NCBI GenBank assembly: GCA_032622095.1
Contig: CP136064.1
Coordinates: 5,141,512-5,205,511 of the forward strand
Direction of reading: 5' to 3'
Length of the DNA stretch: 64,000 bases
Origin: Siphonodentalium dalli
Lineage: Eukaryota; Mollusca; Scaphopoda; Gadilida; Siphonodentaliidae
Of this stretch, positions 1-64,000 are shown piece after piece. A model generated the notes under the pieces. It was not told where the DNA came from and searched no databases. It was given only the letters and a program-made list of their open reading frames with translations. A program made the position numbers and the translations under genes. Position 1 is the stretch's first letter. Each line of letters begins with the position of its first letter.

Positions 1-891
1 TAGGGTGCCAATTTATGAGTGTCATTGTGAGCTCTGGTTCGAGTCGTGTCGGGGTGACGGTGGAATAGCGGTGCAAATGCAAGCTCCATGCATATTTCAG
101 TCCCCTACGCAGGACTTACCACTGCCCACACCTACTCGCAATGTGAGGAAATGTCGCATTTATTTATTTGAGATTTTTGTAGGTTACAATTCATTCTGCA
201 TTATTCTGAGCAACTGAACTGTCCATATTCATTTGAAAATGGTCTAGATCATGCGAGAATAAATTGTAACTGGCAAAACATTTCAATAAACATTTAATTA
301 AGAAAATACAGCGTTCAGACATCGCGTCAGTAGCTTGGTGCAACTGTTGCAAGATAAAGATATCATGGGCTGGGAACATCACAGAATACAGTGTATATAT
401 AAACATGACTTCGGTAACATAGACAAAGGTGTGCATAAACCTAGGTATAAATTCCGAAGCGCCACATGGACAATTTACAAGTCAAATAAATTAAAAGTAG
501 CCGCGAGTATCAGAAGGGTTAATTTTGAAATTTAGAGTTATGTGCATGAGTAAGCAGGTGTAGAGTTATAAGTCATGCGGTGTGGGTAGGTCTGTAGTAA
601 AACATAACATTTCACTGGTATCATCTTCATCAAAGCTGCATGTAACCCGGCGACGGAGAGCTTTTCGGCACCATGAGTTCTCGTGTCCAGACTATTTTAC
701 AACAACAGAAAACTTCACTTAACATTGACTGAAGAAATATATTTATGGATCGGAAAATGGTCCTGCACAATGGCGGATTTGTGCAAATCATTGGTAATTC
801 TGGGGTGGAGACTCACCCCCTTAAAAACAGAATACTAACCACATCCATGCTACTACAATCCAGATCAAAGGGGCGTCACATATACACTGAC
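1..891. other. No gene recognised; probable downstream intron or flank of the 892-1083 exon
   Basis: Only short open frames occur here and none resembles a known domain. If the minus-strand exon at 892-1083 is real, this stretch is the start of its first intron, which must continue to the window edge or beyond because I could not find a convincing second exon. A tRNA B-box-like string lies near position 35, without a matching A box or stem. Confidence 0.4.
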
Positions 892-1083
892 CTTGAAATT
901 GTAGGTGCGGTCAGTGAACGTCAACTTCATGTACCAGTTGGTCACAGGGGTCGCCACTGGGAGATGGACCCACGCCTCCATCGCGTGCTCACCCTGCCCG
1001 TTCACCCAATTGTTGTTGGAAGTTATTGTGGCGGCATTGGTGATCGCGAACGCAACGGAAATGACCAGTAATAAGGGCAGCAT
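892..1083 (-). CDS. First coding exon of a probable secreted CBM2-type carbohydrate-binding protein (partial)
   Basis: Read on the minus strand from the ATG at 1083, the frame begins with a hydrophobic stretch (MLPLLLVISVAFA) ending in small residues, a typical signal peptide with likely cleavage after ITNA. The following 47 or so residues contain an N-x-W-x-N-G start, a small-residue strand and a V-T-N-W-Y-M-K-L-T-F segment. This is the pattern of the N-terminal half of a family-2 cellulose-binding module, as carried by invertebrate GH9 and GH10 cellulases. The frame stops being domain-like exactly at AAG|GTCAGT (donor G at 891), a good 5' splice site, so I end the exon at 892. An in-frame ATG at 1122 would bury the signal peptide, so 1083 is preferred. 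The catalytic part was not found in the window. The exon could belong to another small secreted protein; the family call is an inference from about 50 residues. Confidence 0.5.
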
Positions 1084-1140
1084 CTTGAACTGAATAAACG
1101 TAACGTGTATATTAGTCATCATGAATTAGAGTTTTTTGTC

Positions 1141-1710
1141 CAGAACGTCCTGTTATCGAACTATGTGAATAGCGCTTCATTTTGCCCTTAAACTGAGTAA
1201 TATCATTTTACAACATCACCAATCCGAGTAATATCAGTTTACGACATCACAAATCCGAGTAATATGGTTTTACGACATGTCCTATATATACTTCACTGCT
1301 AAATAATGTGTAGGTATCGATTTGGAACTCATTTGAAAGAGTTGTCGGTTACAAAGAAGCGATCTAATTAACAAATATGATATTACTTGGTCGGTTTGAT
1401 ATTAAAGGCCTGATATCAGCCCTCGGTAACCTCAAAACAGCATTCGACCTTCAGTCCCAGACTGATATCATGTTACCTCGAATTGATATCGGGCCTAATA
1501 TCAAATCAACCAAGTAATATATTAGTAACTAGATATGAAATGTTTGCCAAGAACTGCTTGTTATCGAACTATGTGAATATATAAATCGCTTCAAATTGCC
1601 CTTAAACCAAGTAATATATTTTAAACGACATCACCAATCCGAGTAATATCATTTTACGACATCACAAATCCGAGTAAATGGTTATACGACATGCCCTAAC
1701 TCTATCTCAC
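1141..1710. repeat. Composite repeat: two direct copies flanking a foldback
   Basis: Segments near 1145-1290 and 1556-1705 are direct repeats sharing TGTTATCGAACTATGTGAA and a pair of AATCCGAGTAAT motifs separated by CGACATCAC. Between them, 1378-1523 is an inverted repeat whose arms begin ATATTACTTGGT and end ACCAAGTAATAT. The arrangement (repeat, foldback, repeat) suggests one mobile element with long direct ends, or a foldback that inserted and was followed by duplication. It lies just upstream of the candidate secreted exon, so it may contain its promoter; I see no convincing core promoter. Confidence 0.55.
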
Positions 1711-2398
1711 TGCTAGACAGACTGTCGGCACACGCTCGTCGAAAACGGACATTTTAACCAATATCTACCACAGCGCACCAGTCATGCTTCCTTTCTGACT
1801 CTGTGACCGGCTGGGTAAGAGTCCTTGTTTCTATAGTTAGCATGTGATTTTACAGCAAAAATGGCGAAACCCGATCCCTCCAAAGTCAAATTTTCTATGT
1901 GCTTTGAGAACATAATGACAGAATGGAAAATCAGCGGTATAGTTTTGTTGACGATTTTCGCAAGCTACTCATCAAAATTGCAGCAAATTAGAACTATTGT
2001 GTTTGACTTGCCGTTCGAGTTGTGACAATGTTGTACACGTGCTTTATACTTTTATGTTGATAAAAATAATCGGAGAACCGAATCACACCGTTCGAAATAT
2101 AGTTCTTCGGTTTTTGTGGGACTTTTCAAACATAAGGTCCAAAATTGAAACAAATTTTGTTCGATATTTTGTGTGCTTAACAAGGGCAACATGTTGCTCT
2201 GTTCGCTTAGTATATATTTTAATATCGCGGAAGTCCACCAAATGTGGGTGATTTGTCGCCGGTAGCAGCGGACTTATCGAGTCATCAAGGGAGGTAAACC
2301 CTGCATGGAGTTTGCATTTCAACTTCGATTAGGCGACACATCCAAATAATATGTGGACATGTATTTGACGTCACTCATTTAAAAGAGTTGTTGTTAAA

Positions 2399-2600
2399 AT
2401 ACAATGTTACTAAGAGGCTATCTAATTAATAAATATGATATTACTTTGGTTTGATATTATGGACATGATGTCACCCCTCTGTAACCTCATATCAGCATTC
2501 GACGTTCGGTCTCAGGTTTATATGAGGTTACTTCGGACTGATATCGGGCTTAAAATAATAACCAACCATATGATATCATCAACAATAACTGATATAATGG
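2399..2600. repeat. Divergent second copy of the 1378-1523 foldback
   Basis: The order of motifs matches the 1378 element: a GATATTACTT start, 'TAACCTCATATCAGCATTCGA', then CTGATATCGGGC. Many substitutions have accumulated and the right arm is degraded, so this is an older copy. Confidence 0.5.
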
Positions 2601-2813
2601 AAGCTTTACGCGAGTTCATTTTTATCCTATATATAGGTCTCAACTACATGGCGACATTCGCTTATTGCCGAGGTTCAGATTCACTGTTATATGAGCTTCT
2701 ATATAGACCTATAATATACCTTCGAGATTATATTGAGTTTCTCAGAATAATGCGGAATGAATTGTAACCGACAAAAAGTCTTGTAAAAATGTAAGTTTTC
2801 ATTATATATTATA

Positions 2814-3228
2814 CTAGCCGATGAGCCCGACGTTGTCCGGGCTATTCAAAACCAAATTTCAAGTCGATAGCTACACCCGTTTCCGAGATCTGGTCTGCGC
2901 ATGCGATAGCTCTACCCGTTTCCGAGATCTGGTCTGCGCATGCGCGAAGCTGGCGTCGCACGGTCTCGGCGACCCGATAAAATTCGTATCCGGGGCAAGA
3001 TACATTCACATAGCAAATTTCAAGTCGATAGCTCCACCCGTTTCCGAGATCTCGTCTGCGCATGCGCTGCACGGGCGTCGCACGGGCTCGCCAATACGAC
3101 AACGACGACCGCCTGGTCAAACTACATACACGTACCAAGTTTCGTCCCGATCGGTCGAGAATCGTAGATTTGTATTAATGACAGACAGACAAACAGACAG
3201 ACAGAGGTCTTCAAAATATATATGAGAT
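2814..3228 (+). repeat. Dispersed repeat with internal duplications and a GACAGACA tail
   Basis: It contains repeated CCGTTTCCGAGATCT and CAAATTTCAAGTCGATAG modules, with 'GCGCATGCGC' between them. It ends with 'GTTTCGTCCCGATCGGTCG', a run of GACAGACA units and ATATATGAGATAGAG. This is the usual look of invertebrate retroposon or Helitron-derived repeats whose 3' part mimics a codon-like consensus. It is GC-richer than its surroundings. A related degraded copy lies at 56320-56870. Confidence 0.55.
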
Positions 3229-3232
3229 AGAG

Positions 3233-3382
3233 GATCTACAACGAGTCGCCAGTTTATAGCGAAATTTACAAAACGAGTCCAGTAAATTAGGTCTGGACCG
3301 AGACTTTGGCGAGGTCGAGACCTAATTTACTGGACGAGTTTTGTAAATACTGCTATAAACTTTGGACGAGTTGTTGTAGATT
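3233..3382. repeat. Near-perfect 150-bp palindromic hairpin
   Basis: The arms run inward from ATCTACAACGAGTCG and outward to GACGAGTTGTTGTAGAT, with long paired AAAACGAGTCCAGTAAATTA stretches and a centre near 3300. It directly follows the GACAGACA-tail repeat. I see no target-site duplication. It is either a small foldback MITE or the terminal hairpin of the preceding element. Confidence 0.65.
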
Positions 3383-3822
3383 CTATTTATAACATGATCC
3401 AAAACATCTACAAAACATACTTAAATCAACAAATGGGACGCGAAAGTAACATTGGCTTCTATAAGGCATGCGATGACGTTTCACGTAACTATTCGTTGTT
3501 TGTCCGCGTAAAGAAATAGTCCCAGATAAATAAAGACTCTTTGGCGCATTTAATGGCGTATATTTAATGACATAACTTTTCAAACTCTTCATTCATGATA
3601 GTTTGTTGAAAACTATTGGAAGCCATAGTATTTTGAGACGTAGCGTACGGAATGTTAACAGACGACAAACCGGAAGCCAAAGGTCGCCTGGCACTATTTC
3701 CTGTTATTAAACGAACGTTTAATATCACAATGTATAAGATAGGTTTATTGAATGGATATAATAAATATGTATACGTAATGGCAGTGTTCAGACCAGCGTA
3801 GAGAGGAGGCTGAATTTAGGTT
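3383..3822. other. Nothing recognised
   Basis: AT-rich sequence without a plausible coding frame, obvious repeat or RNA gene. Confidence 0.4.
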
Positions 3823-4333
3823 ATGTCATGAATCTCTACTCTGACTAACGCCCCTGGATATCATATTCCACCAGTACAATTAACCTTCGAACTTTTTGAA
3901 GTTTTGACAGGGAACCTTATAAAGTCGAAAAAATAACGCGGGATTACATTTCTTAGATATTATCTGTTCCTTAATAATGTATTTCAGTGTATGTAAAGGT
4001 CCCAACTCGAAATTTCACTATTTAAGTGAATTTGTGAGCGATTTTGCTTTGTGTCGCTTGCAATAATGGAGTATATCCTGGATAATTAGTTCGATGTTTA
4101 TTGCGATATCGGCTCACAAAAGTCAGAGAAAAACATGCAATTTTGAGTTAGGACATTCACATACAGTGAACTAAATTGTTAGGTAACATGCAGATATCAA
4201 CTAAGAAATATATTCCGATCGTTATTTTTTAGACTTTATATGGTTCCCTGTCAACACTTCTAAAAGTTCCAATGTTTTGTTCTGGTGGAATATAATCCAT
4301 ACGGCGTTAGTCGTGAGTAGAGATTCGTGACAT
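3823..4333. mobile_element. Long foldback element (about 510 bp)
   Basis: The left arm starts ATGTCATGAATCTCTACTC and the right arm ends GAGTAGAGATTCGTGACAT. Pairing continues inward for more than 200 bp (GACTAACGCC, ATTCCACCAG, TTGACAGGGAACC, CAACTC), leaving a short loop near 4060-4110. It is a non-autonomous foldback DNA transposon. No coding capacity and no clear target duplication was seen. Confidence 0.65.
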
Positions 4334-4616
4334 GTGAAAGAAGTATTTAAACATATTGATATCTTACCAATAGTGACGTTCGGCCTTCTGCCACGGAATA
4401 GCTATCTATCTAGACGTCCTTGGACAAATATCGCTTTTATATCAAAGCTTGGGAAAACACAGACGTGTCAAACTCGTCTTTTATGTCCGACATGTCGCCG
4501 ATAATGCAAGTCGTATTTTGAGGAACACGAAGACAGGGCGTGACTATTATATAGACAGTCTTCGTTCGTGCACGGTGTCCGAGTCCGACTTCATGGCCGG
4601 AATATACTGTAAAAGA

Positions 4617-5116
4617 CTTTAAAGTACATTTATTCGTGGTGGTCCAATATTCGTGGTTTTCGTGATTGTTGATAACCAGGAAATTAAAAACCCCACGAAA
4701 AAATGTTACCGTCTAAACTATCGCGGTCGCCATTTTGAGAATGGCATGCGCGATGAACATGTAACTCTATTGACCCGATGTACATTCAAAGCCCAGGGAG
4801 TTATGTTATGAGAAGAGAGATACTTTCACATACATGTATATAGGTGATGTCGGTTTATGTAATACAATCCCGTTGTTGACATTCTCAATAGTCAACAAAA
4901 TCTTGGACACGCGACATGATAATTAATTAAACGCACACAGTGCGGATGCGCATTTTCCGACGGATCGCCGAGATGTCTGCACTTCTATATTACTTTGATT
5001 TGATTGTTATTATTGTGGTTTGGAGGCGACAGTTAATACATACAGGCGGACCACGAAAAAGTCACAAATGGCTGAACCACGAAAATTTATACCAACGAAT
5101 TTAAAGCCATTCACAG
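4617..5116. mobile_element. TA-flanked MITE with degraded terminal repeats
   Basis: The ends read TA-CTGTAAAAGACTTTAAA and TTTAAAGCCATTCACAG-TA, with inverted subterminal TTCGTGG/CCACGAA motifs on both sides. The TA target and CTGTA ends suggest a Tc1/mariner-related MITE; the arms are diverged, so the boundaries are approximate. Confidence 0.45.
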
Positions 5117-5597
5117 TACGTTATAATTTGATCGAAAATGGCGGCACGATTCAATCTTCGTTTTTCTATATTTTCTAAAGATATCAAGAGCAATAATATT
5201 AGACTAATCACCAATCCCAATAACTCAACTCGGATGCTGCTATAACCGGATATAGAACAGATGTATTTTCACAACCTCAAAAATTGTGACCGAAGTCGCT
5301 TCAACACATATATATCTTTTCATGTGGAGACGCCATTTATATTTGATTTGATAAAAAGCTCGCTCGCTATCTTCTTGCGTGGTTGAGTTATTTATTTTGG
5401 TGAAGTAAACCACGAATAATCAGTTAAAACGAACAAAGAATCAAACAAACTCCAGCAATTGTTATAGCTACTAAATCAACCATAACCCATAGATCAATAT
5501 GCTCTGAAAGGCACTACACGTACCAAGCACCATAAAATCGCAAAACCATGCATGTAAATATGTTCAGTGTCATCTTGTAAACATTTTGTATCCTTAA

Positions 5598-6189
5598 AGG
5601 GGTACTGTACCCAAGATGTTGTTGTTGGTTTCTATAATCCCCGAGTCGGAGAATAATGTAACAACTTTTCCATTTTTTGAAAGTTTGTTGAGTACGAAGT
5701 ATTGTTACGGATGGCAAATTTACCGGAATGCAAAAATACAAATTGTCGTTGTCGAGTAATTTTTGTAAAGTTTTCAACCAAATGAATCAAATAAACATTA
5801 TATTATATGGTTAGTAGTCCCATGTACTCATTTAAGTTAGTGTACCGTCACTAGTCAATGAATGGCTTGGGTTTTCTCCCCGTATAAGCATAATGTTTCA
5901 AACGATCGTGTGTGCAATTGTTTTCCTAATCCAATATCCCTCAATTATAATTTGATTACGTTTTGTACACGGAAATTCGAATTTTAAGAGACGCCATTTT
6001 ATGGCTGGAGCCATAAAATCAATTTATATTAAATTATTAACTTTTAAATTATTAAATTTTAAGATAGCCTATTAACCTGAGCGTTTACAGAATACATCTT
6101 CGACTCAAATTACTTATATTTCTATATAGTATCGTTAATAGATCGTTGTTATCACCGGGAATTTATTGAAAATGGCGTACAGTACCCCT
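5598..6189. mobile_element. TTAA-flanked piggyBac-like MITE, private to copy 1
   Basis: Terminal inverted repeats are AGGGGTACTGTAC and its complement, flanked by TTAA at 5594-5597 and 6190-6193. Copy 2 of the segmental duplication has a single TTAA at 22199-22202 with otherwise identical flanks, giving the empty site. The 592-bp body is AT-rich and non-coding. TTAA targets are characteristic of the piggyBac superfamily, whose excision is also precise, so insertion into copy 1 and loss from copy 2 look the same. Confidence 0.85.
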
Positions 6190-6193
6190 TTAA

Positions 6194-6663
6194 AGGTACT
6201 CAATCCGATAAAACTCATCTCAATTACTATTTCAATGGCTTCGGGGGTCAAAAATAGTTGATTCGAGTCGAGGAAGTCACCCATCAAAGCTCAGATTTGT
6301 TAGATATCGATTTTAGAAATCTATTTTTCATTATCGGGAATACTTTCTGGCCCAGAACTCAGTCAAAATTGCGTTATTATTACCACTTGATTTTAGAGTT
6401 ATCAATCCTTGTCTGTTTGAATAGTGTTTTGGTGTACACATCTCGAGCAGGTTACGAAATTGACGGCAATTATTAGTACTCATCTCGAGCAAATTTCAAA
6501 AATCAATATCTAATAACTCTGAGCTTTGTTTGATGGGTTCTTCGACTCGAATCAAATATTTTTTACCCCCAAAGCCAAAGAGATAGTAATATAGGACCCT
6601 CTGATCGGATTGTTGTTGTTGGAATCTGTTGAGATGGGGACCCTCTGTTCGGATTGAGTACCT
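6194..6663. mobile_element. TTAA-flanked foldback MITE, TIR AGGTACTCAATCCGA
   Basis: The ends AGGTACTCAATCCGA and TCGGATTGAGTACCT are flanked by TTAA at 6190-6193 and 6664-6667. Long subterminal arms also pair (TTCGAGTCGA, CCCATCAAA, CTCGAGC). The 592-bp MITE to the left inserted exactly at its boundary TTAA. The same element is at 22203-22675 in copy 2, so it predates the duplication. Confidence 0.8.
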
Positions 6664-6934
6664 TTAATCGTTTTATTGGGAGAGGGGCTTCATAAGTTGA
6701 AAAAAAAAAACTTGTGCCCCGATCCCTTTTGTATAATTATATGCAAATAAAATACGTTTCAAGTCAATACTCACTTCGAGGTGAGCTATCTTGTGTCATT
6801 TTCGAGCTAATTATGACGCAGGTTCTCCGCTCTGATTGCCGATTCGGTGAAATTTCATTTGGATCCCCTTCTAAGGGCTTCTTGTGTTGAAATTTCAACC
6901 GGTCGCTCAAGCTTTTCAAACTATGGGATTTTTA

Positions 6935-7390
6935 AAGGCCCCGTTTAATTTTCGAGTCACTGATTATTATTTTTATAGTGCCTTAATATACGGTTTTAAT
7001 AACAATCTATGCCATAAATTATGATTAAAATACTATAATTCATCACCAGTTGAAATGCCTATACAGAAATAGAAAACAGCTGAAATCATAGAAAGATTTC
7101 TCCCAGTTACGGCTCCAAGAATGCAACAGAATTCAAACTAATAATGTATTTTCAATGGAAGGGGAATAACTCTATATTTTAATTTATAGAGTTATTGCCC
7201 TTCCATTGAAAATAATGAAACTTGATCACAGAACAGAAGTCAATACCTAATAAAAAATAACAAGTTCACAGTTTATTACCCCGAATAAGTTGATAATACA
7301 ATGTTTTGAAGATTCCTCTTTCAAGTGGTATATAATATGGCATATATTTTATATATAATTATCTGGGGGTTCGAAAATTAAGTGGGCCTT
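6935..7390. mobile_element. TA-flanked MITE, TIR AAGGCCC with inner hairpin
   Basis: The ends are TA-AAGGCCCCGTTTAATTTTCG and CGAAAATTAAGTGGGCCTT-TA. A strong internal hairpin occurs at about 7150-7215 (TTTTCAATGGAAGGG arms around AACTCTATATTTTAATTTATAGAGTT). It is shared with copy 2 (22946-23401). TA targets point to Tc1/mariner-like mobilisation. Confidence 0.6.
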
Positions 7391-7392
7391 TA

Positions 7393-7846
7393 TACGTCCA
7401 ACAAAACATTCCATATACAGTTGGAAATTGTCCAACTGACGGCCTTTTCCAATTCGAAGGCTCCCATTAGAGGTGATCCAATACATGCCTACAAATTTGG
7501 AAACAATGCTCCACTAAATGCGGGCTGAAGGCTGCGCCAACGGATTAAATTTTGAAAATCGATGGCTCCCATCTGCATGAAAAGAGGTCACCCCGAATAT
7601 CCATATGAAATTTGGTGATGATCGGATGAGGGATGCGGCTTGTAGGTTCAGCCAAAGGAAACGGGCGGACACCAACCCATGGCCATAGCCGTCTCGTGGC
7701 TTTAATTTAAACCCAGCGTAAATGAGTTTTATACGAATCCGTTACGGGGCTTTAAAACTCAGCGTATATAATTGTTTAGACGAATTCGTTTCATTGAATA
7801 GAGGAGGGGGTCACCCCCTAACCCCTGCATCCCGAAGAGAGTGGTG
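7393..7846 (+). repeat. Dispersed non-coding repeat with GATCGGATGAG module
   Basis: It contains tandem-like modules ('CTCCCAT...', AAATTTGGTGATGATCGG, AACGGATTAAATTTTGAAAATCG) resembling the degenerate repeats common inside invertebrate non-autonomous Helitron or retroposon elements, leading directly into the 31-bp satellite. It is shared with copy 2 (23403-23862). No open frame. Confidence 0.45.
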
Positions 7847-10800
7847 AATAGTAGTTAACAGAGAAGGTGAGTCATGAATAAGCCTACCAGTTAACAGAGA
7901 GGGATGAATCCTGAATACCAGTTAACAGAGAGGGATGAATCCTGAATACCAGTTAACATAGAGGTGTGAATCCTGAATACCAGTTAACAGAGAGGGATGA
8001 ATCCTGAATACCAGTTAACAGAGAGGGATGAATCCTGAATATCAGTTAACAGAGAGGGGTGAATCCTGAATAACAGTTAACAGAGAGGGGTGAATCCTGA
8101 ATACCAGTTAACAGAGAGGGATGAATCCTGAATACCAGTTAACAGAGAGGGGTGAATCCTGAATACCAGTTAACAGAGAGGGATGAATCATGAATATCAG
8201 TTAACAGAGAGGGATGAATCCTGAATACCAGTTAACAGAGAGGGATGAATCCTGAATACCAGTTAACAGAGAGGGATGAATCCTGAATACCAGTTAACAG
8301 AGAGGGATGAATCATGAATACCAGTTAACAGAGAGGGATGAATCCTGAATACCAGTTAACAGAGAGGGATGAATCATGAATACCAGTTAACAGAGAGGGA
8401 TGAATCCTGAATACCAGTTAACAGAGAGGGATGAATCATGAATATCAGTTAACAGAGAGGGATGAATCATGAATACCAGTTAACAGAGAGGGATGAATCC
8501 TGAATACCAGTTAACAGAGAGGGATGAATCCTGAATACCATTTAACAGAGAGGGATGAATCCTGAATACCAGTTAACAGAGAGGGATGAATCCTGAATAC
8601 CAGTTAACAGAGAGGGGTGAATCCTGAATACCAGTTAACAGAGAGGGATGAATCATGAATATCAGTTAACAGAGAGGGATGAATCCTGAATACCAGTTAA
8701 CAGAGAGGGATGAATCCTGAATACCAGTTAACAGAGAGGGATGAATCCTGAATACCAGTTAACAGAGAGGGATGAATCATGAATACCAGTTAACAGAGAG
8801 GGATGAATCCTGAATACCAGTTAACAGAGAGGGATGAATCATGAATACCAGTTAACAGAGAGGGATGAATCCTGAATACCAGTTAACAGAGAGGGATGAA
8901 TCATGAATATCAGTTAACAGAGAGGGATGAATCATGAATACCAGTTAACAGAGAGGGATGAATCCTGAATACCAGTTAACAGAGAGGGATGAATCCTGAA
9001 TACCAGTTAACAGAGAGGGATGAATCCTGAATACCAGTTAACAGAGAGGGATGAATCCTGAATACCAGTTAACAGAGAGGGATGAATCCTGAATAACAGT
9101 TAACAGAGAGGGATGAATCCTGAATACCAGTTAACAGAGAGGGATGAATCCTGAATATCAGTTAACAGAGAGGGATGAATCCTGAATATCAGTTAACAGA
9201 GAGGGATGAATCCTGAATACCAGTTAACAGAGGGTGAATCCTGAATACCAGTTAACAGAGAGGGATGAATCCTGAATACCAGTTAACAGAGAGGGATGAA
9301 TCCTGAATACCAGTTAACAGAGGGTGAATCCTGAATACCAGTTAACAGAGAGGGATGAATCCTGAATACCAGTTAACAGAGAGGGATGAATCCTGAATAC
9401 CAGTTAACAGAGAGGGATGAATCATGAATATCAGTTAACAGAGAGGGATGAATCCTGAATACCAGTTAACAGAGAGGGATGAATCCTGAATATCAGTTAA
9501 CAGAGAGGGATGAATCCTGAATACCAGTTAACAGAGAGGGATGAATCCTGAATAACAGTTAACAGAGAGGGATGAATCCTGAATACCAGTTAACAGAGAG
9601 GGATGAATCCTGAATATCAGTTAACAGAGAGGGATGAATCCTGATTACCAGTTAACAGAGAGGGATGAATCCTGAATATCAGTTAACAGAGAGGGATGAA
9701 TCCTGAATATCAGTTAACAGAGAGGAGTGAATCCTGGTACCAGTTAACAGAGAGGGATGAATCCTGAATAACAGTTAACAGAGAGGGATGAATCCTGAAT
9801 ACCAGTTAACAGAGAGGGATGAGTCCTGAATACCAGATAACAGAGAGGGGTGAATCCTGAATACCAGTTAACAGAGAGGGATGAATCCTGAATAACAGTT
9901 AACAGAGAGGGGTTAATCCTGAATACCAGTTAACAGAGGGGTGAATCCTGAATACCATTTAACAGAGAGGGGTGAATCCTGAATACCAGTTAACAGAGAG
10001 GGATGAATCCTGAATACCAGTTAACAGAGAGGGGTGAATTCTGAATACCAGTTAACAGAGAGGGGTGAATCCTGAATACCAGTTAACATAGATGGATACC
10101 ATTTAACAGAGAGGGATGAATCCTGAATACCAGTTAACAGAGAGGGATGAATCCTGAATACCAGTTAACAGAGATGGATTAATCCTGAATACCAGTTAAC
10201 AGAGAGGGTGAATCCTGAATACCAGTTAACAGAGGGTGAATCCTGAATGCCAGTTAACATAGAGGTGTGAATCCCGAATACCAGTTAACAGAGTGGGGTG
10301 AATCCTGAATACCAGTTAACAGAGATGGATTAATCCTGAATACCAGTCAACAGAGAGGGTGAATCCTGAATACCAGTTAACAGAGGGTGAATCCTGAATA
10401 CCAGTTAACAGAGAGGGGTGAATCCTGAGTACCAGTTAACAGAGATGGGTGAATCCTGAATACCAGTTAACATAGAGGTGTGAATCCCGAATACCAGTTA
10501 ACAGAGTGGGGTGAATCCTGAATACCATTTAACAGAGAGGGGTTAATCCTGAATACCAGTTAACAGAGAGGGGTGAATCCTGAATACCAGTTAACAGAGA
10601 GGGGTGAATCCTGAATAGCAGTTAACATAGATGGATACCATTTAACAGAGAGGGATGAATCCTGAATACCAGTTAACAGAGAGGGATGAATCCTGAATAC
10701 CAGTTAACAGAGATGGATTAATCCTGAATACCAGTTAACAGATAGGGTGAATCCTGAATACCAGTTAACAGACAGGGGTGAATCCTGAATACCAGTTAAC

Positions 10801-11255
10801 AGAGAGGGTGAATCCTGAATATCAGTTAACATAGATGGATACCATTTAACAGAGAGGGATGAATCCTGAATACCAGTTAACAGAGAGGGATGAATCCTGA
10901 ATACCAGTTAACAGAGATGGATTAATCCTGAATACAAGTTAACAGAGAGGGTGAATCCTGAATACCAGTTAACAGAGGGTGAATCCTGAATACCAGTTAA
11001 CAGAGATGGATTAATCCTGAATACAAGTTAACAGAGAGGGTGAATCCTGAATACCAGTTAACAGAGGGTGAATCCTGAATACCAGTCAACAGATAGGGGT
11101 GAATTCTGAATACCAGTTAACAGAGAGGGGTGAATCCTGAGTACCAGTTAACAGAGAGGGGTGAATCCTGAATACCAGTTAACATAGAGGTGTGAATCCC
11201 GAATACCAGTTAACAGAGTGGGGTGAATCCTGAATACCAGTCACTCCCTATAGCA
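7847..11255. repeat. 31-bp minisatellite, main block, copy 1 (about 110 units)
   Basis: The unit is about 31 bp, built on CCAGTTAACAGAGAGGG followed by ATGAATCCTGAATA. Variants with GGGTGAATC, ATCATGAATATC, shortened GAGGGTGAATC and CATAGATGGATACCATTT units recur in blocks, so higher-order repeats are present; the CATAGATGGATACC block occurs near 10088, 10627 and 10829. Copy 2 has a shorter array (23866-26115), so unit number has changed since duplication. GTTAAC in each unit is itself a palindrome. Confidence 0.95.
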
Positions 11256-11269
11256 TGAATCCTCAATAT

Positions 11270-11685
11270 CAGTTAAAAGTGAAGGGTGCCGCCTGCATAC
11301 CAGATAACAGAGAGGGGTGAAGTCTGTTTACCAGATAACAGAGTGGGGTGAATCCTGCGTACCAGATAACAGAGAGGGGTGAAGGCTGCGTACCAGATAA
11401 CAGAGAGGGGTGAAGCCTGCGTACCATATAACAGAGAGGGGTGCAGCCTGCATACCAGATAATAGAGAGGGGTGAAGTCTGTTTACCAGATAACAGTGTG
11501 GGGTGAAGCCTGCGTACCAGATAACAGAGAGGGGTGAAGCCTGCGTACCAGATAACAGAGAGGGGTGAAGCCTGCGTACCAGATAACAGAGAGGGGTGAA
11601 GCCTGCGTACCAGATAACAGAGAGGGGTGAAGCCTGCGTACCAGATAACAGAGTGGGGTGAAGCCTGTGTACCAGTTAAGAAAAT
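11270..11685. repeat. Variant 31-bp minisatellite block, copy 1
   Basis: The same period, but the unit is CAGATAACAGAGAGGGG followed by TGAAGCCTGCGTAC. It is separated from the main block by a short degenerate junction. Because 31 bp is not a multiple of three and the unit lacks stops on the minus strand, it yields a 141-residue repetitive open frame that I regard as an artefact. Copy 2 has a shorter version at 26145-26428. Confidence 0.9.
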
Positions 11686-11699
11686 GTGGAACATATACT

Positions 11700-12330
11700 T
11701 AGTATTTTAACACTAATCATAGCATAAGTTTTCACGTATTTGCTGACGTAGTATCCATAACTTCCACGTATCAAGAGGTATTAAGACTGAATTACATCAA
11801 AATATGTCATTTAGGCTGAAAAATAATCAACATTTGCAGCTGACATTTGCGTATTTTTTACTATAAACTGAAAGCTGTGGACAGACTTTTAATCATTGAA
11901 TCAAACGTTACTTGCAAATGTTTGTGTTGTTAATATTTTATTAGATACTAGAATAATAATTGTCAAATTATAAGTCGAAAAAGAGGCATAATTCCATCAG
12001 AAATCGTCGGACCAAACACAAATTCGAACTTGACCTGTATGTTCATGCGATTAATCCATATACTAAATTTGAAAGTTTATTGGATAATATGATAACTTGA
12101 GTTATCATCCGGACAACAAAATAATCACCGAATTCTTAGTCGAAAAGGGGCATAACTCCGCCAGAAATGATCCGACTGGATCCAAATTCAAACTTGATCT
12201 GGGCTTTCTCACATGAAGGCAACATACCAAGTTTCATCAAGTTCTGTCGAATAATATTCAAGTTATTATCCGGACAACAAACGTTTCGAGCGGACATTAA
12301 ATCTCCCCTCATGATCCTCAGATATGATAT
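11700..12330. repeat. Degenerate tandem module pair after the satellite
   Basis: Two diverged modules of about 165 bp (near 11970-12125 and 12130-12300) share AGTCGAAAAxGxGGCATAA, AAATTCxAACTTGA and TATCCGGACAACAAA. It is shared with copy 2 (26449-27075). The phrasing is typical of non-coding internal repeats in invertebrate mobile elements. The 100-residue minus-strand frame here is the same in both copies only because the copies are young. Confidence 0.5.
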
Positions 12331-12519
12331 AATGGATATGTGAACTGCACTGATAACAGTCATAGAGATCAAAAGTTGGTACTGTTGCATATTCACTCTA
12401 AGGGCCATAACTCCCATGCATGTATTCTTCATGAGCAAATCAACGATTATTCAAATACAACCTATGACGATTGTTACAGAAAAACGGGCCCAGAGATGAA
12501 TGCATGGAACTCATTTATA

Positions 12520-13288
12520 CAGGCCCCTGGGGAAAAATAACAAATATACCAATATATACTATACCAGTGACAAGGTTCACAAGTACGATTTTGGGAAAAA
12601 ACACACCATCTATCATATTGCTCATAGATTCTCAATATCGTTCATATCAATCACAATATGTTTCAGTGTGTCTTATTGGTCATGAAATTTCCTTTCTTTT
12701 GATGTATAATTCCATAATATTAAACGAAGGGAAGTCGAGACATTGTACCGAACATTTGCAATATCAACTGGAAATTTGGGAGTAAAACGGGTCGTCAGTC
12801 TGCCTAATATATTCAATAATACTACAAAAATTGCCAACTCAGCCAAAATATGCCCCAGTGTATGTTATAGGGCATAAATTTTCTTTCGTTTGAAATCTAA
12901 CTTGGCGAAGACTAATTAAGCGAAGTCGACATATCGCACGGGGAATTCGCAAGTTCTGCCATTTGAATCATAATAATTGAATTGGTATCCCTGTATAATC
13001 ACTACTTACCGGACAGGGAGACTGACGACCGCTTTTCGTCGGTAGGTTTTGCTAGTTTTCTATATGACATCTCGACTTCACTTTGTTTGATATTATGGAA
13101 TTATACATCAAAAGAAAGGAAGTTTCATGGCCAATAAGACACAATGAAATATATTATGTCTGAGAAGAAAGATTTTTAGAATCTATGAGGAATATGATTG
13201 ATGGTGTGTTTTTCCAAAGTCGGACATGTGAACCTTGTTACTGTTATAGTATATATTGGTATATCTGGTATTTATCCCCAGGGGCCTG
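12520..13288. mobile_element. Foldback element with CAGGCCCCTGGGG ends, copy 1
   Basis: The ends CAGGCCCCTGGGG and CCCCAGGGGCCTG are preceded and followed by CTCATTT within a few bases, a possible target duplication. Arms of about 220 bp pair (12525-12745 with 13070-13285: GTGACAAGGTTCAC, CACACCATC, TTTCTTTTGATGTATAATTC). The loop at 12790-13060 is single copy. Copy 2 is at 27267-28022 with a deletion in the right arm. Confidence 0.7.
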
Positions 13289-13533
13289 TGCTCATTTCTA
13301 TATCCTCTACCAAACTTTGTTTTATGTTTGTGGGAGAAAACGATAATTACCTGAGATTTCATGGGGATGAAAAATAATCAATGTGTTATGTTTAAACACA
13401 AAATGTCTTTATATGTGTTATTTTCTTCACTTGAGATACAAATACATTTTATACACAATAACAGAACAATTTATATTTCATGATGATCACTTCTGTTCAT
13501 TTTATACACAATAAAGAAATACAGAAGACTGGA

Positions 13534-13911
13534 TAAGTCTTGTAATAGTGTGTCTGTCATTATAAGAATGAGGTCCCCAGAGGGTGAATTTAATGATGCT
13601 ATGGTGGGCTTGAATCACCAAATTCACCTTCTGGGAACCTAATTCTGCTTAGGCCTCATCTGCTTCGGGAGATATAGACTCAGATTTTGCATTTTATTTT
13701 CAGCAAATTAGGGGATAGTAACTTCCTATAAGGGAATAAGAAACTAACAATGTTAATTGGAGAATATATATATTTCCCAGAAGATGAAGCCTAAGCAGAA
13801 TGAGGTCCCCAGAGAGTGAATTTGGTGATACTAGCCAACTGGTATAGCATCTAAATTCACCCTCTGAGGACCTCATTCTGCAAATGACAGACACACTTTA
13901 AGCAGGCGTTT
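13534..13911. mobile_element. hAT-like MITE of the GAATGAGGTCCCCAG family, copy 1
   Basis: Two hairpins (GAATGAGGTCCCCAGAG ... CTCTGxGGACCTCATTC) are joined by a spacer with CTTAGGCCTCATCTGCTTC. Outer ends resemble the family terminus but are decayed. TGGATAAG/TGGATAAA flank it, matching 7 of 8 bases. It is shared with copy 2 (about 28257-28615). Confidence 0.6.
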
Positions 13912-14094
13912 GGATAAAATAACAACATTTGTATCAATGGAAACATCATTGACAGTAAAAGTGACATTAGGTGGGTATATAAATCTGTTTGAGCTGTTGA
14001 CAGTGTATAGGCACTTCATAAACACCCCTCATCATGAGTAATCAATTCAAGTGGTTGTGCTAAATTGCTGATGTTGGTGGGTTAAAATGATGTT

Positions 14095-14335
14095 GTCAAC
14101 CCTGGAGCTTCCTGAAATTTTGCGAAAACCCAGTGCCAATGATTTCTGCTATTTATGCGAGTCTCCCATAGGGAACCTCGCATATATAAGAGAACGCACT
14201 GGCTTACAAGATCAAGTAAATATTGTTAGGCTAATGCATTCTCTTATATATGCGAGACACCCTATGGGCGACTCGCATATATAAGATAATGCATTGGTGC
14301 AGGGTTTCGCAAAAAATCAGGAAGCTTCTAAATCA
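14095..14335. mobile_element. Palindrome-cassette MITE with AGCTTCCTGA ends, copy 1
   Basis: The outer inverted repeat is GAGCTTCCTGAAATTTTGCG paired with CGCAAAAAATCAGGAAGCTT. Inside are two degenerate palindromes of the GCATTCTCTTATATATGCGAG type in opposite orientation. It is a different outer end from the CCCTTTACCCAACA group around the same core. Copy 2 is at about 28805-29041. Confidence 0.6.
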
Positions 14336-14548
14336 CCTTGTATTATATAAGATAAGATACTGCTTCAATATTTAGAACTGACCATGACTATTTATGTTAG
14401 GAAGAATAAAATATAAAATATAGAATTTGCCCTCCCTCCCTCACATTTCTGAAAAAGTTGGATGTAAATCTGGAAATATATTTATATTGATCTAAGAACA
14501 AAGTTTATCTGTTTCTCCATATTCTGGTCGTTGGTGGTGTTTTTTAAA

Positions 14549-14815
14549 GTGATGTGAAACACTCCAGTATGGTGATAAAATAGAATTGGAGAATAATCTT
14601 GCTCAACGTAGTTATGTATGCAAACAATTACATCCAAATTGACAACACACGCCGTCATTCCTATATATTAATTAAATGCAGTAACTCTTGATGGCAAAAT
14701 GATTTTCGTTAGTTTATCTCTGATTGTTGCGTCCCGAATCGAGAAGTAAATATTTACGATTGAGTGTAGTTTGGATGATATTTTCTATGGAGTGGCACGT
14801 TCAATTTGCTTGAGA
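14549..14815 (+). repeat. Dispersed repeat, direct copy
   Basis: It begins TTAAAGTGATGTGAAACACTC and contains GAGAATAATCTTGCTCAA and TTTATCTCTGATTGTTGC. An inverted copy lies in the spacer between the duplications (about 20930-21210) and a third at 29250-29525 (copy 2). No open frame; function unknown. Confidence 0.65.
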
Positions 14816-14874
14816 TTTTAATTGAACTTTAACATTCATGGCTTCTCCCCCATAAGTCAGTTTCCACGGCTTAA

Positions 14875-15293
14875 CCCTTTTCCCAACAGAACGGCCCTGT
14901 GCCAATGCATTCTCTTATATATGCGAGTCGACCATAGGTCGCCTTGCATATATAAGAGAATGCATTAGCTTAACACATATTAAAAATGATAAAATTGTCA
15001 AAGAATGTAGAAAAATATTATAAAATTGTTAAAGAATGTAAGAAAAAATGGTAAAAAAATATTATTTTTTTAGGCCAATGCATTCTCTTATATATGCGAG
15101 GCGACCTATGGTCGACTCGCATATATAAGAGAATGCATTGGCACAGGGCATAACTGTAACCATCACAATGTGGTCAAGGAGCCGGTTCCAATGATATCCA
15201 TATTTGTATGGTGTTATTGAGACAGACCGGAGATATTTTAGGCTGTTGAAGCTTTATTTGGGCGTTTTTGTGGCCGGTTTGTTGGGTAAAGGG
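14875..15293. mobile_element. TTAA MITE with paired palindrome cassette, copy 1
   Basis: The terminal repeats are CCCTTTTCCCAACA (one base off the family's CCCTTTACCCAACA) and TGTTGGGTAAAGGG, flanked by TTAA at 14871-14874 and 15294-15297. Inside, two palindromes of about 68 bp, built on GCATTCTCTTATATATGCGAG arms, face each other across an AT-rich spacer. The right shoulder contains CATCACAATGTGGTCAAGG and ATTTTAGGCTGTTGAAGC. The copy 2 equivalent is at 29577-30188 with an extra internal module. Confidence 0.85.
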
Positions 15294-15297
15294 TTAA

Positions 15298-16117
15298 TCC
15301 AATCATTCAGAAGACACCAAGGGTTAAAGGATATGGCTCATTTGAAAATGTATATATATATTTTGGAAAGTGTGATATTGATATAGCAAAATTTGGAAAG
15401 AGAGATATCATACATACCTAAATGATATATTTCCGACCTAACTCATCCATATAGCACACCTAACTGTCAATTTCAATTGACTTCAACAAGTCTTTACAAG
15501 GCCTGTACAATGATATTTAACATACTTATAAATCTATTTCGATCAGCAGAACTGGGCCAGAATGTTAACAAAAGCTAGTTATAATTGAGGTTCCAAATGG
15601 CCATGGGCCTTTAATTACTGAACAGAAAAGTGACTTTTATCCATTTTAGACCTCCAGGCTGGTCACTTTATAGGACCCTGCCATCATATCTAATGTGATA
15701 TAAAAACGTTTAATATAACACACCCACCCATGGGTTTATTTTGTGTGATATGTCAACATCTTTATTGAATAAATGTTCCAAGGTTGTCCATTAACAATAG
15801 TACCATCATATATTTGTCAACATTTGGTGACGGCAATGTCAAAGGGGTTAGATATGTTTTTACTGAGATGTACCCTACATACCCAATTTAATGTGCTAAA
15901 TAGGGCAAGTAATGAAGTACTTTCAAGGTAATATTCATTGTTTAGTAAAATACAGTCATTGGGTTGTTAAGAGATCTTACAGAAATACAAGCTATCAGAA
16001 CACAAAATTTCATAATATAGAAAAATATTGTGAGTGAATTATTTGGTGAAATCCAGCCTGGACACCCAGACATTCTATAACAGCTACGCATTCCAACACA
16101 AAGCAGGGAATCCCATG
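15298..16117. other. Backbone of the duplication, no gene seen
   Basis: AT-rich single-copy-looking sequence within the duplicated unit, containing ACTGGGCCAGAATG at 15551, the site where copy 2 carries a hAT-like MITE. The short open frames have no recognisable domain. Confidence 0.4.
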
Positions 16118-16726
16118 CAGTAATGCTCTAATTAATCGACTTCTTAACCACAGCAGAATTATGGGTAACTTTTCAGGATTTAGTCGGAAATATGGCTTGT
16201 TGCCATTCATCGGAAAGCTCTCATTGAGATCTTTCCGATGAATGGCAACAAGCCTTATTTCCGACTAAATCCTGAAAAATTACCAATAATTCTGCTGTAG
16301 TTAACCCTTTACCCAACAAACCGGCCAAAACCGGCCAAATAAAGCTTCAACAGCCTAAAATATCTTCGGTCTGTCTCAATAGAACCATACACATATGGAT
16401 ATCATTGGAACCGGCTTCTTGACCACATTGTGATAGTTACAGTTATGCCCTGTGCCAATGCATTCTCTTATATATGCGAGTCGACCATAGGTCGCCTCGC
16501 ATATATAAGAGAATGCATTGGCCTAAAAAAAATCTTTTTATAACACTTTTTACCATTTTTTCTTACATTCTTTAACAATTTTATAATTTTTAATGTGTTA
16601 AGCCAATGCATTCTCTTATATATGCGAGGCGACCTATGGTCGACTCGCATATATAAGAGAATGCATTGGCACAGGGCCCTTCTGTTGGGTAAAGGGTTAA
16701 AGAGTCGATTATTTAGGGCATTACTG
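16118..16726. mobile_element. TA-flanked palindromic MITE (CAGTAATGCCC family), split by a nested MITE
   Basis: The outer arms CAGTAATGCTC and TTAGGGCATTACTG are followed by TA on the right (left target now TG). The element is one long hairpin centred near 16225 (GAATGGCAACAAGCC pairs with GGCTTGTTGCCATTC). The right arm is interrupted at its internal TTAA by the 16305-16696 element. Copy 2 (31314-31516) is uninterrupted. Confidence 0.85.
16305..16696. mobile_element. TTAA palindrome-cassette MITE nested in a TA MITE; private to copy 1
   Basis: CCCTTTACCCAACA ... TGTTGGGTAAAGGG with TTAA at 16301-16304 and 16697-16700, inserted in the opposite orientation to the 14875 element. Copy 2 has a lone TTAA at 31487-31490 in the same hairpin, an exact empty site. 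It therefore moved after the segmental duplication, or excised precisely from copy 2. Confidence 0.9.
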
Positions 16727-16872
16727 TAGTAAGAAGGATTTAGGAATCACATCATGGTTGTGATAGTCTTATGCATTAAAGATGACTAATAAACAAATAT
16801 AAAATGGTTACAATGTTTATGGTAAATGAATGCCTGAAAATAATATAATGATCAACTGATTAAATGTTTTAA

Positions 16873-17231
16873 CCCTTTACCCAACATAAGGGCCCTGTGC
16901 CAATGCATTCTCTTATATATGCGAGTCGACCATAGGTCGCCTCGCATATATAAGAGAATGCATTGGCTTAACACATTAAAAATTATAAAATTGTTAAAGA
17001 ATGTAAGAAAAAATGGTAAAAAGTGTTTTTTAGGCCAATGCATTCTCTTATATATGCGAGGCGACCTATGGTCGACTCGCATATATAAGAGAATGCATTG
17101 GCACAGGGCATAACTGTAACCATCACAATGTGGTCAATGAGCCGGTTCCAATGATATCCATATTTGTATGGTTTTATTGAGACAGACCCAAGATAATTTA
17201 GGTTGTTGCAGCTTTATTTGGCCGTAAAGGG
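16873..17231. mobile_element. TTAA palindrome-cassette MITE, copy 1
   Basis: The left end is CCCTTTACCCAACA; the right end is truncated (GGCCGTAAAGGG, lacking TGTTGG), flanked by TTAA at 16869-16872 and 17232-17235. Two facing palindromes are at about 16900-16970 and 17035-17101. Shared with copy 2 (31658-32037), where the right end is more complete. Confidence 0.8.
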
Positions 17232-17235
17232 TTAA

Positions 17236-17411
17236 ATGGAGCCTCGCATATCTAAGAGAATACATTGGCCTAACAATATTTACCTTGATCTGGTAAGCCA
17301 GTGCATACTCTTATATATGCTAGGCTCACTATGGGATACTCACATATATAAGAGAATGCACTGGCACAGGATCTTTAATGCTGCACCAGCGCAACTCCCG
17401 TCATGAAAGGG
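17236..17411. mobile_element. Partial TTAA element of the CATGAAAGGG type, copy 1
   Basis: It starts at the TTAA shared with the previous element and ends TCATGAAAGGG-TTAA. It holds degenerate palindromes and GATCTTTAATGCTGCACCAG. The left terminal repeat is missing. Complete relatives are at 40127-40339 and 44132-44363. The copy 2 equivalent is 32042-32217. Confidence 0.55.
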
Positions 17412-17524
17412 TTAATCAATAACATCAAAATTTTTGTTTATCGTAAATAATGATGAGTAAAACACATGAAAACAAACAACGAAGCACCAAATCAACGTGG
17501 AATACAATAACCATCACATTTAAG

Positions 17525-17895
17525 CAGGGGCGCCGGAAGAGGGGGCAGCTGACCCCCCTGCCCTTGACCAAGGGGGGGGGGGGGGGGGGCGAGCGGGGGC
17601 AAGACTTGCCCTTTTTCTGGAGACAGAAAATAATTTTTGTGTGTTTAATCTCGTGTTTTTATAGCAAAATGTGACTTTTTTGGTCCAAATACCACCAATT
17701 TCACAAGGAATATTAATTTTTTGTCAATTTTATCACAAAACGGCCATAAAAACCGACAAATACCATTAAAATAGGGATTTTTGTCACAATGAATTTATTG
17801 TTATTTTCCCCGAGTTTGCGGAGAAAATGTCCTTTTTTGCGGAAAAGTGCCCTTTTTGTAGGCCCCCCTGCCCTTGGATGCTTCCGGCGCCCCTG
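17525..17895. mobile_element. hAT-like MITE (CAGGGGCGCCGGAAG), private to copy 1
   Basis: The terminal repeats CAGGGGCGCCGGAAG and CTTCCGGCGCCCCTG are flanked by the 8-bp duplication CATTTAAG (17517-17524, 17896-17903). Copy 2 has one CATTTAAG at 32323-32330. An 8-bp duplication with CAGGGG ends is the hallmark of hAT transposons. A long G run lies near the left end. The second copy in this window is at 37525-37897, so the family has been active recently. Confidence 0.92.
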
Positions 17896-18089
17896 CATTT
17901 AAGATGCATAATCCGATTGAATGACCCTATATTACTCTTTCTTTGGCTTTCTTTTCCAGAGACGAGTCAATCAGTTAAAGATCAGCGGATTCGTTTTCGT
18001 CTTCATTTAAATCGGCAAAACAATCGCCTGAGAGAAATAATTGTAAATTGAAATAACGAAACCGCATATAAAATGGAAACATGCGGCTT

Positions 18090-18300
18090 TTGACTGAACA
18101 CGAGAATTATTATTCATGGGTAACAAGCAAATATCGATTTTCCACTCGCAACAAGCCACTCATGATAATTCTCGTATTCAGTCAGAAATCATAGGTATCC
18201 TCTATTTATTACACACTCAGGGTATCCTCTATTTATTACACACTCAGGGTATCCTCTATTTATTACACACTCAGGGTATCCTCTATTTATTTGACATCAG
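18090..18300. repeat. Hairpin plus 26-bp tandem repeat (four units), copy 1
   Basis: An inverted repeat (GAACACGAGAATTAT with ATAATTCTCGTATTC) spans about 18095-18182. It is followed by four tandem units of GGTATCCTCTATTTATTACA plus CACTCA. Copy 2 (32520-32695) has one unit fewer, so the array length changed after duplication. Confidence 0.7.
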
Positions 18301-18799
18301 AGATAGATTTTCAGACCAGAGGATTTAAACCTGACATTTGAAGAAACAAAGCTTTGTGACAAATTGTACGATTTCAAGTTGGAATGAATAAAATGTTATT
18401 TGGCACCGTGATTAACTAATCTCATTTGTAAGTAGTGAGTCGACTGCAACCTGTTTATGATAATGTATTCATACAATGTACATGTAGTTAATAATATAGT
18501 AGGCCACGTTTCCTACATCTCAAACATCCTGAGACACATTCACATGTCTTAATTAACGCTGGCAAAGATGATGTGCAAGGTTGTGCGTTCCTATTACAAC
18601 TTTTATGCTACCTTTAGAAACATTAACACCACAAAGAGGTGGGGTTCCTTTCATATTGGGAAGAATTACTAGAGACATTATTATTGTTCGATACAACTAT
18701 AACTGTAAGGTTTGAAGACAAATTCTACAAGCAAATTTTCTTCACTTTTCGGTTATAATTCAAAATCTATAAATTAAAACAACAATTATTTCTTATAAT

Positions 18800-18990
18800 T
18801 TAATGCCTCATTTCCCAAATATATTATCAAAAGTTAGATAAGTTCTTTGCGAGTAATAATTATGTCTTGGGAACAAACACCTGTATTGATCATAAACGCC
18901 TCATTTCCCCAATATATTACCAGAAAGTTAGATAAGTTCTTTATGAGTAATAATTAAGTCTTGGGAATAAACACCTGTCAATCATGCATC
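18800..18990 (+). repeat. About 94-bp tandem repeat, two units, copy 1
   Basis: The units share GCCTCATTTCCCxAATATAT, AAGTTAGATAAGTTCTTT and GTCTTGGGAAxAAACACCTG. Copy 2 has expanded this to about five units (33230-33705). Confidence 0.75.
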
Positions 18991-19062
18991 CAGTTTCAAA
19001 AAAACTTCACTTTCTTAATTTTCCTATCAATCCAAATCAACAAGGCTGCCATCCTTCCATTT

Positions 19063-19527
19063 AGGTTACAGCGAAGTAATTCGATTGGTAGCGCCTTCCA
19101 ACGGATTTTGGACCAAGATGCAGGAGAGAATTAAAAAAATTCTGGGCTCTGGTTGGTTAATAGTAGTTTTTATATTTAAACATATAAAATACATGCAATC
19201 ACTCCTCTTGAAATTTCAGACTCCAAACAAAACATTGGCACATTGGCACATTGTAAAGCATGCACGTGGTTCCTAGATTTAATTTTTTTGGTGTGAGGTA
19301 AAAAATGTCAATAATTTTTTCATGCAATTCTGACTCTCGATTATAAATCCCAAATTTAAAGTTACATTCCATTCTCGACGATATGATTTTTTTCATGCAG
19401 AAACTTTGCGCAGATGCCAATCCTGGTGACCATGTACTCATTTATCACAATTCGTGGATAGTCAGGGCTGCAGGCCATTATATGTTAACACTGAGGCCTA
19501 TGGGAAATAATTACTTCACTGTAACCT
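19063..19527. mobile_element. MITE with AGGTTACAG ends, private to copy 1
   Basis: The ends AGGTTACAGCGAAGTAATT and AATTACTTCACTGTAACCT form a 19-bp inverted repeat with one mismatch. Copy 2 joins the flanks directly (CATCCTTCCAACCAGT near 33778), so about 465 bp is extra here. The target duplication may be 3 bp (CCA); the superfamily is unclear. Confidence 0.7.
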
Positions 19528-20107
19528 CCAACCAGTGCACAGCTGCTGTCTGAGAACTAGTATATAGAGTTTTCTCCCTTCTATTGTATTCTATTTGTAC
19601 TATGCCCAGACATTGTCATTTGATCATGCTCACTAACATAATCCTAAGCGGTGTTATTAAATCTTACAGTTGGACAGCTTGCTTGGTCATGAAGGGTTTG
19701 AAAATTAATTAGTCTCAATTAGTACTGCTGTAATGATGAATATGAAATTACTCTTGATGTTACCGACAGTTAATTTAAATTTTGAGCAGTGTTCCTTTGT
19801 GTTGAAGTTACCAACAGTGCATCTGCATATGCAGGAGAAATAGGTGGTCTTCCGTATTTTGAGGTTTTCCCTATGGCGATGCGGGAGTCTTATGGACAAT
19901 CCGTAAAACTTAACAGCGCTGTCATGCTTCTTTGCTTTCTGGAAAGTGGCCGACACTGATTAAGTTTATCGAGGTATAACTTTAATGGTTAATTAAGTGA
20001 CAACCAATTATTGTTTACAGTAATCCATGAATTTACAACTAATGAATTATTAAATTACGTCTGAATGAAGAGAGCTCAAAGATCAATAGACAGAATATAC
20101 ACAGGTA

Positions 20108-20216
20108 CAGTAAGAGCTTTCCGATGAATGGCAACAAGCCATATTTCCGACTAAATCCTGAAAAGTTACCCATAATTCTGCTGTGGTTAAAGAGTCGATT
20201 ACTTAGAGCATTACTG
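20108..20216. mobile_element. Half-size CAGTAATGCCC-family MITE in TA, private to copy 1
   Basis: It begins CAGTAAGAGCTTTCCGATG and ends GAGCATTACTG between TA at 20106-20107 and 20217-20218. Copy 2 reads ACACAGGTATGTGAC with one TA (about 34630). Only one arm of the usual hairpin plus about 7 bp of the other end is present, so a deleted derivative transposed, or deletion followed insertion. Confidence 0.85.
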
Positions 20217-20218
20217 TA

Positions 20219-20660
20219 TGTGACCAGCCTTGAAATAGTGTGTCTGTCATTTGCAGAATGAGGTCCCCAGAGGGTGAATTTAGTGATGCTAACCCGCACA
20301 GTGGAACAGAAGAGAAAAACGTAACTAAAAATGAAAGTGTCAATGACATTGTAACTTAACTTGGAAAGGCAATGAGTTCATGTGTTACAGTCAATTTCAA
20401 TCTTAACATCCATGACAAATTTCATGATGATCAGACCCACACTCCGGCCTATAGCCCATGCTAATGGATTGAATTTTGAAATCTAAGATGGCCACTGGCA
20501 GCCACGTATTTTTTGCCAAATGACCCCAAAATGATTTGTTCCCATCTACATGTCAATGTCAACAGCCGTGATAATAGTGTGTCAAAATGAGGTCCCAAGA
20601 GGGCGAACTTAGTGATGCTAATCCGCACTGGTTTGTCCTCATCTGCTGGGAAGTATCTAT
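20219..20660. repeat. Decayed hAT-like MITE end plus CCCCAAAATGA dispersed repeat, copy 1
   Basis: A left end of the GAATGAGGTCCCCAG family (20230-20300) runs into a dispersed repeat with TGACAAATTTCATGATGATC, GAAATCTAAGATGGCCAC and TGACCCCAAAATGATTTG, then a second GAATGAGGTCCC-like fragment at 20585. Relatives are at 34650-35040 (copy 2) and 42470-42930. Confidence 0.55.
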
Positions 20661-20840
20661 AGTCTCAAATTAACAAAGGGTATAGGGGGATGCCCAATAG
20701 CATAATAGAGGTACCATATCTTTCCCACCAGAAGCTGACATAAGCTGATGATAGGCAGAACACCCTGCTGTAAAGACAGTTTCTGATACGGCCTGAAAGG
20801 CTTAGAATAAAAGAGAAATCACATATAAATCTTTGTGTTA

Positions 20841-22058
20841 AAGACATATGGACTTGTTCGGGTAAGTGAAACTGATAAATTAGTACTCAGGCACTATGCC
20901 AACTGGGGGAATGTAGCATTCTACTAACATCACCAAAAATCTCAAAGAAATCGACCATACAACTCCATAGGAAACACCATCTGAACTACGCTCAATTGTA
21001 AATATTTACATCTCGATACGGGAGGCAACAATCGCCGATAAACTAACGCAAATGATTTTGCCATCGATACCCACTGCATTTAATAAATATATAAGACTGA
21101 CGGTGTGTGTTGTAAATTTTGATTAATATTCACAAACATGACTAGTTTGAGCAAGATTATTCTCCATTTCTATTTGATCACCCAACCGGAGTGTTTCACA
21201 TCACTTTAAGACTTAAAGTATAAGCTGAATGTAAGATTTTTAGAGCTCCAATGCTTTGTGGGTTTAGTGATGTAACTGTTATTCACATGCGGTATTTATA
21301 TTTAAATTAACCCTTTCTATATTTATGAATTCTCCCAGTCAGTTAATAAGTGTACATTGGAATGGTCTATTACTGAATTGGAGGGATGATAAGGCGATAA
21401 AAACAGATAAATAAAAGTGCAGAAGGATCCCTAGTTTTGGGTAAAAGTGCATGTTTTTCAAAAACGAAGTTTCTCCATCTACAACACCATAAATATAGCC
21501 CTGAGACTTAAATGGGTACTGTACACTAAAATCGGCTATTTATGAGACCAATTCCTTTTATACTCAACAGAATATATGCAACAAATGAATGAATTTGAGC
21601 CATGGATTAGTGCAAAATACACTTGTATGCTCTATAAACGATGCAAATAACATGGTAATTATAATGAAAATGAAGTTATGGCTGGAGTCATAAATTCATT
21701 TTCATTATAATTACCATGTCGTTCGCATCGTTCATAGAGCACACAGGTGTATTTTGCACCAATCCATGGCTCAAATTCATTCATTTGTTGCATATATTCT
21801 GTTGAGTATAAAAGGAGATGGTACCAAAAATGGACAGATTTAGTGTACTTTAACTCTTTAACACTCAGGATAGTTCATCGCCCAACACTCGGTGACATGA
21901 TTTGACGTCTTCAACTCGTCCTCAATGATGTGATATGATGTGTTTACATGCACATGTAGTTTTAATATTTCTGTAAACTTTCAAAATAAACACGTGACAG
22001 ATTTATATAAATGGGCTTCAAATGTTCCTAAATCTGACAAGCGATATTATGTTTAAGT
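20841..22058. other. Spacer between the two duplication copies
   Basis: It holds an inverted copy of the 14549 repeat (about 20930-21210), a left-end fragment of a TTAACCCTTTCTATA element (21307 onward, the same family as the 57-kb satellite), a palindromic MITE (21512-21849) and unremarkable AT-rich sequence. No gene seen. Confidence 0.6.
21512..21849. mobile_element. Near-perfect hairpin MITE in TTAA (338 bp)
   Basis: TTAA at 21508-21511 and 21850-21853 flank ATGGGTACTGTACACTAAA and TTTAGTGTACT. Almost the whole element is one palindrome centred near 21680 (AATTACCATG arms, GGCTCAAATTCATTCATTTG). The GGGTACTGTAC end resembles that of the 5598 element, suggesting related mobilisation. Confidence 0.75.
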
Positions 22059-22202
22059 CCAGCAATTGTTATAGCTACTAAATCAACCATAACCATAGAT
22101 CAATATGCTCAATATGCACTACACGCACCAAGCACCATAAAATCGCAAAACCATGCTTGTAAATATGTTCAGTGTCATCTTGTAAACATTTTGTATCCTT
22201 AA

Positions 22203-22675
22203 AGGTACTCAATCCGATAAAACTCCTCTCAATTACTATTTCAATGGCTTCGGGGGTCAAAAATATTTGATTCGAGTCGAGGAAGTCACCCATCAAAGCT
22301 CAGATTTGTTAGATATCGATTTTAGAAATCTATTATTTTTCATTATCGGGAATACTTTCTGGCCCAGAACTCAGTCAAAATTGCGTTATTATTACCACTT
22401 GATTTTAGAGTTATCAATCCTTGTCTGTTTGAATAGTGTTTTGGTGTACACATCTCGAGCAGGTTAGGAAATTGACGGCAATTATTAGTACTCATCTCGA
22501 GCAAATTTCAAAAATCAATATCTAATAACTCTGAGCTTTGTTTGATGGGTTCTTCGACTCGAATCAAATATTTTTTACCCCCAAAGCCAAAGAGATAGTA
22601 ATATAGGACCCTCTGATCGGATTGTTGTTGTTGGAATCTGTTGAGATGGGGACCCTCTGTTCGGATTGAGTACCT
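22203..22675. mobile_element. TTAA foldback MITE, copy 2 of the 6194 element
   Basis: AGGTACTCAATCCGA ends with TTAA at 22199-22202 and 22676-22679. Differs from copy 1 by a few substitutions and a 3-bp insertion near 22333. Confidence 0.8.
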
Positions 22676-22945
22676 TTAATCGTTTTATTGGGAGAGGGGC
22701 TTCATAAGTTGAAAAAAAAAACTTGTGCCCCGATCCCTTTTGTATAATTATATGCAAATAAAATACGTTTCAAGTCAATACTCACTTCGAGGTGAGCTAT
22801 CTTGTGTCATTTTCGAGATAATTATGACGCAGGTTCTCCGCTCTGATTGCCGATTCGGTGAAATTTCATTTGGATCCCCTTCTAAGGGCTTCTTGTGTTG
22901 AAATTTCAACCGGTCGCTCAAGCTTTTCAAACTATGGGATTTTTA

Positions 22946-23401
22946 AAGGCCCCGTTTAATTTTCGAGTCACTGATTATTATTTTTATAGTGCCTTAATAT
23001 ACGGTTTTAATAACAATCTATGCCATAAATTATGATTAAAATACTATAATTCATCACCAGTTGAAATGCCTATACAGAAATAGAAAACAGCTGAAATCAT
23101 AGAAAGATTTCTCCCAGTTACGGCTCCAAGAATGCAACAGAATTCAAACTAATAATGTATTTTCAATGGAAGGGGAATAACTCTATATTTTAATTTATAG
23201 AGTTATTGCTCTTCCATTGAAAATAATGAAACTTGATCACAGAACAGAAGTCAATACCTAATAAAAAATAACAAGTTCACAGTTTATTACACCGAATAAG
23301 TTGATAATACAATGTTTTGAAGATTCCTCTTTCAAGTGGTATATAATATGGCATATATTTTATATATAATTATCTGGGGGTTCGAAAATTAAGTGGGCCT
23401 T
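22946..23401. mobile_element. TA-flanked AAGGCCC MITE, copy 2
   Basis: Equivalent of 6935-7390, nearly identical, with the same internal hairpin. Confidence 0.6.
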
Positions 23402-23865
23402 TATACGTCCAACAAAACATTCCATATACAGTTGGAAATTGTCCAACTGACGGCCTTTTCCAATTCGAAGGCTCCCATTAGAGGTGATCCAATACATGCC
23501 TACAAATTTGGAAACAATGCTCCACTAAATGCGGGCTGAAGGCTGCGCCAACGGATTAAATTTTGAAAATCGATGGCTCCCATCTGCATGAAAAGAGGTC
23601 ACCCCGAATATCCATATGAAATTTGGTGATGATCGGATGAGGGATGCGGCTTGTAGGTTCAGCCAAAGGAAACGGGCGGACACCAACCCATGGCCATAGC
23701 CGTCTCGTGGCTTTAATTTAAACCCAGCGTAAATGAGTTTTAGACGAATCCGTTACGGGGCTTTAAAACTCAGCGTATAGAATTGTTTAGACGAATTCGT
23801 TTCATTGAATAGAGGAGGGGGTCACCCCCTAACCCCTGCATCCCGAAGAGAGTGGTGAATAGTAG

Positions 23866-26115
23866 TTAACAGAGAAGGTGAGTCATGAATAAGCCTACCA
23901 GTTAACAGAGAGGGATGAATCCTGAATACCAGTTAACAGAGAGGGATGAATCCTGAATACCAGTTAACAGAGAGGGATGAATCCTGAATACCAGTTAACA
24001 GAGAGGGATGAATCCTGAATGTCAGTTAACAGAGAGGGATGGATCCTGAATACCAGTTAACAGAGAGGGATGAATCCTGAATACCAGTTAACAGAGAGGG
24101 ATGAATCCTGAATAACAGTTAACAGAGAGGGATGAATCCTGAATAACAGTTAACAGAGAGGGATGAATCCTGAATAACAGTTAACAGAGAGGGGTGAATC
24201 CTGAATATCAGTTAACAGAGAGGGGTGAATCCGGAATACCAGTTAACAGAGAGGGATGAATCCTGAATACCAGTTAACAGAGAGGGATGAATCCTGAATA
24301 TCAGTTAACAGAGAGGGATGAATCCTGAATACCAGTTAACAGAGAGGGGTGAATCCTGAATATCAGTTAACAGAGAGGGATGAATCCTGAATACCAGTTA
24401 ACAGAGAGGGATGAATCCTGAATATCAGTTAACAGAGAGGGGTGAATCCGGAATACCAGTTAACAGAGAGGGATGAATCCTGAATACCAGTTAACAGAGA
24501 GGGATGAGTCCTGAATACCAGTTAACAGAGAGGGATGAGTCCTGAATACCAGTTAACAGAGAGGGATGAATCCTGAATACCAGTTAACAGAGAGGGATGA
24601 ATCCTGAATACCAGTTAACAGAGAGGGATGAGTCCTGAATACCAGTTAACAGAGAGGGGTGAATCCTGAATACCAGTTAACAGAGAGGGATGAATCCTGA
24701 ATAACAGTTAACAGAGAGGGGTTAATCCTGAATACCAGTTAACAGAGGGGTGAATCCTGAATACCATTTAACAGAGAGGGGTGAATCCTGAATACCAGTT
24801 AACAGAGAGGGATGAATCCTGAATACCAGTTAACAGAGAGGGGTGAATCCTGAATACCAGTTAACAGAGAGGGGTGAATTCTGAATACCAGTTAACAGAG
24901 AGGGGTGAATCCTGAATACCAGTTAACATAGATGGATACCATTTAACAGAGAGGGATGAATCCTGAATACCAGTTAACAGAGAGGGATGAATCCTGAATA
25001 CCAGTTAACAGAGATGGATTAATCCTGAATACCAGTTAACAGAGAGGGTGAATCCTGAATACCAGTTAACAGAGGGTGAATCCTGAATACCAGTTAACAT
25101 AGAGGTGTGAATCCCGAATACCAGTTAACAGAGTGGGGTGAATCCTGAGTACCAGTTAACAGAGAGGGGTGAATCCTGAGTACCAGTTAACAGAGATGGG
25201 TGAATCCTGAATACCAGTTAACATAGAGGTGTGAATCCCGAATACCAGTTAACAGAGTGGGGTGAATCCTGAATACCAGTTAACAGAGGGTGAATCCTGA
25301 ATACCAGTTAACAGAGAGGGGTGAATCCCGAGTACCAGTTAACAGAGATGGGTGAATCCTGAATACCAGTTAACATAGAGGTGTGAATCCCGAATACCAG
25401 TTAACAGAGTGGGGTGAATCCTGAATACCAGTTAACAGAGAGGGGTTAATCCTGAATACCAGTTAACAGAGAGGGGTGAATCCTGAATACCAGTTAACAG
25501 AGAGGGGTGAATCCTGAATACCAGTTAACATAGATGGATACCATTTAACAGAGAGGGATGAATCCTGAATACCAGTTAACAGAGAGGGATGAATCCTGAA
25601 TACCAGTTAACAGAGATGGATTAATCCTGAATACCAGTTAACAGATAGGGTGAATCCTGAATACCAGTTAACAGACAGGGGTGAATCCTGAATACCAGTT
25701 AACAGAGAGGGTGAATCCTGAATACCAGTTAACATAGATGAATACCATTTAACAGAGAGGGATGAATCCTGAATACCAGTTAACAGAGATGGATTAATCC
25801 TGAATACAAGTTAACAGAGAGGGTGAATCCTGAATACCAGTTAACAGAGGGTGAATCCTGAATACCAGTTAACAGAGATGGATTAATCCTGAATACAAGT
25901 TAACAGAGAGGGTGAATCCTGAATACCAGTTAACAGAGGGTGAATCCTGAATACCAGTCAACAGATAGGGGTGAATTCTGAATACCAGTTAACAGAGAGG
26001 GGTGAATCCTGAGTACCAGTTAACAGAGAGGGGTGAATCCTGAATACCAGTTAACATAGAGGTGTGAATCCCGAATACCAGTTAACAGAGTGGGGTGAAT
26101 CCTGAATACCAGTCA
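23866..26115. repeat. 31-bp minisatellite, main block, copy 2 (about 72 units)
   Basis: The same unit as 7847-11255. Runs of GGGATGAGTCC and AATAACAG variants differ in order from copy 1, while the right part (from about 24920, the CATAGATGGATACC blocks) keeps the order. The arrays thus changed mostly in their left and middle parts. Confidence 0.95.
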
Positions 26116-26144
26116 CTCCCTATAGCATGAATCCTCAATATCAG

Positions 26145-26428
26145 TTAAAAGTGAAGGGTGCCGCCTGCATACCAGATAACAGAGAGGGGTGAAGTCTGTT
26201 TACCAGAAAACAGAGTGGGGTGAATCCTGCGTACCAGATAACAGAGAGGGGTGAAGCCTGCGTACCAGATAACAGAGAGAGGTGAAGCCTGCGTACCATA
26301 TAACAGAGAGGGGTGCAGCCTGCATACCAGATAATAGAGAGGGGTGAAGTCTGTTTACCAGATAACAGAGTGGGGTGAAGCCTGCGTACCAGATAACAGA
26401 GAGGGGTGCGGCCTGCATACCAGTTAAG
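26145..26428. repeat. Variant 31-bp block, copy 2
   Basis: CAGATAACAGAGAGGGG type units, about nine of them, against about thirteen in copy 1. Confidence 0.9.
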
Positions 26429-26448
26429 AAAATGTGGAACATATACTT

Positions 26449-27075
26449 AGTATTTTAACACTAATCATAGCATAAGTTTTCACGTATTTGCTGACGTAGT
26501 ATCCATAACTTCCACGTATCAAGAGGTATTAAGACTGAATTACATCAAAATATGTCATTTAGGCTGAAAAATAATCAACATTTGCAGCTGACATTTGCGT
26601 ATTTTTTACTATAAACTGAAAGCTGTGGACAGACTTTTAATCATTGAATCAAACGTTACTTGCAAATGTTTGTGTTGCTAATATTTTATTAGATACTAGA
26701 ATAATAATTGTCAAATTATAAGTTGAAAAAGAGGCATAATTCCATCAGAAATCGTCGGACCAAACACAAATTCGAACTTGACCTGTATGTTCATGCGATT
26801 AATCCATATACTAAATTTGAAAGTTTATTGGATAATATGATAACTTGATTATCATCCGGACAACAAAATAATCACCGAATTCTTAGTCGAAAAGGGGCAT
26901 AACTCCGCCAGAAATGATCCGACTGGATCCAAATTCAAACTTGATCTGGGCTTTCTCACATGAAGGCAACATACCAAGTTTCATCAAGTTCTGTTGAATA
27001 ATATTCAAGTTATTATCCGGACAACAAACGTTTCGAGCGGACATTAAATCTCCCCTCATGATCCTCAGATATGAT
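26449..27075. repeat. Degenerate tandem module pair, copy 2
   Basis: Equivalent of 11700-12330 with very few differences. Nothing coding. Confidence 0.5.
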
Positions 27076-27266
27076 ATAATGGATATGTGAACTGCACTGA
27101 TAACAGTCATAGAGATCAAAAGTTGGTACTGTTGCATATTCACTCTAAGGGCCATAACTCCCATGCATGTATTCTTCATGAGCAAATCAACGATTATTCA
27201 AATACAACCTATGACGATTGTTACAGAAAAACGGGCCCAGAGATGAATGCATGGAACTCATTTATA

Positions 27267-28022
27267 CAGGCCCCTGGGGAAAAATAACAAATATACCAAT
27301 ATATTCTATACCAGTGACAAGGTTCACAAGTACGATTTTGGGAAAAAACACACCATCTATCATATTGCTCATAGATTCTCAATATCGTTCATATCAATCA
27401 CAATATGTTTCAGTGTGTCTTATTGGTCATGAAATTTCCTTTCTTTTGATGTATAATTCCATAATATTAAACGAAGGGAAGTCGAGACATTGTACCGAAC
27501 ATTTGCAATATCAACTGGAAATTTGGGAGTAAAACGGGTCGTCAGTCTGCCTAATATATTCAATAATACTACAAAAATTGCCAACTCAGCCAAAATATGC
27601 CCCAGTGTATGTTATAGGGCATAAATTTTCTTTCGTTTGAAATCTAACTTGGCGAAGACTAATTAAGCGAAGTCGACATATCGCACGGGGAATTCGCAAG
27701 TTCTGCCATTTGAATCATAATAATTGAATTGGTATCCCTGTATAATCACTACTTACCGGACAGGGAGACTGACGACCGCTTTTCGTCGGTAGGTTTTGCT
27801 AGTTTTCGATATGACATCTCGACTTCACTGTTTGATATTATGGAATTATACATCAAAAGAAAGGAAGTTTCATGGCCAATAAGACACAATGAATTATATT
27901 GTGACTGAGAAAAAAGATTTTGAGAATCTATGAGGAATATGATAGATGGTGTGTTTTTCCAAAATCGGACATGTGAACCTTGTTACTGTTTAGTATATCT
28001 GGTATTTATCCCCAGGGGCCTG
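27267..28022. mobile_element. Foldback element with CAGGCCCCTGGGG ends, copy 2
   Basis: Equivalent of 12520-13288; the right arm has lost the ATATTGGTAT stretch. Confidence 0.7.
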
Positions 28023-28256
28023 TGCTCATTTCTATATCTTCTACCAAACTTTGTTTTATGTTTGTGGGAGAAAACGAATGAATTTCATGGGGATGAAAAA
28101 TAATCAATGTTTTATGTTTAAACACAAAATGTCTTTATATGTGTTATTTTCTTCACTTGAGATACAAATACATTTTATACACAATAACAGAACAATTTAT
28201 ATTTCATGATGATCACTTCTGTTCATTTTATACACAATAAAGAAATACAGAAGACT

Positions 28257-28615
28257 GGATAAGTCTTGTAATAGTGTGTCTGTCATTAGCAGAATGAGGT
28301 CCCCAGAGGGTGAATTTAATGATGCTACGGTGGGCTTGAATTACCAAATTCACCCTCTGGGAACCTAATTCTGCTTAGGCCACATCTGCTTTGGGAGATA
28401 TAGACTCAGATTTTGCATTTTATTTTCAGCAAATTAGGGGATAGTAACTAACAATGTTAATTGGAGAATATATATATTTCCCAGAAGATGAAGCCTAAGC
28501 AGAATGAGGTCCCCAGAGAGTGAATTTGGTGATACTAGCCAGCTGGGATAGCATCTAAATTCACCCTCTGAGGACCTCATTCTGCAAATGACAGACACAC
28601 TTTAAGCAGGCTTTT
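28257..28615. mobile_element. hAT-like MITE of the GAATGAGGTCCCCAG family, copy 2
   Basis: Equivalent of 13534-13911; missing about 20 bp in the central spacer. Confidence 0.6.
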
Positions 28616-28804
28616 GGATAAAATAACAACATTTGTATCAATGGAAACATCATTGACAGTAAAAGTGACATTAGGTGGGTATATAAATCTGTTTGAGCTG
28701 TTGACAGTGTATAGGCACTTCATAAACACCCCTCATCATGAGTAATCAATTCAAGTGGTTGTGCTAAATTGCTGATGTTGCTGGGTTAAAATGATGTTGT
28801 CAAC

Positions 28805-29041
28805 CCTGGAGCTTCCTGAAATTTTGCGAAAACCCAGTGCCAATGATTTATGCTATTTATGTGAGTATCCAATAGGGAACATCCATATATAAGAGAACGC
28901 ACTGGCTTACAAGATCAAGTAAATATTGTTATGACAATGCATTCTCTTATATATGCGAGGCGCCCTATGGGAGACTCGCTTATATAAGATAATGCATTGG
29001 TGCAGGGTTTCGCAAAAAAATCAGGAAGCTTCTAAATCACC
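28805..29041. mobile_element. Palindrome-cassette MITE with AGCTTCCTGA ends, copy 2
   Basis: Equivalent of 14095-14335. The left palindrome has decayed further here. Confidence 0.6.
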
Positions 29042-29576
29042 TTGTATTATATAAATAAGATACTGCTTCAATATTTAGAACTGACCATGACTATTTATCT
29101 TAGGAAGAATAAAATATAAAAAATAGAATTTGCCCTCCCTCCCTCACATTTCTGAAAAAGTTGGATGTAAATCTGGAAATATATTTATATTGATCTAAGA
29201 ACAAAGTTTATCTGTTTCTCCATATTCTGCTCGTTGGTGGTGTTTTTTAAAGTGATGTGAAATACTCTAGTATGGTGATAAAATAGAATTGGAGAATAAT
29301 CTTGCTCAACGTAGTTATGTATGCAAAAATTACAACCAAATTGACAACACACGCCGTCATTCCTATATATTAATTAAATGCAGTAACTCTTGATGGCAAA
29401 ATGATTTTCGTTAGTTTATCTCTGATTGTTGCGTCCCGAATCGAGAAGTAAATATTTACGATTGAGTGTAGTTCGGATGATATTTTCTATGGAATGGCAC
29501 GTTCAATTTGCTTGAGATTTTAATTGAACTTCAACATTCATGGCTTCTCCCCCATAAGTCAGTTTCCACGGCTTAA

Positions 29577-30188
29577 CCCTTTACCCAACAGAACGGCCCT
29601 GTGCCAATGCATTCTCTTATATATGCGAGTCGACCATAGGTCGCCTTGCATATATAAGAGAATGCATTGGCCTAACAATTTTTTACAATTTTAATAATTT
29701 TTTCTTGTATTCTTTAACAATTTTATAATTTCACCCATACAGAGCCCCAGACAAACATGAGCAGACGACACTCTTCTATATGCTTCTATATATGTGTGGG
29801 GCTCCCTGCAGGGTAATGGATATTGTTTAATGCATTGGCTTAACACATATTAAAAATGATAAAATTGTCAAAGAATGTAGAAAAATATTATAAAAATTGT
29901 TAAAAAATTATAAAATTGTTAAAGAATGTAAGAAAAAATGGTAAAAAGTGTTAAAAAAAAGTTTTTTTAGGCCAATGCATTCTCTTATATATGCGAGGTG
30001 ACCTATGGTCGACTCGCATATATAAGAGAATGCATTGGCACAGGGCATAACTGTAACCATCACAATGTGGTCAATGAACCGGTTCCAATGATATCCATAT
30101 TTGTACGGTTCTATTGAGACAGACCGAAGATGTTTTAGGCTGTTGAAGCTTTATTTGGGCGTTTTTGGGCGTTTTGTTGGGTAAAGGG
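29577..30188. mobile_element. TTAA palindrome-cassette MITE with extra internal module, copy 2
   Basis: CCCTTTACCCAACA ends, TTAA at 29573-29576 and 30189-30192. Compared with 14875-15293 it has an additional stretch of about 150 bp after the first palindrome, with ACCCATACAGAGCCCCAGAC and GTGGGGCTCCCTGCAGGG. The same stretch recurs in the element at 63436-63884, so modules are exchanged between elements. Confidence 0.8.
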
Positions 30189-30419
30189 TTAAAGGATATG
30201 GCTCATTTGAAAATGTATATATATATATTTTGGAAAGTGTGATATTGATATAGCAAAATTTGGAAAGAGAGATATCATACATACCTAAATGATATATTTC
30301 CGACCGAAATCATCCATATAGCACACCTAACTGTCAATTTCAATTGACTTCAACAAGTCTTTCCAAGGCCTGTACAATGATATTTAACATACTTATAAAT
30401 CTATTTCGATCAGCAGAAC

Positions 30420-30677
30420 CAAGCCTTGAAATAGGGTGTCTGTCTGTCATTTGCAGAATGAGGTTCCCAGAGGGTGAATTTAGTGATGCTACCCCGCATA
30501 GCAGGCTAGCATCACCAAATTCACCCTCTGGGAACCTCATTCTGCTGAGGTGTAAGGAGAATGAGGTCCCCAGTGGGTGAATTTGCTGATGCTAGCCCGC
30601 TATGCGGGGTAGCATCACTAAATTCACCCTCTGGGAACCTCATTCTGCAAATGACAGGCACACTATTTCAAGGCTTG
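30420..30677. mobile_element. hAT-like MITE, private to copy 2
   Basis: The ends are CAAGCCTTGAAATAG and CTATTTCAAGGCTTG; the flanks are AGCAGAAC (30412-30419) and AGCAGAAT (30678-30685). Inside are two GAATGAGG...CCTCATTC hairpins. Copy 1 has AGCAGAAC TGGGCC AGAATG at the same site, which looks like an excision scar (see findings). Confidence 0.85.
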
Positions 30678-31149
30678 AGCAGAATGCTAACAAAAGGTAG
30701 TTATAATTGAGGTTCCAATTCGCCATGGGCCTTAAATTATTGAACAGAAAAAAAGTTACTTTTATCCATTTTAGACCTCGAGGCTGGTCACTTTATAGGA
30801 CCCTGTCATCATATCTAATGTGATATAAAAACGTTTAATATAACACACCCAAGGGTTTATTTTGTGTGATATTCAGCACAATGTCAACATCTTTATTGAA
30901 TAAATGTTCCAAGGTTGTCCATTAACAATAGTACCATCATATATTTGTCAACATTTGGTGACGGCAATGTCAAAGGGGTTAGATATGTTTTTACTGAGAT
31001 GTACCCTACATACCCAATTTAATGTGCTAAATAGGGCAAGTAATGAAGTACTTTCAAGGTAATATTCATTGTTTAGTAAAATACAGTCATTGGGCTGTTA
31101 AGAGATCTTACAGAAATACAAGCTATCAGAACACAAAATTTCATAATAT

Positions 31150-31262
31150 AGAAAAATATTGTGAATGAATTATTTGGTGAAATCCAGCCTGGACACCCAG
31201 ACATTAATATTGTGAGTGAATTATCTGGTGAAATCCAGCCTGGACACCCAGACATTCTATAA
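31150..31262 (+). repeat. 54-bp local tandem duplication, copy 2 only
   Basis: Two units of AATATTGTGAxTGAATTAT plus TGGTGAAATCCAGCCTGG plus ACACCCAGACATT. Copy 1 has one (16025-16075). Confidence 0.8.
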
Positions 31263-31313
31263 CAGCTACGCATTCCAACAACAAGCAGGGAATCAATCCC
31301 ATACAGTAACGCT

Positions 31314-31516
31314 CTAAATAATCGACTCCCTTACCACAGCAGAATTATGGGTAACTTTTCAGGATTTAGTCGGAAATATGGCTTGTTGCCATTCATCGGG
31401 AAGCTCTCATTGAGAGCTTCCCGATGAATGGCAACAAGCCTTATTTCCGACTAAATCCTGAAAAGTTACCAATAATTCTGCTGTAGTTAAGGAGTCGATT
31501 ATTTAGGGCATTACTG
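31314..31516. mobile_element. Intact palindromic TA MITE, copy 2
   Basis: CAGTAACGCTC ... GGGCATTACTG between TA dinucleotides (31312-31313, 31517-31518). The full hairpin is uninterrupted, giving the empty site for the nested insertion of copy 1. Confidence 0.85.
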
Positions 31517-31657
31517 TAGTAAGAAGGGTTTAGGATTCACATCATGGTTGTTCTTATGCATTAAAGATGACTAATAAACAAATATAAAATTGTTACAATG
31601 TTTATGGTAAATGAATGCCTGAAAATAATATAATGATCAACTGATTAAATGGATTAA

Positions 31658-32037
31658 CCCTTTACCCAACAGAACGGCCCTGTGCCAATGCATTCTCTTA
31701 TATATGCGAATCGACCATAGGTCGCCTCGCATATATAAGAGAATGCATTGGCTTAACACATTAAAAATTATAAAATTGTTAAAGAATGTAAGAAAAAATG
31801 GTAAAAAGTGTTAAAAAAAGGCCAATGCATTCTCTTATATATGCGAGGCGACCTATGGTCGACTCGCATATATAAGAGAATGCATTGGCACAGGGCATAA
31901 CTGTAACCATCACAATGTGGTCAATGAGCCGGTTCCAATGATATCCATATTTGTATGGTTTTATTGAGACAGACCCAAGATAATTTAGGCTGTTGCAGCT
32001 TTATTTGGCCGTTTTTGGCCGGTTTGTTGGGTAAGGG
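31658..32037. mobile_element. TTAA palindrome-cassette MITE, copy 2
   Basis: Equivalent of 16873-17231; TTAA at 31654-31657 and 32038-32041. The right end retains GGTTTGTTGGGTAAGGG. Confidence 0.8.
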
Positions 32038-32041
32038 TTAA

Positions 32042-32217
32042 ATGGAGCCTCGCATATCTAAGAGAATACATTGGCCTAACAATATTTACCTTGATCTGGT
32101 AAGCCAGTGCATACTCTTATATATGCTAGGCTCCCTATGGGATACTCACATATATAAGAGTATGCACTGGCACAGGATCTTTAATGCTGCACCAGCGCAG
32201 CTCCCATCATGAAAGGG
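32042..32217. mobile_element. Partial TTAA element of the CATGAAAGGG type, copy 2
   Basis: Equivalent of 17236-17411. Confidence 0.55.
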
Positions 32218-32519
32218 TTAATCAATAACATCAACATTTTTGTTTATCGTAAACAATGATGAGTAAAACACATGAAAACAAACAACGAAGCACCAAATCA
32301 ACGTGGAATACAAAAACCATCACATTTAAGATGCATAATCCGATTGAATGACACTAAATTACTATTTATTTGGCTTTCTTTTCCAGAGACGAGTCAATCA
32401 GTTGGAGATCAGCGGATTCGTTTTCATCTTCATTTAAATTGGCAAAACAATCGCCTGAGAGAAATAATTGTAAATTGAAATATCGAAACTGCATATAAAA
32501 AGGAAACATGCGGCTTTTG

Positions 32520-32695
32520 ACTGAACACGAGAATTATCATTCGTGGGTACAAGCAAATATCGATTTTCCACTCGCAACAAGCCACTCATGATAATTCTCG
32601 TGTTCAGTTAAAAATCATAGGTATCCTATATTTATTACACACTCAGGGTATCCTCTATTTATTACACACTCAGGGTATCCTCTATTTATTTGACA
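32520..32695. repeat. Hairpin plus 26-bp tandem repeat (three units), copy 2
   Basis: Equivalent of 18090-18300 with one unit fewer. Confidence 0.7.
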
Positions 32696-33229
32696 TCAGA
32701 GATAGATTTTCAGACCAGAGGATTTAAACCTGACATGTGAAGAAACAAAGCTTTGTGACAAATTGTACGGTTTCAAGTTGGAATGAATAAAATGTTATTT
32801 GGCACCGTGATTAACTAATCTCATTTGTAAGTAGTGAGTCGACTGCAACCTGTTTATGATAATGTATTCATATAATGTACATGTAGTTAATAATATAGTA
32901 GGCCACGTTTCCTACATCTCAAACATCCTGATACACATTCACATGTCTTATTTAACGCTGGCAAAGATGATGTGCAAGGTTGTGTGTTCCTATAGCAACC
33001 AACGCCTCTGGATGGAAGCTTGTGCTACCTTTAGAAAAAGAGGTGGGGTTCCTTTCATATGGGGAAGAATGACTAGTGACATTATCAAAGAAATAACTCT
33101 TGTTTGATGCAGCTATTACTGTAAAGTTTGAAGACAAATTCTACAAATAAATTTTCATCAAACTTTTCGGTTATAATTCAAAATCTATAAATTAAAACAA
33201 CAATTATTTCTTATAATTTAATGCCAGAA

Positions 33230-33705
33230 TTGGTCATAAACGCCTCATTTCCAAAATATATTACCAAAAGTTAGATAAGTTCTTTATGAGTAATAATTAT
33301 GTCTTGGGAACAAACACCTGTATTGATCATAAACGCCTCATTTCCCCAATATATTACCAGAAAGTTAGATAAGTTCTTTGCAAGTAATAATTAAGTCTTG
33401 GGAATAAACACCTGTATTGATCATAAATGCCTCATTTCCCCAATATATTACCAGAAAGTTAGATCAGTTCTTAGCGAGTAATAAATAAGTCTTGAGAATA
33501 AACACCTGTATTGGTCATTAAACGCCCTGATTTCCCCAATATATTACCAGAAAGTTAGATCAGTTCTTTGCGAGTAATAATTATGTCTTGGGAATAAACA
33601 CCTGTATTAGTCATAAACGCCAGATTTCCCCCAATATATTACCAGAAAGTTATATCAGTTCTTTGCAAGTAATCATTATGTCTTGGGAATAAACACCTGT
33701 CAATC
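33230..33705 (+). repeat. About 94-bp tandem repeat, five units, copy 2
   Basis: GCCTCATTTCCCCAATATAT units start near 33241, 33334, 33428, 33523 and 33618. Expanded from the two-unit state of copy 1. Confidence 0.85.
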
Positions 33706-34145
33706 ATGCATCCAGTTGCAGAAACACTTCACTTTCTTAATTTTCATTGGTCAGTCAATCCAAATCAACAAGGCTTCCATCCTTCCAACCAGTACACAGC
33801 TGCTGTCTGAAAACTAGTATATAGAGTTTTCTCCCTTCTATTGTATTCTATTTGCACTGTGCCCAGACATTGTCATTCGATCATGCTCACTTACATAATC
33901 CTAAGTCTTTTTATTAAATCTTACTTTTACGACAGCTTGCTTGGAAGGGTTTGAAAATTAATTAATCTCAATTAGTACTGCTGATTAGTACTCAATGATG
34001 ATGAATATGAAATTACTTTTGATGTTACCGACAGTTCATTTAAATTTTGATCAGTGCTGCTTTGTGTTGAAGTTACCAACAGTGCATCTGCACATGCAGG
34101 AGAAATGGGTGATATTCCGTATTTTGAGGTTTTCCCTATGGCAAT

Positions 34146-34399
34146 CAAGCCTTTAAATAGTGTGCCTGTCATTTGCAGAATGAGGTACCCAGAGGGTGAA
34201 TTTAGTGATGCTACCCCGCATAGCGGGTTAGCATCACCAAATTCACCCTCTGGGAACCTCATTCTGCTGAGTTGTAAGCAGAATGAGGTCCCCAGAGGGT
34301 AAATTTGGTGATGCTAACCCGCTATGCGGGGTAGCATCACTAAATTCACCCTCTGGTGACCTCATTCTGCAAATGACAGACACACTATTTCAAGGCTTG
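34146..34399. mobile_element. hAT-like MITE, private to copy 2, with perfect 8-bp duplication
   Basis: CAAGCCTTTAAATAG ... CTATTTCAAGGCTTG flanked by ATGGCAAT on both sides (34138-34145, 34400-34407). Copy 1 has a single ATGGCGAT near 19872. The best-defined member of the family, and the basis for the hAT assignment of the others. Confidence 0.92.
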
Positions 34400-34639
34400 A
34401 TGGCAATGCAGGAGTCTTATGGACAATCTGTAAAACTTAAAAGCTCTGTCATGCTTCTTTGCTTTCTGGAAAGTGGCGGACACTGATTAAGTTTATCGAC
34501 GTATAACTTTAATGGTTAATTAAGTGACAACTGATTGTTGTTTACAGTAATCCATGAATTTACAACTAATGAATTATTAAATTACGTCTGAATGAAGAGA
34601 GCTCAAAGATCAATAGACAGAACTACACAGGTATGTGAC

Positions 34640-35160
34640 AAGCCTTCAAATAGTGTCATTTGCAGAATGAGGTCACCCAGAGGGTGAATTTAGTGATGCT
34701 AACCCGCACAGTGGAACAGAAGAGGAAAAATAACTAAAAATTAAAGTGTCAATGACACTGTAGCTTAACTTGGAAAGGGAATAATTTCATGTGTTACAGT
34801 CAATTTCAGTGTTAACATCCACGACAAATTTCATAATGATCAAACCCACACTCCGGCCTATAGCCCGTGCTAATTTGAAATCCAAGATGGCAACTGGCAG
34901 CCATGTTTTTTTGCCAAATGACCCCAAAATGATTTGTTCCCATCTACATTGTACATGTCAACAGCCGTGATAATAGTGTGTCAGAATGAGGTCCCAAGAG
35001 GGCGAACTTAGTGATGCTAATCCACACTGGTTTGTCCTCATCTGCTGGGAAGTATCTATAGTCTCAAATTAACAGTATAGGGTGATTCCCATTAGCATAA
35101 TAGAGGTACCATGTCTTGTCCACTGGAAGCTGACATAAGCTAATGATATGATAGGAATAA
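34640..35160. repeat. Decayed MITE end, CCCCAAAATGA repeat and CCACTGGAAGCTGACATAAG repeat, copy 2
   Basis: Equivalent of 20219-20840. The last part (GAGGTACCATGTCTTG, GAAGCTGACATAAGC) is a dispersed repeat also seen at 39960-40070 (minus), 62150-62340 and 62820-62980. Confidence 0.55.
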
Positions 35161-35199
35161 CAGAGAAATCACATATAAATCATTCTCTTAATATTTTAA

Positions 35200-35581
35200 C
35201 CCTTTACCCAACAAACCGGCCAAATAAAGCTTCAACAGCCTAAAATATCTTCGGTCTGTCTCAATAGAACCATACAAATATGGATATCATTGGAACCGGC
35301 TCCTTGACCACATTGTGATAGTTACAGTTATGCCCTGTGCCAATACATTCTCTTATATATGCGAGTCGACCATAGGTCGCCTCGCATATATAAGAGAATG
35401 CATTGGCCTAAAATAAATCTTTTTTTAACACTTTTTACCATTTTTTCTTACATTCTTTAACAATTTTATAATGTTTAATGTGGTAAGCCAATGCATTCTC
35501 TTATATATGCGAGGCGACCTATGGTCGACTCGCATATATAAGAGAATGCATTGGCACAGGGCCGTTCTGTTGGGTAAAGGG
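35200..35581. mobile_element. TTAA palindrome-cassette MITE
   Basis: CCCTTTACCCAACA ... TGTTGGGTAAAGGG, TTAA at 35196-35199 and 35582-35585. Same orientation as 16305-16696. It sits exactly at the end of homology between the duplication copies. Confidence 0.85.
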
Positions 35582-35693
35582 TTAAGAAAAGATGTGCAGC
35601 TTACTAGAAAAGTCATTCGGTGGCATTAAATCAGAAATATAAGAAACTAGGCCTTTAATACACAGAGGTCCGGGAATATTCTGTTTGTATATA

Positions 35694-35765
35694 CAGTAAT
35701 GCCCTAAATAATCGAGTCGGAAATATGGCTTGTTGCCATTCATCGGAAAGCTCTCACTGAGACAA
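35694..35765. mobile_element. Truncated CAGTAATGCCC-family MITE
   Basis: CAGTAATGCCCTAA start joined directly to GTCGGAAATATGGCTTGTTG, ending after the AAGCTCTCACTGAGA centre. An internally deleted half element. Confidence 0.6.
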
Positions 35766-35979
35766 GACAAAATTCATCCAGTTAACGTTCACTTCCACCA
35801 TAATTCTTTAAATTTTCCATAATAAACTGCCAGTATGACAATGTATGAAATAAAAACTGGGCTGATTTTCTATAACATGTGCCATTCCTACTTGTAAATT
35901 GTAATATATATATATATATATATATGAGTACATAACAAAAATTGCAGATCCCCCCCCCCCCAACACGCTTTATAATATA

Positions 35980-36192
35980 CAGTAATACCCTAAGTAATCG
36001 ACTCCTTAACCACAGCAGAATTATTGGTAACTTTTCAGGATTTAGTCGGAAATATGGCTTGTTGCCATTCATCGGAAAGCTCTCAGTGAGAGCTTTCCGA
36101 TGAATGGCATCAAGCCATATTTCCGACTAAATCCTGAAAAGTTACCCATAATTCTGCTGTGGTTAAGGACTCGATTACTTAGGGCATTACTG
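35980..36192. mobile_element. Palindromic TA MITE just downstream of the sulfotransferase stop codon
   Basis: A full-length hairpin, CAGTAATACCC ... GGGCATTACTG, with TA at 35978-35979 and 36193-36194. It ends about 28 bp from the stop codon of the gene, so it probably lies in the 3' untranslated region and would form a strong hairpin in the transcript. Confidence 0.85.
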
Positions 36193-36220
36193 TAACAACA
36201 ATTAAGAGATATGATCTCTG

Positions 36221-36545
36221 TTATCTTTGAGCAGCTGGTTTATCTTTGGCATTCGGAGCGTCCACGGGACCCCTCGGAGCGTCCACGGGACCCCTCGCTA
36301 ACAACTGATCCACTTTTTTCTTCCATAGTTCAACATTCTGTCTCACATGCATCGTATTGTCAGCCACGTTAGGATCCGGTTCTCCGTAGTTAGGCGGATT
36401 CGCGTCCGGATCGTACCCAAGCACCTTTAACATAGGAGCTATTTTAGGCATGTCCGTTTTGACGTCTGGAGGAACGTTTGCGACCCATTTAGTTAAGGCC
36501 TCTGTGTTAATTGGTTTGATTATCTGGTCGGACGATCGCTCTGTT
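36221..36545 (-). CDS. TPST: Tyrosylprotein sulfotransferase, last coding exon
   Basis: This is the C-terminal part of the sulfotransferase whose first part is at 46276-47105. On the minus strand the acceptor is TTTTATTTTCAG before AACAGAGCGA. Joining it to the first exon after TCAAA gives an uninterrupted [17 protein letters not shown] sequence, the conserved segment of the family. It continues through the conserved W-x5-PPDV, M-x-[19 protein letters not shown] and PDP motifs. The exon encodes about 107 residues and ends in a charged tail containing a perfect 21-bp tandem duplication (RGPVDAP twice), which may be a recent, lineage-specific change. With the first exon the protein is 384 residues, close to the usual 370-380. 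Open frame upstream of the acceptor is intron read-through. The 3' side runs within 30 bp into a palindromic MITE. Confidence 0.93.
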
Positions 36546-36648
36546 CTGAAAATAAAATCAGAATTATGATTTGAGTGGGAACTCACAAGCAGCAAACAAA
36601 TATTATACAAAATAACCATCTTCCAGAGCAAATGGTGGGCGTCTTTAA

Positions 36649-37249
36649 CCCTTTGAGTGCCAGGGGCCGATCTAATCGGACCTAAACCTACACAATAAGT
36701 CTGTTAAAGAATATAATAAAATATATTAAAATTGTAAAAAAAAAAAATTGTAAAAAAAAAAAAAAAAAACAAAAAAAAAAATTGTTACCGCTATACTTAA
36801 AGTAATTGACCACCAATAACGTGGTGTCACCCCGTTAATATGGCGGTACTATACCGCGGTATCCTTCAATACCGCGGTACTGATACCGCTTGTTAACGCG
36901 AACAAGTATGTGTGAGTAAATACCTCCCCTCAAAGAGTTCCATGAAAATCACTGCGGTATTCAACAAAATTAATGCGGTGCCCGCTAAAAGACCGCGGTA
37001 TCATTATCGCCCAATACCGTAACTCCACCGCCATGACCGTCTCGATACCGCTACCATTTATTACTGGTATCACCGCGGTCATGACCGGGGTATCACCCCG
37101 TTTTTCTGGTCAATTACTTTGAGAATAGCGGTAGGCCAATGCATTCTCTTATATATGCGAGGCGACCTATGGTCGACTCGCATATATAAGAGAATGCATT
37201 GGCACAGGGTATATGGGTTGATACAAAAATCGGCCTGGCACTCAAAGGG
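36649..37249. mobile_element. TTAA MITE with CCCTTTGAGTGCCAGG ends and a nested element
   Basis: CCCTTTGAGTGCCAGGGGCC and CCTGGCACTCAAAGGG, TTAA at 36645-36648 and 37250-37253. It carries one palindrome of the GCATTCTCTTATATATGCGAG type on its right side, A-rich runs in the middle, and the nested TA element 36788-37131. It is inserted about 100 bp upstream of the last-exon acceptor. A duplicated piece of intron at 38515-38650 lacks it. Confidence 0.85.
36788..37131. mobile_element. TA-flanked MITE rich in ACCGCGGTA motifs, nested
   Basis: The ends CCGCTATACTTAAAGTAATT and AATTACTTTGAGAATAGCGG pair over about 25 bp and are flanked by TA (36786-36787, 37132-37133). The interior repeats CCGCGGTA and GCGGTATx motifs in both orientations, giving an unusually GC-rich block in AT-rich DNA. 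Removing it restores the usual TTGTTAGGCCAATGC junction of the host element. Confidence 0.85.
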
Positions 37250-37524
37250 TTAAGAAAAAAATAACCATATGGTGCATCCCACCTAGTTTATGCCAACATT
37301 GCAAAGGTCATGTCAGACCTAATAACTTTTAACAGAGTGCGCAGACACAACACCGGCCCTCTGGACTAGCAAGAAAATACTAGTATGAAGGGTTGACTGG
37401 TAACCGAGAGCGAACTCTCGGCTATCTACAAGTCAACAATGATTACAGGATAGTTAAATGGCTGATTATTCTTTCATTTATAAACATATAATTTTTCCTG
37501 TGATGCATGTATAAAATAGGTGTA

Positions 37525-37897
37525 CAGGGGCGCCGGAAGAGGGGGGGGGGGGGGGCAGAGGGGGGCAGCTGACCCCCCTGCCCTTGACCAAGGGGGGGCG
37601 AGCGGGGGCAGGACTTGCCCTTTTTCTGGAGACAGAAAATGCTTTTTGTGTGTTTAATCTCGTGTTTTTATAGCAAAATGTGACTTTTTTGGTCCAAATA
37701 CCACCAATTTCACAAGGAATATTAATTTTATCACAAAACGGCCATAAAAACCGACAAATACCATTAAAATAGGGATTTTTGCCACAATGAATTTATGTTT
37801 ATTTTCCCGAGTTTGCGGAGAAAATTCCCTTTTTTGCGGAAAAGTGCCCTTTTTGTAGGCTCTGCCCCCCTGCCCTTGAATGCTTCCGGCGCCCCTG
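37525..37897. mobile_element. hAT-like MITE (CAGGGGCGCCGGAAG), intronic
   Basis: The same family as 17525-17895, with a perfect 8-bp duplication TAGGTGTA (37517-37524, 37898-37905). It has two G-rich runs near the left end. Confidence 0.92.
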
Positions 37898-38084
37898 TAG
37901 GTGTATGTATATTGTGATGGAAGAGGAAGGTAGCTGTGAGACCTGGACAAATGGAGGTGTTTTTATGGTTCTGTTGCCCATTTTGTACAGATACCCGATT
38001 CCTCGTCCATCATGATAACAGTTGTGAGTTATGATCCAGGAGCGGTTTACAGAAATTTGGAAAAGAAATTTGGAACTCAGGAGG

Positions 38085-38190
38085 TCCCCAGTGGGTGAAT
38101 TTGGTGATGCTAGCCCGCTATGCGGGGTAGCATTACTAAATTCACCCTCTGGGGACCTCATTCTGCAAATGACAGACACACTATTTCAAG
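38085..38190. mobile_element. Solo half of the GAATGAGGTCCCCAG hAT-like MITE
   Basis: One hairpin (GGAGGTCCCCAGTGGG ... CTGGGGACCTCATTCTGC) and the right terminus CTATTTCAAGGCT. The left terminus is lost. Confidence 0.65.
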
Positions 38191-38514
38191 GCTGGTTCCT
38201 GCATACAGGTCTCTCTGGGATCATAATAAATGCAAACAAGTTTTAACCTTATTGTGCCATTCCTCATTTATCTACATGAACTTGTTAATATCATACATGT
38301 ACTAGTATGTACCCAGTTTATGTATATTTTATCAAATACATCTATAAATCTAATCTAATGAACACAACAATATGAGCGTGACCAGCTGTTTCATGTGAAT
38401 TCCATCTTGTTTGATCACAATGAACTGTTATCTAACCATGAATCGTGTTGATTGATTTTACTCCCTCACATCTATAGTTTATCAAGTGGCGCAGATATTA
38501 GAATCAATATCCGC

Positions 38515-38650
38515 TTTAGTCTCATCAAACGCACAGTGGGAACTCACTAGCAGCAAACAAATATTATATAAAATAAACATCTATCAGAGCAAATGGTGTG
38601 CGTCTTGAAGAAAAATATAACCATATGGTGTATCCCCCCTAACTATGGTA
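38515..38650. repeat. Duplicated intron fragment
   Basis: Matches 36568-36648 joined to 37254-37296 (GTGGGAACTCAC, AGCAAACAAATATTATA, CAGAGCAAATGGTG, ATAACCATATGGTG). The 36649 MITE is absent and TTAA reads TTGA here. Confidence 0.75.
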
Positions 38651-38789
38651 AAGTCAAACGAATATATACCAAACAAGGGCGATGCCAAGCATGGGCCAAT
38701 GCCCTGACTAAGCTCAATATTGGCTATATGCCTATATTTAGAGAGAAAATTAAGCAATAGTGGGGCATTTCTCTCAGTTTAACACCCAG

Positions 38790-39000
38790 GTCATAACAAT
38801 TTTATCATTTTTTATCATTTTTTTCTTACATTTTTAAAATAATTTTTGATAATTTTTTCTTACAATTAATTCTTTATCAATTTTTTTTTATCATTTTCTC
38901 TTAATACATTCTTTAAAAAATTTATCTTTTTTTTTTCATTATTTCTTACATTATTTAACATTTTTATTTTTTCTTACATTCTTTGACAATTATAAAAAAT
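38790..39000. repeat. T-rich degenerate tandem repeat
   Basis: Irregular repeats of TTTTTTCTTACATTCTTTAA type, an overgrown version of the spacer found between the paired palindromes. A right-hand palindrome remnant and a CATGAAAGGG end follow at 39005-39135. Confidence 0.6.
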
Positions 39001-39583
39001 AATATAAAATTGTTAGGCCAATGCATTCTCTATATATACAAGGTGACCTATGGTCCACTCGCATATTTAAGAGAATGCTTGGCACATAGTTTTTCGCAAA
39101 AATTCAGGAAGTTCCCGCCATGAAAGGGAGCACGTGCACACGATCGGCTTGAAGTGACGTATAGGCATTTCATTCATCAACCAATAACTGAAGGGTCCAC
39201 TACAGTTATTGGTTTATGAAGATCGGAAATGTTCATGTAAACCGTATTGGGAAATGTATTGATTTCTACGCGAGCTAATTGTGTGAATGTGGAGGGTGTG
39301 TGATTATTCAGAAATATACAATGAATATACAAAACATAAGAATAGATGTAGAAGTATATCGCCGGGATGACATGAAGGAGTGCTCATCTTCCTATCATCC
39401 CCATGCAGAGATACTAATGTAGGTAAGCATGAATAACATATAAATATTGGTATATATTATATATGGTATGCATACATTACATAATGATGTCCCAGGCCCC
39501 AAGCAAAATTAATGTTATTTCAGGGAATAACATTTTAACAGGAGAGTGATAGCATAGATTACAACATAATAACAGAGCCTTAA

Positions 39584-39946
39584 CCCTTTACCCAACAAAC
39601 CGGCCAAAACCGGCCAAATAAAGCTTCAACAGCCTAAAATATCTTCGGTCTGTCTCAATAGAACCATACAAATATGGATATCATTGGAACCGGCTCCTTG
39701 ACCACATTGTGATAGTTACAGTTATGCCCTGTGCCAATGCATTCTCTTATATATGCGAGTCGACCATAGGTCGCCTCGCATATATAAGAGAATGCATTGG
39801 CCATTTTTTCTTACATTCTTTAACAATTTTATAATTTTTAATGTGTTATAAGCCAATGCATTCTCTTATATATGCGAGGCGACCTATGGTCGACTCGCAT
39901 ATATAAGAGAATGCATTGGCACAGGGCCCTTCTGTTGGGTAAAGGG
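39584..39946. mobile_element. TTAA palindrome-cassette MITE, intronic
   Basis: CCCTTTACCCAACA ... TGTTGGGTAAAGGG; TTAA at 39580-39583 and 39947-39950. Confidence 0.85.
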
Positions 39947-39950
39947 TTAA

Positions 39951-40078
39951 AATATTAACATAATGATTTATATGTGATTTCTCTGTTATTCCAAGCCTAT
40001 CATATCATCGGCTCATGTCAGCTTCCAGTGGGTGAGACATGGTACCTCTATTATGCCGTTCTGTTGGGTAAAGGGTTA
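39951..40078 (-). repeat. Minus-strand GAAGCTGACAT repeat ending in a solo MITE terminus
   Basis: The reverse complement matches 35085-35195 (GAGGTACCATGTCT, GAAGCTGACAT, AGAGAAATCACATATAAATC). It is followed by TTCTGTTGGGTAAAGGG-TTAA, a lone right end of the palindrome-cassette MITE. Confidence 0.6.
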
Positions 40079-40126
40079 AATTAATTATTATTACAGCATT
40101 CTACAGATTGACAAATTCACTGTTAA

Positions 40127-40339
40127 CCCGTCCATGACTGGAGCTTACTGAAATTTTGCGAAAACCCTGTGTCAGTGCATGCTCTTAATACATTGGCCTA
40201 ACAATATTTATCTTGACCTTGTAAGCCAGTGCATTCTCTTATACATGCGAGACTCCCTATGGGAGACTCACATATATAAGAGAATGCACTGGTATAGGAT
40301 CTTTAATGCTGCACTAGCGCAGCCCCCATCATGAAAGGG
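40127..40339. mobile_element. TTAA MITE of the CATGAAAGGG type
   Basis: TTAA-CCCGTCCATGA at the left and TCATGAAAGGG-TTAA at the right (40123-40126, 40340-40343). The inner arms are a degenerate palindrome pair with AGCCAGTGCATTCTC. Confidence 0.65.
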
Positions 40340-40440
40340 TTAAGAGGTATTGACTAAAACTTGGTTATTAATTGCAGATTTGAATGATTTCTTATTCGAT
40401 ATCAGATTGGTTTCGCTGTTGATTTCGGACCATACTTTAA

Positions 40441-40822
40441 CCCTTTACCCATCAGAACGGCCCTGTGCCAATGCATTCTCTTATATATGCGAGTCGACCA
40501 TAGGTCGCCTCGCGTACATAAGAGAATGCATTGGCTTAACACATTAAAAATTAAAAAATTGTTAAAGAATGTAAGAAAAAATGGTAAAAAGTGTTAAAAA
40601 AAGATTTTTTTTAGGCCAATGCATTCTCTTATATATGCGCGGCAACCTATGGTCGACTCGCATATATAAGAGAATGCATTGGCACAGGGCATAACTGTAA
40701 CCATCACAATGTGGTCAATGAGCCGGTTCCAATGATATCCATATTTGTATGGTTTTATTGAGACAGACCGAAGATATTTTAGGCTGTTGAAGCTTTATTT
40801 GGCCGGTTTGTTGGGTAAAGGG
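40441..40822. mobile_element. TTAA palindrome-cassette MITE, intronic
   Basis: CCCTTTACCCATCAG ... TGTTGGGTAAAGGG; TTAA at 40437-40440 and 40823-40826. The palindromes carry a few mismatches (CGCGTACATAAG). Confidence 0.85.
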
Positions 40823-41296
40823 TTAATGAAATAGAGCAGATGGCAATTCCAGACTAAATATTTTCAGGGTTCTGTATATACTAGTATGAGCTCGCCCTTT
40901 TGTTTTGAATTGTGGCTAGATGTGCTAAAATAATTAAACTAGGATTTGGTGGACTGGAAAACTGCTAATCATGAGTAAATATGGTGACATTCAGTCAGTC
41001 TTCGAAATTAGTTACAGCAAAAGGCAGTGCCGTATAAAAAATAAACCAATATAAAATGTCACGCAATTTTTAAGCCATAAAAGATAAATGCCAATTTCAA
41101 GGGGTAAAACTAAACAAAATAACAATCTCGGAGAAAAATGTGGGCATTTCAAACAATGAAACCCATGTTCACGCTGATCATCCTATAAACCCTGCTGTGG
41201 GCAGTAAACCCTGGTGTGGGCATCAGTAAACAGCACATCGGCTACAACAGTTAGAGTTTTCCATACCAGGGCTAGTCTATAATTACATGTAGTTAA

Positions 41297-41526
41297 CCCT
41301 TTGAGTGCCAGGTCGATTTTTGTATCAACCCATATACCCTGTGCCAATGCATTCTCTTAAATATGCGAGTCGCCTCGCATATATAAGAGAATGCATTGGC
41401 CTAACATTTTTTTTTTTTTTTTTTTTATACAATTTTTTACAATTTTAATAATTTATTCTTATATTCATTAACAGACTTATTTTGTAGGTTTAGGGCCGAT
41501 GAGATCGGCCCCTGGCACTCAAAGGG
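41297..41526. mobile_element. TTAA MITE with CCCTTTGAGTGCCAGG ends, single palindrome
   Basis: TTAA at 41293-41296 and 41527-41530; a second, shorter member of the 36649 family. Its single palindrome lacks the central GACCATAGG. Confidence 0.8.
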
Positions 41527-42003
41527 TTAAAAGTAAACAATTTAGAAGTTATACCAACCAATGGAAGATGTATATGATAGGAAAATGCCTATTGATGCTG
41601 TGGTACATGTAGGAGGAAAGCTCAGATATCAGTTCGAGAGAGAAAAACACAATGTTAGTCGAGCGCATTCAGAATTTCGTGGGTAAATTTAAATTTCATT
41701 CAGCAAAACTTTCAATGGAGACACTTCTCGAGAATTAAAAAAAAAACATGGATCATTCTATATGGGACACTTTGTCCGTGACGTGTTTTGATACTAAAAA
41801 CCCCAAATCCCTATCCAGTAACTCAAATAAAGACATCTTTCCAAACATACCGTAAAATTGATAAAGTGAAATGTAATGCGGCAGGAGTAAACTACGACAT
41901 GGGTAAAAATCTTGCCTGTGTTGGGGTTTACTCCGACACTGTGGAGTGTCACATGCAATTGTCAATATTTCCATACATAAATGCATCAAATTCTAATGGT
42001 TAA

Positions 42004-42397
42004 CCCTTTACCCAACAGAACGGCCCTGTGCCAATGCATTCTCTTAAATATGCGAGTCGACCATAGGTCGCCTCGCATATATAAGATAATGCATTGGCTT
42101 AACACATTAAAAATTATAAAATTGTTAAAGAATGTAAGAAAAAATGGTAAAAAGTGTTAAAAAAAAGGATTGTTTTTAGGCCAATGCATTCTCTTATATA
42201 TGCGAGGCGACCTATGGTCGACTCGCATATATAAGAGAATGCATTGGCACAGGGCATAACTGTAACCATCACAATGTGGTCAATGAGCCGGTTCCAATGA
42301 TATCCATATTTGTATGGTTCTATTGAGACAGACCGAAGATATTTTAGGCTGTTGAAGCTTTATTTGGCCGGTTTTGGCCGGTTTGTTGGGTAAAGGG
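42004..42397. mobile_element. TTAA palindrome-cassette MITE, intronic
   Basis: CCCTTTACCCAACA ... TGTTGGGTAAAGGG; TTAA at 42000-42003 and 42398-42401. Confidence 0.85.
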
Positions 42398-42469
42398 TTA
42401 ATGTAGATTTAGTTTCCTAAACTATCTATATCAATGGAACAACACCGTTGTCCAAATTTATCATCACGA

Positions 42470-42930
42470 CTCATCTTGAAGCTTAATGAAAGTGTCAATG
42501 ACACTGTAGCTCAACTTGGAAAGGGAATAATTTAATGTATTACAGTCAATGGAGCGATTAGGAATGTGGAGTAAAATCCAAGATGGCTGCTGGTGGCCAT
42601 GTTTTCGGCCGAATGACCCCAAAATGAGTCGTTCCCATCTACATGTCATTGTTAATATACATGACAAATTTTATGATGATCAGACTAAAGGTACGACCTG
42701 CAGCCCGTGCTAAAGAATTTAGTCATACACAGAGTAAAATCCAAGATGGCTACTGGCGGCCATGTTTTTTGGCCGAATGACCCCAAAATTACTCATTCCC
42801 ATCTACATGTCAATATTATCATCCCATGACAAATTTCATGATGATCAGAAGAACAGTACGACCTGTACGTGGCACGTGCTAATGGATTAAATTTTGAAAT
42901 CCAAGATGGCCGCCATGTAAAGTTGAGCTA
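42470..42930. repeat. Tandem modules of the CCCCAAAATGA dispersed repeat
   Basis: About two and a half modules with AATCCAAGATGGC, GGCCGAATGACCCCAAAAT, TTCCCATCTACATGTC and ATGATGATCAGA. Shared with 20219 and 34640 regions. Non-coding. Confidence 0.65.
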
Positions 42931-43330
42931 AAAATGAAACATTGAAGCTTATTCTCACACGTCATCGAGCATTTCGTCAATTTAGTGAGCTTTATTCATC
43001 GAACTGTTAACATTTGGTTGAAGCTGGATAGATTCATCACGCACATCGGGATCCGGAGTTTGTGTCAGAAGAAAAACAATTAATAACAACATAACCCTCA
43101 AAATACCTACATGTACTCTTCAAAACGGGGTTTACTCAATATTTTGCCCACAGCGGGTATTATAGGATGACCAGAGTGATGTTACTCTTTCAGTAATCAG
43201 CTATAGAAGTGTACGATATCGAGAAGGGCTATCCCAGGGAGGGAATGCGGGTGGTGATTTTAACCATTTAACACACTAATCCAGGTTATTTCCAGCCCTA
43301 TCTCATTTCCACCAGACTAATACAATGCTA

Positions 43331-44173
43331 TTTGTCTGTAGTAAGTAGAATGATAATCAATACATCTTTAATTTTGTATTTAATCAAACACGTTTAATAT
43401 CCGCAATCAATGGTAGTATGAGTGGGAGCCACCGACAGCTCGGACATGGGAATCCAGATTTATTAAACCTTTCATGATGGGAGCTGCGCTGGTGCAACAT
43501 TAAAGACCCTGTCCCAATGCATTCTCTTAAACATGTGAGTCAATCATAGGTCGCCTCGCATATATAAGAGAATGCATTTGGGCTAAAAAAAAAATTATCA
43601 ATTTTTCTTATATTCTTTAATCATTTTTATCATTTTTTTCCTTACATTCTTTACCAATTTTTATTTTTTTTTTAATAATTTTTCTTACATTCTATAACAA
43701 TTCTTATTATTTGTTCTTATATTCTTTACCAATTTTATCATTTTGTTCTACATTCTTTAATGTTTTTTGATCATTTTTTCTTAAATTCTTTATCAATTTT
43801 TATCAATTTTTTTCTTACATTCTTTTAAAAAAAATAATATTTTTTATCATTATTTCTTACATTTTTTACCAATTTTTTATCAATTTTTTCAAGCAGCTTC
43901 CTAGTGGGAGCTAAACACCAAGGTTATTTAATGCCTGGATGAAAACAGAGAGAGGGGCCACAATAAAGCCTGGAAATAGAGGGAATCTTTTAATTGTTTG
44001 TCTGTAGTAAGTAGAATGATAATCAATACATCTTTAATTTGTATTTAATCAAACACGTTTAATATCTGCAATCAATGGTAGTATGAGTGGGAGCCACTGA
44101 CAGCACCGGCATGGGAATCCAGATTTATTAAACCTTTCATGATGGGAGCTGCGCCAGCCCAACATTAAAGACC
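43331..44173. repeat. Pair of direct repeats (about 180 bp) flanking palindrome and T-rich array
   Basis: 43331-43508 and 43998-44173 share TGTCTGTAGTAAGTAGAATG through TTAAACCTTTCATGATGGG. Between them lie a palindrome-cassette half and a T-rich TTCTTACATTCTTTA array (43575-43890). This suggests unequal exchange or a tandem duplication starting from a CATGATGGGAGC MITE. Confidence 0.75.
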
Positions 44174-44363
44174 CTTTAAAGGAGCCTTACATATATACAT
44201 GTAAGAGAATACATTGACCTAACAATATTTACCTTGACTGTGTAAGGCAGCAGTGCATTCTCTTAAATATGCGAGGCTCCCTATGGGAGATATGCATATA
44301 TTAGAGAATGCACTGGTACAGGATCTTTAATGCTGCACCAGCGCAGCGCCCATCATGAAAGTG
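44132..44363. mobile_element. TTAA MITE of the TCATGATGGGAGC type
   Basis: ACCTTTCATGATGGGAGCTG and CATCATGAAAGTG in TTAA (44128-44131, 44364-44367), with degenerate internal palindromes and subterminal AACATTAAAGACC/GATCTTTAATGC arms. Confidence 0.65.
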
Positions 44364-44409
44364 TTAATGAAGTATTAAAGGTTATTGTCTGCTTGAAAAC
44401 TGAGAGATG

Positions 44410-44560
44410 CGCCTCAAGCAAGGCTGGATATAGTATGTCTGACATTTGCAGAATGAGGTCCCCAGAGGGTGAATTTAGTGACACTACCCTGCACTGCAGG
44501 CTAGCATCAACAAATTCACCCTCAGGGGATCTAATTCTGCTTTGGCCTCATCTTCTAGGA
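44410..44560. mobile_element. Left part of a GAATGAGGTCCCCAG hAT-like MITE
   Basis: AAGGCTGGATATAGTATGTC terminus and one hairpin, followed by GGCCTCATCTTCTAGGAAG spacer; the right half is missing. Confidence 0.6.
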
Positions 44561-44889
44561 AGTATCTACAGTCTCAAATTAACAATGCTTTTTCCCTTCT
44601 GTTCAGTTTCTATATCCCCTAAATGCATCAAGGTGACTAATAAGGTCCGTACTTTTTTTTTGTTTTTTTTATAATTTTGCTTTTTCTTTTGTTACAACTT
44701 GTATATATATGTGCATGTACATGTTATATATATGTATTTTTATTGCACATATACTACTAATATAATTCCTATATTCAATGTAATCATGGCTTCACCTAAA
44801 AGAATTTGTATTCCTCACGTGGTGTGCAAGTCAGAATTATTAATTTCGGATACTATATTTTTTATGCAATTTAAATGAAACAAGGGGTA

Positions 44890-46043
44890 CGCATCTAAGA
44901 TGCTTTTGTCGAGTTTTTTAGCAGTCGAACCAAATTCTGCCAATAAGGTGTACAACTCCGGGAAAAAAAGTTGGACGGTGGTATATTATTGCAATAGACC
45001 CATATACCAAATATCAATTGAATCCGTTAATATTTCACTGAGTTATCGCACTAACGGTGATAAAATTGTGATTAAAATAGACAAACTAAGACCCATAACT
45101 CCGCGAAACAAATTCGGACAAACCTGATTTTCGATCTCGTCCGAGATATTGTTGCAGGAGACTCATATACCAAATATTGTTGAAATCGGTTAATATTTCA
45201 TCGAGTTATCGCGCTAATGGTGATAAAATGCTAAAAAATAGACAAGCGAAGACCCATAACTCCACGAAAAAAAATCGGACAAACTTGGTTTTCGAACTCG
45301 TCCGAGATATTGTTGCAGGAGACTCATATACCAAATATTGTTGAAATCGGTTAATATTTCATCGAGTTATCGCGCTAACGGTGATAAAATTGCTAATAAT
45401 AGACAAACGAAGACCCATAACTCCACGAAAAAAAATCGGACAAACTTGGTTTTCGAACTCGTCCGAGATATTGTTGCAGGAGACTCATATACCAAATATT
45501 GTTGAAATCGGTTAATATGTCATCCAGTTATCGCGCTAACGATGATAAAATTGCTAAAAATAGACAAACTAAGACCCATAACTCCGCGGAAAAAATTCGG
45601 AAAAACCTGGTTTTCGAACTCGTCTGAGATATTGTTGCAGAAGACTCATATACCAAATATTGTTGAAATAGGTTAATATTTCATTGAGTTATCGCGCTAA
45701 CAGTGATAAATTTGCTAAAAATAGAGGACAAACGTGGTTTTCGAACTCGTCCGAGATATTGTTGCAAGAGTCTCATATACCAAATATTGTTGAAATTGGT
45801 TAATATTTGCGTGAGTTATCGCGTGAAAAACTTAACTAAAAACCATCTAAGATGGATAACTCTTGTAAAAAAGTTCGGACATGACCCATTTTCTACAGGC
45901 AGTAAATAGTCATTGGGAGCAACTGCCATACCAAATTTCAAATTCACAAATGTCAAAGTTATAAGGCATTCTTTAGGTCCGCCCGCCCGCCAACCGTCCC
46001 TCGCCAAACCATAAGTCGAGTTTTTGAAAACTCGACTAATAAG
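44890..46043. repeat. 161-bp tandem array ending in a CTAA-T hairpin; Helitron-like candidate
   Basis: About five units with a 161-bp period: ACCCATAACTCC motifs start near 45091, 45252, 45413 and 45574. Each unit has GGACAAAC, CTCGTCCGAGATATTGTTGC and GTTAATATTTCATCGAGTTA. The right end is an 11-bp stem hairpin (AGTCGAGTTTT/AAAACTCGACT, 46014-46037) that runs into CTAA followed by T. This resembles a Helitron 3' end, though the hairpin usually lies several bases further in. It ends within 60 bp of the duplicated donor sites. Confidence 0.6.
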
Positions 46044-46089
46044 TCAATTTAAAGTGGGATGTGCAATAAATACAGAAAGCACTGCATGC

Positions 46090-46290
46090 TCGATCAAGGT
46101 ACGTACTTTGATATAGATATTCCGCCCTAATAAGGTACGTACTTTGATATAGATATTCCGCCAGGTTTCTCTATAATCGAGGTGACTAATAAAGTACGTA
46201 CTTTGATATAGATACTCCGCACTAATAAGGTACGTACTTTGATATAAGGTACGTACTTTGATATAAGGTACGTACTTTGATATAGATACT
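46090..46290 (-). repeat. Tandemly duplicated 5' splice site of the sulfotransferase gene
   Basis: On the minus strand ATATCAAAGTACGTAC occurs six times. The first copy is the true exon end; the others give identical GTACGT donors at 46256, 46237, 46201, 46142 and 46106. Three copies are spaced 19 bp apart. One copy also repeats the end of the exon (TATAGAGAAACC, GGCGGA). Confidence 0.85.
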
Positions 46291-47105
46291 CCGCCCGGTT
46301 TCTCTATAAAGTCCTCATGATGAAGCACTGTAGCGTTCCAAGGCAGATTAAGAAAGTTAAGAACTCGTTTCATCCACACCTGAGGATGCAGAACGAGTTG
46401 TTCGTAATACACGGGCATGCAATAATCCGGTCCGACCTGAATGCACTGAGCGTACATCGTCTCCATAGCCTGATTCCATTTCGCCATGCAATCACGGAAA
46501 CTTTCCAAATTAAAACCCGTTATCGTCACTTTTCTTTTGATTATAGAACTCACAGTGGCTCTCCCGTCTCGGATGAGAAGTAAAAACCGGGCGTTAGGAA
46601 ACAGTCGACTGAGATAAAGACTAGATTTAAGAGTAAACGGGTCCTTGTTGCACAAACGATTCGCCGCCTCGCCATGTTTGGCGATTATTTCTAAAATAAA
46701 CGCTTTAACAGCGGAATCTAAAACTTCCGAAGTTAAACCAGCCTCGTTTAAACGAGTTTTTTCGACGACTGATTTCTCCCATTGACCTCGCATTCCCAGA
46801 ATTCTCGGTATCACTCTCGTTTCCTCGCCGCATCTCACGTCGGGATGAGCGTCCAGCATTGCACGAAGAAGCGTCGTACCACTTCGCGGCATTCCACCAA
46901 TGAATATGAGAGGCATGTTCGAGTCGTATGGAATCGCTTTCTGTTCTCGGTCGTAAATGTATTTAACTTTCTCTCGCGGCACCATCACTGCACTCGGAGG
47001 TTGTTCACATAGCAGCGTGTAGTGAAGAAGAAACACTACTGAGAGAGACAGGAATATACAGTAACACACCTGTCTCATATGACATGGTCGTCCCATGGCT
47101 GACAA
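46276..47105 (-). CDS. TPST: Tyrosylprotein sulfotransferase, first coding exon
   Basis: The enzyme transfers sulfate from PAPS to tyrosines of secreted and membrane proteins in the trans-Golgi. Residues 13-32 form the single N-terminal membrane anchor of a type II protein. [12 protein letters not shown] at 70-81 is the 5'-phosphosulfate loop, followed by [16 protein letters not shown] with the probable catalytic glutamate at 95 and the arginine at 97. R179 and S187 in [13 protein letters not shown] correspond to the 3'-phosphate-binding residues. An N-glycosylation site lies at 257. Identity is therefore secure. The frame runs on to a stop at 46044, but family similarity ends at GGVSIS(K) and a GTACGT donor follows at 46275, joining the exon at 36221-36545 to give 384 residues. 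The start at 47105 is the first in frame; M4 or M10 are alternatives. No other gene is adjacent, and no promoter motif is evident. Confidence 0.95.
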
Positions 47106-47905
47106 CCAATATTATAGTACCACTTATTACTATGGATACAAAATAATTTTTGATTAATTAAAACGTTACCACATCAACTCAGACTTGATAGACGAGATTG
47201 CGAGAAAAGGCGAACAACTGTTTAAAAGTCATAAATGTTAGTTGAATCACTAGCAGTTGATGGCTTGCAATAAAAATATATTAGAATTTTCCAAAATTTC
47301 TAAGAGCAGTAATATAACAGCAGACGGCAAGTAACGAGTGAAGTTCATGAACCATCGACTGGCATGTGAAAACCCTGAAAGTATGATTCTACTAGTACTG
47401 GAAACAACTGAACATTCACATAACTAAGCACGTATTGGTCGATTCCACTTGTAGCATCATGTGACCATGTTTGTCATCTAAAAGCAGTTCCTGAATGAGT
47501 TAGGAGCCCAGAAAACAATTAACTCCCTTTAGCACGTGGAATGAAACATATGACAATCACATTCACGTGCCCCATGCTGAGCCAATCCTCAAATCCCGCT
47601 GGCTTGAAAAACCAATCAAATCACATCGCTCCGTTCTGTCAGCTAATTACACGTGTTCTTGCCAGTTGCCGTTTTGTCCAGAATTGAACCAGCTGTTTAG
47701 GAGAGCTACCCCACTGAGTCGGAAATGCCTCCTGTCATCATGTTAACTGTACAATCCAAATTCTGACATTTCTGCAAAGAGTAAAAAGAGTTATGAGATA
47801 TAAAGAGCTTCTTCTATTTGTGACAAGGGAGTGACAGTCTATTTATCGGAGCGGTAGGCGGCGTGACACTCTTCTTTATACAGTCACCTCGAGGGAGTCA
47901 TTTAA
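47106..47905. other. Upstream flank of the sulfotransferase gene
   Basis: 800 bp without recognised repeats, probably the 5' untranslated region and promoter of the minus-strand gene. No TATA box at a convincing distance. Confidence 0.4.
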
Positions 47906-48297
47906 CCCTTTACCCAACAGAAAGGCCCTGTGCCAATGCATTCTCTTATATATGCGAGTCGACCATGGGTCGCCTCGCATATATAGGAGAATGCATTGGC
48001 TTAACACATTAAAAATTATAAAATTGTTAAAGAATGTAATAAAAAATGGTAAAAAGTGTTAAAAAAAGATTTTTTTTAGGCCAATGCATTCTCTTATATA
48101 TGCGAGGCGACCTATGGTCGACTCGCATATATAAGAGAATGCATTGGCACAGGGCATAACTGTAACTATCACAATGTGGTCAAGGAGCCGGTTCCAATGA
48201 TATCCATATTTGTATGGTTCTATTGAGACAGACCGAAGATATTTTAGGCTGTTGAAGCTTTATTTGGCCGGTTTTGGCCGGTTTGTTGGGTAAAGGG
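47906..48297. mobile_element. TTAA palindrome-cassette MITE
   Basis: CCCTTTACCCAACA ... TGTTGGGTAAAGGG; TTAA at 47902-47905 and 48298-48301. Confidence 0.85.
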
Positions 48298-48417
48298 TTA
48301 ATGGCATCATGAAGACCAGATCAGATACTTAATATTTCAGACATGTCACACTCATAAGATTGAGGATCTATTTTATGAAAACCTGCATATTAATTGGTAA
48401 AATTATACAGTAATGTC

Positions 48418-48598
48418 CTAAATAATCGACTCCTTAACCACATCAGAATTATGGGTAACTTGTCAGGATTTAGTCGGAAATATGGCTTGTTGGCATTCAA
48501 TTCCGATGAATGGCAACAAGCCATATTTCTGACTAAATCCTGAAAAGTTACCCATAATTCTGCTGTGGTTAAGGAGTCGATTATTTAGGGCAGCACTG
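48418..48598. mobile_element. Palindromic TA MITE, CAGTAATGCCC family
   Basis: CAGTAATGTCC ... GGGCAGCACTG between TA dinucleotides; shortened centre (CATTCAATTCCGATG). Confidence 0.8.
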
Positions 48599-49201
48599 TA
48601 TGTCACTGGATGGTGTCCACTTGTTTGTGACTTCTGGATGTTTAATCCGATGTTGGAATATCCAATCCAGTTTTGTTTCCCATCGATGTTAAAGGCACCA
48701 GTGGCGTTCATTGCAGAAATATTCATATTTGTTCAAATCGCCATCAACAGAAGGAATATTAAAATATATATAGTTCAGTTCATATGCCAAACATAATCAG
48801 TGCGTAAATAGTATATTGTCGTCAAGACGTACGATGGTGTATGTAAACAAGAGCTGTGCTTCTGTTTACATAACACGTACGGCGCAATTCTATTGGTTAA
48901 TCATACAAAAATGATATAAACGCCCTTTATAATTTCCATATCAGGAAAACAGTAAAAAATAATGCTCTTTTAATTTACCATATCCGGATCTAAACAAAAG
49001 CCAGGTAACAAACCGTTTTTTGCTTTTGTTTACATAACAAAGGAAAAACAATTGACAATAACATACTGTTTATGCCATATTTCTGATTGGTATAAGAACA
49101 AAATCTGTCTATATTTTACTATTCTTTCTGTTTCTGGTGGTTTTTGACGGAGGTGAATATTTTAACAGCATACCCACCGCCAACGCCGCCCGTATCTTTA
49201 A

Positions 49202-49560
49202 CCCTTTACCCAACAAACCGGCCAAAACCGGCCAAATAAAGCTTCAACAGCCTAAAATATCTTCGGTCTGTCTCAATAGAACCATACAAATATGGGTATC
49301 ATTGGAACCGGCTCCTTGACCACATTGTGATAGTTAGTTATGCCCTGTGCCAATGCATTCTCTTATATATGCGAGTCGACCATAGGTTGCCTCGCATATA
49401 TAAGAGAATGCATTGGCCTAAAAAAAATCTTTTTAACATTTTTTCTTACATTCTTTAACAATTTTATAATTTTTAATGTGTTAAGCCAATGCATTCTCTT
49501 ATATATGCGAGGCGACCTATGGGAATGCATTGGCACAGGGCCCTTCTGTTGGGTAAAGGG
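49202..49560. mobile_element. TTAA palindrome-cassette MITE with one eroded palindrome
   Basis: TTAA at 49198-49201 and 49561-49564. The right palindrome has lost most of one arm (GGCGACCTATGGGAATGC), which removes its symmetry. Confidence 0.85.
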
Positions 49561-49804
49561 TTAAGTGTATTGCTCATAGTCTGCGTCAATTTTTATGACT
49601 TTTTAGACTTGGCATGAGAGAGATTTAGAAGGCTGTTTAAGGAATAATCTTCATATCCTGATATAATTACAATGTATAAATTACATTTGGGCCGAATCAC
49701 AAACATATAAATCGCGAAGAAATTTTTATTAAGTTTGTAATCGCCACAAATATATTTATATTTATGTGTAATTGTATCAAGAATAAAGATTATTCCTTAT
49801 AATA

Positions 49805-50311
49805 CTCTAGTAGCTCATGGTCAAGAGCTCCTTGAAGGTCAATCCCATCCGATAATGGTACAAAAAATATCAGAAATGATACCTGTATATGGCACCGATG
49901 GATATAGATCAATACAATTCTAATTGGGGGCTCAGCTTTGAGATAAAAGTGCTGAACCCCAAAATTTTGGGGTTCAGGCCCTTAAAAATAGATTTGTTTT
50001 TGGTTTTTGGCAATTATCTTAAAAACCATTGACTTTTGGATATGAAAATGTATTACTGACTCCCCATAAAGCGGCCATTCCGCACATTTCGAGTGGTCAC
50101 ACGACCGCCTATGTCCAACGGTTCTGGAGATATAGTCACGGCGGGTGGTAGTACTTCGCGCAAAAAGGGGCGTGGCCATTTGACCCATTTCGCCCTCAAT
50201 GGGAAATGTGTCACCAACCAAATATTGTTCGTGTACCTTCAATTAGTGGATTCGTGAAGAGCTTTGCTCTGGACATACAAGTGCATACAAAACCACCATG
50301 AGCTACTAGAG
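49805..50311. mobile_element. TA-flanked element with CTCTAGTAGCTCATGG ends
   Basis: CTCTAGTAGCTCATGGT and ACCATGAGCTACTAGAG, flanked by TA (49803-49804, 50312-50313). The interior has a CCCCAAAATTTTGGGG palindrome and no open frame. A Tc1/mariner-like MITE is likely. Confidence 0.75.
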
Positions 50312-50394
50312 TATAATTAAAATACAGTAAAATATATTGACATTAAAATTCATTTTCATTTGGAAGTATCATTAAATATTAAGAACTTTATAGT

Positions 50395-50800
50395 GACATT
50401 ACCCTGATGTTATTATGTATTGTTCCACCTACGAATCTGAGGTCAAAGGCACAAGCTCTAATGGATATTCCATCAAAAAATTTAAAAACTTATGGTGATA
50501 GAGCATTTGATTCATATGCGCCAAATGTTTGGAACTCACTGAGACACGACACAAGATTTGCAAACTCTCTGACCGAATTCAAAACTTTGTTAAAGAGTGA
50601 ATTATTCTGTGCTCACTATGGGGAAGTTACCTCAGATGTTGTTTAATTATTTTGATGTATGTGTATATCTATATGTATGTGGTGTGTATAGATGTATGTA
50701 TATCACGTGTGATAGAGGGCAGGGTACTAGTAGGAATGTAAGCGCTCTGGGCCATATGGGATAAAGCGCTATATAAAAACTATTTATTATTATTATATAT
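50395..50800 (+). pseudogene. 5'-truncated LINE: C-terminus of reverse-transcriptase protein and 3' UTR
   Basis: From about 50407 the frame encodes a short segment ending at a stop near 50644. Its KNLKTYGDRAFDSYAPNVWN core, followed by SLRHDTRFANSLTEFKTLLK, is the conserved C-terminal tail of many animal non-LTR retrotransposon polymerases. The 3' UTR carries GTAAGCGCTCTGGG, then AAAGCGCTATATAAA and a TTATTATTATTAT tail, as in CR1/L2-like elements. Everything upstream, including the polymerase and endonuclease domains, is missing: a dead-on-arrival copy. Confidence 0.85.
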
Positions 50801-51420
50801 TTGCCTCAGTACTTTTAACAAATCAGGATATGAAACACCAACATGCATTTATTTGTTTTGAAGTAGATACAGCTTCAAGACACTCTGGCCCAAAATTCCA
50901 ACATTTAAGGTGACATAACTCTGGTGTTTATCATACGATTCACAATTTTTTTCCGAATCTACAATCGCTGTCAATTGGAGACTTTATATTCTGAGTTTGG
51001 TGATCATCGAAGCAAAAAACTAAAGTTGGTCATTTTTTTTACACCCCCTCCCATGACCACATCGGCCAAACTTGCCCCATATGTTCGCCTCAGTATTCTT
51101 AACAAAACAGCATATGTCTTACATCGACATGCATTTATTCGTTTTGAAGGAGACATATATACACAGTGACTATATGGTCATGGGTGTAGAAGTATACCTG
51201 GTGTGCCTGCATGGACTGTACAGTCAATAATGTGGCCCTTTTCAGTTCAGTTTTTCAAAGTTCTGTCCATTTGAGTACAAAAACATGGTCAGAATCCCAA
51301 CTGTTTTTGGCAAAATTCCATACTGCATCCTTTAAAATGAATTTGTCATATGCCTCATAAGGTAGTGGGAAAACCCGAGAATAGAACAGTTAGTTGTCAG
51401 TTGATTAAGTAACATGTTTG
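50801..51420. other. Nothing recognised
   Basis: AT-rich, with two short resembling stretches (TCAGTACTTTTAACAAAxCAG near 50810; TCAGTATTCTTAACAAAACAG near 51092) that hint at an old tandem repeat of about 280 bp. No gene. Confidence 0.4.
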
Positions 51421-52020
51421 GGAGGCGACGAATTAAAGTCCTTCTTGTTTAAGTGCCTAATAGTGGTAGGGTGAGCGGAGGCGACTAATTTAAGTCCTTC
51501 TTGTTGGTGACTAATAGTGGTAGGGTGCGCGGAGAGTGAAGATCTGTGCTATCTTTCTCTTTACTAGTGGTAGGGTGCGCAGACAGTGAAGATCCACATG
51601 CTCTCTCTCTTTATTTGCACGCTGAGGAGCTGTACTGAGGTTTATTGTTCCAGATTTACACTGGGAGGTACTCAATCACTTGAATATCCTAAAAATGGTC
51701 TAGTGCTTTCGATAACAAGTGTATCTTCATCAGGATAGATGTGGATAGATGTGGATTTTGCCTGTCCTTTTATACTCTAGATTGGATTTGATTGGTCAAT
51801 GGGTAGATGTCAGGGGTTTATGGACACAGAAGAGGTCTCAGGGTTGATTGCGGGTATGTTGTCCCTTGGTTCCTGTTAGTCTATGCGGGTAGTTTGTGCG
51901 GGTATATTGTGGGTATGTTGGCCCTTGGTTCCTGTTAGTCTATGCGGGTAGTTTGTGCGGGTATATTGTTGCTGCCCAGTCACTGTAGTTTAGTGCGGGT
52001 AGTTGAAGTGGGTATGTTGG
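51420..52020. repeat. Short tandem repeats and a PLE/LINE-like untranslated motif
   Basis: GGTAGGGTGCGCGGA-type units recur at 51466, 51528 and 51570, and GCGGGTAGTTTGTGCGGGTA units at 51885-51965. On the minus strand 51705-51733 reads CTGATGAAGATACACTTGTT then ATCGAAAG, a motif type common near retroelement ends. Confidence 0.45.
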
Positions 52021-52079
52021 ATACAGTGCTACTAATAACGTGGTGTGTCCATGAGTCCATCCTCACCTAATATCGATTA

Positions 52080-53160
52080 AGTCACATGGTTAATACAAAG
52101 TGAGTCACAATTTGCTACCTTTTCGGAACATCCGAGAATAATGTTCTTGATATATGTGAAACATCAACTTGTTTATCATTTTTGGTTGCCATTTTGTGAA
52201 CCATCTTGAGTAATTTTGACTAGAAACACATGAATGTGAAACATTTAAGACAGATCAAAACAATAAACACCTTCGATACCAAAATAGTTCCATTTTACTT
52301 GATAAAATGGTCCATTTACTTGATAAAATGGTCCAAACCTGAAAAATGAATTTCTGCTGATTTTGATGTCAGTTTGTGATAGCAAAAAAAATCCAATAAT
52401 TTTGGTAATGTCAGTTTTTAAAATAGTAACAACTGACGAAGGTACACCAGAAATGTTAGTAGTCAATGTCCATGAGACAGAATAGTCACTTTTTCATCAA
52501 TCACAACTTGTGTGCAGTAGCATTGCATGGTGGGGCAATATTTACAATGTTCCATATTTTGGCAGCCATTTTGAGCCAAAGTGACAATTTTGGTACCATT
52601 GAGTTGGAATATTCGTAAGAAATGGAATTCCTCACTTACTTTGCACAGTTCTTCCCATTTCTTAACGAAATATGACTAGAATACCAATAGTGATTTTTGG
52701 TAACATTTTATACTGCGTTCTGAAAATCAAATTTTTAAGGGATCTGAAGGGGTGGGGAGTCCATGAATGGCATAGTTCATTGCTTCAATGGTCAGTTAAC
52801 ATGACCAATACAAAATAAAGTCACAATTCTCAAACAGTTCCATAAATCTGAAACTGATCTTAGATATTAGTGAAAAAACATCATTTGTTTTACTTTTGGC
52901 ACCCATTATGGCTGCCATTTTGGATTATCATAGGCAAATTGGATGATGATACAAAGGCGGACATCCATGGTATCGCTTCGACATTCTCCAGTGACTAAAT
53001 AACCTTTAATATAGCCATTTGATTTGATACAAAATAGATACCCCTAAATCTTTAATTTTCGAAATGTCAAGGTCAATTTTAAGGTCAGGGGGTGAACAAA
53101 ATCCTGGAACCAGCTACTGTAACTCGTTGATGTGGACCACAAGCCCAACCAACCCTGAAA
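52080..53160. repeat. Degenerate tandem repeat with GCCATTTTG motifs
   Basis: Modules with AAAxTGAGTCACAATT, GTGAAACATCA, TTGTTTA and GCxGCCATTTTG recur near 52100, 52490 and 52800, heavily diverged. No open frame. Confidence 0.4.
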
Positions 53161-53174
53161 GTTTCACGCTTTAA

Positions 53175-53536
53175 GAGGGAGGTGACCAATTTTGAATGGG
53201 GATTTCCATGCAAATCTGCGGAGCAAAAGTTAAAAGTTGCACATACTTAGAACTGAGTGTGACTTGATGTATTTATCCAGCAGTTCCGCTTGGAACTTTG
53301 TTTCATTTTATAATTTTGAATTTTATATTGATTTTTCAAATGTAAGTCAAGTGATGTCTTTCTAGAAAAAAATTACTCAAAAATATATTTACCAAGCGGA
53401 CTCGGCAGATACATACTGGTTGTTTCCAATACCACATTAAGTCACACTCAGAAGTATGTGCAATTGACACTGTAACTTTTGCTGCGGAGATTTACATGGA
53501 AATCCCCCATTCAAAATTGTTCACTTGATCTCCTCC
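53175..53536. mobile_element. TTAA-flanked foldback MITE
   Basis: TTAA at 53171-53174 and 53537-53540. Subterminal arms CAATTTTGAATGGGGATTTC and GAAATCCCCCATTCAAAATTG pair, as do GCACATACTT/AAGTATGTGC. Confidence 0.65.
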
Positions 53537-53606
53537 TTAATCCAAAAGTGAACGATGTTGCATTAGGCTACTCCACTGATATAAACTGGTGGAATTATCA
53601 AGATTA

Positions 53607-53783
53607 CAGTAATCGACTCCTTTATTTAAATCACAGCAGAATTATGCACAATTTTTCAGGATTAATTCGTAAATATGGCATGTTGTCATTCATCGGAAAG
53701 CTCTCAACAAGCCATATTTCCGACTAAATCCTGAAAAATTACCTATAATTCTGTTAAGAAGTCGATTACTGAGGACATTACGG
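53607..53783. mobile_element. Decayed palindromic TA MITE, CAGTAATGCCC family
   Basis: CAGTAATCGACTCC (the CCCTAAAT part is deleted) to GGACATTACGG between TA dinucleotides; the hairpin centre is shortened. Confidence 0.7.
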
Positions 53784-54117
53784 TATATCAATGATCAAGA
53801 TAACTCAACATCTAAAATACAGAGTGTGAAAATATTTGTGAATATAAACACTCCTAAATCCGACAGAAAAACATATACACACTATTAACCTCACAGTTTG
53901 TTGCAAAAGAATCAATATTAACATCCCTGAGATACAAGCATCTATATTAACATCCCTGAGATACAATCATCTATACTAACATCCCTGAGATACAAGCATC
54001 TATTCTGCAATGTAGCTCCGAAGCAAATGAGAGCCCTTATAAGATGGATACCTAATCAATCTGGGTAATAGGGGGAGTCACTCAATCTGACAGTTATTGC
54101 TGGGTGACTCTCTCTGA

Positions 54118-54563
54118 CAAGCCTGCAAATAGCCTGTCTGTCATTTGCAGAATGAGGTCCCCAGAGGGTGAATTTAGTGATGCTATCCCGCAATAGCAGG
54201 CTAGCATCACTAAATTCACACTCTGTGGACCTCATTCTGCTTAGGTCCTCAACTGATATGGCAGACCTAGGATCAGACTGAAGTTCCCCAGTTGAAGTTG
54301 GTGATGTTCACCCATTGGGCACCTCAATTATGAATTTTATCTTCTGCAAATTAGGGGATATAGAAACTTCCTAGAAGGGAAATGTAACTAAAAACAATCT
54401 TAATTTGATACTATAGATACTTCCCAGAAGATGAAGCTTAAGCAGAATGAGGTCTCCAGAGGGTGAATTTGGTGATGCTAGCCCGCTATGCAGGATAGCA
54501 TCACTAAATTCACCCTCTGGGGACCTCATTCTGCAAATGACAGACACACTATTTGCAGGCTTG
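54118..54563. mobile_element. Full-length GAATGAGGTCCCCAG hAT-like MITE
   Basis: CAAGCCTGCAAATAG ... CTATTTGCAGGCTTG with flanks CTCTCTGA and GTCTCTGA (7 of 8). Two hairpins are separated by about 180 bp that include CAAATTAGGGGATATAGAAAC, the long form of the family. Confidence 0.85.
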
Positions 54564-54629
54564 GTCTCTGATTTTGTAACACTCCACTATTTGCCAATCA
54601 AGTCCCAGTTAAGGTCCCTGGGGCAAAAC

Positions 54630-55867
54630 TAGCTAATATTGGGCTATAATTTAGATTGAGAGAGATTGAATGAAATGTGAGCAGAGAGGGGGAAAGCTCT
54701 GCCAGAAATTATAGAAAATAGGGAACTTAATGAGGGAGGTTGTCAGCAGATTTATCCATCAATGTCAAGAGCAAGAAACTAAGAATGGAACAACAACAAA
54801 CCTCACAGAATCTTGGAATACAAATCATGCACTGCATGCACGAGGTTCATTAATTTTCCGAAGATCATGATGTCAAAAGAAATGGTTGCAATTAGTCTGT
54901 GGGCCAATTCTCAGAAAATATCTTGTTTTTGAGTTGGCTGCACCCAATATTATTGTCATTCCATCAGTCATTAAAATTGTTTTGCCAGGTCTTTAATTTT
55001 TTAAACATGTTGCGAATCAATAGCCAACATGTATGTGGTTCACAAGTTATAGCCAATTAATTATATGTGACAATTGTTTTCAAATTCCAAGTGATTTGTC
55101 GTAATTTCACAATATTTATCGCAATTTATTCAAACTAAAATAATTTGGTCCAGTGTTGTATCTCACAATAAATTTTATAATACAGGATACAGGGGACATA
55201 TTCATAATTCATTATATACTCATTGCAATCTACATGTAGTTGACATAATCTTCAAGATTTCATCAGTCAACAATATTTATTGCTGATAATTCTTTCACAT
55301 TTTGCAGTTTTTATAACTACTACTAAATAACGACAAATGTTCACTATACCATACATGCATTCCATATTTGGAAACTATTTATTCCATCATCTTGATCCCA
55401 TTGTGTTTCACGATGATGGGAAAATTGTCAACATTTCATTGATCTCGGATCTAGCAATTTAAATATAACGAACCACCAAGCAGTGTTTGTCATTGTTATC
55501 GGCTTTTATAGAGATTCTGCCACTAACCAATGAAATCACACATGCTCTGAGCCATAACCAATGGAATGAAGAGAATCCCATTACAAAACTGAATAACAGA
55601 TCTAGAGAAATAAATCTATGTCCTATGTTCCTATGAAACAGGTCCCTTAATTGGCAGCTCCCTGGTGCAAACCAGCTAATATTGAGCTATAATTTAGATT
55701 GGAGAGATTGAATGAAATGTGAGCAGAGAGGGGGGAAGCTCTGCCAGAAATTATAGAAGATAGGGAACTTAATGAGGGAGGTTGTCAGCAGATTGCTATC
55801 CATCAAAGTCAAGAGGAAGAATCCATGAATGGAACATGAAACCTCACATGAGCTTGGAATACAAATC
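54630..55867. repeat. Direct repeats of about 195 bp, 1.04 kb apart
   Basis: 54633-54827 and 55674-55867 match closely (GAATGAAATGTGAGCAGAG, AAGCTCTGCCAGAAATTATA, AATGAGGGAGGTTGTCAGCA). The interval between them is AT-rich and unrecognised. They could be the direct ends of a mobile element or a local duplication. Confidence 0.75.
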
Positions 55868-56319
55868 AACAACAAGAAAACTGCAAACAGCAGGATAACA
55901 TGGATAATTTGTTCTTTTAAATACAGTAAAACCTGTATAGTACATATAATCACCAGGGGGTGGTGCCAGGATTTCCCCGAGGTAGGGGCTACGATTATGG
56001 GAGAGTAATAACTTGTATATATTTTCATATTACTGTAATTCGAGGCGGAGAACCATCCTCATTTCATGCAATGACTAACATCCTCATTTCACTATATACA
56101 TGTAACATGTTGTTTTCAAATGCTATTCATTGGGTGCCTCCGCATAAAATCACACCAAACCTGGGCCCTATAATGCCTTGATTGTACACTTATAGTAGGT
56201 ATAAATGTTCCATTAATATAAAATCAGCAGCCACAAGAAAATTGATGATTTGAATGCTTTGTGAGTTAAATAACGGCCAAAATAAATATTTAAAATCATA
56301 TTGGTATATTATAGTTTAC

Positions 56320-56870
56320 TAGCAGATTACCCCGCCACTGGCAGGATTGGTCCCATGGCTTTGGTCTATCCATTAATTTTTGTTTTTCAAGGTAACCCTG
56401 TACAGGCACGCCGACAAAAATATTCCCCGTCCCGAGTTGACCATACATAACAAATTTCATGTCGATGTCACCGCTGACGACCGAGATATCGCCCAAGATC
56501 ATTTGTGTGTACCCGTTTGAAGGTGAAGGTCACCTCAGGCGGACAAACTGACCCGACGAAAATCTCCCCCGTCCCTTGGAAGCCCTAGGTAGGAAATTTC
56601 ATCTCGATATCCCCAGTTTCCGAGACGGTCGATTGAGCCGTATTTATACTTTTGTATATAAACGCTCTTTAACAACGACACCGCAGATACGAACGCTCTT
56701 TAATCATTAACCCATTAACCCATAAATTACAACGACGGTGGCAGGGTGAAGGAGTGCTCGGACATTCTCAGATGCGGTGTGAGGGCACTTCTTGTGGCTG
56801 TTTACCCTTAGATAGCAAGTTTGAGCTCAATCGGTCGAGCCGTTTTCGAGTCTATAAAGGATATACATAT
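56320..56870. repeat. Dispersed repeat related to 2814-3228
   Basis: ACAAATTTCATGTCGATGTC, TTTCATCTCGATATCCCC, GTTTCCGAGACGGTCG and CGGTCGAGCCGTTTTCGAG mark successive modules, GC-rich relative to the flanks. No intact open frame. Confidence 0.5.
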
Positions 56871-57145
56871 ATATATAGGGAAGTCTCAAAATATATAGTA
56901 GATATATATACCGGGTATATAGCCCCGGAGAATTCATTGTTTTCTGGCGACCAGGTGTTGTCAAGATACATCAACATTTATTCAAAATATGCTTTATTTA
57001 TCAGAATCGATTTATTGCAACAAAATAATGCTAACCACTGTCAACTGAGGTATCAAATTTCCCAAAACGTGTTATTTATCAACATTTTGTTAAACAAAAT
57101 ATATCCGTATGATCACTAAAGTATCACGAAATTTGGTACCTTTAA

Positions 57146-57323
57146 CCCTTTCCATACTAAATGGATTGTCCCATCAGTTATAAAAATATATATTGGAGGA
57201 GTCTACTATTCAGTTGGAGGGGGAGTTCAGATAATAAATCAGATGATAGACAGAAAACAGATAATACAAGAGCAGAATGATTCATATTCATTGGTGGGAA
57301 ATGTTCAGATAATAAGTTCAACA
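57146..57323. mobile_element. Left end of a TTAA element from which the following satellite grew
   Basis: TTAA (57142-57145) then CCCTTTCCATACTAAATGG, the inverted counterpart of the TTTAGTATAGAAAGGG-TTAA string that recurs in every satellite unit. A related left end is at 21307. Confidence 0.7.
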
Positions 57324-60300
57324 AATGAACTTATTATCTGAACATTTCCTATGGGATAACTACTCATCAAGAGAGGGTTAAACTTATTATCTGAACATTT
57401 CCTATGGGATAACTTACTGGTCAATGAGTATTTAGTATAGAAAGGGTTAAACTTATCATCTGAACATTTCCTATGGGATAACTACTCATCAATGAGTATT
57501 TAGTATAGAAAGGGTTAAACTTATCATCTGAACATTTCCTATGGGATAACTACTCATCAATGAGTATTTAGTATAGAAAGGGTTAAACTTATCATCTGAA
57601 CATTTCCTATGGGATAACTACTGGTCAATGAGTATTTAGTATAGAAAGGGTTAAACTTATTATCTTAACATTTCCTATGGGATAACGACTCATCAATGAT
57701 GATTTAGTATATAAAGGGTTAAACTTATTATCTGAACATTTCCTATGGGATAACTACTCATCAATGATGCTTTAGTATAGAAAGGGTTAAACTTATTATC
57801 TGAACATTTCCTATGGGATAACTTACTGGTCAATGAGTATTTAGTATAGAAAGGGTTAAACTTATCATCTGAACATTTCCTATGGAATAACTACTCATCA
57901 ATGATGCTTTAGTATAGAAAGGGTTAAACTTACTATCTGAATATTTCCTATGGGATAAGTACTCATCAATGATGTTTTAGTATAGAAAGGGTTAAACTTA
58001 TTATCTGAACATTTCCTATGGGATAACTACTCATCAATGATGTTTTAGTATAGAAAGGGTTAAACTTATTATCTGAACATTTCCTATGGGATAACTACTC
58101 ATCAATGATGTTTTAGTATAGAGAGGGTTAAACTTATCATCTGAACATTTCCTATGGGATAACTACTCATCAATGAGTATTTAGTATAGAAAGGGTTAAA
58201 CTTATCATCTGAACATTTCCTATGGGATAACTACTGGTCAATGAGTATTTAGTATAGAAAGGGTTAAACTTATTATCTTAACATTTCCTATGGGATAACG
58301 ACTCATCAATGATGATTTAGTATATAAAGGGTTAAACTTATTATCTGAACATTTCCTATGGGATAACTACTCATCAATGATGCTTTGGTATAGAAAGGGT
58401 TAAACTTATTATCTGAACATTTCATATGGGATAACTTACTGGTCAATGAGTATTTAGTATAGAAAGGGTTAAACTTATCATCTGAACATTTCCTATGGGA
58501 TAACTACTCATCAATGATGCTTTAGTATAGAAAGGGTTAAACTTACTATCTGAATATTTCCTATGGGATAAGTACTCATCAATGATGTTTTAGTATAGAA
58601 AGGGTTAAACTTATTATCTGAACATTTCCTATGGGATAACTACTCATCAATGATGTTTTAGTATAGAAAGGGTTAAACTTATTATCTGAACATTTCCTAT
58701 GGGATAACTACTCATCAATGATGTTTTAGTATAGAGAGGGTTAAACTTATTATCTGAACATTTCCTATGGGATAACTTACTGGTCAATGAGTATTTAGTA
58801 TAGAAAGGGTTAAACTTATCATCTGAACATTTCCTATGGGATAACTACTCATCAATGATGCTTTAGTATAGAACGGGTTAAACTTACTATCTGAATATTT
58901 CCTATGGGATAACTACTGGTCAATGAGTATTTAGTATAGAAAGGGTTAAACTTATTATCTCTGAACATTCATTATGGGATAATATCTACTCATAAATGAT
59001 GCTTTAGAATAGAAAGGGTTGAACTTATTATCTGAACATTTCCTATGCAATAACTACTCGTCAATGATTCTTTAGTATAGAAAGGGTTAAACTTATTATC
59101 TGAACATTCCCTATGGGATAACTATACTCATCAATGATGCTTTTGTATAGAAAGGGTTAAACTTATTATCTGAACATTTCCTATGGGATAACTACTCATC
59201 AATGATGCTTTAGTATAGAAAGGGTTAAACTTATTATCTGAACATTCCCTATGGGATAACTATACTCATCAATGATGCTTTTGTATAGAAAGGGTTAAAC
59301 TTATTATCTGAACATTTCCTATGGGATAACTACTCATCAATGATGCTTTAGTATAGAAAGGGTTGAACTTATTATCTGAACATTCCCTATGGGATAACTA
59401 TACTCATCAATGATGCTTTTGTATAGAAAGGGTTAAACTTATTATCTGAACATTTCCTATGGGATATTTTTTACTACTCATCAATGATGCTTTAGTATAG
59501 AAAGGGTTAAACGTATTATCTGAACATTTCATATAGTGTAATAAATACACATGAATGATGCCTTTGTATAGAACGGGTTGAACTTATTATCTGAACATTT
59601 CCTATGGGATAACTACTCACCAATGATGCTTTAGTATAGAAAGGGTTAAACTTATTATCTGAATATTTCCTATGGGATAACTACTCATCAATGATGCTTT
59701 AGTATAGAAAGGGTTAAACTTATTATGTGAATATTTCCTATGGGATAACTACTCATCAATGATGCTTTAGTATAGAGAGGGTTAAACTTATTATCTGAAC
59801 ATTTCGTATGGGATAACTACTCATCAATGATGCTTTAGTATAGAAAGGGTTAAACTTATTATCTGAATATTTCCTATGGGATAACTACTCATCAATGATG
59901 CTTTAGTATAGAAAGGGTTAAACTTATTATGTGAACATTTCCTATGGGATAACTACTCATCAATGATGCTTTAGTATAGAAAGGGTTAAACTTATTATCT
60001 GAATATTTCCTATGGGATAACTACTCATCAATGATGCTTTAGTATAGAGAGGGTTAAACTTAGTATCTGAAAATTTCCTATGGATTAACTATTCATCAAT
60101 GACGCTTTAGTATAGCCAGAGTTAAACTTATTCTCTGAACATTACCTATGGGGTAACTCCTCACCAATGATGCTTTAGTATAGAAAGGGTTAAACTTATT
60201 ATCTGAACATTTCCTATGGGATAAGTACTCATCAATGACGATTTAGTACAGAAAGGGTTAATAAGGTAACTACTCATCAATGACGCTTTAGTATAGAAAG

Positions 60301-60856
60301 GGTTAAACTATTATCTGAACATTTCCTATGGGATAACTACTCATCAATGATGCTTTAGTATAGAGAGGGTTAAACTTATTATCTGAACATTTGCTATGGG
60401 GTAACTACTCATCAATGATGCTTTAGTATAGAAAGGGTTAAACTTATTATCTGAACATTTCGTTTGGAATAACTACTCATCAATGATGCTTTAGTATAGA
60501 GAGGGTTAAACTTATTATCTGAACATTTCCTATGGGATAACTACTCGTCAATAATGCTTTAGTATAGAAAGGGTTAAACTTATTATCTGAACATTTCGTT
60601 TGGAATAACTACTCATCAATGATGCTTTAGTATAGAGAGGATTAAACTTATCATCTGAACATTTCGTATGGAATAACTACTCATCATTGATGCTTTAGTA
60701 TAGAGAGGGTTAAACTTATCATCTGAACATTTCCTATGGGATAACTACACATCAATGATACTTTAGTATAGAAAGGGTTAAACTTATTATGATATCTGAA
60801 CATTTCCTATGGAATAACAACTACTCATCAATGATGCTTTAGTATAGAAATGGTTT
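57324..60856. repeat. 68-bp minisatellite (about 52 units)
   Basis: The unit holds AAACTTATTATCTGAACATT, TCCTATGGGATAACTACTC, ATCAATGATGCTTTAGTATA and GAAAGGGTT. The early part shows a higher-order repeat of about nine units (613 bp): the TATCTTAACATTTCC variant occurs near 57661 and again near 58274 within the same series of neighbours. Units differ by point changes and small TA insertions. Each repeats one terminus of a TTAA MITE. Confidence 0.95.
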
Positions 60857-61391
60857 GGAGGCTTGAAGATGATGTGCCACTTTATTAATCAATCAAAAAC
60901 AAAGTTCCATTTGTAAAAAAAATCACATGGCACAGCTTGACAAAAGGTTTTTGTTTTGGTAAGCTTTAGGCATTACAAGTGTTTGGTCAGAGATAAATTA
61001 ATCATGGAATATTGTGGTAGGGAGGTCAACCAATACTGTCAAAAAATGACAGACACCTTATTTCAAGGCGTGTCATTTCTAATCTCATGTCACCCTGAGA
61101 TGTATTTATGATGTTTTATAACAGCAGCCTTCTTTGTATGTATGTGGGTCCCTGAGTTCAGACCCCCTCATTATGTATATATAATCTTTGATGATTTATT
61201 GTTATTTATTCATTCTCCAACGACAGAACTGCTCCATATAACATGGTCCATTGTTCTAGGTACAGGCCACATGAATAAATATTTTTATTCAATATATGAT
61301 AATATGACCCATATTAATCTCGTATTTTTTAAGGTATTTCTTAATCTAAAACATGTGTGAAGAATTGTGGTCAACCCACAGCATGTGCATG
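60857..61391. other. No gene seen; fragment of a hAT-like terminus
   Basis: Near 61045 ATGACAGACACCTTATTTCAAG marks a lone right terminus of the GAATGAGG family. The 72-codon open frame at 61142 has no recognisable domain. Confidence 0.4.
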
Positions 61392-61807
61392 CCTGAATTT
61401 TGTATGCCTGTCATTTGCAGAATGAGGTCCCCAGAGGGTGAATTTAGTCATCCTATGGGGACCTCATTCTGCTTTGGCTTTCTCTGGAAAGTTTCTTTAT
61501 TATCAAATTTCTACAGAAACTTCTCATAGATTCCATTTCTTTTTTAGTTCAGTTTCTATATATGGCCAAATTGGCAGATAACACATTGCATAATCGTGGT
61601 TCCCAGTGGGTAGTGGCTGTACATCACAATATTCACCATTTGGGAACTTCACTCTGAGTCTATGTCTCCGGTAGCAGTTAAGGCCTAAGCAGAATGAGGA
61701 CCCAGAGGGTTAATTTGGTAATGCTAGCCAACTATGCGGGATAGCGTCACTAAATTCACCTTCTGGGGACCTCATTCTGCAAATGACAGGCACACTAAAC
61801 TCAGGCT
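61392..61807. mobile_element. GAATGAGGTCCCCAG hAT-like MITE, long form
   Basis: Two hairpins (the first centrally deleted: AATTTAGTCATCCTATGGGG) and a spacer. TGTGCATG occurs on both sides (61384-61391 and 61808-61815), a probable 8-bp duplication, although the outermost CAAG bases are lost on the left. Confidence 0.7.
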
Positions 61808-61819
61808 TGTGCATGTGCT

Positions 61820-63423
61820 GGGTGGAGAAACTGTCCCTGACAGATCACTGCTTCTGGTAACAAGTTGATTCTTGTGATAACTGTAACCATGAGCTTTATA
61901 TACAGGCTTTGATTGAATATAGAACAATACTAGTATTTCTGTCGGATTCAGACATCTATTAGTCTTGAGTTTGATATTTCCAGATTGATTTAACTGGGAT
62001 TATATTAACCTTAAAACCAAGCTCCCTTGTTCTACCTGGACCTTCTTTTTCTCCGAATGGACACTATATACTGTGATTTATACAATAAGTCGAAATTTGT
62101 AATCTCGAACATTTACGCTTTATACCACAAGTCATATTCGTAATCTAGAATGTCCATGGCCCCAAATGTATGCACAATGAGCTCCCCAACTAACAGAGAA
62201 AGTGTTCTCTGCTTCACCTGTTTTATGGTGCCCACATTCATAGTGAGCAATGGGGGATGCCGCAGTGTCCGGGGCCCACAAAAAAGGTACCCTGCCTTGC
62301 TCACCGGAAGCTGTATTATGCTAATGATGAACAGATAGTCTGCCGTAGGAGCAGTTTTAGCCAGTCAAAAGTAAAAAGGCAGAAGTAAAAGATAAAATTA
62401 TAGAGCACCCTGGAAGTCAGTCAAATATCTTTTAATTATCAATATTGTATTTAGGTTGAATTATTTGTTACTATTGTTATGTAACAATCATAGTATTCAC
62501 TATGGTTATAATTGAATGCATTTATAAAAAGTTAATTAAAATTGTCGTAGGTAATTATAAAAAATTGTTAGTATGCATACCTTTAAATTATAACCAAAGT
62601 TGGTCAACAAGCCTATATATAGGTAGAAGTAAAGTCAATAATATGTTGTAGGTATAATAATGAGGTATTTGGTTTTAGTTTATACACAAAGTATAGTCTG
62701 ATAATAATGACTACTTATGGGCACCATAAAACAACTGAGAGAAAGTGTTCTCAGAGCTTCACCTGCCCACAAGACTAAATATGTGCACATGCTCTGTAAA
62801 AAAAAGACCCATTACAAAGTCCAGATGCTTTGTGTGACCCAGATATGTGAGGAAAGGGGGATGCCCGATGGCACATGAGTCCAGGACCAGATGTACCATT
62901 TCTTGCCCACCAGAAGCTGACATAAGCTACATGTAATAACAGGCAGAGCACCCTGCTGTAAAGACAGATTCAGTCAGAAAGTTGAAATAAAATAACCAAG
63001 AAAGCCAGTGATCTTTGCAGCCACCCTGTATTTATCAAAACGTGTTCTTTGTGAAAAAAAAGACCCTTTACAAAGGTCAGATGTACAACAAATCAACGAG
63101 ATTAATTTATAACAGCAGGTAATCACTGCCATGATATCGATCTTGGTTAAATTAACCTACATGTATGGAACCTGATATAACAAATATGTAAATAGATGTT
63201 CTTTGATGCTGGATGACAAGACAGTATTAAACTCTCATGGAGGAAATAAAACAGTTCTGTCTGGAGGCATCTTTGCATGACATTTAACAGTCCTCTATGG
63301 CAAACAGAAATGATGAAGACATTTGCTGAAGCAAACTGGGCCAAGGCAAAGGGTTGCCGTAGCGGATTGCCAGAGACAAACAATCTGAATTAAGAGTGCT
63401 GCATTTAATAGCTTTGACTGTGG
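61820..63423. repeat. Dispersed repeats, no gene seen
   Basis: Two diverged direct copies (about 62150-62390 and 62730-62980) share AGAGAAAGTGTTCTC, GCTTCACCTG, TTGCTCACCGGAAGCTG or TTGCCCACCAGAAGCTGACA, and CAGAGCACCCTGCTGTAAAG. They belong to the same family as 20690-20800. AT-rich otherwise. Confidence 0.5.
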
Positions 63424-63435
63424 TGTCATTTGTGA

Positions 63436-63884
63436 CCCGCCATATCAAATCCAGTCGTAAGTCGGGATTTTTTTACCCTGTGCCAATGCATTCTCTTATA
63501 TATACGAGTCGACCATAGGTCATCTCGCATATATAAGAGAATGCATTGGCCTAACAATTTTTTACAATTTTAATAATTTTTTCTTGTATTCTTTAACAAT
63601 TTTATAATTTCACCCATACAGAGCCCCAGACAAACATGAGCAGACGACACTCTTCTATATGAATCTATATATGTGTGGGGCTCCCTGCAGGGTAATGGAT
63701 GTTTTTTTATTTTATGTCCTAAAAATTGTAAGAAACATTTATTTTAAAAAAATGATAAAAAATTGTTAGGCGAATGCATTCTCTTATATATGCGAGGTGA
63801 CCTATGGTCGACTCGCATATATAAGAGAATGCATTGGCACAGGGTAAAAAAATCCCGACTTAAAACTGGATTTGATATGGCGGG
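63436..63884. mobile_element. Palindrome-cassette element with CCCGCCATATCAAATCC ends and a 12-bp flank
   Basis: The arms CCCGCCATATCAAATCCAG and CTGGATTTGATATGGCGGG are directly flanked by TGTCATTTGTGA on both sides (63424-63435, 63885-63896). Inside are two facing palindromes and the CAGAGCCCCAGAC/GGGGCTCCCTGCAG module seen at 29577-30188. A fifth type of outer end around the same core. Confidence 0.85.
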
Positions 63885-63896
63885 TGTCATTTGTGA

Positions 63897-64000
63897 TTGC
63901 ATAGTGTAATCCAGGTCCAAGGAAATAACATCACCTTACTGTCCACAGTACACTGTGATAAGTTGGTGCAAATACACCTACACAAAGTCATCCCTCTCTC
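63897..64000. other. Window edge, nothing recognised
   Basis: About 100 bp of unremarkable sequence. Confidence 0.4.

Follow-up and report, generated by a model that had tools for sequence, protein, structure and literature searches.

A palindrome core shared by MITEs with different ends in the scaphopod Siphonodentalium dalli

Introduction
It is customary to name a MITE family after its ends. In the 64,000-nucleotide stretch of the Siphonodentalium dalli genome analysed here (the window), a long palindrome, often as a facing pair, lies inside MITEs whose outer ends differ. How did the same inside come to lie between different ends: by drift of the ends of one family, by movement of the inside on its own, or by exchange of parts between families?

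Results
Four end families carry the palindrome cassette
The cassette occurs in four end families, which we call A, B, C/D and E. The first-pass annotation had listed five ends; clearly different outer ends do carry the palindromes, but CATGATGGGAGC/CATGAAAGGG and AGCTTCCTGAAATTTTGCG proved to be the two arms of one family, C/D. Six of the seven paired C/D elements have one arm of each kind (e.g. 40123-40343), and there are therefore four end families, not five. The window contains the following elements.

14085-14335 (approximate), + strand: family C/D, D arms on both sides, decayed tips
14871-15297, + strand: family A, paralogue copy 1, TTAA|CCCTTT tips, two palindromes
16301-16700, - strand: family A, right arm first
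16869-17235, + strand: family A, right tip shortened
28790-29040 (approximate), + strand: paralogue of the C/D element at 14085-14335
29573-30192, + strand: family A, paralogue copy 2, containing interior sequence of family E
29671-29821 (approximate), + strand: tract derived from E interior; a short filler comes after it, then A spacer again
31654-32041, + strand: family A
35196-35585, - strand: family A
36645-37253, - strand: family B (CCCTTTGAGTGCCAGG), one palindrome
39580-39950, - strand: family A
40123-40343, + strand: family C/D, with a D arm (GAAATTTTGCG) on the left and a C arm (GCTGCACTAGCGCAG) on the right
40437-40826, + strand: family A
41293-41530, + strand: family B, one palindrome
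42000-42401, + strand: family A
44128-44367, + strand: family C/D, C arms on both sides, decayed
47902-48301, + strand: family A
49198-49564, - strand: family A, one palindrome partly deleted
63431-63888, + strand: family E (TGTGACCCGCCATATCAAATCC ends), full-length cassette
63476-63844, + strand: cassette of this E element, CCCTGTGCC-palindrome ... palindrome-GGCACAGGG; a stretch in the middle resembles a TTAACCCAT-type MITE

The elements measure 225-612 bp in A, 212-601 bp in B and 154-257 bp in C/D. No reading frame of at least 120 amino acids lies wholly inside a listed window element, and one runs into the element at 44128-44367.

The tip TTAA|CCC, in most cases CCCTTT, is common to A, B and C/D, as is a terminal CC[C/T]T motif, some C/D tips being changed; only E is unrelated. 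TTAA stands on both sides of 25 of 27 A elements, 7 of 10 B elements (12 rows less two for L053, likely a duplicate of L052) and 6 of 7 C/D elements. PiggyBac and piggyBat insert at TTAA. A, B and C/D, with the ends CCCTTTACCCAACA, CCCTTTGAGTGCCAGG and CCCTTTCATGATGGGAGC, are TTAA-inserting MITEs with CCC tips, of the piggyBac/TTAA type. By eye, rather than by an alignment test, the arms of the three families seem unrelated beyond CCCTTT. Arm length and layout also vary, from 20 bp versus 143 bp in A to the single palindrome that is normal in B (both window copies have one).

Family E has ends of the type TGTGACCCGCC, unrelated to those of A, B and C/D, and none of its 27 elements shows a TTAA target duplication. 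Its target repeat is AT-rich and 2-4 bp long: a 2-bp match, which a TA duplication of the Tc1/mariner type would give, was found in 21/27 elements (permutation mean 14.5, maximum 20), and a 4-bp AWWT match, indistinguishable from the 2-bp option, in 19/27 (mean 12.2, maximum 18). Decay of a single family is ruled out for E by these other tips and the absence of TTAA. The elements thus do not reduce to one ancestral end, nor is the cassette confined to one end type, since the 75-bp consensus of E is identical to that of A and B (see below). The first-pass statement that the inside is shared while the ends vary holds outside the window too.

The palindrome and the shared 75-bp unit
The palindrome is about 69 bp long (the earlier estimate of about 68 bp was right) and forms, with its CCCTGT edge, a shared unit of 75 bp. 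A 21-mer from its arm has 68 matches in the window with at most 3 mismatches, whereas 100 shuffles gave 0. In the 2.23-Gb genome, the exact outer edge of 27 bases occurs 139,596 times. Each of three palindromes tested folds as a single near-perfect DNA hairpin (-27.1 to -38.8 kcal/mol, z -9.6 to -14.2). It had been described as near-perfect and usually paired. Facing pairs are indeed the usual layout in A, E and C/D, but B normally has one palindrome, and the symmetry is broken at one conserved T/C position and at the 3-base centre.

The 75-bp consensus is the same in A-left (n=27 units), A-right (n=27), B (n=12) and E (n=55); the D version differs by two paired changes. At the palindrome centre, among 206 units, the paired change G:C to T:A occurs in 13 (10 broken) and A:T to C:G in 15 (3 broken). 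In comparisons between families, no other part is as well conserved as the palindrome. Within A it is only modestly better conserved than the arms: in the nine window copies the divergence is 1.4% and 0.7% in the palindromes, 1.8% in the right arm, 3.3% in the left arm and 3.2% in the spacer. These figures come from window copies alone and are free of selection bias; segment divergences from fetched loci are biased because most of those loci were chosen through exact palindrome matches.

Of eight 8-kb stretches at arbitrary round coordinates, three held palindrome-like matches, ten in all; some of these are at chance level, and the number is too small for a census. A variant of the palindrome whose centre is CATATG has 2,486 exact copies; it was considered as a subfamily in a sixth context and rejected, the 20 stretches fetched showing mostly ordinary A and E contexts. 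No family reached the gathering threshold in an Rfam scan, and our literature search found no published account that could be linked to this palindrome repeat.

The cassette edge adjoins TTAA in some copies
The exact sequence TTAACCCTGTGCCARTGCATTCTC, in which the cassette edge stands at TTAA, has 324 genomic sites. We read 39 of them, 37 being independent; the first 20 were hand-picked from the list and the other 19 were near-consecutive. A script found no known arm in 18/37 loci, and 14 remained after removal of four with an E-like T-run (L122, L123, L162 and L168). The cassette's own edge, CCCTGTGCC, thus adjoins TTAA with an unrelated flank in at least 14 of the 37 loci read, the same exclusions leaving 7/19 in the hand-picked set and 7/18 in the near-consecutive set. 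The control edge, AWTT, has 18 sites genome-wide, all of which were read, and 6 lacked a known arm. TTAA is in excess at bare core edges. At four of the 14 bare-edge loci (L119, L133, L173 and L176) the opposite, outer end also lies at TTAA; the other ten do not show a TTAA pair, the far end being broken, formed by an E arm or outside what was seen. Bare edges are probably real insertion ends. L124 was counted solely as a bare edge and not as a bare-edge element with a D end, because a complete C/D element is nested there.

One A copy contains the interior of family E
In the A copy at 29573 there are 168 bases that neither of its two paralogues has, about 144 of them E interior; this copy matches the E consensus at 98.7% over 233 bp, starting at the cassette edge. 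This single copy shows that one family received a middle copied from another. The first-pass suggestion that the cassette is copied or captured is thereby supported in two ways, by this tract and by the copies whose cassette edge lies at TTAA.

Is the cassette a free mover or a landing site?
A purine follows the exact edge at only 1,288 of 139,596 sites (0.9%), and when 15 of these loci were read, 13 proved to be mutated versions of known contexts. Arm joins with a different base number 285 in B and 98 in E. The scarcity of purine-next edges, the mutated known contexts and the few other-base joins led us to reject free hopping as a current process. A search with at most 1 mismatch found no empty A site. 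Among the loci read we saw no clean cassette-only copy with a TTAA pair; the nearest is L134, in which neither side of the cassette has a known arm and the flanks are TTAA and TTGC. L035, L099, L038/L102 and L162 were at first taken for cassette-only copies, a reading that was not upheld: L102 is an E copy that lost its left arm, and L162 is probably an E copy that lost its arms. L035, L099, L041 and the left side of L103 were placed in none of the known contexts.

Within a family, arms and core join at the same base in most sampled copies, which suggests a few founding joins rather than continual insertion. The proposal that palindromes are preferred landing sites is weakly supported: of 27 E copies, one clearly (L082) and one probably (L086) sits in a palindrome. 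Nested copies are present in the window and in L051. Long-spaced facing pairs were dismissed as a separate layout; those in L051 and L052 were neighbouring or nested copies on reading, and L053 was scanned only.

Candidate transposase partner
PiggyBac transposase genes are plentiful, with at least 128 matches from 116 scored of 649 candidates. We examined 29 piggyBac copies, 10 as loci and 19 by their flanks (one on one side only). In these fetched stretches none carried ends of a cassette family, and the only palindrome nearby was a weak, 6-mismatch match in L056. Some flanks contain the motif TTAACCCTTT, which may be related to the element tip. A piggyBac-type transposase may move A, B and C/D, and the palindrome could be its subterminal binding site.

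Discussion
The families share a core and differ in their arms and target repeats. The account that we consider probable, with some reserve, is that a TTAA-type mobility core gained outer arms and is itself exchanged by recombination. The cassette, CCCTGTGCC-palindrome, AT-rich spacer, palindrome-GGCACAGGG, would be an old core for mobility in a lineage of TTAA-inserting (piggyBac-type) MITEs, and its own CCC edge could serve as an end. Outer arms would have been added more than once, giving A, B and C/D, while in E the arms would come from another type of transposon; each arm-extended version would then have been amplified into a stable family. Families may still swap cores, with the near-identical palindromes as the route for recombination or templated repair. 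The way in which the arms were originally attached is inferred. Several observations count against this account. In A, B and C/D the core lacks TTAA bounds, so that no straightforward insertion into a host MITE at TTAA can be recognised there; none of the piggyBac stretches fetched offered an autonomous partner; no empty A site was found; ten of the 14 bare-edge loci do not show a TTAA pair; and the palindromes of A are only modestly better conserved than its arms.

It is possible, if somewhat unlikely, that there was a single family with drifting tips, whose transposase needs only CCC and the palindromes, so that selection for mobility holds the interior. The common TTAA|CCC of A, B and C/D and the high conservation of the palindrome between families fit this reading, as do the suggestion of the authors who described CMITEs, piggyBac/TTAA MITEs of corals, that a tip motif and a conserved interior may suffice (Wang et al. 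2010, PMC2872659) and the binding of subterminal palindromes by piggyBac and piggyBat transposases (PMC11707139). However, the arms seem unrelated by eye past CCCTTT and differ in length and layout, the 75-bp consensus stays constant in A, B and E despite the arm differences, and E has other tips and another target repeat. Palindromes that were hot spots for landing or recombination and otherwise passive, the families becoming alike through mutual insertion or conversion, would account for the E tract in A copy 2, for the one or two E copies in a palindrome and for the nested copies; against this stands the join base shared by most sampled copies of a family, and we consider it very unlikely. 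Most improbable is an independent transposon still inserting into other MITEs. The cassette edges at TTAA and the armless locus L134 are what it would produce, but purine-next edges are rare and mostly changed known contexts, few B and E joins have another base, and no empty A site was found. Returning to the exchanged core, we regard as unlikely the broader idea that the cassette is a portable module serving two unrelated transposases, one of the TTAA/piggyBac type and that of E with its AT-rich target, with MITE families evolving by swapping ends and modules.

The first-pass label of an undescribed system was too strong, since conserved interiors between variable CCC tips at TTAA were already on record for coral CMITEs (PMC2872659). 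According to the portion of that paper available to us, they are about 100 bp long, with an estimated 1600 or so copies; piggyBac insertion at TTAA is described there too. The likeness, which applies to A, B and C/D only, covers different TIRs around a shared, more conserved interior, TTAA duplication and CCC tips (CCCTTT in five of six CMITE families), and extends to tandem arrays and to CMITE-IN, a new element that arose by insertion. The present system is distinguished by sharing with a non-TTAA family, a long palindrome and use of an inner edge; that portion of the paper reports none of these for CMITEs (PMC2872659). The 60-bp CMITE interior gave chance-level matches only in the window (best blastn-short 13 bp, E 0.039) and none to the A or E consensus.

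As far as the accessible text of each source goes, other systems offer partial parallels. PiggyBac and piggyBat also have a near-end palindrome, bound by the C-terminal domains of the transposase, but that of piggyBac is 19 bp, whereas ours is about 69 bp, usually present twice per element and without a linked transposase (PMC11707139). By description, MSITEs such as Microuli resemble our elements in having subterminal inverted repeats inside an outer sequence and TTAA duplication (PMC2872659), and family E resembles ATon elements, which are short and non-autonomous, with TIRs and an AT dinucleotide target (PMC3422177). In KolobokP composite-like elements, repeats with their own ends lie in a larger element and the inner unit is thought to move alone; they differ in that their direct repeats are long, solo repeats have duplications of 3-5 bp and the elements code for protein, and also, for Kolobok, in 5'-RR tips instead of the CCC of the cassette (PMC9587614).

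Coral CMITEs are thus a precedent, and the new part is a non-TTAA member, E, together with two footprints, each a step traced in single copies: an inner edge that adjoins TTAA, and a middle that passed as a copy from one family to another. In the available part of their paper, the CMITE authors left the origin of the conserved interior unexplained (PMC2872659); in the S. dalli genome it becomes testable. Here, at about 140,000 exact edges in one genome, the ends seem to be replaceable and the middle seems to be the lineage.

A palindromic core shared among end families

The palindrome-rich core is the constant part among the end families of the MITEs. A 21-base arm of its palindrome, searched with up to 3 mismatches, gives 68 matches in the window against 0 in 100 shuffles. 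The shared unit, in the consensus of units, is 75 bp long and consists of the edge CCCTGT followed by a 69-bp near-palindrome (GCCAATGCATTCTCTTATATATGCGAG...CTCGCATATATAAGAGAATGCATTGGC), which is predicted to fold as a single hairpin in the 3 copies tested. In families A, E and C/D, the near-palindrome usually occurs as a facing pair around an AT-rich spacer, whose length is about 80 bp for the A consensus and about 220 bp for E. Exact copies of the 27-base edge, TATATAAGAGAATGCATTGGCACAGGG, number 139,596 genome-wide, and those of the reversed pattern 0. The 75-bp consensus is the same in A-left (27 units), A-right (27), B (12) and E (55), while D (five units) and C (four units) are more diverged from it; the comparison included 110 more units without an outer class, most of which are inner edges belonging to these palindromes.

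C/D differs from the other families at two central positions, and changes there come in pairs. Among 206 palindromes of standard length out of 218 found (six repeat loci left out), the change from G:C to T:A is paired in 13 and broken in 10, and that from A:T to C:G is paired in 15 and broken in 3. The T/C mismatch two bases outward of these positions is paired in 0/206. Thus, the centre has been kept palindromic across families, and the palindrome arms are not simply copied from each other. In nine A copies of the window, chosen independently of the palindrome match, divergence from the consensus is lowest in the palindromes (1.4% and 0.7%), followed by the right arm (1.8%), and reaches 3.2% in the spacer and 3.3% in the 20-bp left arm. 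The central stretch of the full-length cassette (window ~29730-29815 and 63612-63700) resembles a sequence starting TTAACCCATAGAGAGCCCCA in the right flank of a locus outside the window (L034). That sequence is perhaps another MITE, in which case the elements may be nested three deep.

End families and their target repeats

Ends were paired in the window and most of the loci read, leaving out repeat loci and transposase-only loci, which gave 27 A, 12 B, 27 E and 7 C/D elements. Family A ends in CCCTTTACCCAACAGAASGG, with a left arm of 20 bp and a right arm of 143 bp. Family B ends in CCCTTTGAGTGCCAGG or CCCTTTCAGTGCCAGG and usually carries a single palindrome, and C/D ends in CCCTTTCATGAYKGGAGCT, with two different inner arms. 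The first-pass annotation, which claimed one palindrome cassette in MITEs with at least five different ends, had taken the C and D ends for two families; they merge into one, since 6/7 C/D elements have one arm of each type. TTAA flanks both sides of 25/27 A, 6/7 C/D and 7/10 B elements, two L053 rows, likely a duplicate, being left out of the 12. Family E ends in TGTGACCCGCCATATCAAATCCAG and has TTAA flanks in 0/27. A 2-bp repeat fits its flanks in 21/27 elements (permutation mean 14.5) and a 4-bp AWWT repeat in 19/27 (mean 12.2); either of the two may be the target repeat of E.

Longer exact patterns revealed that 20,822 of the 139,596 edges continue as E and 11,173 as B. The remaining exact edges are expected, from the sampled loci, to be mostly A. 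On contig C1, B edges recur every ~11.17 kb on one strand at ~831000-921000, forming a macrosatellite that carries a B element.

Arms, core and the TTAA edge

Random insertion of the cassette would place a purine after its edge about half the time. A purine directly follows the exact edge in 1,288 of 139,596 cases, and of the 15 loci of this kind that were read, 13 carry a known arm in altered form. Another base stands at the arm-core join in 285 B arms and 98 E arms, and no joined empty A site was detected genome-wide at ≤1 mismatch. The rarity of purines, the few altered joins and the lack of an empty A site indicate that arms and core are stable partners today. Inside A, B or C/D, the core is not bounded by TTAA. 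E copies are inserted at ATATAT within another palindrome copy at two loci, clearly at L082 and probably at L086.

The core edge resembles a TTAA-type end. The edge at TTAA, TTAACCCTGTGCCARTGCATTCTC, occurs 324 times genome-wide, against 18 for the two tetramers of a control edge with AWTT replacing TTAA. We read 39 of the 324 loci, of which 20 were chosen by hand among the listed sites and the other 19 were near-consecutive; removal of two duplicates left 37. A script that compared the 60 bases outward of the edge assigned 16 of these loci to an E arm, 2 to D and 1 to A, and recognised no known arm at the remaining 18. Four of these 18 (L122, L123, L162, L168) keep an E-like T-run and were set aside, leaving 14 bare edges, 7/19 in the hand-picked set and 7/18 in the near-consecutive set. 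All 18 control loci were read: 6 have no known arm, among them two whose flanks are almost alike, as well as L181 with its own TTAACCCTTT motif. If the sample is typical, there are about 120 bare edges at TTAA genome-wide versus about 3 per control tetramer.

At four bare-edge loci (L119, L133, L173, L176), the element closes on its other side with an outer tip of A, D or C, intact or nearly so, next to TTAA, which is the layout expected if a transposase had brought together an inner edge and an outer tip. The remaining ten have a far end that is broken, consists of an E arm (L172), is without TTAA (L134) or lies beyond the stretch read, so that these edges could have arisen by truncation.

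Setting of the window

The genome holding the 64-kb window amounts to 2.23 Gb in nine contigs. The sole clear gene piece identified in the window is a protein-tyrosine sulfotransferase-like frame at 46044-47111 (-), with a best PDB match at E 6.9e-106; protein-tyrosine sulfotransferase is an animal type of protein. At its end, the frame extends into a tandem repeat with a 19-bp unit (46225-46284). The window is partly a tandem duplication (e.g. 9121-14975 versus 23856-29677, 93%), within which a 31-bp tandem repeat (TACCAGTTAACAGAGAGGG...) lies at 7885-11679 and 23896-26427. A 68-bp satellite at 57370-60855, with GGGTTAA (other strand TTAACCCTTTCTATAC) in many units, resembles a tandem array grown out of a TTAA/CCCTTT MITE tip. 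A second, fold-back element, with ACAGTAATGCCCTAAATAATCGACTCC type ends in most copies, forms hairpins of 160-220 bp that are 93-96% paired:

Window 16144-16304, fold-back element
Window 31302-31518, fold-back element
Window 35978-36194, fold-back element
Window 48405-48601, fold-back element

E interior in one A copy

A third copy of the duplicated region was found at L159, and in each of the three copies an A element occupies the same TTAA site:

Window 14871-15297, A element, copy 1
Window 29573-30192, A element, copy 2
C4:7354200-7355400 (L159), region holding the A element of copy 3

Copy 2 contains 168 extra bases, ~144 of them matching the E interior, and over 233 bp this tract with its adjoining palindrome matches the E consensus at 98.7%. 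For the other 26 A elements, no listed match longer than 100 bp is above 94%, and most are at 84-92%. The tract is absent from copies 1 and 3, which is most simply explained by a gain in copy 2; two separate losses are a possible alternative. The tract starts in or after the palindrome, breaks off midway through the E spacer and re-enters near AATGCATTGGCTTAAC, which rules out E transposition as its source. Templated repair or conversion through the palindrome would fit. Cores are exchanged between families, with this copy as the one instance. The A element of copy 3 has the opposite orientation to copies 1 and 2, which would reflect an inversion, an excision followed by re-insertion, or an independent insertion into the site.

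Relatives and proposed mechanism

Coral CMITEs, in the part of their description consulted (PMC2872659), have interiors better conserved than their tips, CCC-type tips, TTAA duplications and tandem arrays; a new element arose by insertion, and the authors leave the origin of the interior unexplained. The present families follow the same pattern, with no sequence relation found to the CMITEs of that part. Beyond it, they add a non-TTAA member (E), a long palindrome and two footprints, the core edge at TTAA and the E interior in one A copy, which are new relative to the CMITEs as described there.

Our data comprise a single core with several arms, target repeats of two kinds, a TTAA excess at bare edges and one exchange. 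A, B and C/D would be acted on by a piggyBac-type transposase. The genome has many piggyBac genes, and the TTAACCCTTT motif in the flank of some is a candidate tip only. The palindrome was present in 0/29 piggyBac copies in the stretches fetched at the locus or flanks, save one weak match. The C-terminal domains of piggyBac and piggyBat bind a subterminal palindrome, according to the section consulted of PMC11707139. By analogy, the palindrome here may be a binding site, with a tip of little more than CCC. Given the other ends of E, either a second transposase would work with the core, or the core would be passive in E.
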